Shown piece by piece: positions 1 to 47,233 of a stretch of DNA of 47,233 nt (position 1 is its first letter; each line of letters begins with the position of its first letter). Source of the stretch: Chitinophagaceae bacterium (GTDB lineage: Bacteria > Bacteroidota > Bacteroidia > Chitinophagales > Chitinophagaceae); the NCBI GenBank assembly GCA_947447005.1, contig CANFHO010000008.1, positions 1-47,233 on the forward strand, given 5' to 3'. A program made the translations under genes and the position numbers. Under the pieces are notes generated by a model. That model was not told where the DNA came from, did not search any database, and saw nothing but the letters and a program-made list of their open reading frames with translations.

Positions 1-69
1 GCAGGTGGTGGATTGGCTGTAGGAAATGATGTAGAGATTACGGTGTTGTTGGAGATGAACAAACAATAA
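1..69 (+). CDS. C-terminal end of a YceI-like protein (partial)
   Basis: An open frame enters from the left edge and ends at the TAA at 67-69. The visible 22 residues contain GGLAVGNDVEITVLLE, which resembles the last strand of YceI-type lipid-binding beta-barrels, where a Gly-Val-Gly-(D/N)-(E/D)-V-E-I pattern precedes the C-terminus. Only the tail is present, so the family call is tentative and nothing can be said about signal peptide or start. A heptad repeat array begins six bases after the stop codon. Confidence 0.5.
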   Translation, partial: AGGGLAVGNDVEITVLLEMNKQ

Positions 70-74
70 CAATT

Positions 75-222
75 AAAGAGAAAAGAGAAAAGTGAAAAGT
101 GAAAAGTGAAAAGAGAAAAGAGAAAAGAGAAAAATGAAACAGCCATATTATTAAAATGGCAATAGATTTTCTCCTTTCTCTTTTCTCTTTTCTCCTTTCA
201 CTTTTCTCTTTTCTCTTTATTT
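75..222. repeat. Inverted pair of AAAAGAG/AAAAGTG heptad arrays (R1)
   Basis: The left arm (about 75-136) is a run of 7-bp words AAAAGAG, AAAAGTG and close variants. The right arm (about 166-222) is the same kind of run on the other strand. The arms can pair over roughly 50 bp with few mismatches. The 29-nt centre holds its own small stem, GCCAT (142-146) with ATGGC (156-160). The element fills the gap between the convergent YceI-like gene and msrB, and its right arm reaches the msrB stop codon. It could end transcription from both sides, but there is no classical GC stem with a T run. Confidence 0.85.
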
Positions 223-747
223 CTTCTCAAATCCCAATATCACACCATTTATGCAATAGCGAAGTCCGGTGGGTTTGGGACCATCATCGAATACGTGTCC
301 CAAATGGGCCTTGCATCTTCCACATTGCACTTCTGTTCTCTGCATCCCATGGGTATTGTCGGGGGTATAAATGATACTGCCTTTAGAAATAGGTTCAAAA
401 AAACTAGGCCATCCGCATCCACTGTCGAATTTTGCACTGCTTTTGAAAAGTGAATTTCCGCAGGCTGCACAATAGTAGGTACCCACTTCTTCAAATTTCT
501 CAAATTTGCTTGTCCAAGGACGCTCTGTACCCTTTTGTCTGGCAATGTAAAATTGCTCCGGACTCAATGCGGTTTTCCAATCCTCTTCTTTCATATCAAT
601 TTTTTCAGTGGAGGTCCTGGAAAAGGCAGAATTTTTGTTGTTTTGATCCGTCATTTTAGTTTCCTTTTTTGGGTTTTTATCCTGTGCTGTAGTGCATGAT
701 AGTGCGACAAAGCTCAGCAAGAATATGAATGTTGACTTAATATTCAT
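217..747 (-). CDS. msrB: Peptide-methionine (R)-S-oxide reductase, lipoprotein form
   Basis: This 176-residue protein reduces methionine-R-sulfoxide in proteins. The MsrB fold is complete: zinc cysteines as CAAC (93, 96) and CGRC (142, 145), the SGCGWP motif (Cys111, the usual resolving position) and the catalytic Cys165 in RYCING. Residues 1-18 form a lipoprotein signal peptide ending in the lipobox ALSC, so Cys18 should be lipidated and the enzyme should act in the envelope. A charged linker of about 35 residues separates anchor and domain. It is a single gene; no msrA is adjacent. A -7 box lies about 20 nt upstream of the ATG. The last codons abut the R1 heptad array. Confidence 0.93.
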   Translation of the reverse strand: MNIKSTFIFLLSFVALSCTTAQDKNPKKETKMTDQNNKNSAFSRTSTEKIDMKEEDWKTALSPEQFYIARQKGTERPWTSKFEKFEEVGTYYCAACGNSLFKSSAKFDSGCGWPSFFEPISKGSIIYTPDNTHGMQRTEVQCGRCKAHLGHVFDDGPKPTGLRYCINGVILGFEKK

Positions 748-766
748 TTTTAATGATGTTTGACTA

Positions 767-795
767 CAAATCTAATTATCTTTGGTTGCTCAAAA
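767..795 (-). promoter_or_regulatory. Predicted Bacteroidota promoter of msrB
   Basis: On the minus strand TAGATTTG (774-767) matches the TAnnTTTG -7 consensus exactly. A TTTTG at 795-791 lies 16 nt upstream, a little closer than the usual 17-23 nt. It would give a leader of roughly 15 nt before the msrB ATG. Confidence 0.5.
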
Positions 796-844
796 TGTTA
801 AGGAAATCCTCAACAATCTTAACCAACTCTATAAGCTTTAAAAC

Positions 845-1420
845 ATGTTCAACCTCATTTTGTTCGGTCCTCCTGGAAGTGGTAAAGGTACCCAATCAGA
901 AAAACTCATTGCAAAATACGGTTTCAAGCATCTTTCTACAGGAGATATTCTTCGTTCTGAGATTGCCAATCAAACTATTTTGGGCTTAGAGGCAAAGTCG
1001 TATATGGACCAGGGTCAGTTGGTTCCGGATGCAGTTGTGATTGGAATGGTTGATGCAGCATTGAATGCAAACAAAGGGGTGAATGGATTTTTATTTGATG
1101 GTTTCCCCAGAACAAAGGCTCAGGCCATTGCCTTGGATGAATTGCTTCAAACGCATAACACTTCCATCAATCTTGTTCTGGCTTTGGATGTGCCCGAGGA
1201 TGAATTGATCAAACGTATGGTACATCGTGCAAAAACTTCAGGAAGAAGCGATGATGCTGATGAGAATGTGCAACAAAAAAGGATCTCAGTCTATAAGAAT
1301 GAGACCCTTGCTGTGGCAGAACATTATGATCAGTTTGGAAAGGTTGAAACCTTGAACGGATTGGGAGAGATTGATGAAATATTCTCCGGAATCTGTGCAG
1401 CGGTTGAAGCAAAATCTTAA
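845..1420 (+). CDS. adk: Adenylate kinase, short-LID form
   Basis: Adenylate kinase interconverts 2 ADP with ATP and AMP in the cytoplasm. The 191-residue sequence has the P-loop GPPGSGKGT at 8-16, the AMP-site LSTGDILR segment, DGFPRT, and arginines of the core in KRMVHR and QKRISVY. The LID between them is short and has no zinc cysteines. Length and short LID are normal for Bacteroidota. The stop codon lies three bases from the convergent carbonic anhydrase stop, leaving no space for a terminator. Confidence 0.95.
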   Translation: MFNLILFGPPGSGKGTQSEKLIAKYGFKHLSTGDILRSEIANQTILGLEAKSYMDQGQLVPDAVVIGMVDAALNANKGVNGFLFDGFPRTKAQAIALDELLQTHNTSINLVLALDVPEDELIKRMVHRAKTSGRSDDADENVQQKRISVYKNETLAVAEHYDQFGKVETLNGLGEIDEIFSGICAAVEAKS

Positions 1421-1423
1421 TCC

Positions 1424-2056
1424 TTACAAGTTATCATATTCGTAAATCGGATCCACATGTGAACCCGCGGGCATTTCACATATCGGCTTGATCAATCCAT
1501 TGTGCAAGCCATATACCCATCCATGTATGTGAGGAGCATTGTGATGTTTCCAGGCCCTCTGAACAATGGCAGTTTTGGCTAAGTTGAGTACTTGTTCTTC
1601 AACATTCAATTCAACAAGTCTGTCACATTTTTTATCCTCATTTTCAATCAAATTAAGTTCATCACGGTGAAAGCGATATACATCTTTGATATTGCGCAGC
1701 CATTTGTCGATGATACCCAAAGATTGATTAGTCATTGCTGCCTTTACGCCGCCGCATCCATAATGTCCGCACACAATGATATGTTTCACCTTCAATACTT
1801 CCACTGCATATTGAAGAACAGAAAGGAGATTGAGATCCGTATTCACGACCAGGTTTGCCACATTTCGATGTACAAATATTTCACCGGGTTGTGTACCTGT
1901 GATTTGGTTGGCAGGAACACGGCTATCGCTGCATCCAATCCAGAGGTATTCCGGGTTTTGAAGGTTTACCAATCGGTTGAAAAATTCAGGATCTCTTGCC
2001 AGGGTTTCGGCCGCCCATGATTTATTTTCCAACAAAAGTTTTTCGTATGGTTTCAT
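1424..2056 (-). CDS. Beta-class carbonic anhydrase
   Basis: This enzyme hydrates CO2 to bicarbonate. The 210-residue protein carries the beta-CA signature: CSDSR with zinc ligand Cys42 and the Asp44-Arg46 dyad, then CGHYGCGG with ligands His98 and Cys101. No signal peptide is seen, so it is cytoplasmic. It starts 10 nt after the SulP gene on the same strand. Such pairing of a carbonic anhydrase with a SulP carrier is recurrent in bacteria and suggests that imported or exported bicarbonate is equilibrated with CO2. It could be called can or cynT; the sequence does not decide. Confidence 0.95.
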   Translation of the reverse strand: MKPYEKLLLENKSWAAETLARDPEFFNRLVNLQNPEYLWIGCSDSRVPANQITGTQPGEIFVHRNVANLVVNTDLNLLSVLQYAVEVLKVKHIIVCGHYGCGGVKAAMTNQSLGIIDKWLRNIKDVYRFHRDELNLIENEDKKCDRLVELNVEEQVLNLAKTAIVQRAWKHHNAPHIHGWVYGLHNGLIKPICEMPAGSHVDPIYEYDNL

Positions 2057-2066
2057 GTTTTTTCTT

Positions 2067-3614
2067 TTAATGTGTATTTAACAGTTGGTATGCGTTCTTT
2101 TCATTATCCTTGATTTCAACCTGAATTTTTTTCAAACTTGCATGTTGGTTGAATTCAAAGATAACATCAATGATGTCTTTATCAATAAAATCTGCTTTTG
2201 AAAGATCAATAATCAAAAAAGATGATTCAGGAATACCTTCCAATTTTTGTTTAATCAAAGGTTTGTTTAAAAAAGAAACATCTTTTTTAAGCTTGAGTAT
2301 GAAATTGTGTTGATCCTGAAACATAGAAACGGATGTTCTGAAATTGCTTCTGATTAGAAAAAATAGGGCAATCGCAATACCTATGCAAATCCCGATAAGG
2401 AGGTCCGTCAATAATATAGAAACGATTGTGCCAACAAATGGAATGAATTGATTCCAACCTTTCTCATAAAATTCCTTGAATAAACTCCATTTTGCAAGTT
2501 TATATCCAGTGAAAATCAAAATCGCCGCCAGGGATGCCAAAGGAATCTTATTCAAAATACCTGGAATAAGTATGGCACATGAAAACAAGATAAGTCCATG
2601 GGTAATGGCCGATAGTTTCGAACGAGCGCCGGCATTGACGTTTGCGGAACTTCTTACAATGACAGAGGTGAGAGGAAGCCCTCCCAGCAAACCTGCAATG
2701 ATGTTGCCTGCACCTTGTGCTTTTAATTCACGGTCTGTAGGTGTTACTCTTTTGTACGGATCAAGTTTATCAACTGCCTCAATGCTAAGCAGTGTTTCCA
2801 GGCTTGCAACTATGGCAAGTGTAAGTGCCACTTTCCACACAAGCGGATTCATGATCTGGTTGAAGTTGGGAGTTTGAAATAGACCAATAAAGGTTTCACC
2901 ATCTTTTAAAACAGGCAAGTTGACCAAATGGGTAGATTCAAGTGACAGGTTGGTATTACTGTATATGAAAAATGAATTTAGGAATACACCAGATAAAACT
3001 GCAATCAATGCTCCTGGTAACTGCTTGAGAAACTTATTTTTCTTGATGGTTTGAGTTTCAAAAATAATCAGGATGAACATGGCAACTGCTCCTGTGATCA
3101 CTGCACCTGGTGTAAATCTGCTAAGTATTTTTGTAAGCTCACTGAACGTTGTTTCTGAATTGGATTGAATATAATTTTCATCTCCTTCAAAATCATCATC
3201 ATATCCCACCAAATGAGGCATTTGCTTCAGGATGAGAATCAACCCAATCGCAGCAAGCATTCCTTTTATCACAGAGTTGGGGATATAATCACCGATTACA
3301 CCTGCTTTTACAAAGCCCAATATCAATTGAAAAAATCCTGCCAGTACAACAGCAAGCAGAAATGTTTCAAATTGTCCCATTTCAGTGATGGAACTGGCTA
3401 CTATAGCAGTCAATCCGGCTGCAGGTCCACTTACACTGAGTGGGGATCCACTCAGCAATCCTACAATGATACCGCCAACTGCACCTGTGATGATGCCCGC
3501 GAAAAGTGGAGCTTTTGAGCCCAAAGCGATACCCAGACATAATGGTAGCGCAACAAGAAATACGACGAGGGATGCAGGCAAATCTGCCTGCATGTGCTTA
3601 AAGATTTTTTTCAT
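2067..3614 (-). CDS. SulP-family anion transporter (probable bicarbonate carrier)
   Basis: This is a 515-residue SLC26/SulP protein: an N-terminal transmembrane domain with the conserved SPLSVSGPAAGLTAIV segment (about 56-71), then a cytoplasmic STAS domain from about residue 430. The family moves sulfate, bicarbonate or dicarboxylates; the substrate here is inferred as bicarbonate only from the carbonic anhydrase directly downstream. The STAS portion is short but retains the FLIIDLSKADFIDKDIID core. A small membrane protein gene lies 49 nt upstream on the same strand and may be its operon leader. Confidence 0.9.
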   Translation of the reverse strand: MKKIFKHMQADLPASLVVFLVALPLCLGIALGSKAPLFAGIITGAVGGIIVGLLSGSPLSVSGPAAGLTAIVASSITEMGQFETFLLAVVLAGFFQLILGFVKAGVIGDYIPNSVIKGMLAAIGLILILKQMPHLVGYDDDFEGDENYIQSNSETTFSELTKILSRFTPGAVITGAVAMFILIIFETQTIKKNKFLKQLPGALIAVLSGVFLNSFFIYSNTNLSLESTHLVNLPVLKDGETFIGLFQTPNFNQIMNPLVWKVALTLAIVASLETLLSIEAVDKLDPYKRVTPTDRELKAQGAGNIIAGLLGGLPLTSVIVRSSANVNAGARSKLSAITHGLILFSCAILIPGILNKIPLASLAAILIFTGYKLAKWSLFKEFYEKGWNQFIPFVGTIVSILLTDLLIGICIGIAIALFFLIRSNFRTSVSMFQDQHNFILKLKKDVSFLNKPLIKQKLEGIPESSFLIIDLSKADFIDKDIIDVIFEFNQHASLKKIQVEIKDNEKNAYQLLNTH

Positions 3615-3663
3615 GCATAATTCAGTTGATGTATTAAACTAAAATCGGGATGTTTAATTAGGA

Positions 3664-3972
3664 TCAACCAATGAGTGGTGGGCGCGTGGGTATGGTGGCA
3701 AAAAATTGATGAATAGCCTGTGAATGGATAATCAAAAGATATTGCTGCTTGGAATCATTTGTTTCAAATTTGAAGAACATTTGCTGAAAGCCCAGTTCAA
3801 TTTTTTTAGAAAATGTTTCTTCTTCAGAATGATCTTCTTTCGGTTCCAACTCTTTTTCAAGTGTAAGTTTCTGTTGCGTCATTTTCATGCAATACTGAGT
3901 CAATTCAATAACAGGCAGAATTTGTATTGAAATGATCAGTAATAAGAAAAATGTAAGCAACTTACTTTTCAT
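3664..3972 (-). CDS. Small membrane-anchored protein, unknown function
   Basis: This 102-residue protein has an N-terminal hydrophobic helix (about residues 4-22, LLTFFLLLIISIQILPV) followed by a charged region with a run of Glu and Lys and a hydrophobic tail. No catalytic motif is visible. Short Bacteroidota proteins with a similar IQ(I/L)LPV(I/K)E juncture exist next to transport genes, but I cannot name a family. I chose the ATG at 3972 because a full promoter lies 7 nt upstream; the in-frame ATG at 4008 would lie outside that transcript. It precedes SulP and carbonic anhydrase on the same strand. Confidence 0.6.
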   Translation of the reverse strand: MKSKLLTFFLLLIISIQILPVIELTQYCMKMTQQKLTLEKELEPKEDHSEEETFSKKIELGFQQMFFKFETNDSKQQYLLIIHSQAIHQFFATIPTRPPLIG

Positions 3973-3978
3973 GCGGAG

Positions 3979-4009
3979 CAAAAGTAAGCTGCTGATATTC
4001 GAATGCAAA
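3979..4009 (-). promoter_or_regulatory. Strong Bacteroidota promoter for the SulP/carbonic anhydrase operon
   Basis: On the minus strand TTTG (4009-4006), a 19-nt spacer and TACTTTTG (3986-3979) match the TTTG-N19-TAnnTTTG consensus fully. The ATG at 3972 follows after six bases, so the message would be nearly leaderless. Confidence 0.7.
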
Positions 4010-4040
4010 AAAAGGTTTGTAATGAAATTGTCAAATAAGG

Positions 4041-4796
4041 TCAGATATTCAATCCACCGCAGGCACTAAGCACTTGTCCGGTGATATAACTGCTCATATC
4101 TGAAGCGAGGAAAAGGGTGCTGTTTGCAATTTCTTCGCCTGATCCGAATCTTCCCAAAGGAATTTTAGCCAGAAAAGCCTGTGCAGCTTCACCTTCCTTC
4201 AAATAATGCGTCATATCGGTTTCAATGAAACCAGGAGCGATTGCATTAACACGTACATTTCTGCTTCCCAGTTCAAGTGCGATTGATTTGGTGAAGCCAA
4301 TGATGCCTGCTTTGCTGGCTGCGTAGCTCGATTGGCCTGCGTTTCCGCGGATACCAATGATGGAACTCATATTGATGATGGATCCTTTTTTTGCTTTCAT
4401 CATCGGACGAATCACTTGTTTTGTCATATTGAAAACACTCTTCAGATTGATATCCATCACTTCATCCCATTGTTCAGGCGTCATCCGCAAGAGAAGATTG
4501 TCTTTTGAAATACCAGCATTGTTCACACATACATCCACGGTTCCAAATTCTTTCAATACATCATTTACAAATGATTCTGATTGTGCAAAATCACCTGCAT
4601 TGCTCTGCCAGGCTTTGGCTTTTACACCCATTCCTTCGAGGCGTGTAACCAGTGCCGCTGCTTTATCGGCACTACTATCGCTTACATATGTAAATGCAAT
4701 ATGAGCTCCATGTTCTGCTAGTTTTACAGCAATGGCTTCTCCAATTCCGCGTGCAGCTCCTGTAACGATGGCAACTTTGTCTTGTAGTAATTTCAT
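4041..4796 (-). CDS. fabG: 3-oxoacyl-ACP reductase (SDR family)
   Basis: FabG reduces 3-oxoacyl-ACP with NADPH in fatty-acid elongation. The 251-residue protein has the Rossmann motif TGAARGIGEA, NNAG in strand 4, and the catalytic set Ser (MSSIIG), Tyr and Lys (SSYAASKAG), and a PGFIETDM stretch. All of this matches FabG better than other SDRs, though a related short-chain dehydrogenase cannot be ruled out. No other fatty-acid synthesis genes are adjacent. Heptad arrays fill the 80 nt upstream. Confidence 0.9.
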   Translation of the reverse strand: MKLLQDKVAIVTGAARGIGEAIAVKLAEHGAHIAFTYVSDSSADKAAALVTRLEGMGVKAKAWQSNAGDFAQSESFVNDVLKEFGTVDVCVNNAGISKDNLLLRMTPEQWDEVMDINLKSVFNMTKQVIRPMMKAKKGSIINMSSIIGIRGNAGQSSYAASKAGIIGFTKSIALELGSRNVRVNAIAPGFIETDMTHYLKEGEAAQAFLAKIPLGRFGSGEEIANSTLFLASDMSSYITGQVLSACGGLNI

Positions 4797-4805
4797 ATTG
4801 TGAGG

Positions 4806-4902
4806 TTATCGATAATCAATAATCGATTATCGGATTTGTGTGCAATTTAAACGATTTCAATATAACAACCTACAACCTATAGCATACAACCTAGAACCTC
4901 CT
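4806..4902. repeat. Two heptad arrays, ATCGATA and CAACCTA words (R2)
   Basis: Two runs of 7-bp words lie between the GH3 and fabG genes. The first (about 4808-4836) reads ATCGATA, ATCAATA, ATCGATT, ATCGGAT and is self-complementary, with CGATAATC (4810-4817) pairing with GATTATCG (4825-4832). The second (about 4864-4902) reads CAACCTA, CAACCTA, then a variant, then CAACCTA, GAACCTC, and covers the last codons and stop of the GH3 gene. The two words are unrelated; only GAGGTT (4802-4807) pairs with AACCTC at the far end. Confidence 0.75.
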
Positions 4903-6385
4903 CTATGATGGTCCTGTCATTGCTCAATCTGGGTACTTTATGTTGACCGCCCAGTTTGTTTTTTTGTTTGAGCCAATGGTTGAAATGCCCTTTGGATAAG
5001 GCTTTTACCAATGGCGGACGTAATGCAATGTCCTTATATCTTTTTGCTTCGTAGTCGCTATTCAACTTTTTCAGTTCAACATCTAAAACCTTACTGAATA
5101 ATTCCAGATCATTGGGTTCTGTTTCAAATTCAATGAGCCATTCATGTGCTCCATTGCCTTCATTGGAAAAATAAACAGGTCCTGCAGTATAATCTGTCAA
5201 GACTGATCCTGTTTCCTTGCAGGCAATCGACATCGCCCTGTCTGCATTGTCAATGATCAGTTCCTCTCCAAATGCATTGATGTATAATTTCAGTCTTCCA
5301 CTCACTTTTATTCTGTACGGTGTAAGAGAAGTGAATTGAATGGTATCTCCTACCAAATATCTCCATAGTCCGCCATTGGTGCTGATAACAGGCGCATAAT
5401 GCTGACCCAGTTCTACATCTTTTAATCCAATGGTTTTTGGCTCATCTTTGCCATATTCTTCAATGGGCATTAATTCATAAAAGATGCCATGATCCAGAAA
5501 AAGCAACATGCCTTCAGATCCCGGTAAATCCTGGGCAGCAAAAAATCCTTCACTGGCGTTGTACATCTCCAAATAGTGAATGTCTTCTCCTACCAGTTTT
5601 TTGAATTGTTCTTTATATGGATGAAAGGATACACCTCCATGGAAATACAATTCCAATGAAGGCCACACTTCTTTCATGTTTTTCTTTCCTGTAATCTCAA
5701 GGATACGCTGAAACAATACCAATGTCCATGTAGGAACTCCTGAAACGGAAGTTACATCTTCGTGCATGGTGTTTTGTGCCAGCATCTCGATCTTGCCCTC
5801 CCATTCATCCATCAAGGCAATGCGCAAATCAGGGGTTCTGATCCAATTTCCCCAAAAAGGGGTGTTTTGCATCAATACGGCACTGAGGTCTCCATAATGT
5901 GCCTCTTCATGCAAACTGTTGATGGTGTGACTTCCGCCAACCACCAGCCCTTTTCCAGTCAGCAAATCTGATTCTGGATTGTACATGTAATATAATGCAA
6001 GTACATCTTTTGCAGCCTTGAAATGACAGTCTTCCAGGCTTTCCTGAGTTACAGGTATGAACTTGCTTTTATCTGAAGTGGTGCCACTGCTTTTGGCAAA
6101 CCAATTAATAGGGGTATTCCATATCAGATTTTGTTCACCTGCCATGATGCGCTCCACATAAGGTTTCAGGTCGCTGTAGTCCTGTATGGGAATGGCTTGT
6201 TTGAATGATTTTGTCGTAAAAAGCTTGTTGAAATCATATTGCCTGCCAAACTCGGTGAACTGAGCGCTGGTTACGAGGTCTTGCAGCACTTCACGTTGTG
6301 CAGAAATAGGATGTTGCATCCATGCCTCAAGGCGCCAGGAACGCAATCTGGCCAAGGTTGATATGGCGGGACTTAATAACTTCAT
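4877..6385 (-). CDS. GH3-family acyl-adenylating enzyme homolog
   Basis: This 502-residue protein matches the bacterial branch of the GH3 superfamily, named after plant auxin-amido synthetases. The ATP-binding SSGTTSDKSKF motif sits at about 99-109, with ASEGFFA and the late substrate/nucleotide regions in the expected order. Known plant members adenylate a carboxylate and join it to an amino acid; the bacterial substrate is unknown. It lies 17 nt downstream of lptB, an arrangement I recognise from other Bacteroidota, so co-transcription is likely. The last four residues (GCML) and stop are encoded by a CAACCTA heptad array; homologs usually end near the preceding EE(V/L)L. Confidence 0.88.
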   Translation of the reverse strand: MKLLSPAISTLARLRSWRLEAWMQHPISAQREVLQDLVTSAQFTEFGRQYDFNKLFTTKSFKQAIPIQDYSDLKPYVERIMAGEQNLIWNTPINWFAKSSGTTSDKSKFIPVTQESLEDCHFKAAKDVLALYYMYNPESDLLTGKGLVVGGSHTINSLHEEAHYGDLSAVLMQNTPFWGNWIRTPDLRIALMDEWEGKIEMLAQNTMHEDVTSVSGVPTWTLVLFQRILEITGKKNMKEVWPSLELYFHGGVSFHPYKEQFKKLVGEDIHYLEMYNASEGFFAAQDLPGSEGMLLFLDHGIFYELMPIEEYGKDEPKTIGLKDVELGQHYAPVISTNGGLWRYLVGDTIQFTSLTPYRIKVSGRLKLYINAFGEELIIDNADRAMSIACKETGSVLTDYTAGPVYFSNEGNGAHEWLIEFETEPNDLELFSKVLDVELKKLNSDYEAKRYKDIALRPPLVKALSKGHFNHWLKQKNKLGGQHKVPRLSNDRTIIEEVLGCML

Positions 6386-6402
6386 TGAAATGATGCGGAG
6401 TG

Positions 6403-7185
6403 TCAGTGTTCTCCTTGGAGGGATTCCTGACGGGCTTCTTCGTGAAGATAATCTTTTCTTTTGAGTTCAAAATTCCTTCCAAGATACAGTCTTCTTACAT
6501 GTTCATCTTCTGCAAGTTCTTCTGCTGTTCCATGTTTGAAGATCTTTCCTTCAATGAGCAAATAGGCCCTATCGCATATGGAAAGGGTTTCGTTCACATT
6601 ATGATCAGTAATCAGGATTCCGATGTTTTTGTATTTGAGTCTGGCTACTACTGTTTGAATATCTTCCACTGCAATGGGATCTACTCCTGCAAAGGGCTCA
6701 TCCAAAAGAATGAATTTTGGATCCACTGCCAGAGCTCTTGCGATCTCTGTTCTTCTCCTTTCGCCTCCGCTGAGTGAGTCGCCGTTGTTCTTTCTCACAT
6801 GGGTCAGTCTGAACTCGTTCAAAAGCTCCTCTAATTTGATTTTTTGCTCTGCTTTTGTCAGCTTGGTCATTTCCAACACAGCAGAAATATTGTCTTCAAC
6901 CGACAATTTTCTGAATACCGAAGCCTCTTGTGGAAGATATCCAATACCCATTTGAGCTCGCTTATACATGGGCAATTTGGTGATATTGATATCATTCAAA
7001 AAAACCTGACCTTCATCAGGTTTGATCAATCCTACAACCATGTAAAAAGAGGTTGTTTTGCCAGCACCATTGGGTCCCAGCAAACCAACGATTTCTCCTT
7101 GTTTCACTTCTACGGAAACCTGGTTAACAACAGTACGTTGATGGTATCTTTTAATCAGATTCTCTGTATGGATGGTAAGACTCAT
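6403..7185 (-). CDS. lptB: LPS export ABC transporter ATPase LptB
   Basis: LptB powers LptF/LptG in lifting lipopolysaccharide from the inner membrane into the Lpt bridge. The 260-residue sequence shows Walker [10 protein letters not shown] (37-45), Q-loop Gln86 in [14 protein letters not shown] (typical of LptB), signature LSGGERRR (138-145), Walker B FILLDEP (158-164) and H-loop His195. The C-terminus has an extra charged tail of about 15 residues. No lptF/G or lptA lies nearby, which is common. It should be the first gene of a lptB-GH3 pair. Confidence 0.94.
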
Positions 7186-7292
7186 GTTCTATAGAAATCA
7201 ATATGGTGCAAAGTAATTAAAAAAAGGGAGTAATAGGAACGCGGTATTCCTTTAACAGATTCGTTTTGAAGTATTAAAAGCTTGAGATTACG

Positions 7293-7300
7293 TACTTTTG
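7293..7300 (+). promoter_or_regulatory. -7 box of the metF promoter
   Basis: TACTTTTG matches TAnnTTTG exactly. A TTTTG at 7264-7268 is a possible -33 partner but at a long spacing (24 nt). The in-frame ATG at 7298 overlaps this box, so the metF start at 7331 is the workable one. Confidence 0.5.
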
Positions 7301-7330
7301 CCATCTTATCCGGATTTTATACGAAAAGGC

Positions 7331-8284
7331 ATGAAAGTAATCGACCATATCAACCAGGCAAAAGACACATTGGTTTCATTTGAAGTGTTACCTCCATTGA
7401 AAGGAAAGACCATCAATTCATTGTATCATCACTTGGATCCATTGATGGAGTTTAAGCCTCCTTTCATCAATGTTACCTATCACAGGAGCGAGAGTATATT
7501 CAAAAAGAAAACCGATGGCACATTTGAAAAAGTCGAGATTCGCAAAAGACCCGGAACAGTAGGTATTTGTGCTGCCATTATGAACCACTATCAGGTTGAT
7601 GCTGTGCCACATCTGATTTGCGGTGGGTTTACAAAAAGAGAAACGGAAGATGCATTGATCGATTTAAGCTTCCTGGGCATTGATAATGTACTTGTATTGA
7701 GAGGAGATGCCCAAAAAAATGAATCAACGTTTGAGCCTGAAGTAAATGGAAACCGATACGCCATCGATTTATTGAAACAGGTTAAAAACATGAATAACGG
7801 AATTTATCTGGAGGAAGATATTCGCGACGGTTTCCGAACCAATTTTTGTACCGCGGTTGCTGGGTATCCTGAGAAACATTTTGAAGCTCCAAACCTGGAA
7901 TCGGATCTTAAATACCTTAAAGCAAAAGTGGATGAAGGGGCTGAATATGTTGTTACGCAAATGTTCTTTGACAATGCCAAATATTTTGAATTTGTTGATA
8001 AATGCAGAGCCAATGGAATCAATGTTCCTATCATTCCAGGTTTGAAACCTATTTACAATAAAAAGCAATTGACTGTCATTCCTAGCATTTTTCATGTGGA
8101 CATTCCCAGCGAACTTTTGAATGAAATGAATAAGGCAAAATCTGACCAGGATTGTGAAAAAATTGGAGAAGAATGGTTGATTTACCAATCAAAAGAATTG
8201 AAAAAGGCAGGCGTCCCTGTTCTTCACTATTATACCTTAGGGAAGCCTAAAATCATTTACAACGCTGTGAAAGAGGTGTTTTAA
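7331..8284 (+). CDS. metF: Methylenetetrahydrofolate reductase
   Basis: MetF reduces 5,10-methylene-THF to 5-methyl-THF with FAD, feeding methionine synthesis. The 317-residue product begins MKVIDHINQAK and carries FEVLPP with the conserved Glu18, a TYHR segment, LVLRGD and VTQMFFDN, all family hallmarks. I take the ATG at 7331, not 7298, because homologs begin here and the earlier ATG overlaps the promoter. Its TAA overlaps the stop codon of the convergent parvulin gene within the palindrome TTAA. Confidence 0.95.
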   Translation: MKVIDHINQAKDTLVSFEVLPPLKGKTINSLYHHLDPLMEFKPPFINVTYHRSESIFKKKTDGTFEKVEIRKRPGTVGICAAIMNHYQVDAVPHLICGGFTKRETEDALIDLSFLGIDNVLVLRGDAQKNESTFEPEVNGNRYAIDLLKQVKNMNNGIYLEEDIRDGFRTNFCTAVAGYPEKHFEAPNLESDLKYLKAKVDEGAEYVVTQMFFDNAKYFEFVDKCRANGINVPIIPGLKPIYNKKQLTVIPSIFHVDIPSELLNEMNKAKSDQDCEKIGEEWLIYQSKELKKAGVPVLHYYTLGKPKIIYNAVKEVF

Positions 8285-10026
8285 TTGGGTAAATTGAACA
8301 GCTGATTCAATATTTTCTGATTTATTACTACAGGATATTTTTTCTTGAGTGAATCAATCCAATTGTCTTCCAGAAAATTCTGGTAGTCATTGACTACAGA
8401 CCCCTTTGCCTCACTGAATGATTTGACGGTTGGGTCATTGAATTTTTTAACTACGATGACGAAAGTTGCAGAGCCATCGACCTGATTGATGGACACCTCT
8501 GATATGAAACCATCTTTGGCATGCTCTTCACCAACATTGATCAATTCCGAAGCTTCATATCTTCCGCTATCAATAAGTGCAACATCACTATATGAAGCTT
8601 TTAATTGATATAATGAATGATTGGTTTTGTATTCTCGGATCATTTTCTCAGCCATTTCATTTCCAGATGCAGTGATAATCCATGCATATACGGAATGACG
8701 CCAGACGTAATTGGATTTTTTTACTGAATGAAATTTTTTCAAACCTTCAATGTCGATGGCGGATCTATTCCACACCTTTCTATCCATGATTTCAAATAAC
8801 AAATTCCCGTCTCTGAAATCATTTACTTGCAGATTATATTCATCACTGAATTGATCAAGATGTTTCAATAGAAAATCTTTCTCATTGGTATTCATTTTTT
8901 TGGCTGCCGCCATTGAAAGTGAGCTGTCTTCAAATGCTTTTGATGCAATTTTCTTTCTATCGTTTTGCATTATTTGGTCACGCAAGGATGGGTCCGCTTT
9001 CAGAAGATTTGTTTCTATGGGTGACAAAGAAATTCTTTTCAAAATATGAAACCCAAATGAGGTTTGACATACAGGAGAAATGTCTCCATCTTTTTTCAAG
9101 GCAAAAAGGGCATTCTCGAATGATGGCTCATAGGTTCCAATACTGATCTCGGTCAGCATTCCGCCATGTGTATTTGAACTTCTGTCGTCTGAAAATATTT
9201 TAACCAATGTATCAAATGAGGCACCGTTTTCAAGTTGTTTGTGCAAATCTTCTGCCAAGGCTTTTCTCTTTGCAATTTCATCTGCTGTTGTTTGATCTGG
9301 TAACGCAATCAGGATTTGTTGAGCAGTTATCTTCCCGATTGACTTCCTTTTTTGTAGCACTTTAAAAAAGTAAATGCCATCTTCGTTTTTTAATGCTTGA
9401 CTTACTTGCTGATTTGCGAGATTGTAAACTGCGTTTTCGAAAGAGTAAGGGAGCGAAAATACCGTTACATAGCCCAGATATCCTTTGTTGGTTTGTGCAT
9501 CCGGGCCGTCAGAAAACTGTGTTGCAATATTCCCGAAACTCTCACCCTTGGCCAATCTTGCTGTTATATTCAATGCTTTCGCATTGGCATCCAACAACTC
9601 TTTTTCAGTGATGGGTTGTTTGATTCTTGCACTTGTATCTTTTCTGTAGGCAATAAAAATGTACTGCAATTCTATGTCGTACTGAGCTCTTTGATGTGCT
9701 TCTGCAGTTAAAAAATCCATGGTTTTTTTATCTACCATGTGTAATGGGGCAATTTGTTCTTTGAATGCAATCAGTTCATTCTTCAGATTTTTAAGCGTAT
9801 CCAGCTTTGCATCGTGCGCTGCCTGCACCTTTAGCTTGAAGCGCACAAAGAGATCCAGATAATCTTTGATGGCAGTAGTTCTTGATCCTGTATCAACATT
9901 GTTTTTATGGAATGAATACATAAACTCATCCTTAGAAACATTTTTTGTGCCATAGCTGAAAAGGGTTTGAGACCAAGCCATGGTTGAAAATGCCAATGCA
10001 ATAGCGGACAGCAAGAATTTACTCAT
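8281..10026 (-). CDS. Parvulin-type peptidyl-prolyl isomerase (SurA/PpiD-like)
   Basis: This 581-residue secreted protein has an N-terminal signal peptide ending near TMAWSQ and two rotamase (PpiC) domains in tandem: the first from about 115 (IELQYIFIAYRKD, later FSDGPDAQTNKGYLGYV), the second from about 230 (KITAQQILIALP, later FSDDRSSNTHGGMLTEI). The C-terminal 200 residues resemble the chaperone-like parts of SurA-type proteins. It should assist folding of outer-membrane proteins in the periplasm. It follows the TlpA-like gene after 6 nt and is surely co-transcribed with it. Confidence 0.88.
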   Translation of the reverse strand: MSKFLLSAIALAFSTMAWSQTLFSYGTKNVSKDEFMYSFHKNNVDTGSRTTAIKDYLDLFVRFKLKVQAAHDAKLDTLKNLKNELIAFKEQIAPLHMVDKKTMDFLTAEAHQRAQYDIELQYIFIAYRKDTSARIKQPITEKELLDANAKALNITARLAKGESFGNIATQFSDGPDAQTNKGYLGYVTVFSLPYSFENAVYNLANQQVSQALKNEDGIYFFKVLQKRKSIGKITAQQILIALPDQTTADEIAKRKALAEDLHKQLENGASFDTLVKIFSDDRSSNTHGGMLTEISIGTYEPSFENALFALKKDGDISPVCQTSFGFHILKRISLSPIETNLLKADPSLRDQIMQNDRKKIASKAFEDSSLSMAAAKKMNTNEKDFLLKHLDQFSDEYNLQVNDFRDGNLLFEIMDRKVWNRSAIDIEGLKKFHSVKKSNYVWRHSVYAWIITASGNEMAEKMIREYKTNHSLYQLKASYSDVALIDSGRYEASELINVGEEHAKDGFISEVSINQVDGSATFVIVVKKFNDPTVKSFSEAKGSVVNDYQNFLEDNWIDSLKKKYPVVINQKILNQLFNLPN

Positions 10027-10032
10027 GATGTG

Positions 10033-11523
10033 TTATTGTTGTTTGCCCGACTTTTTCTTGAACTCTATAAAATCATCTACCTGTAAGTAGGTTAGTTTTT
10101 TTGCAATGATATTCTTGTCTTTGTCGAGCAAATAAATCATGGGTGTTTGATACACATCATATGCTTGTCTGTACCCAATTTTATTGGCTTTGTACAAGGC
10201 ATCTTTTGTTTCTTCTGTTTGATAGATATGTTTCCAACCTTCCAATTTATGTTCCCTGATGTATTTCAACCAATTGTCTTTTCCTCCATCTGTCATGACA
10301 CCAATCAGACCAACACCTTCTTTTCTCCATTTGGCCTGGAAGATAGAGTCTACCTTAGGAACTTCTTGTTGGCAATGTCCACAGGTTGGATCCCAAAAAC
10401 AGACTACTGTAAAAGGGGCCTTATATTCGTATAAAGAAAAATTCTTTCCTAAGGTATCAATCATAGGCAACTCCGCAGCTTTCATTCCAATCACATTCGT
10501 CATCATGGAATATCCGCGATCAAAAATGAATTTCTTGTACTTCTCGTTCATCCATTTATCTGCATCCCCTGCCAGATAATATTTTTCAAAAAGATGCACA
10601 AACACTGCATCCTGTCCCATGAACTTTGGATTTACATATTTTTCAGCGAGGCTGGATAATACAAATTTGAACATTTCTTCACTTGGCTTCGAAGCCAACA
10701 GCATCCTGTCTGCATACATATTTATGGAGTCTGGCACTTGTGGAAGAATATCATCGAAATATCTGTCGAACCTGCTTTGCAATACTGGGGTTCTGATCAA
10801 ACGGTCGTCTGTGAAAGATATACCATCCCAATAGTGATCCTTATAATATTGGTATGCAAAAGTGCTATCATATTTACCGCCGGGATGTTGATTGGCAGGA
10901 GGGACCACAGGATCTTTCAACAGGTTGAAAATGGCCGTCAGCAAATGTTTAGGGTGAAGTTTTTGCAACTCAGTACGATATGTTTGCATTTCAGTATTCA
11001 ACCCTGTGATTCTTGCATTGTTGGCTGCAGCAGCTGGGTCGTCTGCCTTGAATTTGTTTGAATTCCTTAATTGATTGATTTGATTTCCGATATCAAATGA
11101 TTTACGTTGATAATCATTGAATATGGTATTATCCGGACTGCCTACAAAAGTTACACTTTTGATAAGGTCTGAAGTATCTGCAGTGATTGAAAATTTTTGT
11201 TCTTGGTCAATCAGGCATTCCACCCATCCATTTTTTGCTGGGAATACGATCATGTAAACACCGCCAAGAAGTTTTTTAGGTCCTTTGAAAGTGGCATGTC
11301 CGTTTGCACCGATTCTGGCGGAGTCCAGTAAAAATTGTTTGCTTCCGAAATGGTATGCCAGGTAAAGAAATCCTTGATTGAAGGGTTTTATTTGAGCGTC
11401 AATTGAGTAGGCATTGGTGGTGGTTTTTTGAACGGAAGCCGGAGCTGTTGGTTTCGGTTTGATCTGAGAGAAAGCTATTGAAAAGGTTAGGGTTAAAGAC
11501 ATCAACATTATACCGGATCGCAT
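10033..11523 (-). CDS. TlpA-like thiol:disulfide oxidoreductase with N-terminal DUF4369-like domain
   Basis: The 496-residue protein has a signal peptide (about 1-19), an N-terminal beta-domain (about 40-125) resembling DUF4369, a helical middle resembling DUF5106, and a C-terminal thioredoxin fold with the redox motif CGHC (381-384) in FWDPTCGHCQQEVP. Such periplasmic proteins reduce or isomerise disulfides of envelope proteins. It is the first gene of a pair with a parvulin, consistent with a folding role in the periplasm. A near-perfect palindrome sits directly upstream of the ATG. Confidence 0.85.
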   Translation of the reverse strand: MRSGIMLMSLTLTFSIAFSQIKPKPTAPASVQKTTTNAYSIDAQIKPFNQGFLYLAYHFGSKQFLLDSARIGANGHATFKGPKKLLGGVYMIVFPAKNGWVECLIDQEQKFSITADTSDLIKSVTFVGSPDNTIFNDYQRKSFDIGNQINQLRNSNKFKADDPAAAANNARITGLNTEMQTYRTELQKLHPKHLLTAIFNLLKDPVVPPANQHPGGKYDSTFAYQYYKDHYWDGISFTDDRLIRTPVLQSRFDRYFDDILPQVPDSINMYADRMLLASKPSEEMFKFVLSSLAEKYVNPKFMGQDAVFVHLFEKYYLAGDADKWMNEKYKKFIFDRGYSMMTNVIGMKAAELPMIDTLGKNFSLYEYKAPFTVVCFWDPTCGHCQQEVPKVDSIFQAKWRKEGVGLIGVMTDGGKDNWLKYIREHKLEGWKHIYQTEETKDALYKANKIGYRQAYDVYQTPMIYLLDKDKNIIAKKLTYLQVDDFIEFKKKSGKQQ

Positions 11524-11551
11524 ATGTATAGTTTTGAGTAAAATTATACAT
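11524..11551 (-). promoter_or_regulatory. 28-bp palindrome upstream of the TlpA/parvulin operon
   Basis: ATGTATAGTTTT (11524-11535) and AAAATTATACAT (11540-11551) are inverted with one mismatch over 12 bp and a 4-bp centre. On the minus strand the right arm contains TAATTTTA, one base off the -7 consensus. It may be an operator overlapping the promoter. The remaining gap to 11703 is A+T-rich and I see nothing else firm in it. Confidence 0.4.
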
Positions 11552-11703
11552 TATCACTCAATAGGTGGAATTCTTTATATCTATCCTATAATTCAGTCTA
11601 AAATTTTAACAAAAACTAAAATTATATACAGTTTTCATTCATTGCAGCTATGAAGTATGGAAGCCTCCCTGATTTGAGTTAATTTCGCAATTCAATTGAA
11701 AGG

Positions 11704-13128
11704 ATGCGTAAAGGCAAAAAAATACTTCTGGAAAATCTCGAAGTGCAATCATATGCGGCAGGTGGTAAATCTATTGCCAGAATTGAAGGCAAAGTGGTGT
11801 TTATTGAAGGAGCAGTTCCAGGAGATGTGGTTGATGTAAGACTTTCTAAAAGCAAAAAAGATTGGGCAGAGGGTAAGGCAATCAGATTTAAAAAGCTGTC
11901 ACCTGATAGAGAAGAACCTTTCTGTTCTCATTTTGGGGTATGTGGTGGATGTAAATGGCAGATGTTACCTTACGAGAAGCAATTGAAATACAAGCAACAA
12001 GAGGTTTCTGATCAAATGCATAGGATAGGAAAGGTTGCCCTTCCAGAGATGCAACCTATTGCGGGTGCTGATCAAATCAGGGAATATCGGAACAAGCTGG
12101 AATTTACTTTTAGCAATAAAAAATATTATACCCAGGAAGAGTTGGATTCGCTGCCTATGCCAGAAGATGGCCCTAGGGGTTTGCCTTCTATCCCTGCATT
12201 GGGATTTCATGTTCCGGGTTCCTTTGATAAAGTCATTGATATTGATCATTGTCATCTTCAGTCTGAGCCAAGCAATGCAATTAGAAATGCTGTCAGGAAA
12301 TATGCACTTGAAAAAGAGATTTCTTTTTATGATATTAGAAACCATGTAGGATTGTTGCGCAATCTGATGGTGCGTTTGTGTACCACCGGAGATCTTATGG
12401 TGAACCTGGTATGGGGTGAGGATGATGAGGATGTGCGAATGGGGATGATGGATTTCATCAAAATGAGTTTTCCTGAGATTACATCGCTTTATTATACCAT
12501 CAACAGAAAATTCAATGACAGTTTGCACGATCAGGAGCCAATCCTGTATCATGGAAATGCTTATGCTGTTGAACAATTGGGAGAACTAAAGTTTAAGGTG
12601 AGTCCGAAGTCATTCTTTCAAACAAATACCCGACAAGCAGAAAGGTTATATTCCATTACCAAGGAATTTGCTGATTTGAAAGGAGATGAAGTGGTATATG
12701 ATCTGTATTGTGGTACCGGTAGTATTGGAATATGTATAAGTGATAAGGCAAAAAAAGTGATAGGCGTAGAGTTGATTGCTGAAGCAATTGAAGATGCACA
12801 TGAAAATGCCAAACTCAACAATATCAACAATACATTGTTCTTTACTGGAGATGTTGCACAGGTATGCGATGATGTGTTTTTTGAAAAACATGGACGACCA
12901 GATGTGATCATTACTGATCCGCCAAGAGCAGGCATGCATGAAAGGCTGGTACAGCAAATTCTGCAAATGCGCGCTCCACTGGTGGTTTATGTGAGTTGCA
13001 ATCCTGCCACGCAGGCACGTGATTTACAATTGTTGGCTGAAGCATATGATGTTACTGCCATCAGGCCTGTTGATATGTTTCCGCATACACATCATATTGA
13101 AAATGTAGTTCAACTCAAATTGCGATAG
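11704..13128 (+). CDS. rlmD: 23S rRNA (uracil-5-)-methyltransferase RlmD
   Basis: RlmD (RumA) methylates U1939-type uridine in 23S rRNA with SAM. The 474-residue sequence has a TRAM-like N-terminal barrel (about 1-60), the 4Fe-4S motif C-x5-C-x2-C (Cys74, 80, 83) with a fourth Cys in DIDHCHLQ, the SAM motif YDLYCGTGSIGI, and the catalytic Cys432 in YVSCNPATQARDL, with TDPPRAG before it. Bacteroidota often have two RumA-like paralogs, so the exact target base is inferred. Confidence 0.9.
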   Translation: MRKGKKILLENLEVQSYAAGGKSIARIEGKVVFIEGAVPGDVVDVRLSKSKKDWAEGKAIRFKKLSPDREEPFCSHFGVCGGCKWQMLPYEKQLKYKQQEVSDQMHRIGKVALPEMQPIAGADQIREYRNKLEFTFSNKKYYTQEELDSLPMPEDGPRGLPSIPALGFHVPGSFDKVIDIDHCHLQSEPSNAIRNAVRKYALEKEISFYDIRNHVGLLRNLMVRLCTTGDLMVNLVWGEDDEDVRMGMMDFIKMSFPEITSLYYTINRKFNDSLHDQEPILYHGNAYAVEQLGELKFKVSPKSFFQTNTRQAERLYSITKEFADLKGDEVVYDLYCGTGSIGICISDKAKKVIGVELIAEAIEDAHENAKLNNINNTLFFTGDVAQVCDDVFFEKHGRPDVIITDPPRAGMHERLVQQILQMRAPLVVYVSCNPATQARDLQLLAEAYDVTAIRPVDMFPHTHHIENVVQLKLR

Positions 13129-13147
13129 CATAATATAGACAGTTCGT

Positions 13148-13155
13148 TATTTTTG
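13148..13155 (+). promoter_or_regulatory. -7 box upstream of the rhomboid pair
   Basis: TATTTTTG matches TAnnTTTG exactly and lies 16 nt before the rhomboid ATG. A TTG at 13120-13122 is the only -33 candidate and is somewhat far (25 nt). Confidence 0.45.
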
Positions 13156-13171
13156 ACATTCAAATATTTCT

Positions 13172-13858
13172 ATGCAAACAGATTTTAGGCCAAAGACCTT
13201 GCCTTTAGTTATCAAAAACCTGATCATCATCAATGCATTGGTATGGCTGGCACAAATAACGATTGGCAAAAACCTTGTTTCGATGGAAGACCTTTTTGCC
13301 CTCCATCATTTCAGCTCAGAGCATTATGGTTTCTGGCAGTTTTTCACTTACATGTTCCTGCACTCATCTTCTTCCTTCTTTCATATTTTGTTCAATATGT
13401 TTGCTCTCTGGATGTTTGGTTCAACGTTGGAAAACCTTTGGGGCTCAGGAAGATTTCTGATGTTCTATCTGGTCTGCGGCATCGGAGCAGGTATCACTCA
13501 GGGATTGGCATTGTCGTATGACATGAACCAATACAATGCACTTTATCAAGCAGGACAAATTTCAGGGGAAGAATTACAGATGTTGGCTAACATTCCAACC
13601 CTTGGTGCTTCTGGCGCCATCATGGGCATCTTCGCTGCATTTGCATATACTTTTCCAAACAGTCAGATGATCATTCTTCCCATACCTTTCCCCATCAAAG
13701 CAAAATGGGCCTTATTGGGTTTGGCAATATTGGATTTGATTGGTGGTGTATCAAGTGAATCCACAGGTGTAGCGCATTTCGCACATTTGGGAGGTGCTGC
13801 CGTTGGAATTATTATCGTGATAATATGGAACAGGAAAAACAGAAATAGATTTTATTGA
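13172..13858 (+). CDS. Rhomboid intramembrane serine protease
   Basis: Rhomboids cleave transmembrane helices inside the lipid bilayer. The 228-residue protein has six predicted membrane helices, the HILFNMFALWMFG helix-2 motif, the catalytic Ser147 in GASG and His205 in AHLGG. All active-site parts are present. It has no cytoplasmic extra domain. It is followed after 4 nt by a second rhomboid-like gene that lacks the catalytic residues. Substrate unknown. Confidence 0.92.
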   Translation: MQTDFRPKTLPLVIKNLIIINALVWLAQITIGKNLVSMEDLFALHHFSSEHYGFWQFFTYMFLHSSSSFFHILFNMFALWMFGSTLENLWGSGRFLMFYLVCGIGAGITQGLALSYDMNQYNALYQAGQISGEELQMLANIPTLGASGAIMGIFAAFAYTFPNSQMIILPIPFPIKAKWALLGLAILDLIGGVSSESTGVAHFAHLGGAAVGIIIVIIWNRKNRNRFY

Positions 13859-13862
13859 TCAT

Positions 13863-14771
13863 ATGGGATACAGAGACACAAGTAGTTCGGGAAGCAGGTT
13901 ATTTAATACATCAAATCCATTGGTGATGCTCATCATTGTAAATGCAATGATGTTCATCCTATTGAATTTTATTAAAAGTATTTATACTTTTTCCATGCTT
14001 TCCGATGCATCATTCTATAAGAATATTTACAATTGGTTTGCCATGCCAGGCTCCATTGAAAAGTTAATGATGCGTCCCTGGACGATTTTAACCATGCAGT
14101 TTACTGAGCTCAGGGTATTCTCAATCATCAGTCACCTTTTCTGGCTTTGGGTGTTTGGTGATATCATTCAGGATTTGATTGGCAACGATAAGATTGTGCC
14201 GGTTTACCTCTATTGTGGACTCGCATCAGCCCTTGCATTTGTCGTTTCTTCCAATGTGTTTTTTTCCAACGAGGTCGATTTCATCTTTTTTAATGGAACT
14301 GCTTGTATAGTGCTTGGATTGGCCGTGTCCGCAGCAACCATAGCTCCAAAGTACAGGTTTTTCCCTCTGATTGGCGGAGGAATACCATTGTGGGTCATCA
14401 GTCTTGTCTATTCATTGCTATATATATCCTCCATTGGTGCAGAAAGGGTATTTATGATTCCTGCGCTTGCATCAGCGTTGATGGGATTTTTATTTATACG
14501 TTCACTTCATCATGGAAATGACCTGGGAGCCTGGATGAATACCCTTGTCGAAAAACTAAGTAATATTTTCACCCCCAACCCTAAAAAAACAAAAGGAGTA
14601 AAGCATACGGCCTTTTATCATTTAGGTGGAAGAAAGCCTTTTGAAAAGCATCCGAACATCACTCAACAAAAAATTGATGCCATTCTGGACAAAATTAATC
14701 AACAGGGGTATGACAAATTAACAGAGGAAGAAAAAAAGATATTGAAGCAAGCGAGTAAAGAAGATTTGTAA
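13863..14771 (+). CDS. Catalytically inactive rhomboid-like protein with C-terminal DUF6576-type tail
   Basis: The 302-residue protein keeps the rhomboid layout (six membrane helices between about 20 and 215, with HLFWLWVFGDIIQDLIG matching helix 2), but the GASG motif reads GTAC at 145-148, so the nucleophile position is Ala147, and the histidine position in the last helix aligns with Ala201. It therefore looks like a pseudoprotease. The soluble C-terminus from about 265 (KIDAILDKINQQGYDKLTEEE) is a short helical motif found after rhomboid domains in Bacteroidota. Being encoded 4 nt after an active rhomboid, it may bind or regulate it; that is inference. Confidence 0.85.
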   Translation: MGYRDTSSSGSRLFNTSNPLVMLIIVNAMMFILLNFIKSIYTFSMLSDASFYKNIYNWFAMPGSIEKLMMRPWTILTMQFTELRVFSIISHLFWLWVFGDIIQDLIGNDKIVPVYLYCGLASALAFVVSSNVFFSNEVDFIFFNGTACIVLGLAVSAATIAPKYRFFPLIGGGIPLWVISLVYSLLYISSIGAERVFMIPALASALMGFLFIRSLHHGNDLGAWMNTLVEKLSNIFTPNPKKTKGVKHTAFYHLGGRKPFEKHPNITQQKIDAILDKINQQGYDKLTEEEKKILKQASKEDL

Positions 14772-14779
14772 ATTTAGGT

Positions 14780-15928
14780 ATGCTGACTTTTCTGAGATCA
14801 CTGTCAAAAGGAATACTATTGTTGGTGAATGGCTTGCTTGCTCTGCTGTTCATCGCATGTTGTCTTGCACCCCGCATGCATCCTCAACAATGGTGGTTTA
14901 CAGGATTTCTTGGGCTGTTTTTCCCATTTCTGTTTATTTTATTGTTCCTTTTTCTGATATTTTGGTTGATCCTTAAACCCAAGTATGCCTTGTTTTCGTT
15001 TGTTGTGCTCTTGGCAGGAATCATCCCTTTTTCAGTGCACGTTTCTCTCAGATACAATGACCGTTTCAACATTGCAAAAGAAGAAAAAAGCATCAGGTTG
15101 ATGGATTGGAATATCCGTCATTTTATCCCCTTTTATGAAAAGCGCTTCAAACCCAATAGCAATGGGCAACATCAGCTCATTTATAGTGAAATAAAAAGAC
15201 TTAATCCGGATATCTTATGCATGCAAGAGTTTCTTTCCATGCCTGGAAAAGGCAATGCCAATCCATTAAATGTGATCATAGAAGAATTGGGATACACATA
15301 CCATGAATTTACAGGTGAAAATATTTTCGGAACCAAACAAAGCAGCGGAATTGCAATCTTCTCCAAATATCCAATTGTAAACAGTGGGTTGATTCCCTAT
15401 CCTCCATCTGAAGAAGGAAATTCCGAAAACACTGTTTTTGCAGATGTAAAAATTGGTCAAGACACCATCCGTCTATATTCCATGCATTTGAAGTCGTTTG
15501 GATTTGGGGAAAGAGAATATCATACCATTGATGATATTGAAAATGATACCCAAGATGGTGAATCCATTCATTTATTGAGAAAGATGCGAAATACTTTCTA
15601 TTGGCATGGTATTCAGTCTGATTTTATACGAAATGAAATGGAACAATCTCCCTATCCTGTTTTATTGGCGGGCGACATGAATGATGTTCCGAATTCATAT
15701 GCATACGCAAGGCTCAAGGGAAGCATGAAGGATCATTTCCTGGAGAAGGGTTCTGCAGGGTTTGGTGCCACCTTCAACAGCGCAACATCCAATATGCTCC
15801 GAATGCTCCCAACACTCAGGATTGATTATATTCTTTCAGATGATCATTTTGAAACCATTCAGTTTGATCAAGGCGGGGATGGCATTTCTGATCACGCCTT
15901 TCTTGTAAGCGATATTAAATTGCGCTAA
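14780..15928 (+). CDS. Membrane-anchored endonuclease/exonuclease/phosphatase-family protein
   Basis: The first 90 residues form three hydrophobic helices; the rest is an EEP (DNase I-like) domain, with MDWNIRHF, the metal-binding Glu in DILCMQEF, GIAIFSKYPIV, GDMNDVP, and the terminal SDHAFLVSDI. The catalytic Asp, Asn and His are present. EEP domains act on nucleic acids, inositol phosphates or lipids; an extracytoplasmic phosphoesterase is likely, with substrate unknown. It starts 8 nt after the rhomboid-like gene and is probably in the same operon. Confidence 0.88.
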   Translation: MLTFLRSLSKGILLLVNGLLALLFIACCLAPRMHPQQWWFTGFLGLFFPFLFILLFLFLIFWLILKPKYALFSFVVLLAGIIPFSVHVSLRYNDRFNIAKEEKSIRLMDWNIRHFIPFYEKRFKPNSNGQHQLIYSEIKRLNPDILCMQEFLSMPGKGNANPLNVIIEELGYTYHEFTGENIFGTKQSSGIAIFSKYPIVNSGLIPYPPSEEGNSENTVFADVKIGQDTIRLYSMHLKSFGFGEREYHTIDDIENDTQDGESIHLLRKMRNTFYWHGIQSDFIRNEMEQSPYPVLLAGDMNDVPNSYAYARLKGSMKDHFLEKGSAGFGATFNSATSNMLRMLPTLRIDYILSDDHFETIQFDQGGDGISDHAFLVSDIKLR

Positions 15929-15969
15929 ATCCAACCAAGCCATAAAGTGGGCCTATTGGGTTCAAAACG

Positions 15970-15977
15970 TATCTTTG
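15970..15977 (+). promoter_or_regulatory. -7 box of the cysS promoter
   Basis: TATCTTTG matches TAnnTTTG exactly. It lies 17 nt before the ATG at 15995 and inside the upstream in-frame extension beginning at 15947, so the later start is preferred. Confidence 0.5.
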
Positions 15978-15994
15978 CAGTTACAAACCAGATT

Positions 15995-17503
15995 ATGTCG
16001 TCATTATATTTTTATAATTCACTCACCAGAGTAAAAGAGGAATTTAAGCCTATTACACCAAATCATGTTGGGATGTATGTGTGTGGTCCAACAGTAAGTG
16101 GTGAAAGTCATCTTGGTCATGCCAGACCATTTATTACATTCGATATTGTTTACAGATATTTAATGCAACTTGGATATAAGGTTCGCTATGTTAGAAACAT
16201 AACAGATGCCGGGCATTTTGAAGAAGAGGGAAGGGCAAGTGAAGACAAGATCTCTTCAAAAGCCATTTTGGAAAAATTGGAACCCATGGAACTGGTGCAG
16301 AAGTACACCAATTTGTTTCATTGGGCCATGAAAGAGTTCAATAACCTGGAACCCAGTATAGAGCCAACTGCAACGGGACATATTGTAGAACAGATTGTAA
16401 TGATTGAAAGAATCATTGCTGATGGATATGCATATATAGTGAATGGATCTGTTTATTTTGATGTTGACAAATATCATGCAGATTTTAGTGCAAAGGGTAT
16501 GAAATATGGTATCCTCAGCGGAAGGATTTTAGAAGATCAATTGGAAACAACTCGTGAGTTGGAATCGCAAGAGGAAAAAAGAAATAAATCTGATTTTGCG
16601 TTGTGGAAGAGTGCTGCTCCAGAACATATCATGCGTTGGAAAAGTCCTTGGGGAGAAGGTTTCCCCGGATGGCACATTGAGTGTTCTGCCATGAGTAATA
16701 AATATCTGGGAGCTGAATTTGATATACATGGAGGTGGAATGGATCTCCAATTTCCACATCATGAATGTGAGATTGCCCAAAGTGCTGTTTGTAATCACAA
16801 AATTCCTGCCCGTTATTGGTTGCATAACAATATGATTACCATCAATGGAAGAAAGATGGGAAAAAGCTATAACAATGTTATCAAGCTGAGTGAATTGTTC
16901 TCAGGAAATCATGAGATACTTACACAAGCATACACTCCCATGACTGTTCGTTTCTTCATCCTGCAAACGCATTATAGAAGTACATTGGATTTTGGGAATG
17001 AGGCTTTGCAGGCAGCAGAGAAGGGTTTCAGAAGAATGTGGGATGCCTACAGCCTGTTGATGAAATTCAACGTTGAAAAGGGTGTTTCTGCTTCAGATGC
17101 AGCATTGGAAAAACAATGCACGGAAATTCTTCATGCATTGGATGATCACATGAATGATGATCTGAATACTGCAAAAGTACTGGCAGGCTTGTTTGAATTG
17201 GTTCCTGTAATCAATTCAATCAAAGACGGACATATCAAGATGAATGCCCTTTCTTCTGAGACACTTCTTCTCATGCAGGAAAAATTCAAAGTCTACCTCG
17301 TAGATATTTTTGGGTTGAAAGATGAAAAAAAGCAAGACGATCAGAAACTAAATAGCGTGCTGGAATTGATTGCAGAGATTCGTAAGGATGCCAGGGCAAA
17401 AAAAGATTTCGCTACCTCTGATAAGATCCGTGATCAACTCTTGAAAGCAGGTATCCAATTGAAAGATGAAAAGGGAGGAGGAGTGAGTTGGGAATATGTA
17501 TAG
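15995..17503 (+). CDS. cysS: Cysteinyl-tRNA synthetase
   Basis: CysRS charges tRNA-Cys. The 502-residue class I enzyme has the HIGH-type motif HLGHARPF, zinc ligands in YVCGPTV, HIECSAM and FPHHECE, and the second signature as KMGKS rather than KMSKS, a variant I believe common in Bacteroidota. The C-terminal helical DALR-like part is present. I chose the ATG at 15995 ([10 protein letters not shown]) because homologs start here and the promoter box overlaps the upstream extension. Confidence 0.95.
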
Positions 17504-17551
17504 CAACATGTGAATTGCATTCATAAAGAAGGAAATCATTGATACGTAATC

Positions 17552-18145
17552 ATGTACCAAAAGCATCTCAACAAGGACGCCAAACTAAAAAAAATTCTTG
17601 CTTCACAAGATCCAATTGTATTGAATTTGCAATTAGATCTGTTTTCATATCTATGTTCATCCATTATCAGTCAACAACTTTCCACAAAAGTTGCAAAAGT
17701 AATCAGCGAAAGGTTTTTTGCACTCCTTAATCCATCAAAGGATATTGTTAAACAGATTATGGCTTTGGAGCATGAAACGATGAGGGGTGTTGGACTTTCC
17801 AATCAGAAAGCCTCTTACATACACAATTTGGCAACTTTTTATCATGCCAATAAAAAGCAATGTAAAGATCTACATCTATTGACAGATGAGGAGCTCATCG
17901 GATTTCTTACACAAGTTAAAGGTATTGGACAATGGACTGTTGAAATGGTGATGATGTTTGCCATGCAAAGGGAAGATGTATTTCCTGTTGATGACCTGGG
18001 AATCCAACAGGCAATGTGTAAACTCTATAAAATTTCAAATGAAGATAAAAAGGAAATGAAAAGCCAGATGAAAATAATTGCATCCAAGTGGTCGCCATAC
18101 AGAACCTATGCCAGCATGCATTTGTGGAGGTGGAAAGATAATTAA
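17552..18145 (+). CDS. AlkA-type DNA-3-methyladenine glycosylase (HhH-GPD)
   Basis: This enzyme removes alkylated purines from DNA. The 197-residue protein is a minimal HhH-GPD domain: SIISQQLSTKVA in the core, the hairpin VKGIGQWTVEM at 122-132, and the catalytic Asp148 in FPVDDLGIQQA. It has no iron-sulfur cluster and lacks the N-terminal beta domain of E. coli AlkA, as in many short bacterial homologs. It converges on the patatin gene with 19 nt between the stops. Confidence 0.9.
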   Translation: MYQKHLNKDAKLKKILASQDPIVLNLQLDLFSYLCSSIISQQLSTKVAKVISERFFALLNPSKDIVKQIMALEHETMRGVGLSNQKASYIHNLATFYHANKKQCKDLHLLTDEELIGFLTQVKGIGQWTVEMVMMFAMQREDVFPVDDLGIQQAMCKLYKISNEDKKEMKSQMKIIASKWSPYRTYASMHLWRWKDN

Positions 18146-18164
18146 TGTTCGCATTTTTATGATC

Positions 18165-20372
18165 TCATCTAATGTGAGAAGAGAGCTTTTTTAATTCAAC
18201 ATGACTATATAATCGTTCATTCATTCTTTTTAAGGAAGGGTATGAAATGGACCAATTCATTGGGTAGCTTTCTGTCTCTCCTTGTTTATATAGATTGATG
18301 ACATGATAGGTTATTTCTCCTTTATTGATTTCACCAAGATATTTATATAAGCGAAGGTTGTTGATATTTGTTTGACTTGAATAAGAACCAAGAATTGTTT
18401 TGATAGGAGCTGCAAGATCATTCACCAATGGATGCACTTTTTCAATCACTTCTTGTCCAGGAACTTCATTGGTGATATGTATAACATGAAAGCGAATTTT
18501 ACCAAAAGGATGGTTGTGTTGTAATGCTAATGAGTCGTTGATATTTTTCTGCAGCGCCAATATCATTTCATGGACTACCCCTGCACCTGAATTGTCGAAG
18601 TAACCTCCATCAACAAAATACTGATTCTTTATGCGTCCTGCAGGGCTAAAAAATGGAAACCTTGCCCCCAATGAAATTGATGTAGCAATCTTGATATCTT
18701 CATCATTGTTTATTTGATCAAGTACATCCAAACGGGTTCCAAATTGTTGTTTCTTTATTTTTATATTACTGATCACTGCGGGCACTCCATCTTGCATGCG
18801 AGTACTGTTGATGCAAATGATGGGCAAACGTTTTATATCATCCCTCGATTCTGTGAGCGATGAAAATGGTTGTTGCATAAATTCACCAATAGATTTTCCT
18901 TCATCAACATACATAAACCCACTCTCCAGAGCATCCGCCCGGTCTTTAACCAGGTGAAATGGAACAAAAGGTAATAACAGATCTGGCCCCATCAATCGTA
19001 CCAACGGAAAACTGAGAAAATCGTTTGACAGATACTTTTGGACATTTTGCAATTGGGCTGAATCTGCCTTTTGATTTAGGGTTGAATAAAAAGTCATATT
19101 TCCTAAACTCCCTCCAGATGCGCCAGATAAGCAAAAAAGGTGATCCTGAAATTTTCCTGATGTTTCAATATTAAGTTTCGTTAATACGGATGCTGTCCAG
19201 TATGCTGATCTTGAACCTCCACCGTCTGCCAGCACAAAGTATATTGGAAATTCTATTTGGCTTGAATCATTCAATATTGCCTTTTTTTCATTGATCCATT
19301 GTTGAAAATATTGTTCAAGGTCTGGCCGGTATTTTTGTTTATATAAATTTGTGTTTTGTGTAATCAGTTGAACATCGTGTGGCTCATTAAAAAATCCTGC
19401 TAGGATCAAGGCTGTTAAAAAAAGCACATGAAAATTAATTTTCAGTTTGATTGAAAACATGGACAAAATATTTCCTGCTCCCAGAAGAATTCCAAATGAC
19501 AACAAGATGATAGGCAGGGGGCTGATGTATCTTGCAAAATGAAGTGAAAAAATGGCTGTTACATAAATGGCAAGGGCCACAATTGAAAAGGTGCTAAACC
19601 AAAAGAAAATGTTTTTTTCTGTTTGCAACATGATTTCTCTATGTGCCTGATTTTCATTACTGTCCTTATCTGTAAATATCCATTTAATCAATTCATGATA
19701 AACCATTCTTTGTTTTGTAATGTGCAGCCAAGAAGCAATCTGATGGGTTTTAGTATTTGTTTCGCTGATTTTTCTTCTGGTAACTACAATGAAAAGAAAT
19801 CCCGTTTGTATGAAAAATAATAACACGATAAAAATTGTAATCCTGTTTGCATATATCATTCCAATGATAAGAATAAAGAAAAATAGCCACAAGAATTGTC
19901 TGTATTGAATGAGTGCTTTTCTATCATTCTTATTTTTTATCTTTTCAAAAAGCGGATGTAATAAATGAAAATGTATAATGCTTATTACAATGCAGATAAT
20001 CTGAACATAGCTTGCGTGTTGTTTAAATAGAATGAGGGCAAATGATATGATGATAGCAGTGAAACACGCAAATCCCAATATCCTCGGCATTTTGTATAAA
20101 GCGTCTTTTGCAATGCTGAAGAGCCGGTCGTCGTTGTATGCAATCAACCTCGAAGTATACCAGGTAACCAACACCCAAAAGATCAGTCCTATGATAAAAA
20201 AGAAACTGGTTTGCCTGGATCTCAGGCCTGTGATGATAATATCTTTACCCTGTAAAAATCCTGTAAAAAAAAGATAGCCCACTGCAACAAACAGAATTCC
20301 TGGCAGGAATAGTTTCAATACCTGCAATAATATGGCCAGTCTTTGAAGAAGGCTTTTGATGGTGAATTGCAC
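18165..20372 (-). CDS. Patatin-like phospholipase fused to a polytopic membrane domain
   Basis: The N-terminal 330 residues contain about nine hydrophobic helices (near 21-40, 57-76, 97-117, 122-140, 160-176, 178-197, 257-278, 284-302, 312-327). A soluble patatin domain follows: oxyanion loop DGGGSRSAYW (383-392), nucleophile Ser419 in GASGG, and Asp588 in VDGGYFDNSG. The Ser-Asp dyad is intact, so it should be a lipid acyl hydrolase held at the membrane. The start is GTG at 20372. Position just after obg, with an R3 heptad dyad between, suggests separate regulation. The role of the membrane part is unknown. Confidence 0.85.
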   Translation of the reverse strand: MQFTIKSLLQRLAILLQVLKLFLPGILFVAVGYLFFTGFLQGKDIIITGLRSRQTSFFFIIGLIFWVLVTWYTSRLIAYNDDRLFSIAKDALYKMPRILGFACFTAIIISFALILFKQHASYVQIICIVISIIHFHLLHPLFEKIKNKNDRKALIQYRQFLWLFFFILIIGMIYANRITIFIVLLFFIQTGFLFIVVTRRKISETNTKTHQIASWLHITKQRMVYHELIKWIFTDKDSNENQAHREIMLQTEKNIFFWFSTFSIVALAIYVTAIFSLHFARYISPLPIILLSFGILLGAGNILSMFSIKLKINFHVLFLTALILAGFFNEPHDVQLITQNTNLYKQKYRPDLEQYFQQWINEKKAILNDSSQIEFPIYFVLADGGGSRSAYWTASVLTKLNIETSGKFQDHLFCLSGASGGSLGNMTFYSTLNQKADSAQLQNVQKYLSNDFLSFPLVRLMGPDLLLPFVPFHLVKDRADALESGFMYVDEGKSIGEFMQQPFSSLTESRDDIKRLPIICINSTRMQDGVPAVISNIKIKKQQFGTRLDVLDQINNDEDIKIATSISLGARFPFFSPAGRIKNQYFVDGGYFDNSGAGVVHEMILALQKNINDSLALQHNHPFGKIRFHVIHITNEVPGQEVIEKVHPLVNDLAAPIKTILGSYSSQTNINNLRLYKYLGEINKGEITYHVINLYKQGETESYPMNWSISYPSLKRMNERLYSHVELKKLSSHIR

Positions 20373-20373
20373 T

Positions 20374-20459
20374 GGTTGTTGTTTAGTGTTGAGAGTATTA
20401 AGTTACTGAAATGTTTTTTCAAAACCCTCAATTCTCAATCTATAACCCTCAACCTTCCA
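20374..20459. repeat. Heptad dyad with CCCTCAA-type words (R3)
   Basis: The right arm (20423-20459) reads CCCTCAA, TTCTCAA, TCTATAA, CCCTCAA, CCTTCCA, a 7-bp rhythm. The left arm (20374-20404) carries the complementary GTTGAGAG-type words less regularly. The right arm overlaps the stop codon of obg (20449-20451), and the left arm lies just before the GTG start of the patatin gene. Confidence 0.65.
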
Positions 20460-21447
20460 CAGTCAACTCCTTCCACAAAAGATCCTTCAATTTCTGCAAT
20501 CCAATGCCTGATACAGAGGAAATGAAAAGATGTGGAATGTTTTTCGGAAGTTCTGCTGAAATAGCATCTTTCAATTCATCGTCGAGCATATCACATTTGC
20601 TGACAGCAATGATGAATTTTTTATCCAGCAATTCCGGGTTGTATTCTTCCAATTCATTGAAGAGAATCTCGAGTTCTTTTTTATGATCTTTGCTGTCTGC
20701 AGGAATCAAAAACAACAATACGGGGTTCCTTTCGATATGTCTTAAAAAACGATGTCCCAATCCGCGACCTTCAGCGGCACCTTCAATGATACCTGGAAGA
20801 TCTGCGATACAGAAAGACCTGCCTTCGCGGTATTCAACCATACCCAACTGAGGTGTTAGGGTAGTGAATGCATAATCTGCAATTTTGGGTTTTGCTGCAG
20901 TGATCGATGAGAGCAGTGTAGATTTGCCTGCGTTTGGAAACCCTACGAGTCCCACATCGGCCAATACTTTCAGTTCAAGCACCTTCCAACCTTCAGAACC
21001 ATTTTCTCCTGGTTGTGCATATTCAGGGGCCTGATTGGTAGCTGTGGCGAAATTCTTGTTTCCGAGTCCGCCTCTGCCACCTTTGATCCATACAATTTCC
21101 TGACCATCTTCCAGAATCTCCACTTCTTTATCTTCGGACTCTTCATCAATGGCAATGGTTCCTAAAGGAACTTCGATGATGATATCTTTTCCGTCTCTAC
21201 CGGTCATGTTGTTTTTGTTGCCACCCTGACCATCTTCAGCGATGACATTCTTATAATATCGTAAATGCAGCAGCGTCCATAGATGTTTATTGCCTCTAAG
21301 TACGATATGTCCACCCCGACCACCATCGCCACCATCTGGACCCGCCTGAGCGTTGAATTTGGTACGCATGAAGTGTTTACTCCCTGCTCCTCCGTGTCCG
21401 CTTTTGCAAAACACCCTGATCTGGTCAACAAAATTCGATTTTTCCAT
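20449..21447 (-). CDS. obg: GTPase Obg
   Basis: Obg is an essential ribosome-associated GTPase. The 332-residue protein has the glycine-rich Obg fold (1-160: GHGGAGSKHF, GGDGGRGG, GGRGGLGN), then the G domain with GFPNAGKST (169-177), DLPGIIEGAAEGRGLGH and SKCD. It lacks the optional OCT C-terminal domain, normal for the group. A predicted promoter starts in the octad array R4 and gives an almost leaderless message. Confidence 0.96.
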   Translation of the reverse strand: MEKSNFVDQIRVFCKSGHGGAGSKHFMRTKFNAQAGPDGGDGGRGGHIVLRGNKHLWTLLHLRYYKNVIAEDGQGGNKNNMTGRDGKDIIIEVPLGTIAIDEESEDKEVEILEDGQEIVWIKGGRGGLGNKNFATATNQAPEYAQPGENGSEGWKVLELKVLADVGLVGFPNAGKSTLLSSITAAKPKIADYAFTTLTPQLGMVEYREGRSFCIADLPGIIEGAAEGRGLGHRFLRHIERNPVLLFLIPADSKDHKKELEILFNELEEYNPELLDKKFIIAVSKCDMLDDELKDAISAELPKNIPHLFISSVSGIGLQKLKDLLWKELTVEG

Positions 21448-21454
21448 TAGGGGT

Positions 21455-21486
21455 GCAAGATAGGCTTAGTTAGGCAAAGAGGCAAA
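21455..21486 (-). promoter_or_regulatory. Predicted obg promoter with -33 box inside the octad array
   Basis: On the minus strand TTTG (21486-21483, part of an AGGCAAAG repeat) is followed after 20 nt by TATCTTGC (21462-21455), close to TAnnTTTG. The ATG at 21447 lies 7 nt further. Confidence 0.45.
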
Positions 21487-21577
21487 GAGGCAAGGAGGCA
21501 AGGAGTTTTTTTATTTTTATTTGTAAAATTCCAAAAGATTTATTTTTCCTCCTTGCCTCTTTGCCTCCTTGCCTTAA
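21470..21577. repeat. Inverted octad arrays, AGGCAAAG/AGGCAAGG words (R4)
   Basis: The left arm (21470-21504) is AGGCAAAG, AGGCAAAG, AGGCAAGG, AGGCAAGG: an 8-bp rhythm. The right arm (21548-21577) is the reverse complement of the same words. The centre of about 43 nt is A+T-rich. Unlike the other dyads it lies between two divergent genes, obg and the FtsB-like gene, so a terminator role is unlikely. Confidence 0.85.
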
Positions 21578-21582
21578 CTTTG
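21553..21582 (+). promoter_or_regulatory. Predicted ftsB-like promoter with -33 box inside the octad array
   Basis: TTG (21553-21555, within an array unit CCTTGCCT), a 19-nt spacer and TAACTTTG (21575-21582) match the consensus fully. The ATG at 21591 follows after 8 nt, implying a nearly leaderless message. Confidence 0.6.
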
Positions 21583-21590
21583 ACTATCAA

Positions 21591-21875
21591 ATGAAACTCA
21601 TCCGAATTTTCAGAAATAAATATCTCATCGCCACCATCTTTTTTGTGGTTTGGATGCTTTTTTTTGATCATAATAACATTTTCCTTCATTTTCAATACAA
21701 AAAGGAACTTAACGAGCTGACAGAAAGTAAAAGATTTTACAAGGAACAAATTGATAAGACCCGCAAGGATGTGGAACAGATCAAAACCAATCCGCATTGG
21801 ATGGAAAAGATTGCCCGTGAACAATATCTCATGAAAAAAGATGGAGAGGATGTTTTTCTGATCCGTGAAAAATAG
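21591..21875 (+). CDS. FtsB/DivIC-like septum formation initiator
   Basis: This 94-residue protein has one membrane helix (about 10-27, YLIATIFFVVWMLFFD) and a coiled coil (about 38-70, KKELNELTESKRFYKEQIDKTR) with NPHWMEKIAREQYLMKKDGEDVF at the end, the FtsB/DivIC pattern. It should act in the divisome at the septum. I start at ATG 21591 because a complete promoter ends 8 nt upstream; an earlier in-frame ATG at 21561 falls inside the repeat array. Confidence 0.88.
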   Translation: MKLIRIFRNKYLIATIFFVVWMLFFDHNNIFLHFQYKKELNELTESKRFYKEQIDKTRKDVEQIKTNPHWMEKIAREQYLMKKDGEDVFLIREK

Positions 21876-22032
21876 ATTCCTTCTTCGCAATATTTTTTAA
21901 CAAGCAGCGTTTTAATACCGAACGGGCCATTTACACGGCTATGTTTAAAACCATTCCATTCTCTTATCCTGTTAGTGATCATTAAATCCAACTATCCATG
22001 ACCGAATGTTTAACATTGGTAAATAGTTGATT

Positions 22033-22263
22033 ATGAACTCATTAATATGTGAATCTATGTTACGTTATTTGTATAACGAGATGTCTGCGGAGGAATCAAA
22101 TCATTTTCTTTTTTTCCTTGAAAACAATCCTGCTTCAATGGAACAGTTCAATGCCCTGAAAGAGGGACTTGAATATTTGTCTATGGTTTCTCACGGACCA
22201 AGCAGAAGATCAATCGACAGAATTATGTCTTATGCTTCAATCGATGGCATCAGTATGCAATAA
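22033..22263 (+). CDS. Small protein of unknown function
   Basis: The 76-residue product begins MNSLICESMLRYLYNEMSAE. The opening (L..YLYNEMS.EES..F..FLE) looks like the N-terminal zinc-finger-like part of anti-sigma factors, but only one Cys is present and there is no membrane helix, so I do not assign that role. An alternative TTG start two codons upstream exists. It lies 32 nt before nth on the same strand. Upstream, AATGTT-T-AACATT (22005-22017) is a short palindrome that might be an operator. Confidence 0.6.
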   Translation: MNSLICESMLRYLYNEMSAEESNHFLFFLENNPASMEQFNALKEGLEYLSMVSHGPSRRSIDRIMSYASIDGISMQ

Positions 22264-22295
22264 TTGATTTCGTTGTATTTTCGCACTTTTAGGCT

Positions 22296-22928
22296 ATGAC
22301 CAGAAAAGAGCGATACGCGACAGTTATTGATTATTTTCAGAAGAATATCCCCGAGGCAGAAACAGAGTTATTGTATGATAACCCATTTCAGTTGCTTGTT
22401 GCAGTAATTTTATCAGCTCAATGCACAGATAAACGGGTAAACCTTACCACCCCTGCCATTTTTCAAGAATTTCCGGGTCCCGCTGAATTGGCAGCCACTG
22501 ATTTCGACACCCTTTTTCCGCTTATTCGCAGCATTTCTTACCCCAACAACAAAACCAAGCACCTGATTGGCATGGCAAACATGTTGATGTCTGATTTTGG
22601 CGGAGAAGTTCCCATGACAGTAGACGAACTGGTAAAGCTACCAGGTGTTGGCAGGAAAACTGCCAATGTAATCACTTCAGTGATTGATCAACAGCCTAAT
22701 ATGGCAGTAGATACCCATGTATTCAGAGTTTCAGCCAGACTCAAACTGACACGGGGAGCTACAACACCCTTGGCTGCAGAAAAACAATTGATTGCAAATA
22801 TCCCCCCTGAACTTGTTCATAAAGCCCATCATTGGCTGATTCTGCATGGTCGGTATACTTGCCTCGCCCGTAACCCTAAATGTGATCAGTGTGGTTTGAC
22901 AGAAGTGTGTGGGTTTTATAGAGGATAG
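22296..22928 (+). CDS. nth: Endonuclease III
   Basis: Nth removes oxidised pyrimidines and cuts at AP sites. The 210-residue protein has the helix-hairpin-helix LPGVGRKTANVI with catalytic Lys121, the catalytic Asp139 in VDTHVFRVSARL, and the 4Fe-4S ligands Cys189, 196, 199 and 205 in the C-x6-C-x2-C-x5-C spacing. All functional residues are present. The stop codon is itself the first base group of heptad array R5. Confidence 0.95.
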   Translation: MTRKERYATVIDYFQKNIPEAETELLYDNPFQLLVAVILSAQCTDKRVNLTTPAIFQEFPGPAELAATDFDTLFPLIRSISYPNNKTKHLIGMANMLMSDFGGEVPMTVDELVKLPGVGRKTANVITSVIDQQPNMAVDTHVFRVSARLKLTRGATTPLAAEKQLIANIPPELVHKAHHWLILHGRYTCLARNPKCDQCGLTEVCGFYRG

Positions 22929-23012
22929 AAGTTAGAGGTTAGGAGTTAGGTTTTTATCTTGAAAAAACAGATATTTATATATATCTAACTCCTAACTTCT
23001 AACCCCTAACTA
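22923..23012. repeat. Heptad dyad with AAGTTAG/CTAACTC words (R5)
   Basis: The left arm (about 22925-22951) reads AAGTTAG, AGGTTAG, GAGTTAG; the right arm (about 22984-23012) reads CTAACTC, CTAACTT, CTAACCC, CTAACTA. The arms are reverse complements. The left arm starts at the nth stop codon, and the right arm ends 7 nt before the MFS start codon. Confidence 0.8.
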
Positions 23013-23019
23013 CTTATTT

Positions 23020-24255
23020 ATGAAGCCAACCCTCCGCATTCAGCTTTCACTCATGATGTTCATGCAATTCTTTGTTTGGGGTGCATGGTACGGACAAATG
23101 AGCAAGTACATGACCGACAAATTGCATGCTACAGGAGATCAGGTAGGCAATGCATATGCAGCATTTTCTATTGCTATGATTGTTGCACCGTTCTTTGTGG
23201 GGATGCTGGCTGACAGATATTTTCAGGCACAGAAAGTTTTGGGTGTATTGAACCTTTTGGGTGCTGCCACACTGTTTGTTCTTACCAAAACAACTGATCC
23301 GGATCTTTTCTTTTGGGTGATGTTGCTATATTGTATTTCTTTCACTCCCACCATTGCTTTGGCCAACTCTATTTCAATGCGTGTGATGAGCAATCCTGAA
23401 AAGGAATTTCCTGCCATCCGCGTTTTTGGAACCATCGCATGGATTGTTGTTGTAAACCTTGTTGGTTTTCTGGGGGTTGGTGACAAGGTTGAAATTTTTC
23501 AGATTGCCATGATTGCAGCTGCTTTCTTAGGTGTAATGGCTTTCTTTCTTCCAGCAACTCCTCCAACCGCAACTGGCAAAACAAGCTTTGCGCAAATCAT
23601 AGGAAAGGATGCTTTTGTGTTGTTTAAAGACAGGTCCTTTCTGGTTTTCTTTATATCTTCTATCCTGATTTGTATTCCACTTTCATTTTATTATGCATGG
23701 GCCAATCCATCCTTGACAGATTCATACAAGGCGGCATTCCCAACTGCTGATCCAACAAGTTTTAAGATTGAAAATATCATGTCGCTCGGACAAGTTTCAG
23801 AAGTGCTGTTCATGTTGTTGTTGCCATTGGTGTACAGGAAATTGGGTGTAAAGAATATTTTGTTGATCGGACTCGTAGCATGGATTACACGTTTTGCATT
23901 CTTTGGATATGGCGATGCCGGGAGCAGTACATGGATGTTATATGCAGCTATTTTACTGCATGGCGTATGTTATGATTTCTTTTTTGTTACTGGACAAATC
24001 TATACTGATAACAAAGCAGGAGAGAAGATAAAATCTCAGGCCCAAGGTTTGATTGCGCTTGCCACATATGGTGTAGGAATGTTTATTGGATCGGTGATTT
24101 CAGGAAAAGTGAAAGATGCTTACACGCATGCAAATGCAGCAGGAGTGCAGACAACACATTGGTTAAACGTATGGCTTGTTCCTGCAGGTATTGCTGCTGT
24201 TATATTGGTTTTATTTCTTTTGTTTTTTAAAAATACAAAGACAACAACAGATTAA
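23020..24255 (+). CDS. MFS transporter, nucleoside:H+ symporter (NupG/XapB)-like
   Basis: The 411-residue protein has twelve predicted membrane helices and starts MKPTLRIQLSLMMFMQFFVWGAWYG, a pattern typical of the NHS branch of the major facilitator superfamily, with DRYF after helix 2. Family members carry nucleosides, but many Bacteroidota copies sit with sugar-type dehydrogenases, as here with a Gfo/Idh/MocA gene 42 nt downstream; a sugar or cyclitol cargo is possible. Confidence 0.82.
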   Translation: MKPTLRIQLSLMMFMQFFVWGAWYGQMSKYMTDKLHATGDQVGNAYAAFSIAMIVAPFFVGMLADRYFQAQKVLGVLNLLGAATLFVLTKTTDPDLFFWVMLLYCISFTPTIALANSISMRVMSNPEKEFPAIRVFGTIAWIVVVNLVGFLGVGDKVEIFQIAMIAAAFLGVMAFFLPATPPTATGKTSFAQIIGKDAFVLFKDRSFLVFFISSILICIPLSFYYAWANPSLTDSYKAAFPTADPTSFKIENIMSLGQVSEVLFMLLLPLVYRKLGVKNILLIGLVAWITRFAFFGYGDAGSSTWMLYAAILLHGVCYDFFFVTGQIYTDNKAGEKIKSQAQGLIALATYGVGMFIGSVISGKVKDAYTHANAAGVQTTHWLNVWLVPAGIAAVILVLFLLFFKNTKTTTD

Positions 24256-24297
24256 ACATCTTAAACTTCTTCAACCACTTAAACCCCTTCAACTCTT
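24253..24297. repeat. Single 9-bp word array, CTTAAAC/CTTCAAC (R6)
   Basis: Between the MFS stop and the dehydrogenase ATG the whole gap reads CTTAAAC, TTCTTCAAC, CACTTAAAC, CCCTTCAAC, TCTT, a roughly 9-bp rhythm alternating TTAAAC and TTCAAC. No inverted partner is seen. The array starts at the stop codon and ends at the next ATG. Confidence 0.6.
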
Positions 24298-25488
24298 ATG
24301 GTAAAACTCGCCATGCTCGGATCTGGCTTCATCGGCAGGTTCTATGCAGATTCAATTCAAGGACTTCGGAGCAAAGATAAAATAGTGATGATATATTCAA
24401 GGCGTGATGAGCAGGCCAAGAAATTTGCTGAAGATTATACCTGTGATCATTTCACAACAGATCTTGAGGCAGCAATTGCTCATCCGGATGTTGACATGGT
24501 ATGCATTGCGCTTCCAAACAACTTACATGAGGAAGCAGTTATGTTGTGTTGCAAGCATAAAAAAGCAGTGATGACAACCAAGCCTCTTGGTAGAAATGCC
24601 AGTGAAGCTAAACGCATGTTGGATGCTGTTGAGCAGGCAGGAATATTCAATGGTTACCTGGAAGATCTTGTATACACGCCAAAGTTTATCAAGGCATTGG
24701 ATAGTGTTAAGAAAGGTGCACTTGGAAAGATATTATGGGCAAAATCGCGCGAAGCGCATCCTGGTCCGCACAGCGAGTGGTTCTGGGATCTTGAGATTGC
24801 AGGAGGAGGCTGCATGTTGGATTTAGGTTGTCATTGTGTGGAGATCACCCGAAGTTATATTGGTAAAGACATTAAACCAGTTGAAGTCATGTGTTGGGCA
24901 GATACCCAGGTGAAGCCTATCCCTGCAGAAGATCATGCCATTGCCTTGGTAAAATATGAAAATGGGGCCATCGGACAGTTTGAAGTGAGCTGGACATTCC
25001 GGGGAGGATTGGATTTGCGAGATGAGGTTATGGGATCTGAAGGAACGATTTGGGTAAATAGTTTTTTGCGCACCGGATTTGACATGTTTACAACTGGCAA
25101 GGGGGCTGATTATGTAGCAGAGAAAGCTGAAACGAATACAGGGTGGTTATTCCCCGTGGGCGATGAATTGAATGAATTGGGCTACAATCATATGTTTACT
25201 GATATGTTCAATGCATTTGAAAACGGCACACAACCACGTGAGGTTTTTTATGATGGTTATATTGTGAATGCAGTATTGGATGCAGCTTACAAGAGTAACA
25301 AGACTAAAAAATGGGAACCGGTGGACCTTGAAGTCTGGCGCGGCCTGGAAGGTGTCACCAAAGATTCTGTCTATGTTGATTTTGATGCAGATCATTATTT
25401 GGTGAAGGAAGAAATCACACACTATGGGGCTAAAAAACTTATTCTGAAAGAGAAGGTTTCAGGGAAGATAGTAGAGAGGATTTGTTAA
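24298..25488 (+). CDS. Gfo/Idh/MocA-family NAD(P)-dependent dehydrogenase
   Basis: The 396-residue protein has the Rossmann motif GSGFIG (8-13), the LPNNLH segment (72-77) and Lys95-Pro96 in TTKPLG, where Lys is catalytic in the family, followed by the C-terminal alpha/beta domain (GGGCMLDLGCHCVEI with the usual His). Members oxidise or reduce sugars, inositols or their derivatives; the substrate cannot be read here. Position after the MFS gene suggests uptake plus first catabolic step. Confidence 0.87.
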   Translation: MVKLAMLGSGFIGRFYADSIQGLRSKDKIVMIYSRRDEQAKKFAEDYTCDHFTTDLEAAIAHPDVDMVCIALPNNLHEEAVMLCCKHKKAVMTTKPLGRNASEAKRMLDAVEQAGIFNGYLEDLVYTPKFIKALDSVKKGALGKILWAKSREAHPGPHSEWFWDLEIAGGGCMLDLGCHCVEITRSYIGKDIKPVEVMCWADTQVKPIPAEDHAIALVKYENGAIGQFEVSWTFRGGLDLRDEVMGSEGTIWVNSFLRTGFDMFTTGKGADYVAEKAETNTGWLFPVGDELNELGYNHMFTDMFNAFENGTQPREVFYDGYIVNAVLDAAYKSNKTKKWEPVDLEVWRGLEGVTKDSVYVDFDADHYLVKEEITHYGAKKLILKEKVSGKIVERIC

Positions 25489-25495
25489 GGCACTA

Positions 25496-25608
25496 GGTAA
25501 AAGAGAAAAGTGAAGAGTGAAGAGTGAAGAATGGAACTGAATTAAGTACTCCCCATCTTTCACTTTTCACTTTTCTCTTTTCTCTTTTCTCTCTTTGCCT
25601 CTTTCCCT
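25496..25608. repeat. Inverted heptad arrays, AAAAGAG/AAAAGTG/AAGAGTG words (R7)
   Basis: The left arm (25498-25531) reads AAAAGAG, AAAAGTG, AAGAGTG, AAGAGTG, AAGAATG. The right arm (25556-25608) is complementary (CACTTTT, CTCTTTT words) and then switches to the GCCTCTTT word seen in R4 and R11. A core of about 25 nt separates them, flanked by ATGG and CCCAT. It fills the gap between the convergent dehydrogenase and korA genes. Confidence 0.85.
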
Positions 25609-25609
25609 A

Positions 25610-27457
25610 TTATAAATACTTCCTAATCTCTGCTACCAATTCACCTTTCGTGATGGGGGTTCCTTTGATTTTGTTGTAAGGTTTTGCATCTACCAGGAAT
25701 ACATCCCTGATGATTTTGATAAATTGTCCATTGTTGATTTCAGGAACAATGATGGTATCAAAATTTTTAATAAGGTCACCCAGATTTCTTGGAAGTGGCT
25801 TGATATATCTGACATGTGCGTGTGAAACAGCATGTCCCTCATTGATCAATTCCTGTACTGCACTCTTGATGGATCCAAATGTACTTCCCCATCCAATTAC
25901 GAGTACCTTACCTTTATCAGCACCGCTGTCAATTTTTTGTTCTGGAACATATTCAGCAATCTTATTCACTTTCTCTTCGCGCAACTTCACCATGAGTTCA
26001 TGGTTGTCTGGCTCGTAGTTTACGTTACCTGTAATATGTTGTTTTTCCAATCCACCAATACGATGTTCCAAACCAGCAGTGCCAGGAATAGCCCATGGTC
26101 TTGCCAATTTTTCGTCGCGTCTATATGGTTGGTATCTTGGTTCATCTTCTTCCAATGTTTGTTTGAATTTCACCTCAATGTTTGGAAGATCCTCAGCAGT
26201 TGGGAACATCCATGGCTCAGCACCATTTGCGATGTAACCATCCGTTAGCAACATGACAGGTGTCATGTGTGTAAGAGCTATGCGACATGCTTCAAAAGTT
26301 GCATCGAAGCAATCACTTGGAGTGGATGCAGCGATAACCGGCATTGGAGATTCTCCATTCCTGCCGTACAGTACTTGCAACAAATCACTTTGTTCGGTTT
26401 TGGTTGGTAATCCGGTAGAAGGACCACCACGCTGAACATTGATGATTAACAATGGAATTTCAAGCATGACAGCCAATCCCATGGCTTCACCTTTCAAAGC
26501 AATACCAGGACCTGAAGTGGTGGTGACTGCAAGGGCACCGCCATAGCTTGCGCCAATAGCGGCAGTGATACCAGCAATCTCATCTTCAGCCTGGAATGTT
26601 TTGATTCCAAAATTTTTCAATTTACTCAGCTCATGAAGGATATCAGAAGCAGGAGTGATGGGGTATGTTCCAAGGAATAGTTGCAAACCGCTTTTTTGTG
26701 AAGCAGCAACCAAACCCATGGCTGTAGCCTGGTTACCCATGATGGAACGATATGTTCCGGGTTTCATTTTGGCTTTTTCAACCCTATATCTTGTAGTAAA
26801 TGTTTCAGTAGTATCACCGTAATTATATCCAGCCTGCAGAGCCTTCAGGTTTGAATTCAGGATATCATCTTTCTTGCCAAATTTTTCTTTTAGGAAGCTG
26901 AGGGTGCTTTCCATATCGCGACTATACATCCAATACAGGAAACCAAGAACAAACATGTTCTTTGCGCGGTCCTTCTCCTTGGTACCCATGGTAATATCCT
27001 TGAGTGCCTCACGAGTCATTTTGGTAACATCCATCTTGATCAACTCAAATCCATCCAAAGAATTGTCTTCCAACGGATTTACCCCTTCAGGATAATTTGC
27101 AAGCCTTAAATTCTTGGCATCAAAACCATCTACATTGGCAATAATCTTTCCGCCTTTTTTAATCGCTTTCAGATTCGATTTCAATGCGGCAGCATTCATG
27201 GCAACCAATACATCGCATAAATCACCAGGGGTAAATATCGGATCACTTGAAAAGCGAAGTTGATAACCACTCACACCTGGAATAGTACCTTGAGGGGCAC
27301 GTATTTCAGCAGGAAAATCAGGAAATGTTGCAAGGTCAATACCCATCAGGGCAGTGTTGTTTGTGAACTGGCTACCAGTAAGCTGCATACCATCTCCACT
27401 GTCTCCTGCAAACTTGATTACGATATCACTGAGCAGTTCTTCTTTTCTTTGTGACAT
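25610..27457 (-). CDS. korA: 2-oxoglutarate/2-oxoacid:ferredoxin oxidoreductase, fused gamma-alpha subunit
   Basis: This 615-residue protein fuses the gamma domain (about 1-190, IKFAGDSGDGMQLTGSQF) to the alpha, pyrimidine-binding domain (about 240-615: GNQATAMGLVAAS, YPITPASDIL, QAEDEIAGI, TTTSGPGIALK). With the beta subunit it decarboxylates 2-oxoglutarate to succinyl-CoA with ferredoxin. The beta subunit carries thiamine diphosphate and an iron-sulfur cluster, and no korB is next to it or elsewhere in the window, so the complex must be completed from another locus. A related 2-oxoacid specificity is possible. Confidence 0.9.
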   Translation of the reverse strand: MSQRKEELLSDIVIKFAGDSGDGMQLTGSQFTNNTALMGIDLATFPDFPAEIRAPQGTIPGVSGYQLRFSSDPIFTPGDLCDVLVAMNAAALKSNLKAIKKGGKIIANVDGFDAKNLRLANYPEGVNPLEDNSLDGFELIKMDVTKMTREALKDITMGTKEKDRAKNMFVLGFLYWMYSRDMESTLSFLKEKFGKKDDILNSNLKALQAGYNYGDTTETFTTRYRVEKAKMKPGTYRSIMGNQATAMGLVAASQKSGLQLFLGTYPITPASDILHELSKLKNFGIKTFQAEDEIAGITAAIGASYGGALAVTTTSGPGIALKGEAMGLAVMLEIPLLIINVQRGGPSTGLPTKTEQSDLLQVLYGRNGESPMPVIAASTPSDCFDATFEACRIALTHMTPVMLLTDGYIANGAEPWMFPTAEDLPNIEVKFKQTLEEDEPRYQPYRRDEKLARPWAIPGTAGLEHRIGGLEKQHITGNVNYEPDNHELMVKLREEKVNKIAEYVPEQKIDSGADKGKVLVIGWGSTFGSIKSAVQELINEGHAVSHAHVRYIKPLPRNLGDLIKNFDTIIVPEINNGQFIKIIRDVFLVDAKPYNKIKGTPITKGELVAEIRKYL

Positions 27458-27612
27458 TATCTACAATTTAAGGGGTGCTATGAGGGAACTAAGTTACTTA
27501 TTTCAGCGGAAAACCATCGCCAAAAAATTTCAAAAGCCATTGTTTCTTTTAACTTTTAATGCACATGCGATTTCATGCTTTTTCTATACTTTTAGGGTAT
27601 AAAAACACGTAT

Positions 27613-28371
27613 ATGGCATTATTCAATTCTAGCAACCCTACATTATCTGAAAAATCATTTAATAAGTCAATGGCTATTCCAGGAGTGAATACCATGACTG
27701 TAACAGGCACTTTGAACCGATTTGGCTTTCTTTTTCTCATGGTCATGGCTTCAGCATTCTATGTTTGGAACGAAGCAAGTGTAGGCAATAGCATAGGTGG
27801 TTATGTGATGGGTGGTGCAATTGGAGGACTTATCCTCGCATTGATCATTGTCTTCAAACAAAATTGGGCTCAATATTTAGCTCCGGCCTATGCGCTTTTG
27901 GAAGGTTTGGTTATTGGTGGTATATCTGCTATGTACAATGATGCATTTGCGAAAGTAGCTCCTGGCATTGTGATGCAGGCAGTAGCGCTTACTTTCGGCA
28001 CTGCCATTGCCATGTTTGTATTGTACAGAGGTGGTTTCATCCGTGCAACAGATCGATTCAAATCTATCATGATGGCTGCTATGGGTGGAATCATGATCTT
28101 TTATCTGATCACCTGGATTCTTTCCATGTTTAATGTAAATATGCCTATGCTGCATCAAGGTAGCACCATGAGTATTGTGATATCAATTGCTATCACCGCT
28201 ATTGCTGCATTAAGTCTTATCCTTGATTTTGATATGATTGAGACTGGCGCAAAAATGGGTGCACCTAAGTACATGGAATGGTATGGTGCTTTTGGTTTGA
28301 TGGTTACCATGATTTGGTTGTACATCAACATCCTAAAATTGCTCGGAAATATTTATGGTCGCCGCGACTAA
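27613..28371 (+). CDS. Bax inhibitor-1/YccA-family membrane protein
   Basis: The 252-residue protein has seven predicted helices and the family's YALLEGLVIGGIS segment and SLILDFDMIE near helix 6 (charged pair Asp-Asp/Glu of the pH-sensing core). BI-1 proteins are proton/calcium-leak channels or FtsH-linked regulators. I choose ATG 27613 (MALFNSSNPTLSEKSF) over 27559, as homologs begin there and a -7-like TACTTTTA lies between them. A DUF6150 gene follows 16 nt later. Confidence 0.9.
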   Translation: MALFNSSNPTLSEKSFNKSMAIPGVNTMTVTGTLNRFGFLFLMVMASAFYVWNEASVGNSIGGYVMGGAIGGLILALIIVFKQNWAQYLAPAYALLEGLVIGGISAMYNDAFAKVAPGIVMQAVALTFGTAIAMFVLYRGGFIRATDRFKSIMMAAMGGIMIFYLITWILSMFNVNMPMLHQGSTMSIVISIAITAIAALSLILDFDMIETGAKMGAPKYMEWYGAFGLMVTMIWLYINILKLLGNIYGRRD

Positions 28372-28387
28372 TCCAAAAAACATTTTT

Positions 28388-28723
28388 ATGAAGAAACTTT
28401 TCTTCATACTCCTTTCAACCTTCTGTGTTTTACATGTTAAAGCGCAGAAGGTTTTTTCTGTTCAGTATTCCAACCAGGCAGATGTAAAAGTATATGTAGT
28501 GAAGTATGAGAATCAAGCTGATCTCAAAGTGTATAAGGTGAAATATGAAAATCAGGCTGATGAAAACAATGGCAAGTGGTTCTTTACCAAGTATTCAAAT
28601 CAGGCTAAAAAGAAAATATACTTTGTTGAATATGAGAACCAGGCTGACGTAAAGATCTTTTTTGTTGAATATGAGAACCAGGCTGGTTGGAGAAACAGAG
28701 ATAAGATGCAGTGGTTCTATTAA
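28388..28723 (+). CDS. Secreted DUF6150-type repeat protein
   Basis: After a signal peptide (about 1-19, ending HVKAQ) the 111-residue protein consists of six copies of a 13-residue unit of the form (V/I)-x-x-V-x-Y-x-N-Q-A-D-x-K, each with the YxNQA core (YSNQADVK, YENQADLK, YENQADEN, YSNQAKKK, YENQADVK, YENQAGWR). A short ENNGKW insert sits between copies 3 and 4. Alternating hydrophobic residues suggest stacked beta strands. The family has no known function. It follows BI-1 after 16 nt, so co-transcription is likely; heptad dyad R8 starts at its stop codon. Confidence 0.85.
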   Translation: MKKLFFILLSTFCVLHVKAQKVFSVQYSNQADVKVYVVKYENQADLKVYKVKYENQADENNGKWFFTKYSNQAKKKIYFVEYENQADVKIFFVEYENQAGWRNRDKMQWFY

Positions 28724-28779
28724 GTTATATGTTGTATGTTATTGCTTATTCTTAATAAGGCATACAACCAACAACTTCT
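28721..28779. repeat. Inverted repeat with GTTGTATG/CATACAAC words (R8)
   Basis: The left arm (28723-28741) contains TTATATGTTGTATGTT; the right arm (28760-28778) contains CATACAACCAACAACTT. The centre adds CTTATT-CTT-AATAAG (28745-28759), so the whole folds as one long hairpin. It begins at the DUF6150 stop codon. No T run follows. Confidence 0.75.
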
Positions 28780-28804
28780 ATGTTAAAAAAATCTTAACAA
28801 AAAC

Positions 28805-28835
28805 TTGCATCTACGTTTTTTCAATGTTAGTTTTA
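28805..28835 (+). promoter_or_regulatory. Predicted promoter of a candidate small RNA
   Basis: TTG (28805-28807), a 20-nt spacer and TAGTTTTA (28828-28835) match the consensus with one mismatch at the last base. Transcription would begin near 28840. Confidence 0.4.
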
Positions 28836-28839
28836 CATC

Positions 28840-28972
28840 AAGATGCAAGGGGAAACACGATGTACCTTGCAAGTGAAAAGACATAAAAAAAGGGGAAAAC
28901 CCCTACAACATATTACACGGATGGTTTTAGGACAAGTGGCCCTCTCTTACATAGAGAGGGTCACTTTTTTTT
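28840..28972 (+). ncRNA. Candidate structured small RNA or 3' UTR element
   Basis: This 130-nt stretch has no convincing ORF. GCAAGG (28845-28850) can pair with CCTTGC (28865-28870), or alternatively AGATGCAAG (28841-28849) with the upstream CTTGCATCT (28804-28812). A second hairpin AGGGG-AAAA-CCCCT (28891-28904) follows, and a strong intrinsic terminator closes it. A promoter-like pair lies just before 28840. It may be an independent sRNA or the 3' end of the BI-1/DUF6150 message. I do not recognise a known RNA family. Confidence 0.4.
28934..28972 (+). terminator. Intrinsic terminator
   Basis: AAGTGGCCCTCTC (28934-28946) pairs with GAGAGGGTCACTT (28954-28966), 13 bp including one G-T pair, across a 7-nt loop; eight T residues follow (28965-28972). 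It is the clearest classical terminator in the window and borders the convergent TIGR00266 gene. Confidence 0.85.
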
Positions 28973-28974
28973 AT

Positions 28975-29781
28975 TTAATATCCATCACCATCCAACAAGT
29001 TACCCAAACCTCCTAACACACTTCCTTCCTCTTTTCTGCTGAATGTGCCGTAGGAAATGATTCTGCTGGCAAGGCGACTGATTGGCAATGTTTGCAGCCA
29101 TACTTTGCCTGGTCCGCGTAAAGTTGCGAAGAACAATCCCTCACCACCAAATACTGTATTTTTAATACCCCCAACAAATTGTACATCAAAGTCAACTGTT
29201 TGTGTAAATGCAACTATACATCCTGTATCCACTTTCAATACTTCACCAGGTGTTAAATAGCGTTCGAAAACATGTCCGCCTGCATGCACAAAGGCCATTC
29301 CATCTCCTTCCAGTTTTTGCATGATGAATCCTTCACCGCCAAATAATCCGGTGCCCAATTTTCTTTGCCAGGCAATACCAATGCTCACACCTTTTGCTGC
29401 GGCAAGAAAAGAATCTTTTTGGCAGATGACCATTCCATCCATTTGTTGTAAATCGAGCGGAATGATTTTACCTGGATAGGGAGAGGCAAAGGATACACGC
29501 TTTTTTCCTTGTCCCATGTTTGTGAAAGCTGTCATGAAAAGACTTTCACCGGTAAGTAATCTTTTTCCTGCTGAAAAAAGTTTTCCCATGATTCCTTGTT
29601 GCTGGGCAGACCCATCGCCGAAAATGGTTTGCATTTGAATACCATCGTCCATCATCAGAAAACTCCCGGCTTCAGCCACTGCCGTTTCTTGTGGATCAAG
29701 TTCCACTTCTACATATTGCATTTCCTCACCATAGATCTTGTAATCTATTTCGTGGTTCGATCTTGTATTAAATTGTTCCAT
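28975..29781 (-). CDS. TIGR00266/AIM24-family protein
   Basis: The 268-residue protein is rich in beta strands and Gly-containing turns (SFLMMDDGIQMQT, GGEGFIMQKLEGDG, GGEGLFFATLRGPGKVWLQT), the hallmark of the TIGR00266 (AIM24, tryptophan-RNA-attenuator-fold-like) family. It has no signal peptide. Function in bacteria is not established; the yeast relative is mitochondrial. It stands alone, between the terminator downstream and the R9 dyad upstream. Confidence 0.88.
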   Translation of the reverse strand: MEQFNTRSNHEIDYKIYGEEMQYVEVELDPQETAVAEAGSFLMMDDGIQMQTIFGDGSAQQQGIMGKLFSAGKRLLTGESLFMTAFTNMGQGKKRVSFASPYPGKIIPLDLQQMDGMVICQKDSFLAAAKGVSIGIAWQRKLGTGLFGGEGFIMQKLEGDGMAFVHAGGHVFERYLTPGEVLKVDTGCIVAFTQTVDFDVQFVGGIKNTVFGGEGLFFATLRGPGKVWLQTLPISRLASRIISYGTFSRKEEGSVLGGLGNLLDGDGY

Positions 29782-29831
29782 TTTTTAAAGTTTGTTTGGC
29801 TAGATGCAACTCAAGACAAAATGGTTGCACA

Positions 29832-29947
29832 ATAAAGAGAAAAGAGAAAAGAGAAAAGAGAAAAGAGAAAGATTTAACAGCCTAAGGGAATAACTAGCTG
29901 CTTCTTCTTTCTCTTTTCACTTTTCTCTTTTCACTTTTCTCTTTTAT
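29832..29947. repeat. Inverted AAAAGAG/AAAAGTG heptad arrays (R9)
   Basis: The left arm (29832-29873) is five AAAAGAG words. The right arm (29900-29947) is the complement with alternating CTCTTTT and CACTTTT words. The core includes CAGC (29878-29881) facing GCTG (29897-29900). The right arm reaches the stop codon of the RND pump gene; the left arm is about 50 nt before the TIGR00266 start. Both outer edges read ATAAA(A)GAGAAAAG, as in R1 and R11. Confidence 0.85.
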
Positions 29948-32900
29948 TTTAGTTTGCCATTCCACACTGGCTTGCCTTGAATCTTTCTAACGAGGTACAT
30001 GATACCTGTAAGAATAAAGAACAAAGGACCAAGTAGACCGAGTATAGAAATCCATCTGCCATGGAAGAACTTAGACATTGGTCGCTTCAATCGTTCTGCA
30101 ATCAGATACATGGCAGGAACGATGAGCAATGTCATGAAGAATGCAAATATCAATCCCCAGATAAGGGTTAACGCCAAAGGCTTCCAGAACACTGCATTAT
30201 CACCGCCAAAGAAAATATGTGGGTTCAGGTCTGAGAAGAGGGTAACAAAATTGATATTGAAACCAATCGCCAATGGGATCAAGGCGAGGATCGCCGCGAG
30301 TGCAGTTAACAATACGGGTACGATACGTGTTTTACCTGCTTCTATGACTGCTTGTCTGGTGCGCATACCTCTTTCTCTAAGTTCGTCAGCAAATTCAATC
30401 ACGAGGATACCATTTTTCACCACGATACCAGACAATCCGATGATACCAATACCTGTTGTTACAACAGCAAAGGTAGACCTGAATATTCCGTATCCTAAGA
30501 ATACGCCAATGATGCTGAAAAAGATCTCTGAAAGTACAATGACTGTTTTGCTATAAGAACCAAATTGCAAAACAAGAATCAATATGATCAATCCTATAGC
30601 AGTGAATAGTGCTGTTTGAAGGAATGATACTGTTTCTGCCATTTGCTCACCTTCTCCTGTTTGGGCGATCACAATATCTTCAGGTTTCTCTTTGTAGGCA
30701 TCAATGTATTTTTTGATCTCTGCATTAACACCCGGAGGCGTATATCCTTGAGATACCAATACATTTGAGACAATGGTAATCACACGCTTTTGATTTTTTC
30801 TTTTGATACCACCAAACGTATTACTGAGATCTACTTTCACTACAGAACTGATCGGTACTTGTTTAATCATGCCTGTGGTGAAATCACGGAACGTTATTTT
30901 CATATTCAACAACTCGGAAAGTGTTTTTCTCTGTGCAGCAAGATTCCTGATATTGATCTTGTATTCTTCCTCTCCAATTTTTAGTTTGGAAATTTCTTTT
31001 CCAAACAACGCAGTCCTGATTTCCATTCCAATTTGCCCTGTAGAAATTCCTTGTATGAGCGCTCTTTCACGGTCAATGGTAAGGTTTACTTCAGGATTAT
31101 TCATGTCGATATCGATTTTCAACTCTTCAACCCCTGGAATGTTTTTATCGCTTAAATAATTCCTGAGGTTAATGGCGGTACTTGTGAGTGATTCAAAGTC
31201 TTCGCCAGTTACTTCAATATTGATAGGAGGTTGCGTTGGCGGACCATTGCTTTCTTGAGTAACACTTATTTCTGCAGATGGAATGCCTTTCAATACATTA
31301 CGAATTGAATCTAGGTATGGCGTGGTTGCCTTACCATTGCGTTCTTCAAATGGAACAAACGATACCTGAACCCTTCCCAATTCCGGACGGGTACTTCTGT
31401 CGCCGCTGTTTGGGTCACTGGCGCCTACAGCAACATTGGCAATGACACTTTCAACAATGGGATTTTGATTTCCATTGTCGGTGCCCAAGACTTTATTGAT
31501 TTTTTTCTCCAGTTCCTGCGTTACAGAATCTGTATAGTTTACACTTGTTCCTGCTGGAAGTTTCATGTATACATAAATAGTATTTGGATCTCCTGAAGGG
31601 AACAATACTACCGGTACATTTCTGGCTCCAAAGAAAACAAAGGAGAATATCAGTAATGCAAATGTTGCAATCAACATATACACAGGTCTCCATCCTTTGG
31701 TTGTCCATTTTAACAGTTTTTCATAACTGTTCATCATTGCGGGCAACAACTTGTTTTGGAAGAAGTTGATGGCATCTTGTATAAAGTATGCATTTAAAAC
31801 AGTCAATGTTGCAAAAATAATCAACATGTTGCCAATGAACCTGTATGAAGAGCTGTCATTCATGTATCCGGGGATATCAAGCAATACACCCAAGATAAGG
31901 AGAAGCAGAAATACAGGTTTTTTGAACACCTGTGATTTTTTTTGTTTTTCAGTATGTTCATGCGACATGAAATCTACTGCGAATACAGGATTCATGATAT
32001 AGGCTACAATCAAGGATGCTGTCAGTGTAAAGATCAACATCGTTGGAAGATAGATCATGAATTTCCCAATGATTCCAGGCCAGAATAACAAAGGCACGAA
32101 TGGAGCCAGCGTTGTTAGGGTACCTGCGAGTACTGGAACGAACACTTCGCCTGCGGCATATCTTGCTGCATCTGTAGCACTGATTTTGCCTTTCCCTTGA
32201 GAAAAAATCCTGTGCGTATTTTCAATCACCACAATGGCATCATCTACCACAATTCCCAATCCAAATAACAATGCAAACAGCACAATGAAGTTTAGTGTAA
32301 CATTTGATCCTATAATAAAATCTGCAGATGGCAATAAAATAAATGCCAGGAACATGCTCAGTGGAACCGACAGTGCCACAAAAAATGAATTTGTTACACC
32401 CATGAAGAACATCAGGATAATCATTACCAGAATGAATCCAATAACAATGGAGTTTACCAGTTCGTTGAAAGCTGCAGCAGCTTTGATGCTGAGATCGCCT
32501 GTAATTGTAATGTTGAGATCTTTGGGCAATACATCCTTTTTCATTTCTTTCACAATGGCATTGATCTTCTCAGATGCATTGATGAGGTTTTCTCCCGAAC
32601 GTTTGATGATGCTCAACGAAACAACATTCTTGCCATTTAGACGTGCATAGCTTTCTTTCTCTTTAACGGTATCTGAAATGTTGGCGATATCACGTAAATA
32701 CAATGCTGAACCATAGACATTCTTAACCACAACATTTTGCAGCTCAAGTGCTGATTTGAATTGTCCATTTACTCGAAGCGTTCTTTTTTGATCGCCCACT
32801 TCAAGCAAACCTCCTGAGATGTCGTTGTTCTCTCTTTGAATGGCCTGTTCGATATCAGAGTATCCAACTTTGGCAGCTTCCATTTTATATCTGTCAACAT

Positions 32901-33525
32901 TGATTTGTATCTCACGCTCCGGGGCGCCAACCATATCAATCCTGCTGATTTCAGTAAGTTCTTCAAATTTATCTTTCAATTTATCTGCAAAATCTCCCAA
33001 TTGGACTGCATCATAATCACCACTCACATTCACTGACATGATTGGAAATTCTGCCAGTGATATTTCTTGTACAACCGGTTCTTGTGTAAGATCTTTTGGA
33101 AGATCTTTTTTAGCCTTGTCTACTGCATCGCGCATTTTTTGAAGAGCCAGATCCGTTTTAACGGAAGTACTGAATTCAACTACAATGGCTGAGAAGTCCT
33201 GAAGCGAGTTGCTGGTGATCTTATTGATCTTCACACCTGTGATTCCTTTCAGTTGTTTTTCAATTGGACGTGTTACCAGGTTTTCAATATCCTTTGGCGA
33301 ATTACCTACATATACTGTTTGTACGAATATTGTTGGCAATGTTACGTCTGGGAATTGTTCTTTTGGGTATGATGTAAACAAACCGATACCCCAAATCGTA
33401 ATAATGAGGGTAATAAGATATACCGCTGTTTTATTTTTGATCGCCCAATCAGTTGCTGAAAACGTTTTGGGGTTTTTCAGCAATCGCATGATCGGGTTAG
33501 ATGAAGATGAATTATCCATTTTCAA
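29944..33525 (-). CDS. RND-family efflux pump, inner-membrane transporter
   Basis: The 1193-residue protein is a full-length AcrB/HAE-type RND pump: helix 1 at about 34-52, a large periplasmic loop (FPDVTLPTIFVQTVYVGNSP, IEKQLKGITGV), helices 2-6 with the proton-relay Asp pair in GLGIVVDDAIVVIEN, a second loop and helices 7-12. A roughly 50-residue extra hydrophobic stretch near helix 6 (LLLLILGVLLDIPG) lengthens it over E. coli AcrB. It is the last gene of the tetR-tolC-adaptor-pump operon; substrates unknown. Confidence 0.92.
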   Translation of the reverse strand: MKMDNSSSSNPIMRLLKNPKTFSATDWAIKNKTAVYLITLIITIWGIGLFTSYPKEQFPDVTLPTIFVQTVYVGNSPKDIENLVTRPIEKQLKGITGVKINKITSNSLQDFSAIVVEFSTSVKTDLALQKMRDAVDKAKKDLPKDLTQEPVVQEISLAEFPIMSVNVSGDYDAVQLGDFADKLKDKFEELTEISRIDMVGAPEREIQINVDRYKMEAAKVGYSDIEQAIQRENNDISGGLLEVGDQKRTLRVNGQFKSALELQNVVVKNVYGSALYLRDIANISDTVKEKESYARLNGKNVVSLSIIKRSGENLINASEKINAIVKEMKKDVLPKDLNITITGDLSIKAAAAFNELVNSIVIGFILVMIILMFFMGVTNSFFVALSVPLSMFLAFILLPSADFIIGSNVTLNFIVLFALLFGLGIVVDDAIVVIENTHRIFSQGKGKISATDAARYAAGEVFVPVLAGTLTTLAPFVPLLFWPGIIGKFMIYLPTMLIFTLTASLIVAYIMNPVFAVDFMSHEHTEKQKKSQVFKKPVFLLLLILGVLLDIPGYMNDSSSYRFIGNMLIIFATLTVLNAYFIQDAINFFQNKLLPAMMNSYEKLLKWTTKGWRPVYMLIATFALLIFSFVFFGARNVPVVLFPSGDPNTIYVYMKLPAGTSVNYTDSVTQELEKKINKVLGTDNGNQNPIVESVIANVAVGASDPNSGDRSTRPELGRVQVSFVPFEERNGKATTPYLDSIRNVLKGIPSAEISVTQESNGPPTQPPINIEVTGEDFESLTSTAINLRNYLSDKNIPGVEELKIDIDMNNPEVNLTIDRERALIQGISTGQIGMEIRTALFGKEISKLKIGEEEYKINIRNLAAQRKTLSELLNMKITFRDFTTGMIKQVPISSVVKVDLSNTFGGIKRKNQKRVITIVSNVLVSQGYTPPGVNAEIKKYIDAYKEKPEDIVIAQTGEGEQMAETVSFLQTALFTAIGLIILILVLQFGSYSKTVIVLSEIFFSIIGVFLGYGIFRSTFAVVTTGIGIIGLSGIVVKNGILVIEFADELRERGMRTRQAVIEAGKTRIVPVLLTALAAILALIPLAIGFNINFVTLFSDLNPHIFFGGDNAVFWKPLALTLIWGLIFAFFMTLLIVPAMYLIAERLKRPMSKFFHGRWISILGLLGPLFFILTGIMYLVRKIQGKPVWNGKLK

Positions 33526-33550
33526 TATTTTGTTTCTTGAATGCCTCTGA

Positions 33551-34699
33551 TTATTTTCCGGTTGTATTGCTGATCAATTGACCTTCATACAAGCCCTGAA
33601 ATCCTTTCGTGATTAATTTGTCGCTAGTAGTCAAACCACCCGTTACTTCAATCAATTCATCATAGAATTCGCCTATTTGAATATTCCTTTTGCGTGCAAC
33701 GAGTTTTCCATTTTCTGCACTCATTACAAAAACATATTTCCCTTTTTCATCTGCCTGAATGGTTTCTACTGGAATAACAATGGCATTTTTGGCCGCATGG
33801 TCAAGGATCTTCACAACTGCAACCTGATTTGGTTTGATACTGGATTTTGCAGGTAATTTGCTTTCGGCAACAAAACTTCTTGAGTTCACATTGATGGTTT
33901 CACTTACCAGGCTGATATTTGATTTGAATGTTTCGTTAAGATCCGGAACAGTGATCAACACGGGAAGTCCTTTGTGTACTTTAGATACATAGTTCTCTGG
34001 AACGTCCACAGTAGCTTTCAGCGCTGTTGGATTTACAATGGTTATACCAGCCAATGGAGACCCAACAAACATCTCACCTACACGAATGCCTACCGTTTCA
34101 ACTACGCCTGGAACTTCTGCATATACATTTGTTGTGGAGAACTGTTCCTTTACCAATCCCAATTGTTTTTCCAAGCTCTCAACATTGTTCTTTGCGGAAA
34201 GATATTGCACCTCTGTTCCAATGCCATCTTTCCAAAGATTTTCTTGTCTGGTGAAAATGTTCTTTGCAAATGCAAGCTGACTCTCAACTTGTTTGATGTT
34301 TTGCTGAATGATACCATCATCCAATTTCAATAAGAGTTGTCCTTTTTTTACAAAATCACCTTGTTTGATGAATATGGCTTTCACTTGTCCACCCATACCT
34401 CTTGGTGTTACATAAGAAACATTTTCTGTAGTAATCTTTCCTTGCAATTCAATGTAATGAGCGAAGTCTTGTGTTACCAATTCTGTGATGCTTACCAGTT
34501 TCACTTTGTCATTAGATTTGCTGGTATCCAGTGTTGCTATCTCTGTTTCAAGTAACGTGATTTTTGCGGCAATTGCATCGCGGTCTTTCGTCAGATTTTC
34601 TAATTGTTGTTTTTTTTCAGCGAGACTTCCTTTTTCAGCTTTATTTCCACCACATGCAGTGAGGAAAAGGATGCCAGTGATGATAAATGCTTGTTTCAT
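33551..34699 (-). CDS. RND efflux periplasmic adaptor, lipoprotein
   Basis: The 382-residue protein is a membrane-fusion subunit: lipobox LTAC with Cys16, a coiled coil (about 25-60 and 135-185), the split biotinyl-lipoyl domain (GGQVKAIFIKQGDFVKKGQLLLKLDD, then VYAEVPGVVETVGIRVGEMF), and beta-barrel plus membrane-proximal domains. It bridges the RND pump 25 nt downstream and the TolC-like protein encoded 24 nt upstream. Confidence 0.92.
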   Translation of the reverse strand: MKQAFIITGILFLTACGGNKAEKGSLAEKKQQLENLTKDRDAIAAKITLLETEIATLDTSKSNDKVKLVSITELVTQDFAHYIELQGKITTENVSYVTPRGMGGQVKAIFIKQGDFVKKGQLLLKLDDGIIQQNIKQVESQLAFAKNIFTRQENLWKDGIGTEVQYLSAKNNVESLEKQLGLVKEQFSTTNVYAEVPGVVETVGIRVGEMFVGSPLAGITIVNPTALKATVDVPENYVSKVHKGLPVLITVPDLNETFKSNISLVSETINVNSRSFVAESKLPAKSSIKPNQVAVVKILDHAAKNAIVIPVETIQADEKGKYVFVMSAENGKLVARKRNIQIGEFYDELIEVTGGLTTSDKLITKGFQGLYEGQLISNTTGK

Positions 34700-34723
34700 A
34701 TTTTTCTTTTGTAATTTTTTAGA

Positions 34724-36124
34724 TTAGAGTTTTCCCAATGCTTTTGTATAAGAAATCTTTGCACTTACTGCATCAAAAAGTGCCTGGAAATAATTTGATT
34801 CTGCAGATTCGAGCTCTTGTTGTGTTTGCAATAATTCAAAACTGGATCCGAGTCCTTGTTCATATTTCTTTTTGGTTGTGTTGTAAACCTTTTCAGCCAA
34901 TTGAACATTCCTGTCTTGAATATCTAAAGCAGATAAGGCATTCTTGAACATTACACCTGATGCACTTAATTGCAAGTCAATTGCTCTTTGTAGATTCTCA
35001 ATGGTGTTATCTGTTTTTTGAACATTCAATTTAGCTTGTCTGAGTTTTTGAATTTTTTGCCCTCCATCAAATAGTGGAACACTTAAATTCAATCCCCATA
35101 CAGATGACTTATACCATTTCTGACTGAAATCAAAGAATGAAAAATCCTGACGTAGAGCATTTTTGCTGTAGCTGAAATAGGTTGCAAGTGTAGGAAGGAA
35201 AGCAAGTTTATTTCTTTTTACATCCAGGCCCTGCAAGTCTTTTACAATATTTAGCATTTGAATTTCTTTCCTGTCATTGTAATCGAAATTGGCAAGCTCC
35301 ATCAAGCCTTGTTTGACCATATCCGTTGAAAGGCTATCCACCAATTCCAATGTATCTTTTTGATTGATAGCCAAAGAAAATTTCATAGCAGCATATCCAA
35401 TTTCAATCAGATTTGAGATTTGAGATGCTGTTGTATTCAGGTTATTCAATGTTACTTGTGTTCTGTCTATATCCAGATGTTCAGCAAATCCATTTTTGTA
35501 AAGTTTCTCCTGATCTGATTTTAGCTTTTCCAAACGCTTGATGCTCATATCTAGATAGCCCTTTCTTTTTTCAGCTATCACTACACTGTAGTATGAGCGT
35601 AGTACATTGCTTTTCACTGAGTCTTCCATGATACGGATGTTCGCATCAGTGAGATCAATTGCTTTTTGTCTCGCCAATACTGCAACGAAAAGGTCTGGTT
35701 GGAAAAGCAATTGTTGAAACTGAATTCCTGCTGATGTCTGCCAGGGAACGCCAAATTGGGCAGGAAAAAATTTAGAAGCACCTGTAGGTTTAGTAATCGC
35801 ATTGCCACTGCCATCTTTCACTCCTTTATCTACCAAAACTTGATAAACGGAAGGTGAAATGAAATCAGGTAACAAGGTAACTGGGATGCTGAAAAAGTGC
35901 TGCATCTGAACTGATCCTGCTACTTGAGGAGTAGCTTGTCCTATATACTCTTTGTTTTTTGCAATCTGAAGCTCTTTGTCAATCTTCAGATTCTTGATGT
36001 CAGTTACATTTTTCAATGCCAGTTCAATTGCTTGATTGGCCGTAAGCCTGTACTTCTGTTGTGCCTGCGTTTTCCAAGGAGTGGAAAAAGCCAGCAACAT
36101 GATAATAAAACCCCAACGTGTCAT
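34724..36124 (-). CDS. TolC-family outer-membrane efflux protein
   Basis: The 466-residue protein has a signal peptide (about 1-21, ending KTQA), then the repeated outer-membrane efflux domain with heptad-patterned helices (LTANQAIELALKN, LNLSVPLFDGGQKIQKLRQAK, VQLAEKVYNTTKKKYEQGLGSSFELLQTQ). Trimeric TolC relatives make the exit duct. It starts 25 nt after tetR and is the second gene of the efflux operon. Confidence 0.92.
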   Translation of the reverse strand: MTRWGFIIMLLAFSTPWKTQAQQKYRLTANQAIELALKNVTDIKNLKIDKELQIAKNKEYIGQATPQVAGSVQMQHFFSIPVTLLPDFISPSVYQVLVDKGVKDGSGNAITKPTGASKFFPAQFGVPWQTSAGIQFQQLLFQPDLFVAVLARQKAIDLTDANIRIMEDSVKSNVLRSYYSVVIAEKRKGYLDMSIKRLEKLKSDQEKLYKNGFAEHLDIDRTQVTLNNLNTTASQISNLIEIGYAAMKFSLAINQKDTLELVDSLSTDMVKQGLMELANFDYNDRKEIQMLNIVKDLQGLDVKRNKLAFLPTLATYFSYSKNALRQDFSFFDFSQKWYKSSVWGLNLSVPLFDGGQKIQKLRQAKLNVQKTDNTIENLQRAIDLQLSASGVMFKNALSALDIQDRNVQLAEKVYNTTKKKYEQGLGSSFELLQTQQELESAESNYFQALFDAVSAKISYTKALGKL

Positions 36125-36149
36125 ATGCCTGTGTTTGTTTTTTATGTGT

Positions 36150-36761
36150 TTATTTTTTTTTCTCTTTTTTGTAAGACTCTACCAATTTATATCCTTTCTC
36201 TGTTGTCAATCCATAGAGAAAATGCTCAATGAGTATCAATGTCACTTCCAGTGTATTGTATTTGTCGGGTGGAAAAAGATCAAGATTAAAAGACATCATC
36301 ATGGATTCCAATCTGAATTTTGCCAGGATATCAATATTGATATCGGGTCTGTATAAACCCTCCTGGATACCCCGTATCAAATTTTTAGATATCACACTCA
36401 ACATAAATGAATTTTTGTGAGCATTGAATTTTGCAAATGCATTGAAATGATATTTTTGCAGGTCGAACATCACCATCGGGTTAATCTTACTGTATTGGGA
36501 GGCAGACATTTGCATATTCTTGAAAATTTCCTCTACAGCATTTGCCGCCTGTTCGCAGCTGCATTGTGTCTCAGTTTCCATGTGTTCAATCTGCGATTGA
36601 ACTACACCTTCAACGAGTTCATCTTTGTCGGCCACCAATTGATACAATGTTTTTTTGGACATGCCCAGGTTTGCAGCAATGTCATCCATTGAAACAGACC
36701 TGATACCGAGTCGCATAAAAAGGGTCTTCGCCTGTTCTATAAGTCGTTCTTTGTTTTCCAT
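36150..36761 (-). CDS. TetR-family repressor of the RND efflux operon
   Basis: The 203-residue protein has the TetR DNA-binding domain (about 5-50: LIEQAKTLFMRLGIRSVSMD, NLGMSKKTLYQLVADKDELV) and a variable helical ligand domain. I place the start at ATG 36761 rather than 36815, because the upstream ATG lies inside the operator and before the promoter. It is the first gene of the operon, so the pump should be induced when the repressor is released. The inducer is unknown. Confidence 0.92.
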   Translation of the reverse strand: MENKERLIEQAKTLFMRLGIRSVSMDDIAANLGMSKKTLYQLVADKDELVEGVVQSQIEHMETETQCSCEQAANAVEEIFKNMQMSASQYSKINPMVMFDLQKYHFNAFAKFNAHKNSFMLSVISKNLIRGIQEGLYRPDINIDILAKFRLESMMMSFNLDLFPPDKYNTLEVTLILIEHFLYGLTTEKGYKLVESYKKEKKK

Positions 36762-36776
36762 GTTGATAATCGGCCG

Positions 36777-36807
36777 CAAAACTATGGAAACTTTTTGTGT
36801 CTCAAAA
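36777..36807 (-). promoter_or_regulatory. Promoter of the tetR-efflux operon
   Basis: On the minus strand TTTTG (36807-36803), an 18-nt spacer and TAGTTTTG (36784-36777) form a consensus promoter. The leader to the ATG at 36761 is short, about 10 nt. Confidence 0.65.
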
Positions 36808-36817
36808 GTTTCCATAG
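36782..36817. promoter_or_regulatory. Perfect 14-bp inverted repeat: probable TetR operator
   Basis: CTATGGAAACTTTT (36782-36795) and AAAAGTTTCCATAG (36804-36817) are perfect inverted repeats with an 8-bp centre. The repeat covers the -33 box and spacer of the promoter and touches the -7 box, so binding would block RNA polymerase. Its place at the start of a TetR-type gene makes autorepression likely. Confidence 0.8.
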
Positions 36818-36932
36818 GTAATAATTACATTAATTTTCTATGAATGGTCATTTTTGAGGTTATAAGCGGCAAAACAGTTGATTTTCCCGTTTTTTAGAGC
36901 TATTTCCACCTTTTATGCCATGCGCATTGGTA

Positions 36933-36940
36933 TATATTTG
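36933..36940 (+). promoter_or_regulatory. -7 box of the DUF502 promoter
   Basis: TATATTTG matches TAnnTTTG exactly and lies 17 nt before the ATG at 36958. No good -33 partner is seen. Confidence 0.4.
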
Positions 36941-36957
36941 CAGTATAAAACAATCAC

Positions 36958-37617
36958 ATGTTTAAATTTTTGAGACCCGGCAAGATTTTGAATCTTTTTC
37001 TTCAAGGACTGATCATACTTGCTCCCATTGTAATTACTGTTTGGGCGGTGGTGTCTCTTTTTACGTTTATTGATGGTATTCTCCCCAATTTGTTGCACGT
37101 ACTCTTTCCTGATTTGGTTCATTTGAATGCGTTGGGATCTCCGGAAAAGATACCTGGCCTTGGCTTTTTGGTAGTGATTTTTATCGTGTTGGTGGTAGGA
37201 TACATTTCACATTCATTTGTCATTGCAAAGTTGGTAGAATGGTTTGATCTCATATTGGAAAAGACACCTGGCGTTAAAATTATCTATTCAACGGTCAAGG
37301 ACCTGATGGAGGCATTTGCAGGCAACAAGCGTAAGTTCAACAAGGCAGTGTTGGTTTCAATTGAATCGACGGATATTTGGCGTATTGGATTTATTACTCA
37401 AACCGATGCCAAGCATTTTGGTTTGGCAGATCATGTATCTGTATATGTGCCTCATTCTTATGCTTTTTCTGGGGTATTATATTTTGTAAAAAGAGATCGA
37501 ATCAGGATTCTTGATGGAATTAGCTCAGCAGATGCGATGAAGTTTGCCATTTCGGGTGGCGTTGCAGAAATTGTGGATGATGGATTGGTGGGGGCAGAAC
37601 AACATGAAAAAGAATAG
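36958..37617 (+). CDS. DUF502-family membrane protein
   Basis: The 219-residue protein has two N-terminal membrane helices (about 15-37 and 66-86, GFLVVIFIVLVVGYISHSFV), then a soluble part with the family motif GVKIIYSTVKDLMEAFAG and VYVPHSYAFSG. DUF502 is widespread in bacteria and plants; its function is unknown. The following gene starts 14 nt before its stop, so the two are translationally linked. Confidence 0.87.
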   Translation: MFKFLRPGKILNLFLQGLIILAPIVITVWAVVSLFTFIDGILPNLLHVLFPDLVHLNALGSPEKIPGLGFLVVIFIVLVVGYISHSFVIAKLVEWFDLILEKTPGVKIIYSTVKDLMEAFAGNKRKFNKAVLVSIESTDIWRIGFITQTDAKHFGLADHVSVYVPHSYAFSGVLYFVKRDRIRILDGISSADAMKFAISGGVAEIVDDGLVGAEQHEKE

Positions 37618-38581
37618 GATTATTTTATTGGCGATATGTTTATTCATATTGCATTTCAATGCTTTTTGTTGGGGTTTCTTTGGACATCGGCAAATTAATT
37701 ACCATGCGGTTTTTCTATTGCCTCCAGAAATGATCAGGTTTTACAAAACCAATATTCAATATTTGGCTGATCATGCCACAGATCCGGATAAACGGCGGTA
37801 TGCCTTTCCAGAGGAGGGCCCCAGGCATTATATCGATATGGATCATTATGGATTTTTTCCCTTTTCAGAACTTCCAAGGAGTTGGGAACATGCCAAAGGA
37901 AAATTTACAGAAGACAGTCTTCAAGCCCATGGAATTGCCCCTTGGTGGATACAGGTTATGTACAGGCGGCTCATCAAAGCTTTTAAGGAAAAAGATGCAG
38001 GGGCAATCCTGAAGACTTCTTCAGATCTGGGACATTATCTGGGTGATATTCATGTGCCTTTGCATACGAGTAGCAATCATAACGGACAAAAAACGGGGCA
38101 AACAGGTATTCATGGTTTTTGGGAAAGCAGATTGCCTGAAATGTTTGCCAATGAACAATATGATATGGTTATTGGCAAGGCAAGCTTTATTAAAGATCCC
38201 TTGGATTTTACATGGAGAAGGATATACGAAAGTGCCTTGGCCTCAGACAGTGTGTTGCGCTTAGAAAAGTCTTTATCAGGTTCTATTTCAAGCGATAAAA
38301 AATTTGCCTATGAGGAAAGAAATGGGGTAGTTGTTCGACAATATGCCAATTTCTATGCAACCAAGTATCATCATATATTAAATGGAATGGTGGAAAGACG
38401 GATGAGGTCTGCCATATTTTCGGTAGCAAGTTTTTGGTATTCAGCCTGGTTGGAGGCAGGTCAACCTGATTTAAAAACACTGATAGTGAATGAGTTAAGT
38501 GTTGAACAACATCAGGAGATGGATTCATTGCAAAAAGCATGGCAAAGGGGTAAGATCATAGGACGCTCTTGTACAAATTAA
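37604..38581 (+). CDS. Secreted zinc-dependent phospholipase C/S1-P1-type hydrolase
   Basis: After a signal peptide of about 22 residues (ending FNAFC) the mature chain should begin with Trp23, which in this fold (Bacillus cereus phospholipase C, S1/P1 nuclease) binds zinc through its own N-terminus. Other ligands in pattern are His28 (FGHRQIN), Asp80-His81, His144 and Asp148 in HYLGDIHVPLH, and His154. It likely cleaves phosphodiester bonds in phospholipids or nucleic acids outside the cytoplasm. I chose ATG 37604 (MKKNRIILL), which overlaps the DUF502 gene by 14 nt. Confidence 0.85.
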   Translation: MKKNRIILLAICLFILHFNAFCWGFFGHRQINYHAVFLLPPEMIRFYKTNIQYLADHATDPDKRRYAFPEEGPRHYIDMDHYGFFPFSELPRSWEHAKGKFTEDSLQAHGIAPWWIQVMYRRLIKAFKEKDAGAILKTSSDLGHYLGDIHVPLHTSSNHNGQKTGQTGIHGFWESRLPEMFANEQYDMVIGKASFIKDPLDFTWRRIYESALASDSVLRLEKSLSGSISSDKKFAYEERNGVVVRQYANFYATKYHHILNGMVERRMRSAIFSVASFWYSAWLEAGQPDLKTLIVNELSVEQHQEMDSLQKAWQRGKIIGRSCTN

Positions 38582-38582
38582 G

Positions 38583-38590
38583 TATCTTTG
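38583..38590 (+). promoter_or_regulatory. -7 box of the serC promoter
   Basis: TATCTTTG matches TAnnTTTG exactly, immediately after the stop codon of the preceding gene. It leaves a leader of about 38 nt to the serC ATG. Confidence 0.5.
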
Positions 38591-38632
38591 CGCCGCTGTG
38601 AGTTCATGAATTTTTAAGACTCAATTTTAACC

Positions 38633-39700
38633 ATGAAGCATAATTTCAACGCGGGCCCCAGTATCCTGCCAAAGGAGGTTTTTGAAGAGGCTAGTAAGGC
38701 TATCCTTGATTTTAATAATACAGGATTGTCGATTCTGGAATTTGGTCACCGTACACCCACCTTTGAGGCTGTCGTTGAAGAAGCGATGTCGCTTGTCAAG
38801 GAACTCATGCAATTGGATGTAAACAAAGAGGTTCTTTTTCTTCACGGTGGGGCCTCCACACAATTTTTTCAAATTCCAATGAATTTCCTGAACAAGGAGA
38901 AAAAAGCAGCTTATTTGGATTGTGGAGTATGGGGAACCAAAGCAATTAAAGAGGCGAAGCAGTTTGGTCCCGTTGAAGTAGTTGCAAGTTCTAAGGATAA
39001 AAATTACAGTTATATTCCCAAAGGATATCAGATTCCTTCGGATGTTGCATATTTTCATTACACGACGAACAATACAATAGAGGGTACCCAAATGCACGGT
39101 ATCCCAGATACAGATGTACCTCTGATTGCAGATATGAGCAGTGATGTGTTGAGTACGGTGATGGATTTCAATAAATTCTCATTCATCTATGCAGGGGCTC
39201 AAAAAAATATTGGCGCTGCTGGCGTTAACCTGGTGATTATTGATAAGGATTTTCTGAAACATGCAAATACAGGATTGCCCAGCATGATGGATTACAGTCA
39301 GCATATTGCAAATGGCTCGATGTTGAATACACCACCTGTCTTTGCTATCTATGTATGTTTGTTGACCCTCCGATGGTTGAAAAAAATAGGCGGTGTTTCA
39401 GCCATTCAACAAATCAATGAAGAAAAAGGAAGATTGCTTTATAGCACCCTCGAAAAATATCCAATTTTCACTTTGCCGGTACCTGCAGAGGACAGAAGTT
39501 TGATGAATGCCGTTTTCACTATGTCTGATCCTCAATTGGAAGAAATGTTTTTAACCCTATGCAAACAAGAGGGAATGGTAGGTGTGAAAGGACATCGAAG
39601 TGTTGGAGGCTTTAGGGTATCCATGTATAATGCCATGCCGCTTGAAAGTGTAAAGGTTCTTACAGATTTGATTACTGATTTTGCAGATAAACACGCTTAA
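38633..39700 (+). CDS. serC: Phosphoserine aminotransferase
   Basis: SerC makes phosphoserine from 3-phosphohydroxypyruvate, and acts also in vitamin B6 synthesis. The 355-residue PLP enzyme starts with FNAGPSILP, has HRTPTFE, GGASTQFFQIP, and the PLP lysine Lys191 in YAGAQKNIGAAG; the end has GGFRVSMYNA. A DUF1015 gene follows after 6 nt. No serA lies beside it. Confidence 0.95.
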   Translation: MKHNFNAGPSILPKEVFEEASKAILDFNNTGLSILEFGHRTPTFEAVVEEAMSLVKELMQLDVNKEVLFLHGGASTQFFQIPMNFLNKEKKAAYLDCGVWGTKAIKEAKQFGPVEVVASSKDKNYSYIPKGYQIPSDVAYFHYTTNNTIEGTQMHGIPDTDVPLIADMSSDVLSTVMDFNKFSFIYAGAQKNIGAAGVNLVIIDKDFLKHANTGLPSMMDYSQHIANGSMLNTPPVFAIYVCLLTLRWLKKIGGVSAIQQINEEKGRLLYSTLEKYPIFTLPVPAEDRSLMNAVFTMSDPQLEEMFLTLCKQEGMVGVKGHRSVGGFRVSMYNAMPLESVKVLTDLITDFADKHA

Positions 39701-39706
39701 ATTATT

Positions 39707-40933
39707 ATGGCACATATATATCCATTCAAGGCAGTTAGACCTATTCAAGCATTGGCAAACGAAGTGGCTTCTCCGCCCTATGATGTTCTTTCAAGTGAAG
39801 AAGCAAGGCTTGCAGCCATTGGTAAACCCAACAGTTTTTTACATGTTACAAAATCTGAGATCGATATGCCAGCTGACCTGAGCATGTACGATGAGTCAGT
39901 TTACCAAAAGGCCAAAACAAACCTCGCGGATTTTATTACCAACAATGTTCTTTTCATGGAAGAAAAGGCTTGTTATTATATTTATGAATTGGTGATGGAA
40001 GGCAGAAGTCAGACAGGTTTGGTATGTTGTTCTTCCGTGGATGATTATGAAAAGGATATCATCAAAAAACATGAATTCACCAGACCCGAAAAGGAAAAAG
40101 ACAGGATTAATCATATCCGAATCAGCGGAGCCCAAACAGGTAATGTTTTCCTTGCTTACAGAAATGTAAAAAGCATGGATGAGTTGATCAAAAATTGGAA
40201 ATCAGGTAATCAACCTGCTTATGATTTTGTTGCAGAAGATGGCATCAGTCATAGGATCTGGGTGGTGAACGATGATCAGGCGATTGGAATGATAACAGAC
40301 ATTTTTATCAATGAGGTTCCATGCACCTACATTGCGGATGGTCATCATCGTGCTGCCAGTGCTGCTAAAGTTCGTAAGGCTTTGGGTGCTGATGCTACCC
40401 CTGAAGCGGATACATTCCTTACAACTTTATTTCCTGCGGATGAATTGAAGATCATGCCCTATAATAGGGTGGTAAAGGATTTGAATGATTTGGACAAGGA
40501 AGATTTTATCAGTTCACTGCAAGATGACTTCATGGTTTCTACCTCGGATGAGCCCGTACAACCGGAAGGCTTGCATGAATTTGGTATGTACCTTGATGGA
40601 ACCTGGTATCATTTAGAATCATTGGAAGGAACATATTCAGATGACCCCATTGGCGTTTTAGATGTAACCATCCTTTCTAATAATCTATTGGAAAAAATTC
40701 TTGATATTAAGGACCAGCGTACCGATAAACGTATTGATTTTGTTGGTGGTATTCGTGGTTTGCACGAGCTTGAAAAGCGTGTTGACAATGGTGAAATGAA
40801 AGTAGCATTCAGCTTTTATCCGGTCAGTATTCAACAATTGTTCGATATTTCTGACAGCGGTAATGTGATGCCTCCCAAAAGCACATGGTTTGAACCCAAG
40901 TTGAGAGATGGCTTGTTAACACATCTCATTTAA
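39707..40933 (+). CDS. DUF1015-family protein
   Basis: The 408-residue protein starts IYPFKAVRPIQALANEVASP and has PPYDVLSSEEARLAA, HEFTRPEKEKDRINHI, and YIADGHHRAASA, the DUF1015 hallmark (DGHHR). No signal peptide. The family often sits with serA/serC in Bacteroidota, and here follows serC after 6 nt, but its reaction is unknown. Confidence 0.9.
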   Translation: MAHIYPFKAVRPIQALANEVASPPYDVLSSEEARLAAIGKPNSFLHVTKSEIDMPADLSMYDESVYQKAKTNLADFITNNVLFMEEKACYYIYELVMEGRSQTGLVCCSSVDDYEKDIIKKHEFTRPEKEKDRINHIRISGAQTGNVFLAYRNVKSMDELIKNWKSGNQPAYDFVAEDGISHRIWVVNDDQAIGMITDIFINEVPCTYIADGHHRAASAAKVRKALGADATPEADTFLTTLFPADELKIMPYNRVVKDLNDLDKEDFISSLQDDFMVSTSDEPVQPEGLHEFGMYLDGTWYHLESLEGTYSDDPIGVLDVTILSNNLLEKILDIKDQRTDKRIDFVGGIRGLHELEKRVDNGEMKVAFSFYPVSIQQLFDISDSGNVMPPKSTWFEPKLRDGLLTHLI

Positions 40934-40968
40934 AATAACCTTTCAGAATTTTCATCTAAATTTAATTC

Positions 40969-41976
40969 ATGAAAAAGGTTGTCTTTTCATTGATGATAAT
41001 CGCTTTAGCTGTTCAAGTAAAGGGGCAGCAGACTGTTGAGCAATTGCGTGAAAAGGCCATCGCATTTCAGCGTCAGCAAGATTTTAGCAATACACTCATG
41101 GTGTTGGGGAAGGCATTGGAAATCGCTCCTGCCAATCTCACCTTGTTGAAGGATGTTGCATTTACATTTTATTTGGGTGGTGATTATAAGCGAGCGGAAG
41201 AACGTATTCTGCCATTGACTGAAAGAGATGATGCCGATGTACAAGTATTTCAAATTGCAGGGAATATCTACAGAGGATTGGATTTGTCTAAGCAATGTGA
41301 ACGTATTTATAAAGAAGGTTTAAAAAAATTCCCAACCAGCGGACAATTGTTCAGTGAATATGGAGAATTGATGTGGGATCTTCAAAAGCCTGAAGAGGCC
41401 ATTAAACTTTGGGAGATGGGAATCAATCTTGATCCTTCACAATCCGGGAATTATTATCATGCTTCAAAATTCTATTTTGCTGCACAGGATGTAGCACGTA
41501 GTCTTGTATATGGTGAGCAATTCATCAATTTGGAAAGTTATTCAGTTCGAACTGCAGAAATCAAGATCTTATTGGTAGAATCATATAAAAGGGCATTTAC
41601 AAAAGGAGTTGAAAAGCAACATTTTGTAAAGGCTGCAACACCCTTTGAAACAAGGTTTTTAGCGATTTTACAAAAACAATCTGACTTGGCTGCCAGAGGT
41701 ATTACTACAGAAACGTTGTTGATTCTTCGTTCGAGATTTATTTTAGATTGGTTCAATCAGGGAGGAGAAAAATTTCCTCTTGTATTGTTTGATCAATTGC
41801 AATCTTTTATGAGAGATGGTTTATTTGAGTCATACAATCAATGGGTATTTGGTCCGGCCTCCGACCCCAGTGCTTACCAAAATTGGTTAAGGATTCATCA
41901 ATCTGAATACAGTAAATTTCAGCAATACCAAAGAAGCAATATTTTTCGACAGCCAGCAAATCAGCATTATTTCTGA
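40969..41976 (+). CDS. Secreted tetratricopeptide-repeat protein
   Basis: The 335-residue protein has a signal peptide (about 1-19, ending VKGQ) and at least four TPR-like helix pairs between about 25 and 200 (AIAFQRQQDFSNTLMVLGKA, ALEIAP, YGELMWDLQKPEEAIKLWEM). The C-terminal part is not recognised. TPRs bind other proteins, so this may be a periplasmic scaffold. Its stop overlaps the convergent acyl-CoA synthetase gene by 10 nt. Confidence 0.8.
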   Translation: MKKVVFSLMIIALAVQVKGQQTVEQLREKAIAFQRQQDFSNTLMVLGKALEIAPANLTLLKDVAFTFYLGGDYKRAEERILPLTERDDADVQVFQIAGNIYRGLDLSKQCERIYKEGLKKFPTSGQLFSEYGELMWDLQKPEEAIKLWEMGINLDPSQSGNYYHASKFYFAAQDVARSLVYGEQFINLESYSVRTAEIKILLVESYKRAFTKGVEKQHFVKAATPFETRFLAILQKQSDLAARGITTETLLILRSRFILDWFNQGGEKFPLVLFDQLQSFMRDGLFESYNQWVFGPASDPSAYQNWLRIHQSEYSKFQQYQRSNIFRQPANQHYF

Positions 41977-43766
41977 TCTTCAGCGTATAAGGCTTCTATA
42001 TCTGATGCATATTTTTCCATGATAATTTTTCTTTTCAACTTTAATGTTGGAGTGAGTTCTCCTCCATTGATTGTCCATTCAGCATTCAACAGTGCAAATT
42101 TTTTCACTTTCTCAACCGGGTTAAAAGCTTCATTGTATCTGTCAATGATATGTTGATAATGTTCCAGCACCTTTGGATGTATGAGCATGTCTTCATTTGA
42201 AGAAATGGAAATCTGATGATGTTCACACCAGGAACGCAGATTGGCAAAACCAGGTATGATAAGCGCAGCAGTGAATTTACGTTCAGGACCTACAACCATC
42301 ATTTGTTCAATGAAAGGAGATTCTTTCATTTTATTTTCAATAGGTTGTGGTGCTACGTATTTGCCTCCACTTGTTTTAAATATTTCTTTTTTGCGGTCTG
42401 TGATTTTCAGGAATTTACCTTCTTCAAAAATACCTATATCTCCCGTGTGGAACCAACCATCGCTGTCTATGCATTCTGCTGTAAGATCAGGCCGTTTATA
42501 GTAGCCCATCATTACATTTGAGCCCTTACAACATATCTCTCCATCCTCTGCCAGTTTTACCTCAACATTTTTGATGACTTGTCCAACAGTCCCAAATCTT
42601 CTTCCTTCCTTATCATATCTGTTTACGCTGATTACAGGAGAGGTTTCAGTGAGTCCATATCCTTCCATTACAACCAATCTAGCTGAAGTAAATATTTTGA
42701 GGAGTCGCACCTGACAAGCTGCAGCTCCTGTAACAATTGCTTTTACATTGCCGCCAAGTGCTTCACGCCATTTGCTGAAGATGAGTTTGTTTGCAATATT
42801 GAGTTGAATATTATAAAGCAAACCCTGGTTTTGTGTGATATCATATTTGCTTCCAATGCCAACAGCCCAAAAGAAAAGTGCCCTTTTGATACCTTTCAGG
42901 TCTCTTCCTTTTGCCATGATTTTTTCATATACTTTTTCGAGTAATCTTGGCACTGTTGAAAACATGGTAGGGTTTACCTCTTTCAAATTATCTCCAATGG
43001 TTTCCAGGTTCTCTGCATAGTAAACGGAAACACCGCGATGCATATAGATGTATGTAACAACTCTTTCAAAAATATGATTGAGTGGCAGGAAACTCAAAGA
43101 CCTGTCGCGATGATCACAAATAGGTTCTAAAATTTCTTTTACATTGTTGATATTGTCCAGGATGTTATGATGACTAAGCATCACTCCTTTTGGAAATCCT
43201 GTAGTGCCGGAAGTATACAAAATGGTTGCAAGTTCTTTTGCATCAATTTTGCTCATCATCTCTTTTAGCACAGACATGGATGCTTCATCGCATGTTGCCA
43301 ATAATTCCTTCCAGTGATGGGCGTTTTCAATGGTATTGAATGTATATACGCTTTGAACCGATGGTGTTTTTTCGCGAATGGATTGTACTTTTTCAAACAA
43401 CTCAAGATCGCTTACAAATACCATTTTAATGGCTGCATCATTTAAAATGAATTCAAGTTCATTGACGCTGATGGTTGGATAAATGGGAGTAAGAACTGCA
43501 CCGGTTTGTTGCACAGCAATATCAGTGATCATCCATTCAGGTCTGTTGTTGCTCAGGATGGCAACTTTATCCCGACCTTCAATACTTCCGTCGTTGTAGC
43601 CAATACCGGCCTTTAAAAGCCCTACACTGAGGCTATATGTAAGTTCCCTTATTTCCTGTGTACTGTATTTTCTCCAGATACCATTTTCCTTGGCTGCAAA
43701 CATATCCTCTTTGGGAAATTTTGCAAGTTGCCATTCTATACAGTCGAAGAGTCTGGTTGGGGTCAT
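41967..43766 (-). CDS. Long-chain fatty-acid-CoA ligase (AMP-forming)
   Basis: This enzyme activates fatty acids to acyl-CoA with ATP. The 599-residue protein has the adenylate motifs YTSGTTGFPKG, GYGLTETSP, GWFHTGDIG and DRKKEIFKTSGGKYVAPQPIE with the late catalytic Lys region. Length and motif spacing match FAA1/FadD15-type ligases. Specific chain length cannot be read. Upstream lies heptad dyad R10. Confidence 0.92.
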   Translation of the reverse strand: MTPTRLFDCIEWQLAKFPKEDMFAAKENGIWRKYSTQEIRELTYSLSVGLLKAGIGYNDGSIEGRDKVAILSNNRPEWMITDIAVQQTGAVLTPIYPTISVNELEFILNDAAIKMVFVSDLELFEKVQSIREKTPSVQSVYTFNTIENAHHWKELLATCDEASMSVLKEMMSKIDAKELATILYTSGTTGFPKGVMLSHHNILDNINNVKEILEPICDHRDRSLSFLPLNHIFERVVTYIYMHRGVSVYYAENLETIGDNLKEVNPTMFSTVPRLLEKVYEKIMAKGRDLKGIKRALFFWAVGIGSKYDITQNQGLLYNIQLNIANKLIFSKWREALGGNVKAIVTGAAACQVRLLKIFTSARLVVMEGYGLTETSPVISVNRYDKEGRRFGTVGQVIKNVEVKLAEDGEICCKGSNVMMGYYKRPDLTAECIDSDGWFHTGDIGIFEEGKFLKITDRKKEIFKTSGGKYVAPQPIENKMKESPFIEQMMVVGPERKFTAALIIPGFANLRSWCEHHQISISSNEDMLIHPKVLEHYQHIIDRYNEAFNPVEKVKKFALLNAEWTINGGELTPTLKLKRKIIMEKYASDIEALYAEDQK

Positions 43767-43872
43767 GGGAGTTGAATATTGAGAGTTGAGAGTTTATGGT
43801 TGTTTAAATATCAATCGTTGTCACGAAAGATATATAAATTTTGCTAAACTCTCAACTCTAAACTCTCAACTA
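43767..43872. repeat. Inverted heptad arrays, GAGAGTT/AACTCTC words (R10)
   Basis: The left arm (43767-43797) reads AGTTGAA, TATTGAG, AGTTGAG, AGTTTAT; the right arm (43843-43872) reads AACTCTC, AACTCTA, AACTCTC, AACTATC. The arms are complementary. The left arm begins directly at the acyl-CoA ligase ATG, and the right arm overlaps the stop codon of the S9 peptidase gene (43870-43872). The A+T-rich core of about 45 nt has TATCTTTC on the minus strand, a possible -7 box. Confidence 0.8.
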
Positions 43873-46014
43873 TCTCACCATTGCATCAGGAATTTCTTTT
43901 TGTAAAAGATTTTTATAAATGAATTGGTTGTTTTCATTTGTTGAATGGGATTGTTGATTTCCTCCCCACCCATGGCGACCTCCAGGGTAAACCATAAATT
44001 CAAAATGTTTTTTTGAATCCTGTAATTTTTTAATGAGTTGGAGACTATTTTGCATGTGCACATTGTCATCCATTGTTCCATGGTAAATTCTCAACAGGCC
44101 TTTCAGTTTGTCGGCATAGGTCATTACTGATCCTGCTGCATATCCATCTGGATTTTCTGCTGGGGTGTCCATAAATCTCTCTGTGTAATGTGAGTCATAC
44201 AATTTCCAATCAGTTACACTGCCACCAGCCAATCCATGTGTGAAATATCCTGCGCCAGCAGTCAGCGCCATACATGTCATATATCCACCATAGCTAAAGC
44301 CTGAAATACCTACTCTGGTTGAATCTGCGCCATGTTCCCTAAGCCATTTTACAATAGTAACCCAGTCTTTCACTTCCCACTTGCCCAAATTTCTATGCAT
44401 ATAATTCACGCCGTTCTTACCAAAATGTCCGCTTGCACGATGGTCTATTGCCACCTGAATCAATCCTTCTTTTGCCCACCATTGTGTTTGTCCGTTATAC
44501 TGCCATCCATCCCTTACAGTGCCTGCATTTGGTCCACCATAGATGTTGATCATCACCGGATATTTTTTTGCAGTATCAAAATGTATTGGCCAGGTAATTC
44601 GAATAGGAAGTTGATACAGACCATCTTCAGAAATAATTCTCAATACTTCTGTTTTTGCAATTTCATACGTATCAAAATCTGCACCCTTGCTATCACCCAA
44701 TTCTGCCATTAATTTTCCTTTATTGTTTACCAGTGCAAGTTTATCTGGTGTTAATGAATTGGAATAACGGGTTATGAAATAACTTCCATTGGGAGACAGA
44801 TCTGCATTGTGCGTATATTCTCCAAATGTTAGTCGCATTTGATTTTTACCATCCAGATCCACTCTGTATAAATCTGTTCTTGTAGAGTTTTGTTGACGGG
44901 AGGTAAAATAGAGAATATTCTTCATGGTATCGATGTAACGAACCTGCGTGCTCCAGTTATTACCAGAAGTTATTTTGTTGCGCAATGTGCCATCCATGTT
45001 GTGGAAATAATATTGTTCCCAGCCATCCTTATCGCTTTGAAGCAGGAACCCCTTGTTTCCTGGCATGAACGTAATTCTGCTTCCCATATCATCTAGGTCG
45101 ATCCATGTTTTTTGCTCTTCGCTATACAATTCTTTCTTGCTGCCATTGTTCAAATCCACGGCATAGATTTTCAACTTATCTTGTCCTCTGTTCATCCATT
45201 GAATCCAAACATTTTTGGAATCTGGTGCCCAATAAGGCAAGCCAAAGTATTGATCATCCTGTTCATTGAAATCAGCCCATGTTATTTTGCTGCCATTGGC
45301 ATCAGTGATTCCTATGCGTACGCTGGGATTTGGATCACCTGCTTTTGGATAGCGTGTATATTCAGTATATCCATGTTGGCCGGTTTCTCCTACAATAGGA
45401 AACATGGGAACTTTGGAATCATCCATGCGCATAAAGCAAATGCTTTTACTGTCTGGGCTCCACCAAAATGATTTATAACGAGATGGCCTGCCAAGAATTT
45501 CTTCAAAATAAACCCAGCTGGCATAACCATTCAAAATGAGGTCGGATCCATCTTTGGTTACTCTGTTTTCTTTGCCTGAAGCCAGCTCTATAGTATAGAG
45601 GTCATTTTTTCGAGTGAATGCAACATAGTTGTTATCAGGCGAAAGAGTAGGGTTGATTTCCGGGTCAGTATTGTTTGTGATTTGTTTGGCAGGTTTTCCT
45701 GGTTCATTCAGAAAAAGATCATTATTCCTGACACTAACAGTGATGTTAGATGGTGCTGCTTTTTTATCAGCCGGAGGTGCAGACAATTTTCCTGTTTTGC
45801 AATCATATGAAAACAGCTTAGTGGAAGAATCCGGATGTTCTTTCTTGTAAATCAGGAAGTGACTGTCATCAATCCAGCCCATGACTTGTGGAAGTTGTGT
45901 GGTGATATTTGTTTTATCGCCACGTAGCATTTGTTTTTCTGTGAGTTGTTGTTTTTGGGCAAAGCCAACAAATGCTATCAGCAATGCAATCATCGATACA
46001 ATTACCTTTTTCAT
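43870..46014 (-). CDS. S9B-family prolyl dipeptidyl peptidase (DPP-IV-like)
   Basis: This 714-residue exopeptidase has a signal peptide (about 1-19), an eight-bladed beta-propeller domain (about 30-460; repeated NP..SPDN-type blades) and a C-terminal alpha/beta hydrolase with the triad Ser574 in GFSYGG, Asp650 in HGTMDDNVH and His681 in GGRHGW. The YFEEIL sequence holds the paired Glu that binds the free N-terminus in DPP-IV. It likely removes Xaa-Pro dipeptides from peptides in the periplasm. Confidence 0.93.
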   Translation of the reverse strand: MKKVIVSMIALLIAFVGFAQKQQLTEKQMLRGDKTNITTQLPQVMGWIDDSHFLIYKKEHPDSSTKLFSYDCKTGKLSAPPADKKAAPSNITVSVRNNDLFLNEPGKPAKQITNNTDPEINPTLSPDNNYVAFTRKNDLYTIELASGKENRVTKDGSDLILNGYASWVYFEEILGRPSRYKSFWWSPDSKSICFMRMDDSKVPMFPIVGETGQHGYTEYTRYPKAGDPNPSVRIGITDANGSKITWADFNEQDDQYFGLPYWAPDSKNVWIQWMNRGQDKLKIYAVDLNNGSKKELYSEEQKTWIDLDDMGSRITFMPGNKGFLLQSDKDGWEQYYFHNMDGTLRNKITSGNNWSTQVRYIDTMKNILYFTSRQQNSTRTDLYRVDLDGKNQMRLTFGEYTHNADLSPNGSYFITRYSNSLTPDKLALVNNKGKLMAELGDSKGADFDTYEIAKTEVLRIISEDGLYQLPIRITWPIHFDTAKKYPVMINIYGGPNAGTVRDGWQYNGQTQWWAKEGLIQVAIDHRASGHFGKNGVNYMHRNLGKWEVKDWVTIVKWLREHGADSTRVGISGFSYGGYMTCMALTAGAGYFTHGLAGGSVTDWKLYDSHYTERFMDTPAENPDGYAAGSVMTYADKLKGLLRIYHGTMDDNVHMQNSLQLIKKLQDSKKHFEFMVYPGGRHGWGGNQQSHSTNENNQFIYKNLLQKEIPDAMVR

Positions 46015-46044
46015 ATTGATCAGTTGTAGTTTGTGTTTATATGT

Positions 46045-46070
46045 TTCAAGCCCCTGCGGGGCTATTTGAA
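46045..46070. promoter_or_regulatory. GC hairpin upstream of the S9 peptidase
   Basis: AGCCCC (46049-46054) pairs with GGGGCT (46058-46063) over a 3-nt loop, with TTCAA and TTGAA flanking on the outside. It is 30 nt upstream of the start codon (on the minus strand side). It could be a leftover terminator or a leader hairpin. Confidence 0.45.
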
Positions 46071-46077
46071 TATGTTC

Positions 46078-46162
46078 ACTTTTCTCTTTGCCTCTTTGCC
46101 TCCTTGCCTCCTTGCCTTTCTTGACTTTTCTCTTTTCTCTCTTCTCTTTTCTCTTTATTTTA
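46078..46162. repeat. Single mixed-word array, AGGCAAAG and AAAAGAG (R11)
   Basis: The plus strand shows TTTGCCTC, TTTGCCTC, CTTGCCTC, CTTGCC, then CTTTTCT-type words up to 46154. It thus joins the octad word of R4 to the heptad word of R1/R7/R9. No inverted partner lies nearby. On the minus strand it starts at the M20 stop codon and runs toward the S9 peptidase start. Confidence 0.75.
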
Positions 46163-47233
46163 ATCTCTATAATTCAACGCAGGTTTTCTATCGCCCAGCA
46201 ATGCCTGGTATTTGTAGTTGCCGATTTGTTTTTTGAACTCTTCTTTGGATCGTTGTATCAGTGCTGGATCCATGAAAAGATCAATGGCTGTGAGTGCCAT
46301 TGTTTTGGCAGCCACCATCATACCTTTTGTTCCAATGCCTGTTCCACCGCATGCTACAGCCTGCCAGCTGTGGGCAGGTGTTCCTGGCGCCCAGGTGGCT
46401 GCACGGAATCCCACTGTTGGCACCACATAGCTAACATCGCCCACATCTGATGATCCACCACCTGCATCGAGTTCTTTTTTCAATGGCTTCACCATGGCGG
46501 CTGCCTCCGGTTGTGGATGTGCAAAGTCAAATGAAGATTGTATTTTTTCTGCAAATGATTTTTCTTCCGCATTGTACACCACACCTCCCACTTTTTCCAG
46601 GTTCTTGTGCATGACTTCAGCAAGGGTAGAATTGATGAGGAGATCATGTGTTCCCCCAATGATTTCATATTCCATTCTTGTTTCAGTACCCATGGCTGCT
46701 GCTTTTGCAGTGTTTACCACGCGTTCAAAGATCTGTTTTACATCATCTTTTTTTGGATGACGAACATAGTAATAAACCTCCGCAAAGTCGGGAACAACAT
46801 TGGGTGCTTTGCCTCCTTGAGTAATCACATAGTGAATCCTTGTTTCTTGTGGCACGTGTTCACGCATCATGTTCACCATATGATCCATCGCCTCTACAGC
46901 GTCCAGGGAAGAACGACCTCTTTCAGGAGCCATGGATGCATGTGCCGAAAGTCCGTAAAACCTGAACTTTGCAGATGAATTTGCCAGAAAACTTGTCTGG
47001 TAAATGCTGTTTTCACTGTCGGGATGCCAGTGAATAGCAACATCTACATCATTGAACAGTCCTGCCCTTACCATATATACTTTACCAGAGCCGCCTTCTT
47101 CCGCAGGACAACCAAATATTTTGATGGTGCCGCTGATCTTTTTTTCGTCGATGAGCTTTTTGATGGCGATACCAGCAGCAGCAGATGCAGTACCAAATAG
47201 GTGATGCCCACATCCATGTCCACCAGCCTTTCC
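46160..47233 (-). CDS. M20-family amidohydrolase (AbgB-like), 5' truncated
   Basis: The frame is open from the right edge to the TAA at 46160; 357 residues are visible and the N-terminus is outside the window. GGHGCGHHLFGTAS and FGCPAEEGGSG give the metal and catalytic residues of M20 amidohydrolases, followed by the dimerisation domain (YGLSAHASMAPERGRSSLDA) and GGGSSDVGDVSYVVP. AbgB splits p-aminobenzoyl-glutamate; other amidohydrolases such as peptidase T-like or hippurate hydrolases are possible. The ATG at 47074 is internal. Confidence 0.88.
   Translation of the reverse strand, partial: GKAGGHGCGHHLFGTASAAAGIAIKKLIDEKKISGTIKIFGCPAEEGGSGKVYMVRAGLFNDVDVAIHWHPDSENSIYQTSFLANSSAKFRFYGLSAHASMAPERGRSSLDAVEAMDHMVNMMREHVPQETRIHYVITQGGKAPNVVPDFAEVYYYVRHPKKDDVKQIFERVVNTAKAAAMGTETRMEYEIIGGTHDLLINSTLAEVMHKNLEKVGGVVYNAEEKSFAEKIQSSFDFAHPQPEAAAMVKPLKKELDAGGGSSDVGDVSYVVPTVGFRAATWAPGTPAHSWQAVACGGTGIGTKGMMVAAKTMALTAIDLFMDPALIQRSKEEFKKQIGNYKYQALLGDRKPALNYRD

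Follow-up and report, generated by a model that had tools for sequence, protein, structure and literature searches.

The STRRs of cyanobacteria are degenerate heptads in intergenic DNA that form direct arrays of fixed consensus words. The heptads GGGAATC and GGGGA(T/C)T of Xanthomonas and Nostoc, according to Rehm et al. 2015 (PMC4692102), are intergenic, consist of degenerate 7-bp units, lie mostly no more than 50 bp from ORF ends, are under-represented between divergent ORFs and vary in length among relatives; their G strand lies on the coding strand when the repeat follows a stop but on the non-coding strand when it precedes a start. That paper counts 70 and 75 convergent GGGAATC pairs in two Xanthomonas genomes. 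Paired, outward-pointing heptads are therefore already known from GGGAATC, and the statement in a sequence-only reading of the DNA studied here that no family of inverted heptads had been described is wrong. TAACTGA heptads are reported from Beggiatoaceae, cyanobacteria and five Bacteroidetes in MacGregor 2015 (PMC4679880). REPs and BIMEs are palindromes of intergenic DNA that follow genes, chiefly where the adjoining ORFs are in tandem or converge; REPs are 20–40 bp long, have family-specific sequences and carry a GTAG or CGTC end (PMC3733652).

The genome of a Chitinophagaceae bacterium (the host genome) contains dispersed intergenic heptad arrays, that is, tandem units of 7 bp, sometimes 8 or 9 bp, beside gene ends. 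Their purine- or G-rich strand is directed from gene into gap, and a gap with arrays at both of its edges forms a palindrome.

Eleven stretches in the window

The window, the whole stretch of 47,233 nucleotides analysed, contains eleven intergenic stretches, R1 to R11, which the sequence-only reading had described as a family of heptad-word dyads with one or two arms, inverted where there are two. Its observation is mostly real: all eleven were found where it had placed them, and six proved to be inverted tandem arrays. Each stretch received an array score and an inverted-partner score, both compared with those of 300 dinucleotide shuffles of that stretch; in R1, R4, R5, R7, R9 and R10 an array of period 7, 8 or 14 and its inverted partner both exceeded all 300 shuffles.

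In R1, arm 1 (75–133, purine strand on +, AAAAGAG/AAAAGTG, array score 46) is matched in inverted orientation at 47/51 positions by arm 2 (168–218, purine strand on −, array score 29), and the core motif ACAGCC (139–144, +) stands near the inner end of arm 1. R9 has the same motif (29877–29882, +) between an AAAAGAG arm (29834–29870, +, array score 30) and a second arm (29908–29945, −, inverted match 35/37) that runs into the stop codon of ORF 29944–33525(−). The arms of R7 (25499–25530, +, AAAAGAG/AAGAGTG; 25558–25592, −, inverted match 27/31) enclose a loop core (25535–25554, +) with an identical copy at C6:2261–2280. R4 is built from the 8-bp word GGCAAAGA/GGCAAGGA (arm 1, 21472–21505, +, array score 23; arm 2, 21548–21574, −, inverted match 26/27). 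In R5 the AAGTTAG-like arm 1 (22918–22950, +) overlaps the stop codon for endonuclease III, and arm 2 (22984–23011, −, inverted match 19/21) lies right before the start codon for the nucleoside H+ symporter. The R10 dyad (43767–43872) has GAGAGTT/AACTCTC arms flanking an AAGATA element.

R6 and R11 are single arms, arrays for which the 300-shuffle test gave no inverted partner. R6 is a single C-rich arm (24252–24293, −) of 9-bp period, reached by 0.3% of shuffles, that ends 4 nt before an ATG. R11, whose array score of 23 was reached by 0/300 shuffles, joins two words, the 8-bp GCCTCTTT (46084–46117, −, score 23) and then the 7-bp CTTTTCT (46125–46156, −, score 19), and ends 3 nt before the stop codon of ORF 46160–47074(−); the description of one word per stretch fails there. 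R2 (4806–4902) is a weak array (0.7% of shuffles), with CAACCTA-like units at the right and unrelated ATCGATAATC-like units at the left, and has no inverted pair, 23% of shuffles equalling it. R8 (28721–28779) is a marginal dyad (array 2.3%, inverted 4% of shuffles). R3 (20374–20459) is at chance level by both scores in 300 dinucleotide shuffles (array 15.3%, inverted 64.7%); its RNA fold is nevertheless stronger (z −4.2 and −3.5) than the folds of 60 shuffles. No array score above 6 was found in the five divergent gaps of at least 40 bp within the window. The claim that the word differs by site is half right, since AAAAGAG is common to R1, R7, R9 and part of R11, and GGCAAAGA to R4 and part of R11.

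Distribution, vocabulary and polarity

A scan of 834 kb of the 2.9-Mb host genome, in which 60 kb of the scanned DNA is intergenic, gave 61 intergenic arrays, all of period 7, 8, 9 or 14, as against one array in one shuffle. Genes were called by a simple longest-ORF rule; ten further arrays fell inside such genes, and the arrays are mostly outside genes. At named loci of relatives, 7/88 intergenic arrays had other periods (4, 10, 11 and 15). Contrary to the sequence-only reading, the words are not private to their sites: a genome-specific vocabulary is reused at many places (AAAAGAG in 17 bins of 400 bp, AAGGAGGC in 11 and AAAGAGGC in 10, some bins being shared), and one loop is found again at another locus. 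GGG is absent from the commonest words (AAAAGAG, AAGGAGGC, AAAGAGGC and AGGCAGT) and present in a few rarer ones, ACAGGGC among them. Relatives build their arrays from other words, and the dialect shifts between species. GAGTTAT occurs in 21 of 296 genomes and its reverse, itself a heptad, in 9/296. Across the whole genome the pattern ARGARAACAGCC has 3 matches versus 1 in the reversed control, too few to be informative; AAAAGAG reversed is the same cyclic word and hence provides no control for an AAAAGAG search. The gap orthologous to R6 has an array of score at least 9 in 32/93 rows.

The arms had been said to begin on a stop or start codon or a few bases away from one. Measured in nine scanned genomes, this holds for stops (median distance 3 nt, quartiles −2 and 12, n=83) and less closely for starts (median 24 nt, n=25). 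Arrays occupy 15/58 convergent, 23/215 tandem and 2/96 divergent gaps in the host genome (divergent 2/96 versus the rest 38/273, Fisher p 5e-4). The corresponding counts are 7/75, 14/321 and 1/137 in eight relatives and 14/126, 40/438 and 3/174 at 80 relative loci (divergent versus 54/564 others); additional stretches of one relative, G020, have arrays in 1/19 divergent and 5/78 other gaps.

Three features had escaped the sequence-only reading: the crowding of arrays at stop codons with very few in divergent gaps, a polarity of the inverted pairs, and loops that are partly shared. As to polarity, the G-rich arm comes first in 55/58 inverted pairs. This total comprises 33/34 pairs from nine scanned genomes (pairs were present in six, the remaining pair is undecided, and two R1 alleles are counted twice among the 34), 20/22 at the 80 relative loci, where 1 was C-first, and 2/2 in the extra G020 stretches. 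Inverted repeats without heptads were 63 G-first, 46 C-first and 30 neutral. Close after stops, the G strand is the coding strand in 70 arms versus 7, and 3'-end arms without a detected partner keep this outward polarity (37 versus 6); in the extra G020 stretches the 3'-end count is 3 versus 2 only. Close before starts, the G strand is the non-coding strand in 13 versus 5 (5 versus 0 in the extra G020 stretches), with polarity absent among unpaired 5' arms (6 versus 5). Background composition was rejected as the cause of the polarity, because G is not in excess downstream of stops in heptad-less gaps (skew 0.02 to −0.10). Such gaps do have a C excess in the 30 nt upstream of starts (skew −0.25 to −0.12), which may help explain the 5' arms.

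Arms, loops and possible origins

The shared design is borne out, and so is a coupling of the two arms of a gap: 27/28 neighbouring pairs of opposite skew in the host genome share a word, compared with 198/756 between-gap combinations. Unit order was uncorrelated between the arms of 30 dyads (sum 493; unit shuffles 485 ± 16, reached by 160/500). There is thus no sign of fine arm-to-arm correction, and the local correction that had been proposed is not supported in the hairpin register. Selection on RNA hairpins, also proposed, is not borne out at the base level, G.U mismatches not being clearly preferred to A.C (15 versus 13 in tandem, 13 versus 9 in convergent and 5 versus 3 in divergent or unassigned gaps; 33 versus 25 in total), and we saw no fine-scale selection on base sequence.

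The proposal of slippage, on the other hand, is supported by two R1 alleles, known from contig ends that overlap in a draft assembly. In the copy on contig C4, arm 1 is shorter by exactly 21 bp, or 3 units, arm 2 has six base changes, and a loop stretch is identical (46/46). The sequence-only reading had gone further, deriving the word of each gap from local slippage with strand switching and mutual correction of the arms. We regard this as unlikely. The word common to both arms of a gap and the change of copy number by whole units agree with it, as does the hypothesis, cited in PMC4679880 and PMC4692102, that polymerase slippage favours heptads. It does not account for words, variants, the ACAGCC core and one loop that are common to different gaps, nor for arms unmatched in unit order, nor for a pair of relatives' loci (L116 and L122) that differ in the loop and both arms within DNA that is locally 92–99% identical.

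Those shared loops suggest copying. The R7 loop recurs without change within a dyad elsewhere in the genome, one 37-bp stretch being identical at the two loci, and its core has two genome copies at no more than 3 mismatches; this was the only non-allelic copy among 28 loops in a search over the scanned 834 kb. ACAGCC, chosen after the fact as the most enriched 6-mer, is present in 11/28 loops versus 6/291 heptad-less gaps. It is possible, if doubtful, that the dyads are mobile palindromes indifferent to their words, of which whole copies (arm, core, arm) move between gaps and replace one another. If so, architecture and G-outward polarity would be inherited while sequence was left free, and each species would have its own heptad dialect. 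As to an enzyme for such movement, the host genome has no reverse transcriptase match, and its one Y1-transposase gene has no link to the arrays.

Two enzymatic readings were considered in their own right. Movement of REP-type palindromes by a Y1 (RAYT-like) transposase would fit a gap preference that is the same as that of REPs (PMC3733652), and the presence of a Y1_Tnp gene in the host genome and in array-bearing G008, G015, G019 and G020. It is nevertheless very unlikely: the host has a single copy, whose 3.3-kb locus contains no array of score at least 10 (one 7-bp stretch scores 9), array-bearing G013 has no Y1 gene, G007 has one yet no 7-, 8-, 9- or 14-bp array in 160 kb, and the arms have no fixed sequence. 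On these grounds, among them the imperfect match to the distribution of arrays, we rejected it. More improbable still is a reverse transcriptase or telomerase-like enzyme that adds template-coded heptads at broken ends with their G strands outward. The outward G strands and telomere-like words (by eye, GTTAGGA for example) recall such an enzyme, but the idea is largely refuted, save for a polymerase of some other family, because RVT_1 (PF00078) has no match in the host genome, which is recorded as 100% complete, or in 22/24 other genomes searched, array-rich G020 included. Native-looking sequence also persists between the R5 arms. Another idea that we rejected is that the arrays are permitted by loss of SbcD, a hairpin nuclease; it has no match in the host genome, but matches above the cut-off occur in array-bearing G020, G015 and G008.

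The native-looking sequence in R5 is the promoter-like loop string TATCTTGA (22955–22962, +), which resembles a −7 box and is kept in six aligned relatives that have no arms; the exact string is missing in two other relatives, G019 and G015. In R10 the AAGATA element is kept by 8/9 aligned sequences (the window included, and 9 of 15 R10 rows being aligned), in relatives with or without arms. The R5 loop, and less clearly the R10 loop, thus seems to be native promoter sequence, a reading based on conservation, and the arms there would not have been imported with the loop as one cassette. The −7 consensus of Bacteroidota is TAnnTTTG. Perfect boxes were present in 1/27 tandem dyads, with matches on both strands of that one, and so there is no general rule of a promoter in the loop.

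The loops also bear on whether the dyads are two-way terminators, composed of a purine arm, a core hairpin and a pyrimidine arm, in which any word would serve and the purine-then-pyrimidine order alone would be needed. Both 3' ends and convergent gaps are enriched in arrays; RNA folds are strong for R1, R4, R5, R7, R9 and R10 (z −4.0 to −11.7 on both strands); an inner hairpin is present in 11/20 convergent and 2/26 tandem loops; ACAGCC..GGCTGT-like cores adjoin T-rich arms; and the dyads have a G-first order, to which ordinary T-tailed hairpins also lean (42 G-first, 26 C-first, 5 neutral). Against this, partnerless arms keep their outward polarity at 3' ends, arm pairing is not fine-tuned, the tandem dyads R5 and R10 surround a promoter-like element, and several convergent loops already have a terminator-like hairpin of their own. 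We consider the terminator reading rather unlikely. A restricted T-tail search (0/41 heptad versus 25/167 other gaps in the host, 2/28 versus 22/290 in relatives) is blind to loops longer than 9 nt and is accordingly not used on either side.

The reading that we favour, with confidence about evenly balanced by doubt, is that slippage builds the arrays, which also spread from gap to gap, and that gene edges around terminators or promoters tolerate them. A new dyad would arise when a second gap receives a copy of an existing arm or of a whole dyad, by repeat-primed ectopic template switching or by gene conversion, and slippage would afterwards lengthen, shorten and homogenise each arm separately. 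Selection would mainly decide where arrays are tolerated, namely from the gene edge to a mid-gap terminator in convergent gaps, or to a promoter in some tandem gaps. The long RNA hairpins, which can pair in many registers, may help transcripts to end or may stop read-through.

Relation to known repeat systems

The arrays resemble REPs and BIMEs in being intergenic palindromes with the same preference for tandem and convergent gaps, and differ from REPs as described in PMC3733652 in that the stem is a tandem array of differing words with no fixed sequence; nor does the 3.3-kb locus of the host's one Y1 transposase gene contain an array of score at least 10. With the TAACTGA heptads they share dispersed intergenic heptads, Bacteroidetes hosts and, at times, other heptads in the same gap. 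TAACTGA is, however, a single word that in its main genome lies mostly just upstream of start codons, with one inverted case (PMC4679880), whereas the host arrays are mainly on the stop-codon side, are frequently in inverted pairs and use many words.

The resemblance to Xanthomonas and Nostoc is closer. Found here as there are the heptameric intergenic unit (with 8- and 9-bp units as well), convergent inverted pairs, a G strand that is coding after stops, and scarcity between divergent ORFs (2/96 versus 38/273; 3/174 versus 54/564). PMC4692102 treats one G-run word type in each genome, for which a G-quadruplex is proposed, and describes few Nostoc pairs. The host instead has many words, most without GGG, as well as 8- and 9-bp words, shared loop cores and species dialects, and quadruplex-capable GGG words are not found among its commonest. 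We regard the many gaps filled by degenerate 7- and 8-letter repeats as a fast-changing relative of the Xanthomonas and cyanobacterial families. With many words, two alleles of an array and one duplicated dyad in a single genome, the origin of such repeats becomes directly testable, and the host arrays are a good handle on how they arise and spread. The heptads seen here in Bacteroidota have placement and polarity much as in Xanthomonas and cyanobacteria, with words mostly without GGG quadruplex runs. This similarity argues for a general cause and not a property of one word, and that cause would be either a polar process of copying or slippage or a rule on what gene ends tolerate.

Heptad arrays in the window and across the genome

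All eleven intergenic stretches (R1 to R11) quoted by the sequence-only reading were found in the sequence, and the design that it had ascribed to them, namely one arm of degenerate tandem units or two inverted arms around a loop, held in part when each was set against 300 dinucleotide shuffles. R1 (75-222), R4 (21470-21577), R5 (22923-23012), R7 (25496-25608), R9 (29832-29947), and R10 (43767-43872) scored above all 300 shuffles for tandem array and inverted partner alike, and R6 (24253-24297) and R11 (46078-46162) were arrays without an inverted partner. By the same two scores R2 (4806-4902) was weak, R8 (28721-28779) marginal, and R3 (20374-20459) indistinguishable from its shuffles; the RNA fold of R3 was stronger than folds of shuffled sequence. 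The convergent gap that holds R8 also contains an ordinary terminator-like hairpin with a T run behind it, at about 28930-28974.

An excess of arrays over shuffled sequence was observed outside the window as well. The window, contig C8, belongs to a 2.9-Mb genome in 169 contigs, and 834 kb of that genome (60 kb of it intergenic) was scanned at periods 4 to 15, with genes called by a simple longest-ORF rule. The scan returned 61 intergenic arrays (29 of period 7, 19 of period 8, 3 of period 9, and 10 of period 14) and 10 further arrays, one of period 12, in called genes, as against one array in one shuffle. We also scanned 80 named loci (1.39 Mb), gathered by searching named genomes with one window protein and titled mostly as Chitinophagaceae, Sediminibacterium, Niastella, and related assemblies. 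Here 81 of 88 intergenic arrays had period 7, 8, 9, or 14 and 7 had other periods, 21 arrays lay inside called genes, and a shuffle gave one array. The scans cover part of each genome, and the genomes are drafts. The heptad-array design is real and spread across the genome.

A Niastella populi contig carries a 407-bp period-14 array (L131:3251-3657) that opens with alternating GTTCACA and GTTCATA heptads, and the start of another contig of the window's genome (G000:C14:97-354) is a dense CTCTCTT/CTCCTTT array region within a called 282-bp ORF, which is probably a false ORF created by the repeats.

Placement, pairing, and polarity of the arms

In the window's genome arrays occupied 15/58 convergent, 23/215 tandem, and 2/96 divergent gaps. 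The corresponding counts were 7/75, 14/321, and 1/137 in eight relatives, 14/126, 40/438, and 3/174 at the named loci, and 2/12, 3/66, and 1/19 in extra stretches of G020, another species of the genus. At gene 3' ends the median distance between stop codon and array start was 3 nt.

Neighboring opposite arms shared a word in 27 of 28 cases in the window's genome, as compared with 198 of 756 between-gap combinations (named loci, 16/25 versus 36/600; G020, 2/3 versus 2/6). Variant units did not follow a matching order in the two arms, which gives no support to the local correction between arms that had been suggested, and mismatches between arms showed no clear bias to G.U, which gives none, at base level, to the suggested selection on RNA hairpins. 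The arms have a common source but stay in no common register.

Of 34 inverted pairs from nine scanned genomes (six of which had pairs), 33 had the G-rich arm 5' of its partner, as did 20 of 22 pairs from the named loci, a set partly overlapping the first, and both pairs of further stretches; the total, with two R1 alleles entered separately, was 55 G-first, 1 C-first, and 2 undecided. Heptad-free inverted repeats of the same genomes were mixed (63 G-first, 46 C-first, and 30 neutral), and T-tailed hairpins leaned G-first (42, with 26 C-first and 5 neutral). Arms with no detected partner had the G strand pointing outward, from gene to gap, at 3' ends (37 versus 6), with no polarity at 5' ends (6 versus 5), and gaps without heptads had no excess of G after stops. 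Since heptad-free repeats are mixed, partnerless 3' arms point outward, and heptad-less gaps show no G excess after stops, the polarity is not merely a by-product of hairpin formation or base composition. It varies between genomes: in the extra G020 stretches outward arms numbered only 3 versus 2 at 3' ends and 5 versus 0 at 5' ends.

Words, loops, and change within a locus

The words are not private to their sites, contrary to what had been proposed. When arrays were grouped by word in 400-bp bins, 17 bins had AAAAGAG as their main word, 11 had AAGGAGGC, and 10 had AAAGAGGC, some of them counting for both; further words were AGGCAGT (5 bins), AATAGGC (3), and a GGCACAA type (several). A tolerant search with R1 gave at least 100 partly overlapping matches genome-wide, 40 of 117 candidates having been scored. 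Other species of the genus use GAGTTAT and GTTAATG (G020), GGCACAA and GAGAGTT (G008), or ACGTTCA (G019), and 160 kb scanned in G007 held no array of period 7, 8, 9, or 14. A run of three AAAAGAG units, with one mismatch allowed, was present in 11 of 296 genomes sampled across the phylum; the window's genome had 101 overlapping matches, and no other genome had more than 5. GAGTTAT, absent from the window's genome, occurred in 21 of the 296, and its reversed control word in 9. In its behavior the vocabulary resembles a dialect.

ACAGCC or its complement occurred in 11 of 28 loops of the window's genome versus 6 of 291 heptad-less gaps; among all 6-mers it showed the strongest enrichment and was selected for that reason. 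Of its 23 intergenic occurrences, 13 lie between two arrays, one that ends within 40 bp upstream and one downstream, and two more have a downstream array alone; the 15 come from 12 different dyads or sites. A stretch made up of the R7 loop and a few bases of its arms recurs, identical at 37 of 37 bases, within another dyad, on contig C6, the loop core having exactly two genome copies with up to 3 mismatches allowed, and the loops at C3:26860 and C4:4194 look by eye like versions of one hairpin. This partial sharing of loops points to the copying of dyads from gap to gap. The R5 loop contains TATCTTGA, also present in six aligned armless relatives, the exact string being missing from two others, and at R10 AAGATA is conserved in 8 of 9 aligned sequences (from 15 rows), some armed and some armless.

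Inner hairpins, of a strength that no more than 5% of 60 shuffles attained, were found in 11 of 20 convergent loops (two of them from related genomes), 2 of 26 tandem loops, and 1 of 4 divergent loops, and some in convergent loops are terminator-like by eye. A putative role of the dyads as two-way terminators is the strongest functional rival to an origin by slippage and copying.

Orthologous gaps, which the sequence-only reading had proposed to compare, sometimes carry another word and sometimes none. Among 93 rows at R6, the window and some duplicate assemblies being counted, 32 had an array scoring at least 9 when all periods of 5 to 16 were allowed, 22 of them at period 7 or 14; the arrays are often C-rich against the start codon and vary in word. 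The R6 gap is a repeated host of arrays. Between the named-genome loci L116 and L122 the loop and both arms differ. Over the two 120-column blocks that precede the gap, and over those that follow it, their flanks are 92-99% identical; farther upstream the figure is 72-92%. Between L128 and L137 there is a difference of 14 bp, together with unit changes inside one arm. At L111 near-perfect AACTCAC units fill almost all of the 110 bp before the start codon of a Gfo/Idh gene, at a contig end, and in a relative (G005:C296:2865-3636) a second Gfo/Idh-type gene lies in fragments with internal stop codons beside an intact copy.

Whole-unit change is directly visible at R1, at draft-assembly contig ends. 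The window's first 350 bases (1-350) overlap the start of contig C4 (1-329) with one base different in the flanks and 46 identical bases in the loop stretch; arm 1 is exactly 21 bp shorter in C4, and six bases are changed in arm 2. Judged from these contig ends, they are most simply two alleles of one R1 locus in the sampled population. Since both contigs break off at this locus and their heptad numbers are unequal, strain variation in the array probably broke the assembly there.

Origin of the arrays and known parallels

We favor a reading in which slippage acts within arms, an arm or whole dyad is now and then copied into another gap, and selection sets where arrays are tolerated. As to candidate factors, no reverse-transcriptase match was found in the window's genome, SbcD does not track with the arrays, and the genome's single Y1 transposase gene lies near no array that scores 10 or above.

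The literature searched, which covered few subscription papers, yielded no report of multi-word paired heptads in Bacteroidota. A survey reports that inverted repeats are over-represented between genes (PMC4060949), and TAACTGA heptads have five Bacteroidetes among their hosts (MacGregor 2015, PMC4679880). The heptads of Rehm et al. (2015, PMC4692102), described there with one G-run word type per genome, are nearly identical to our arrays in anatomy and polarity.
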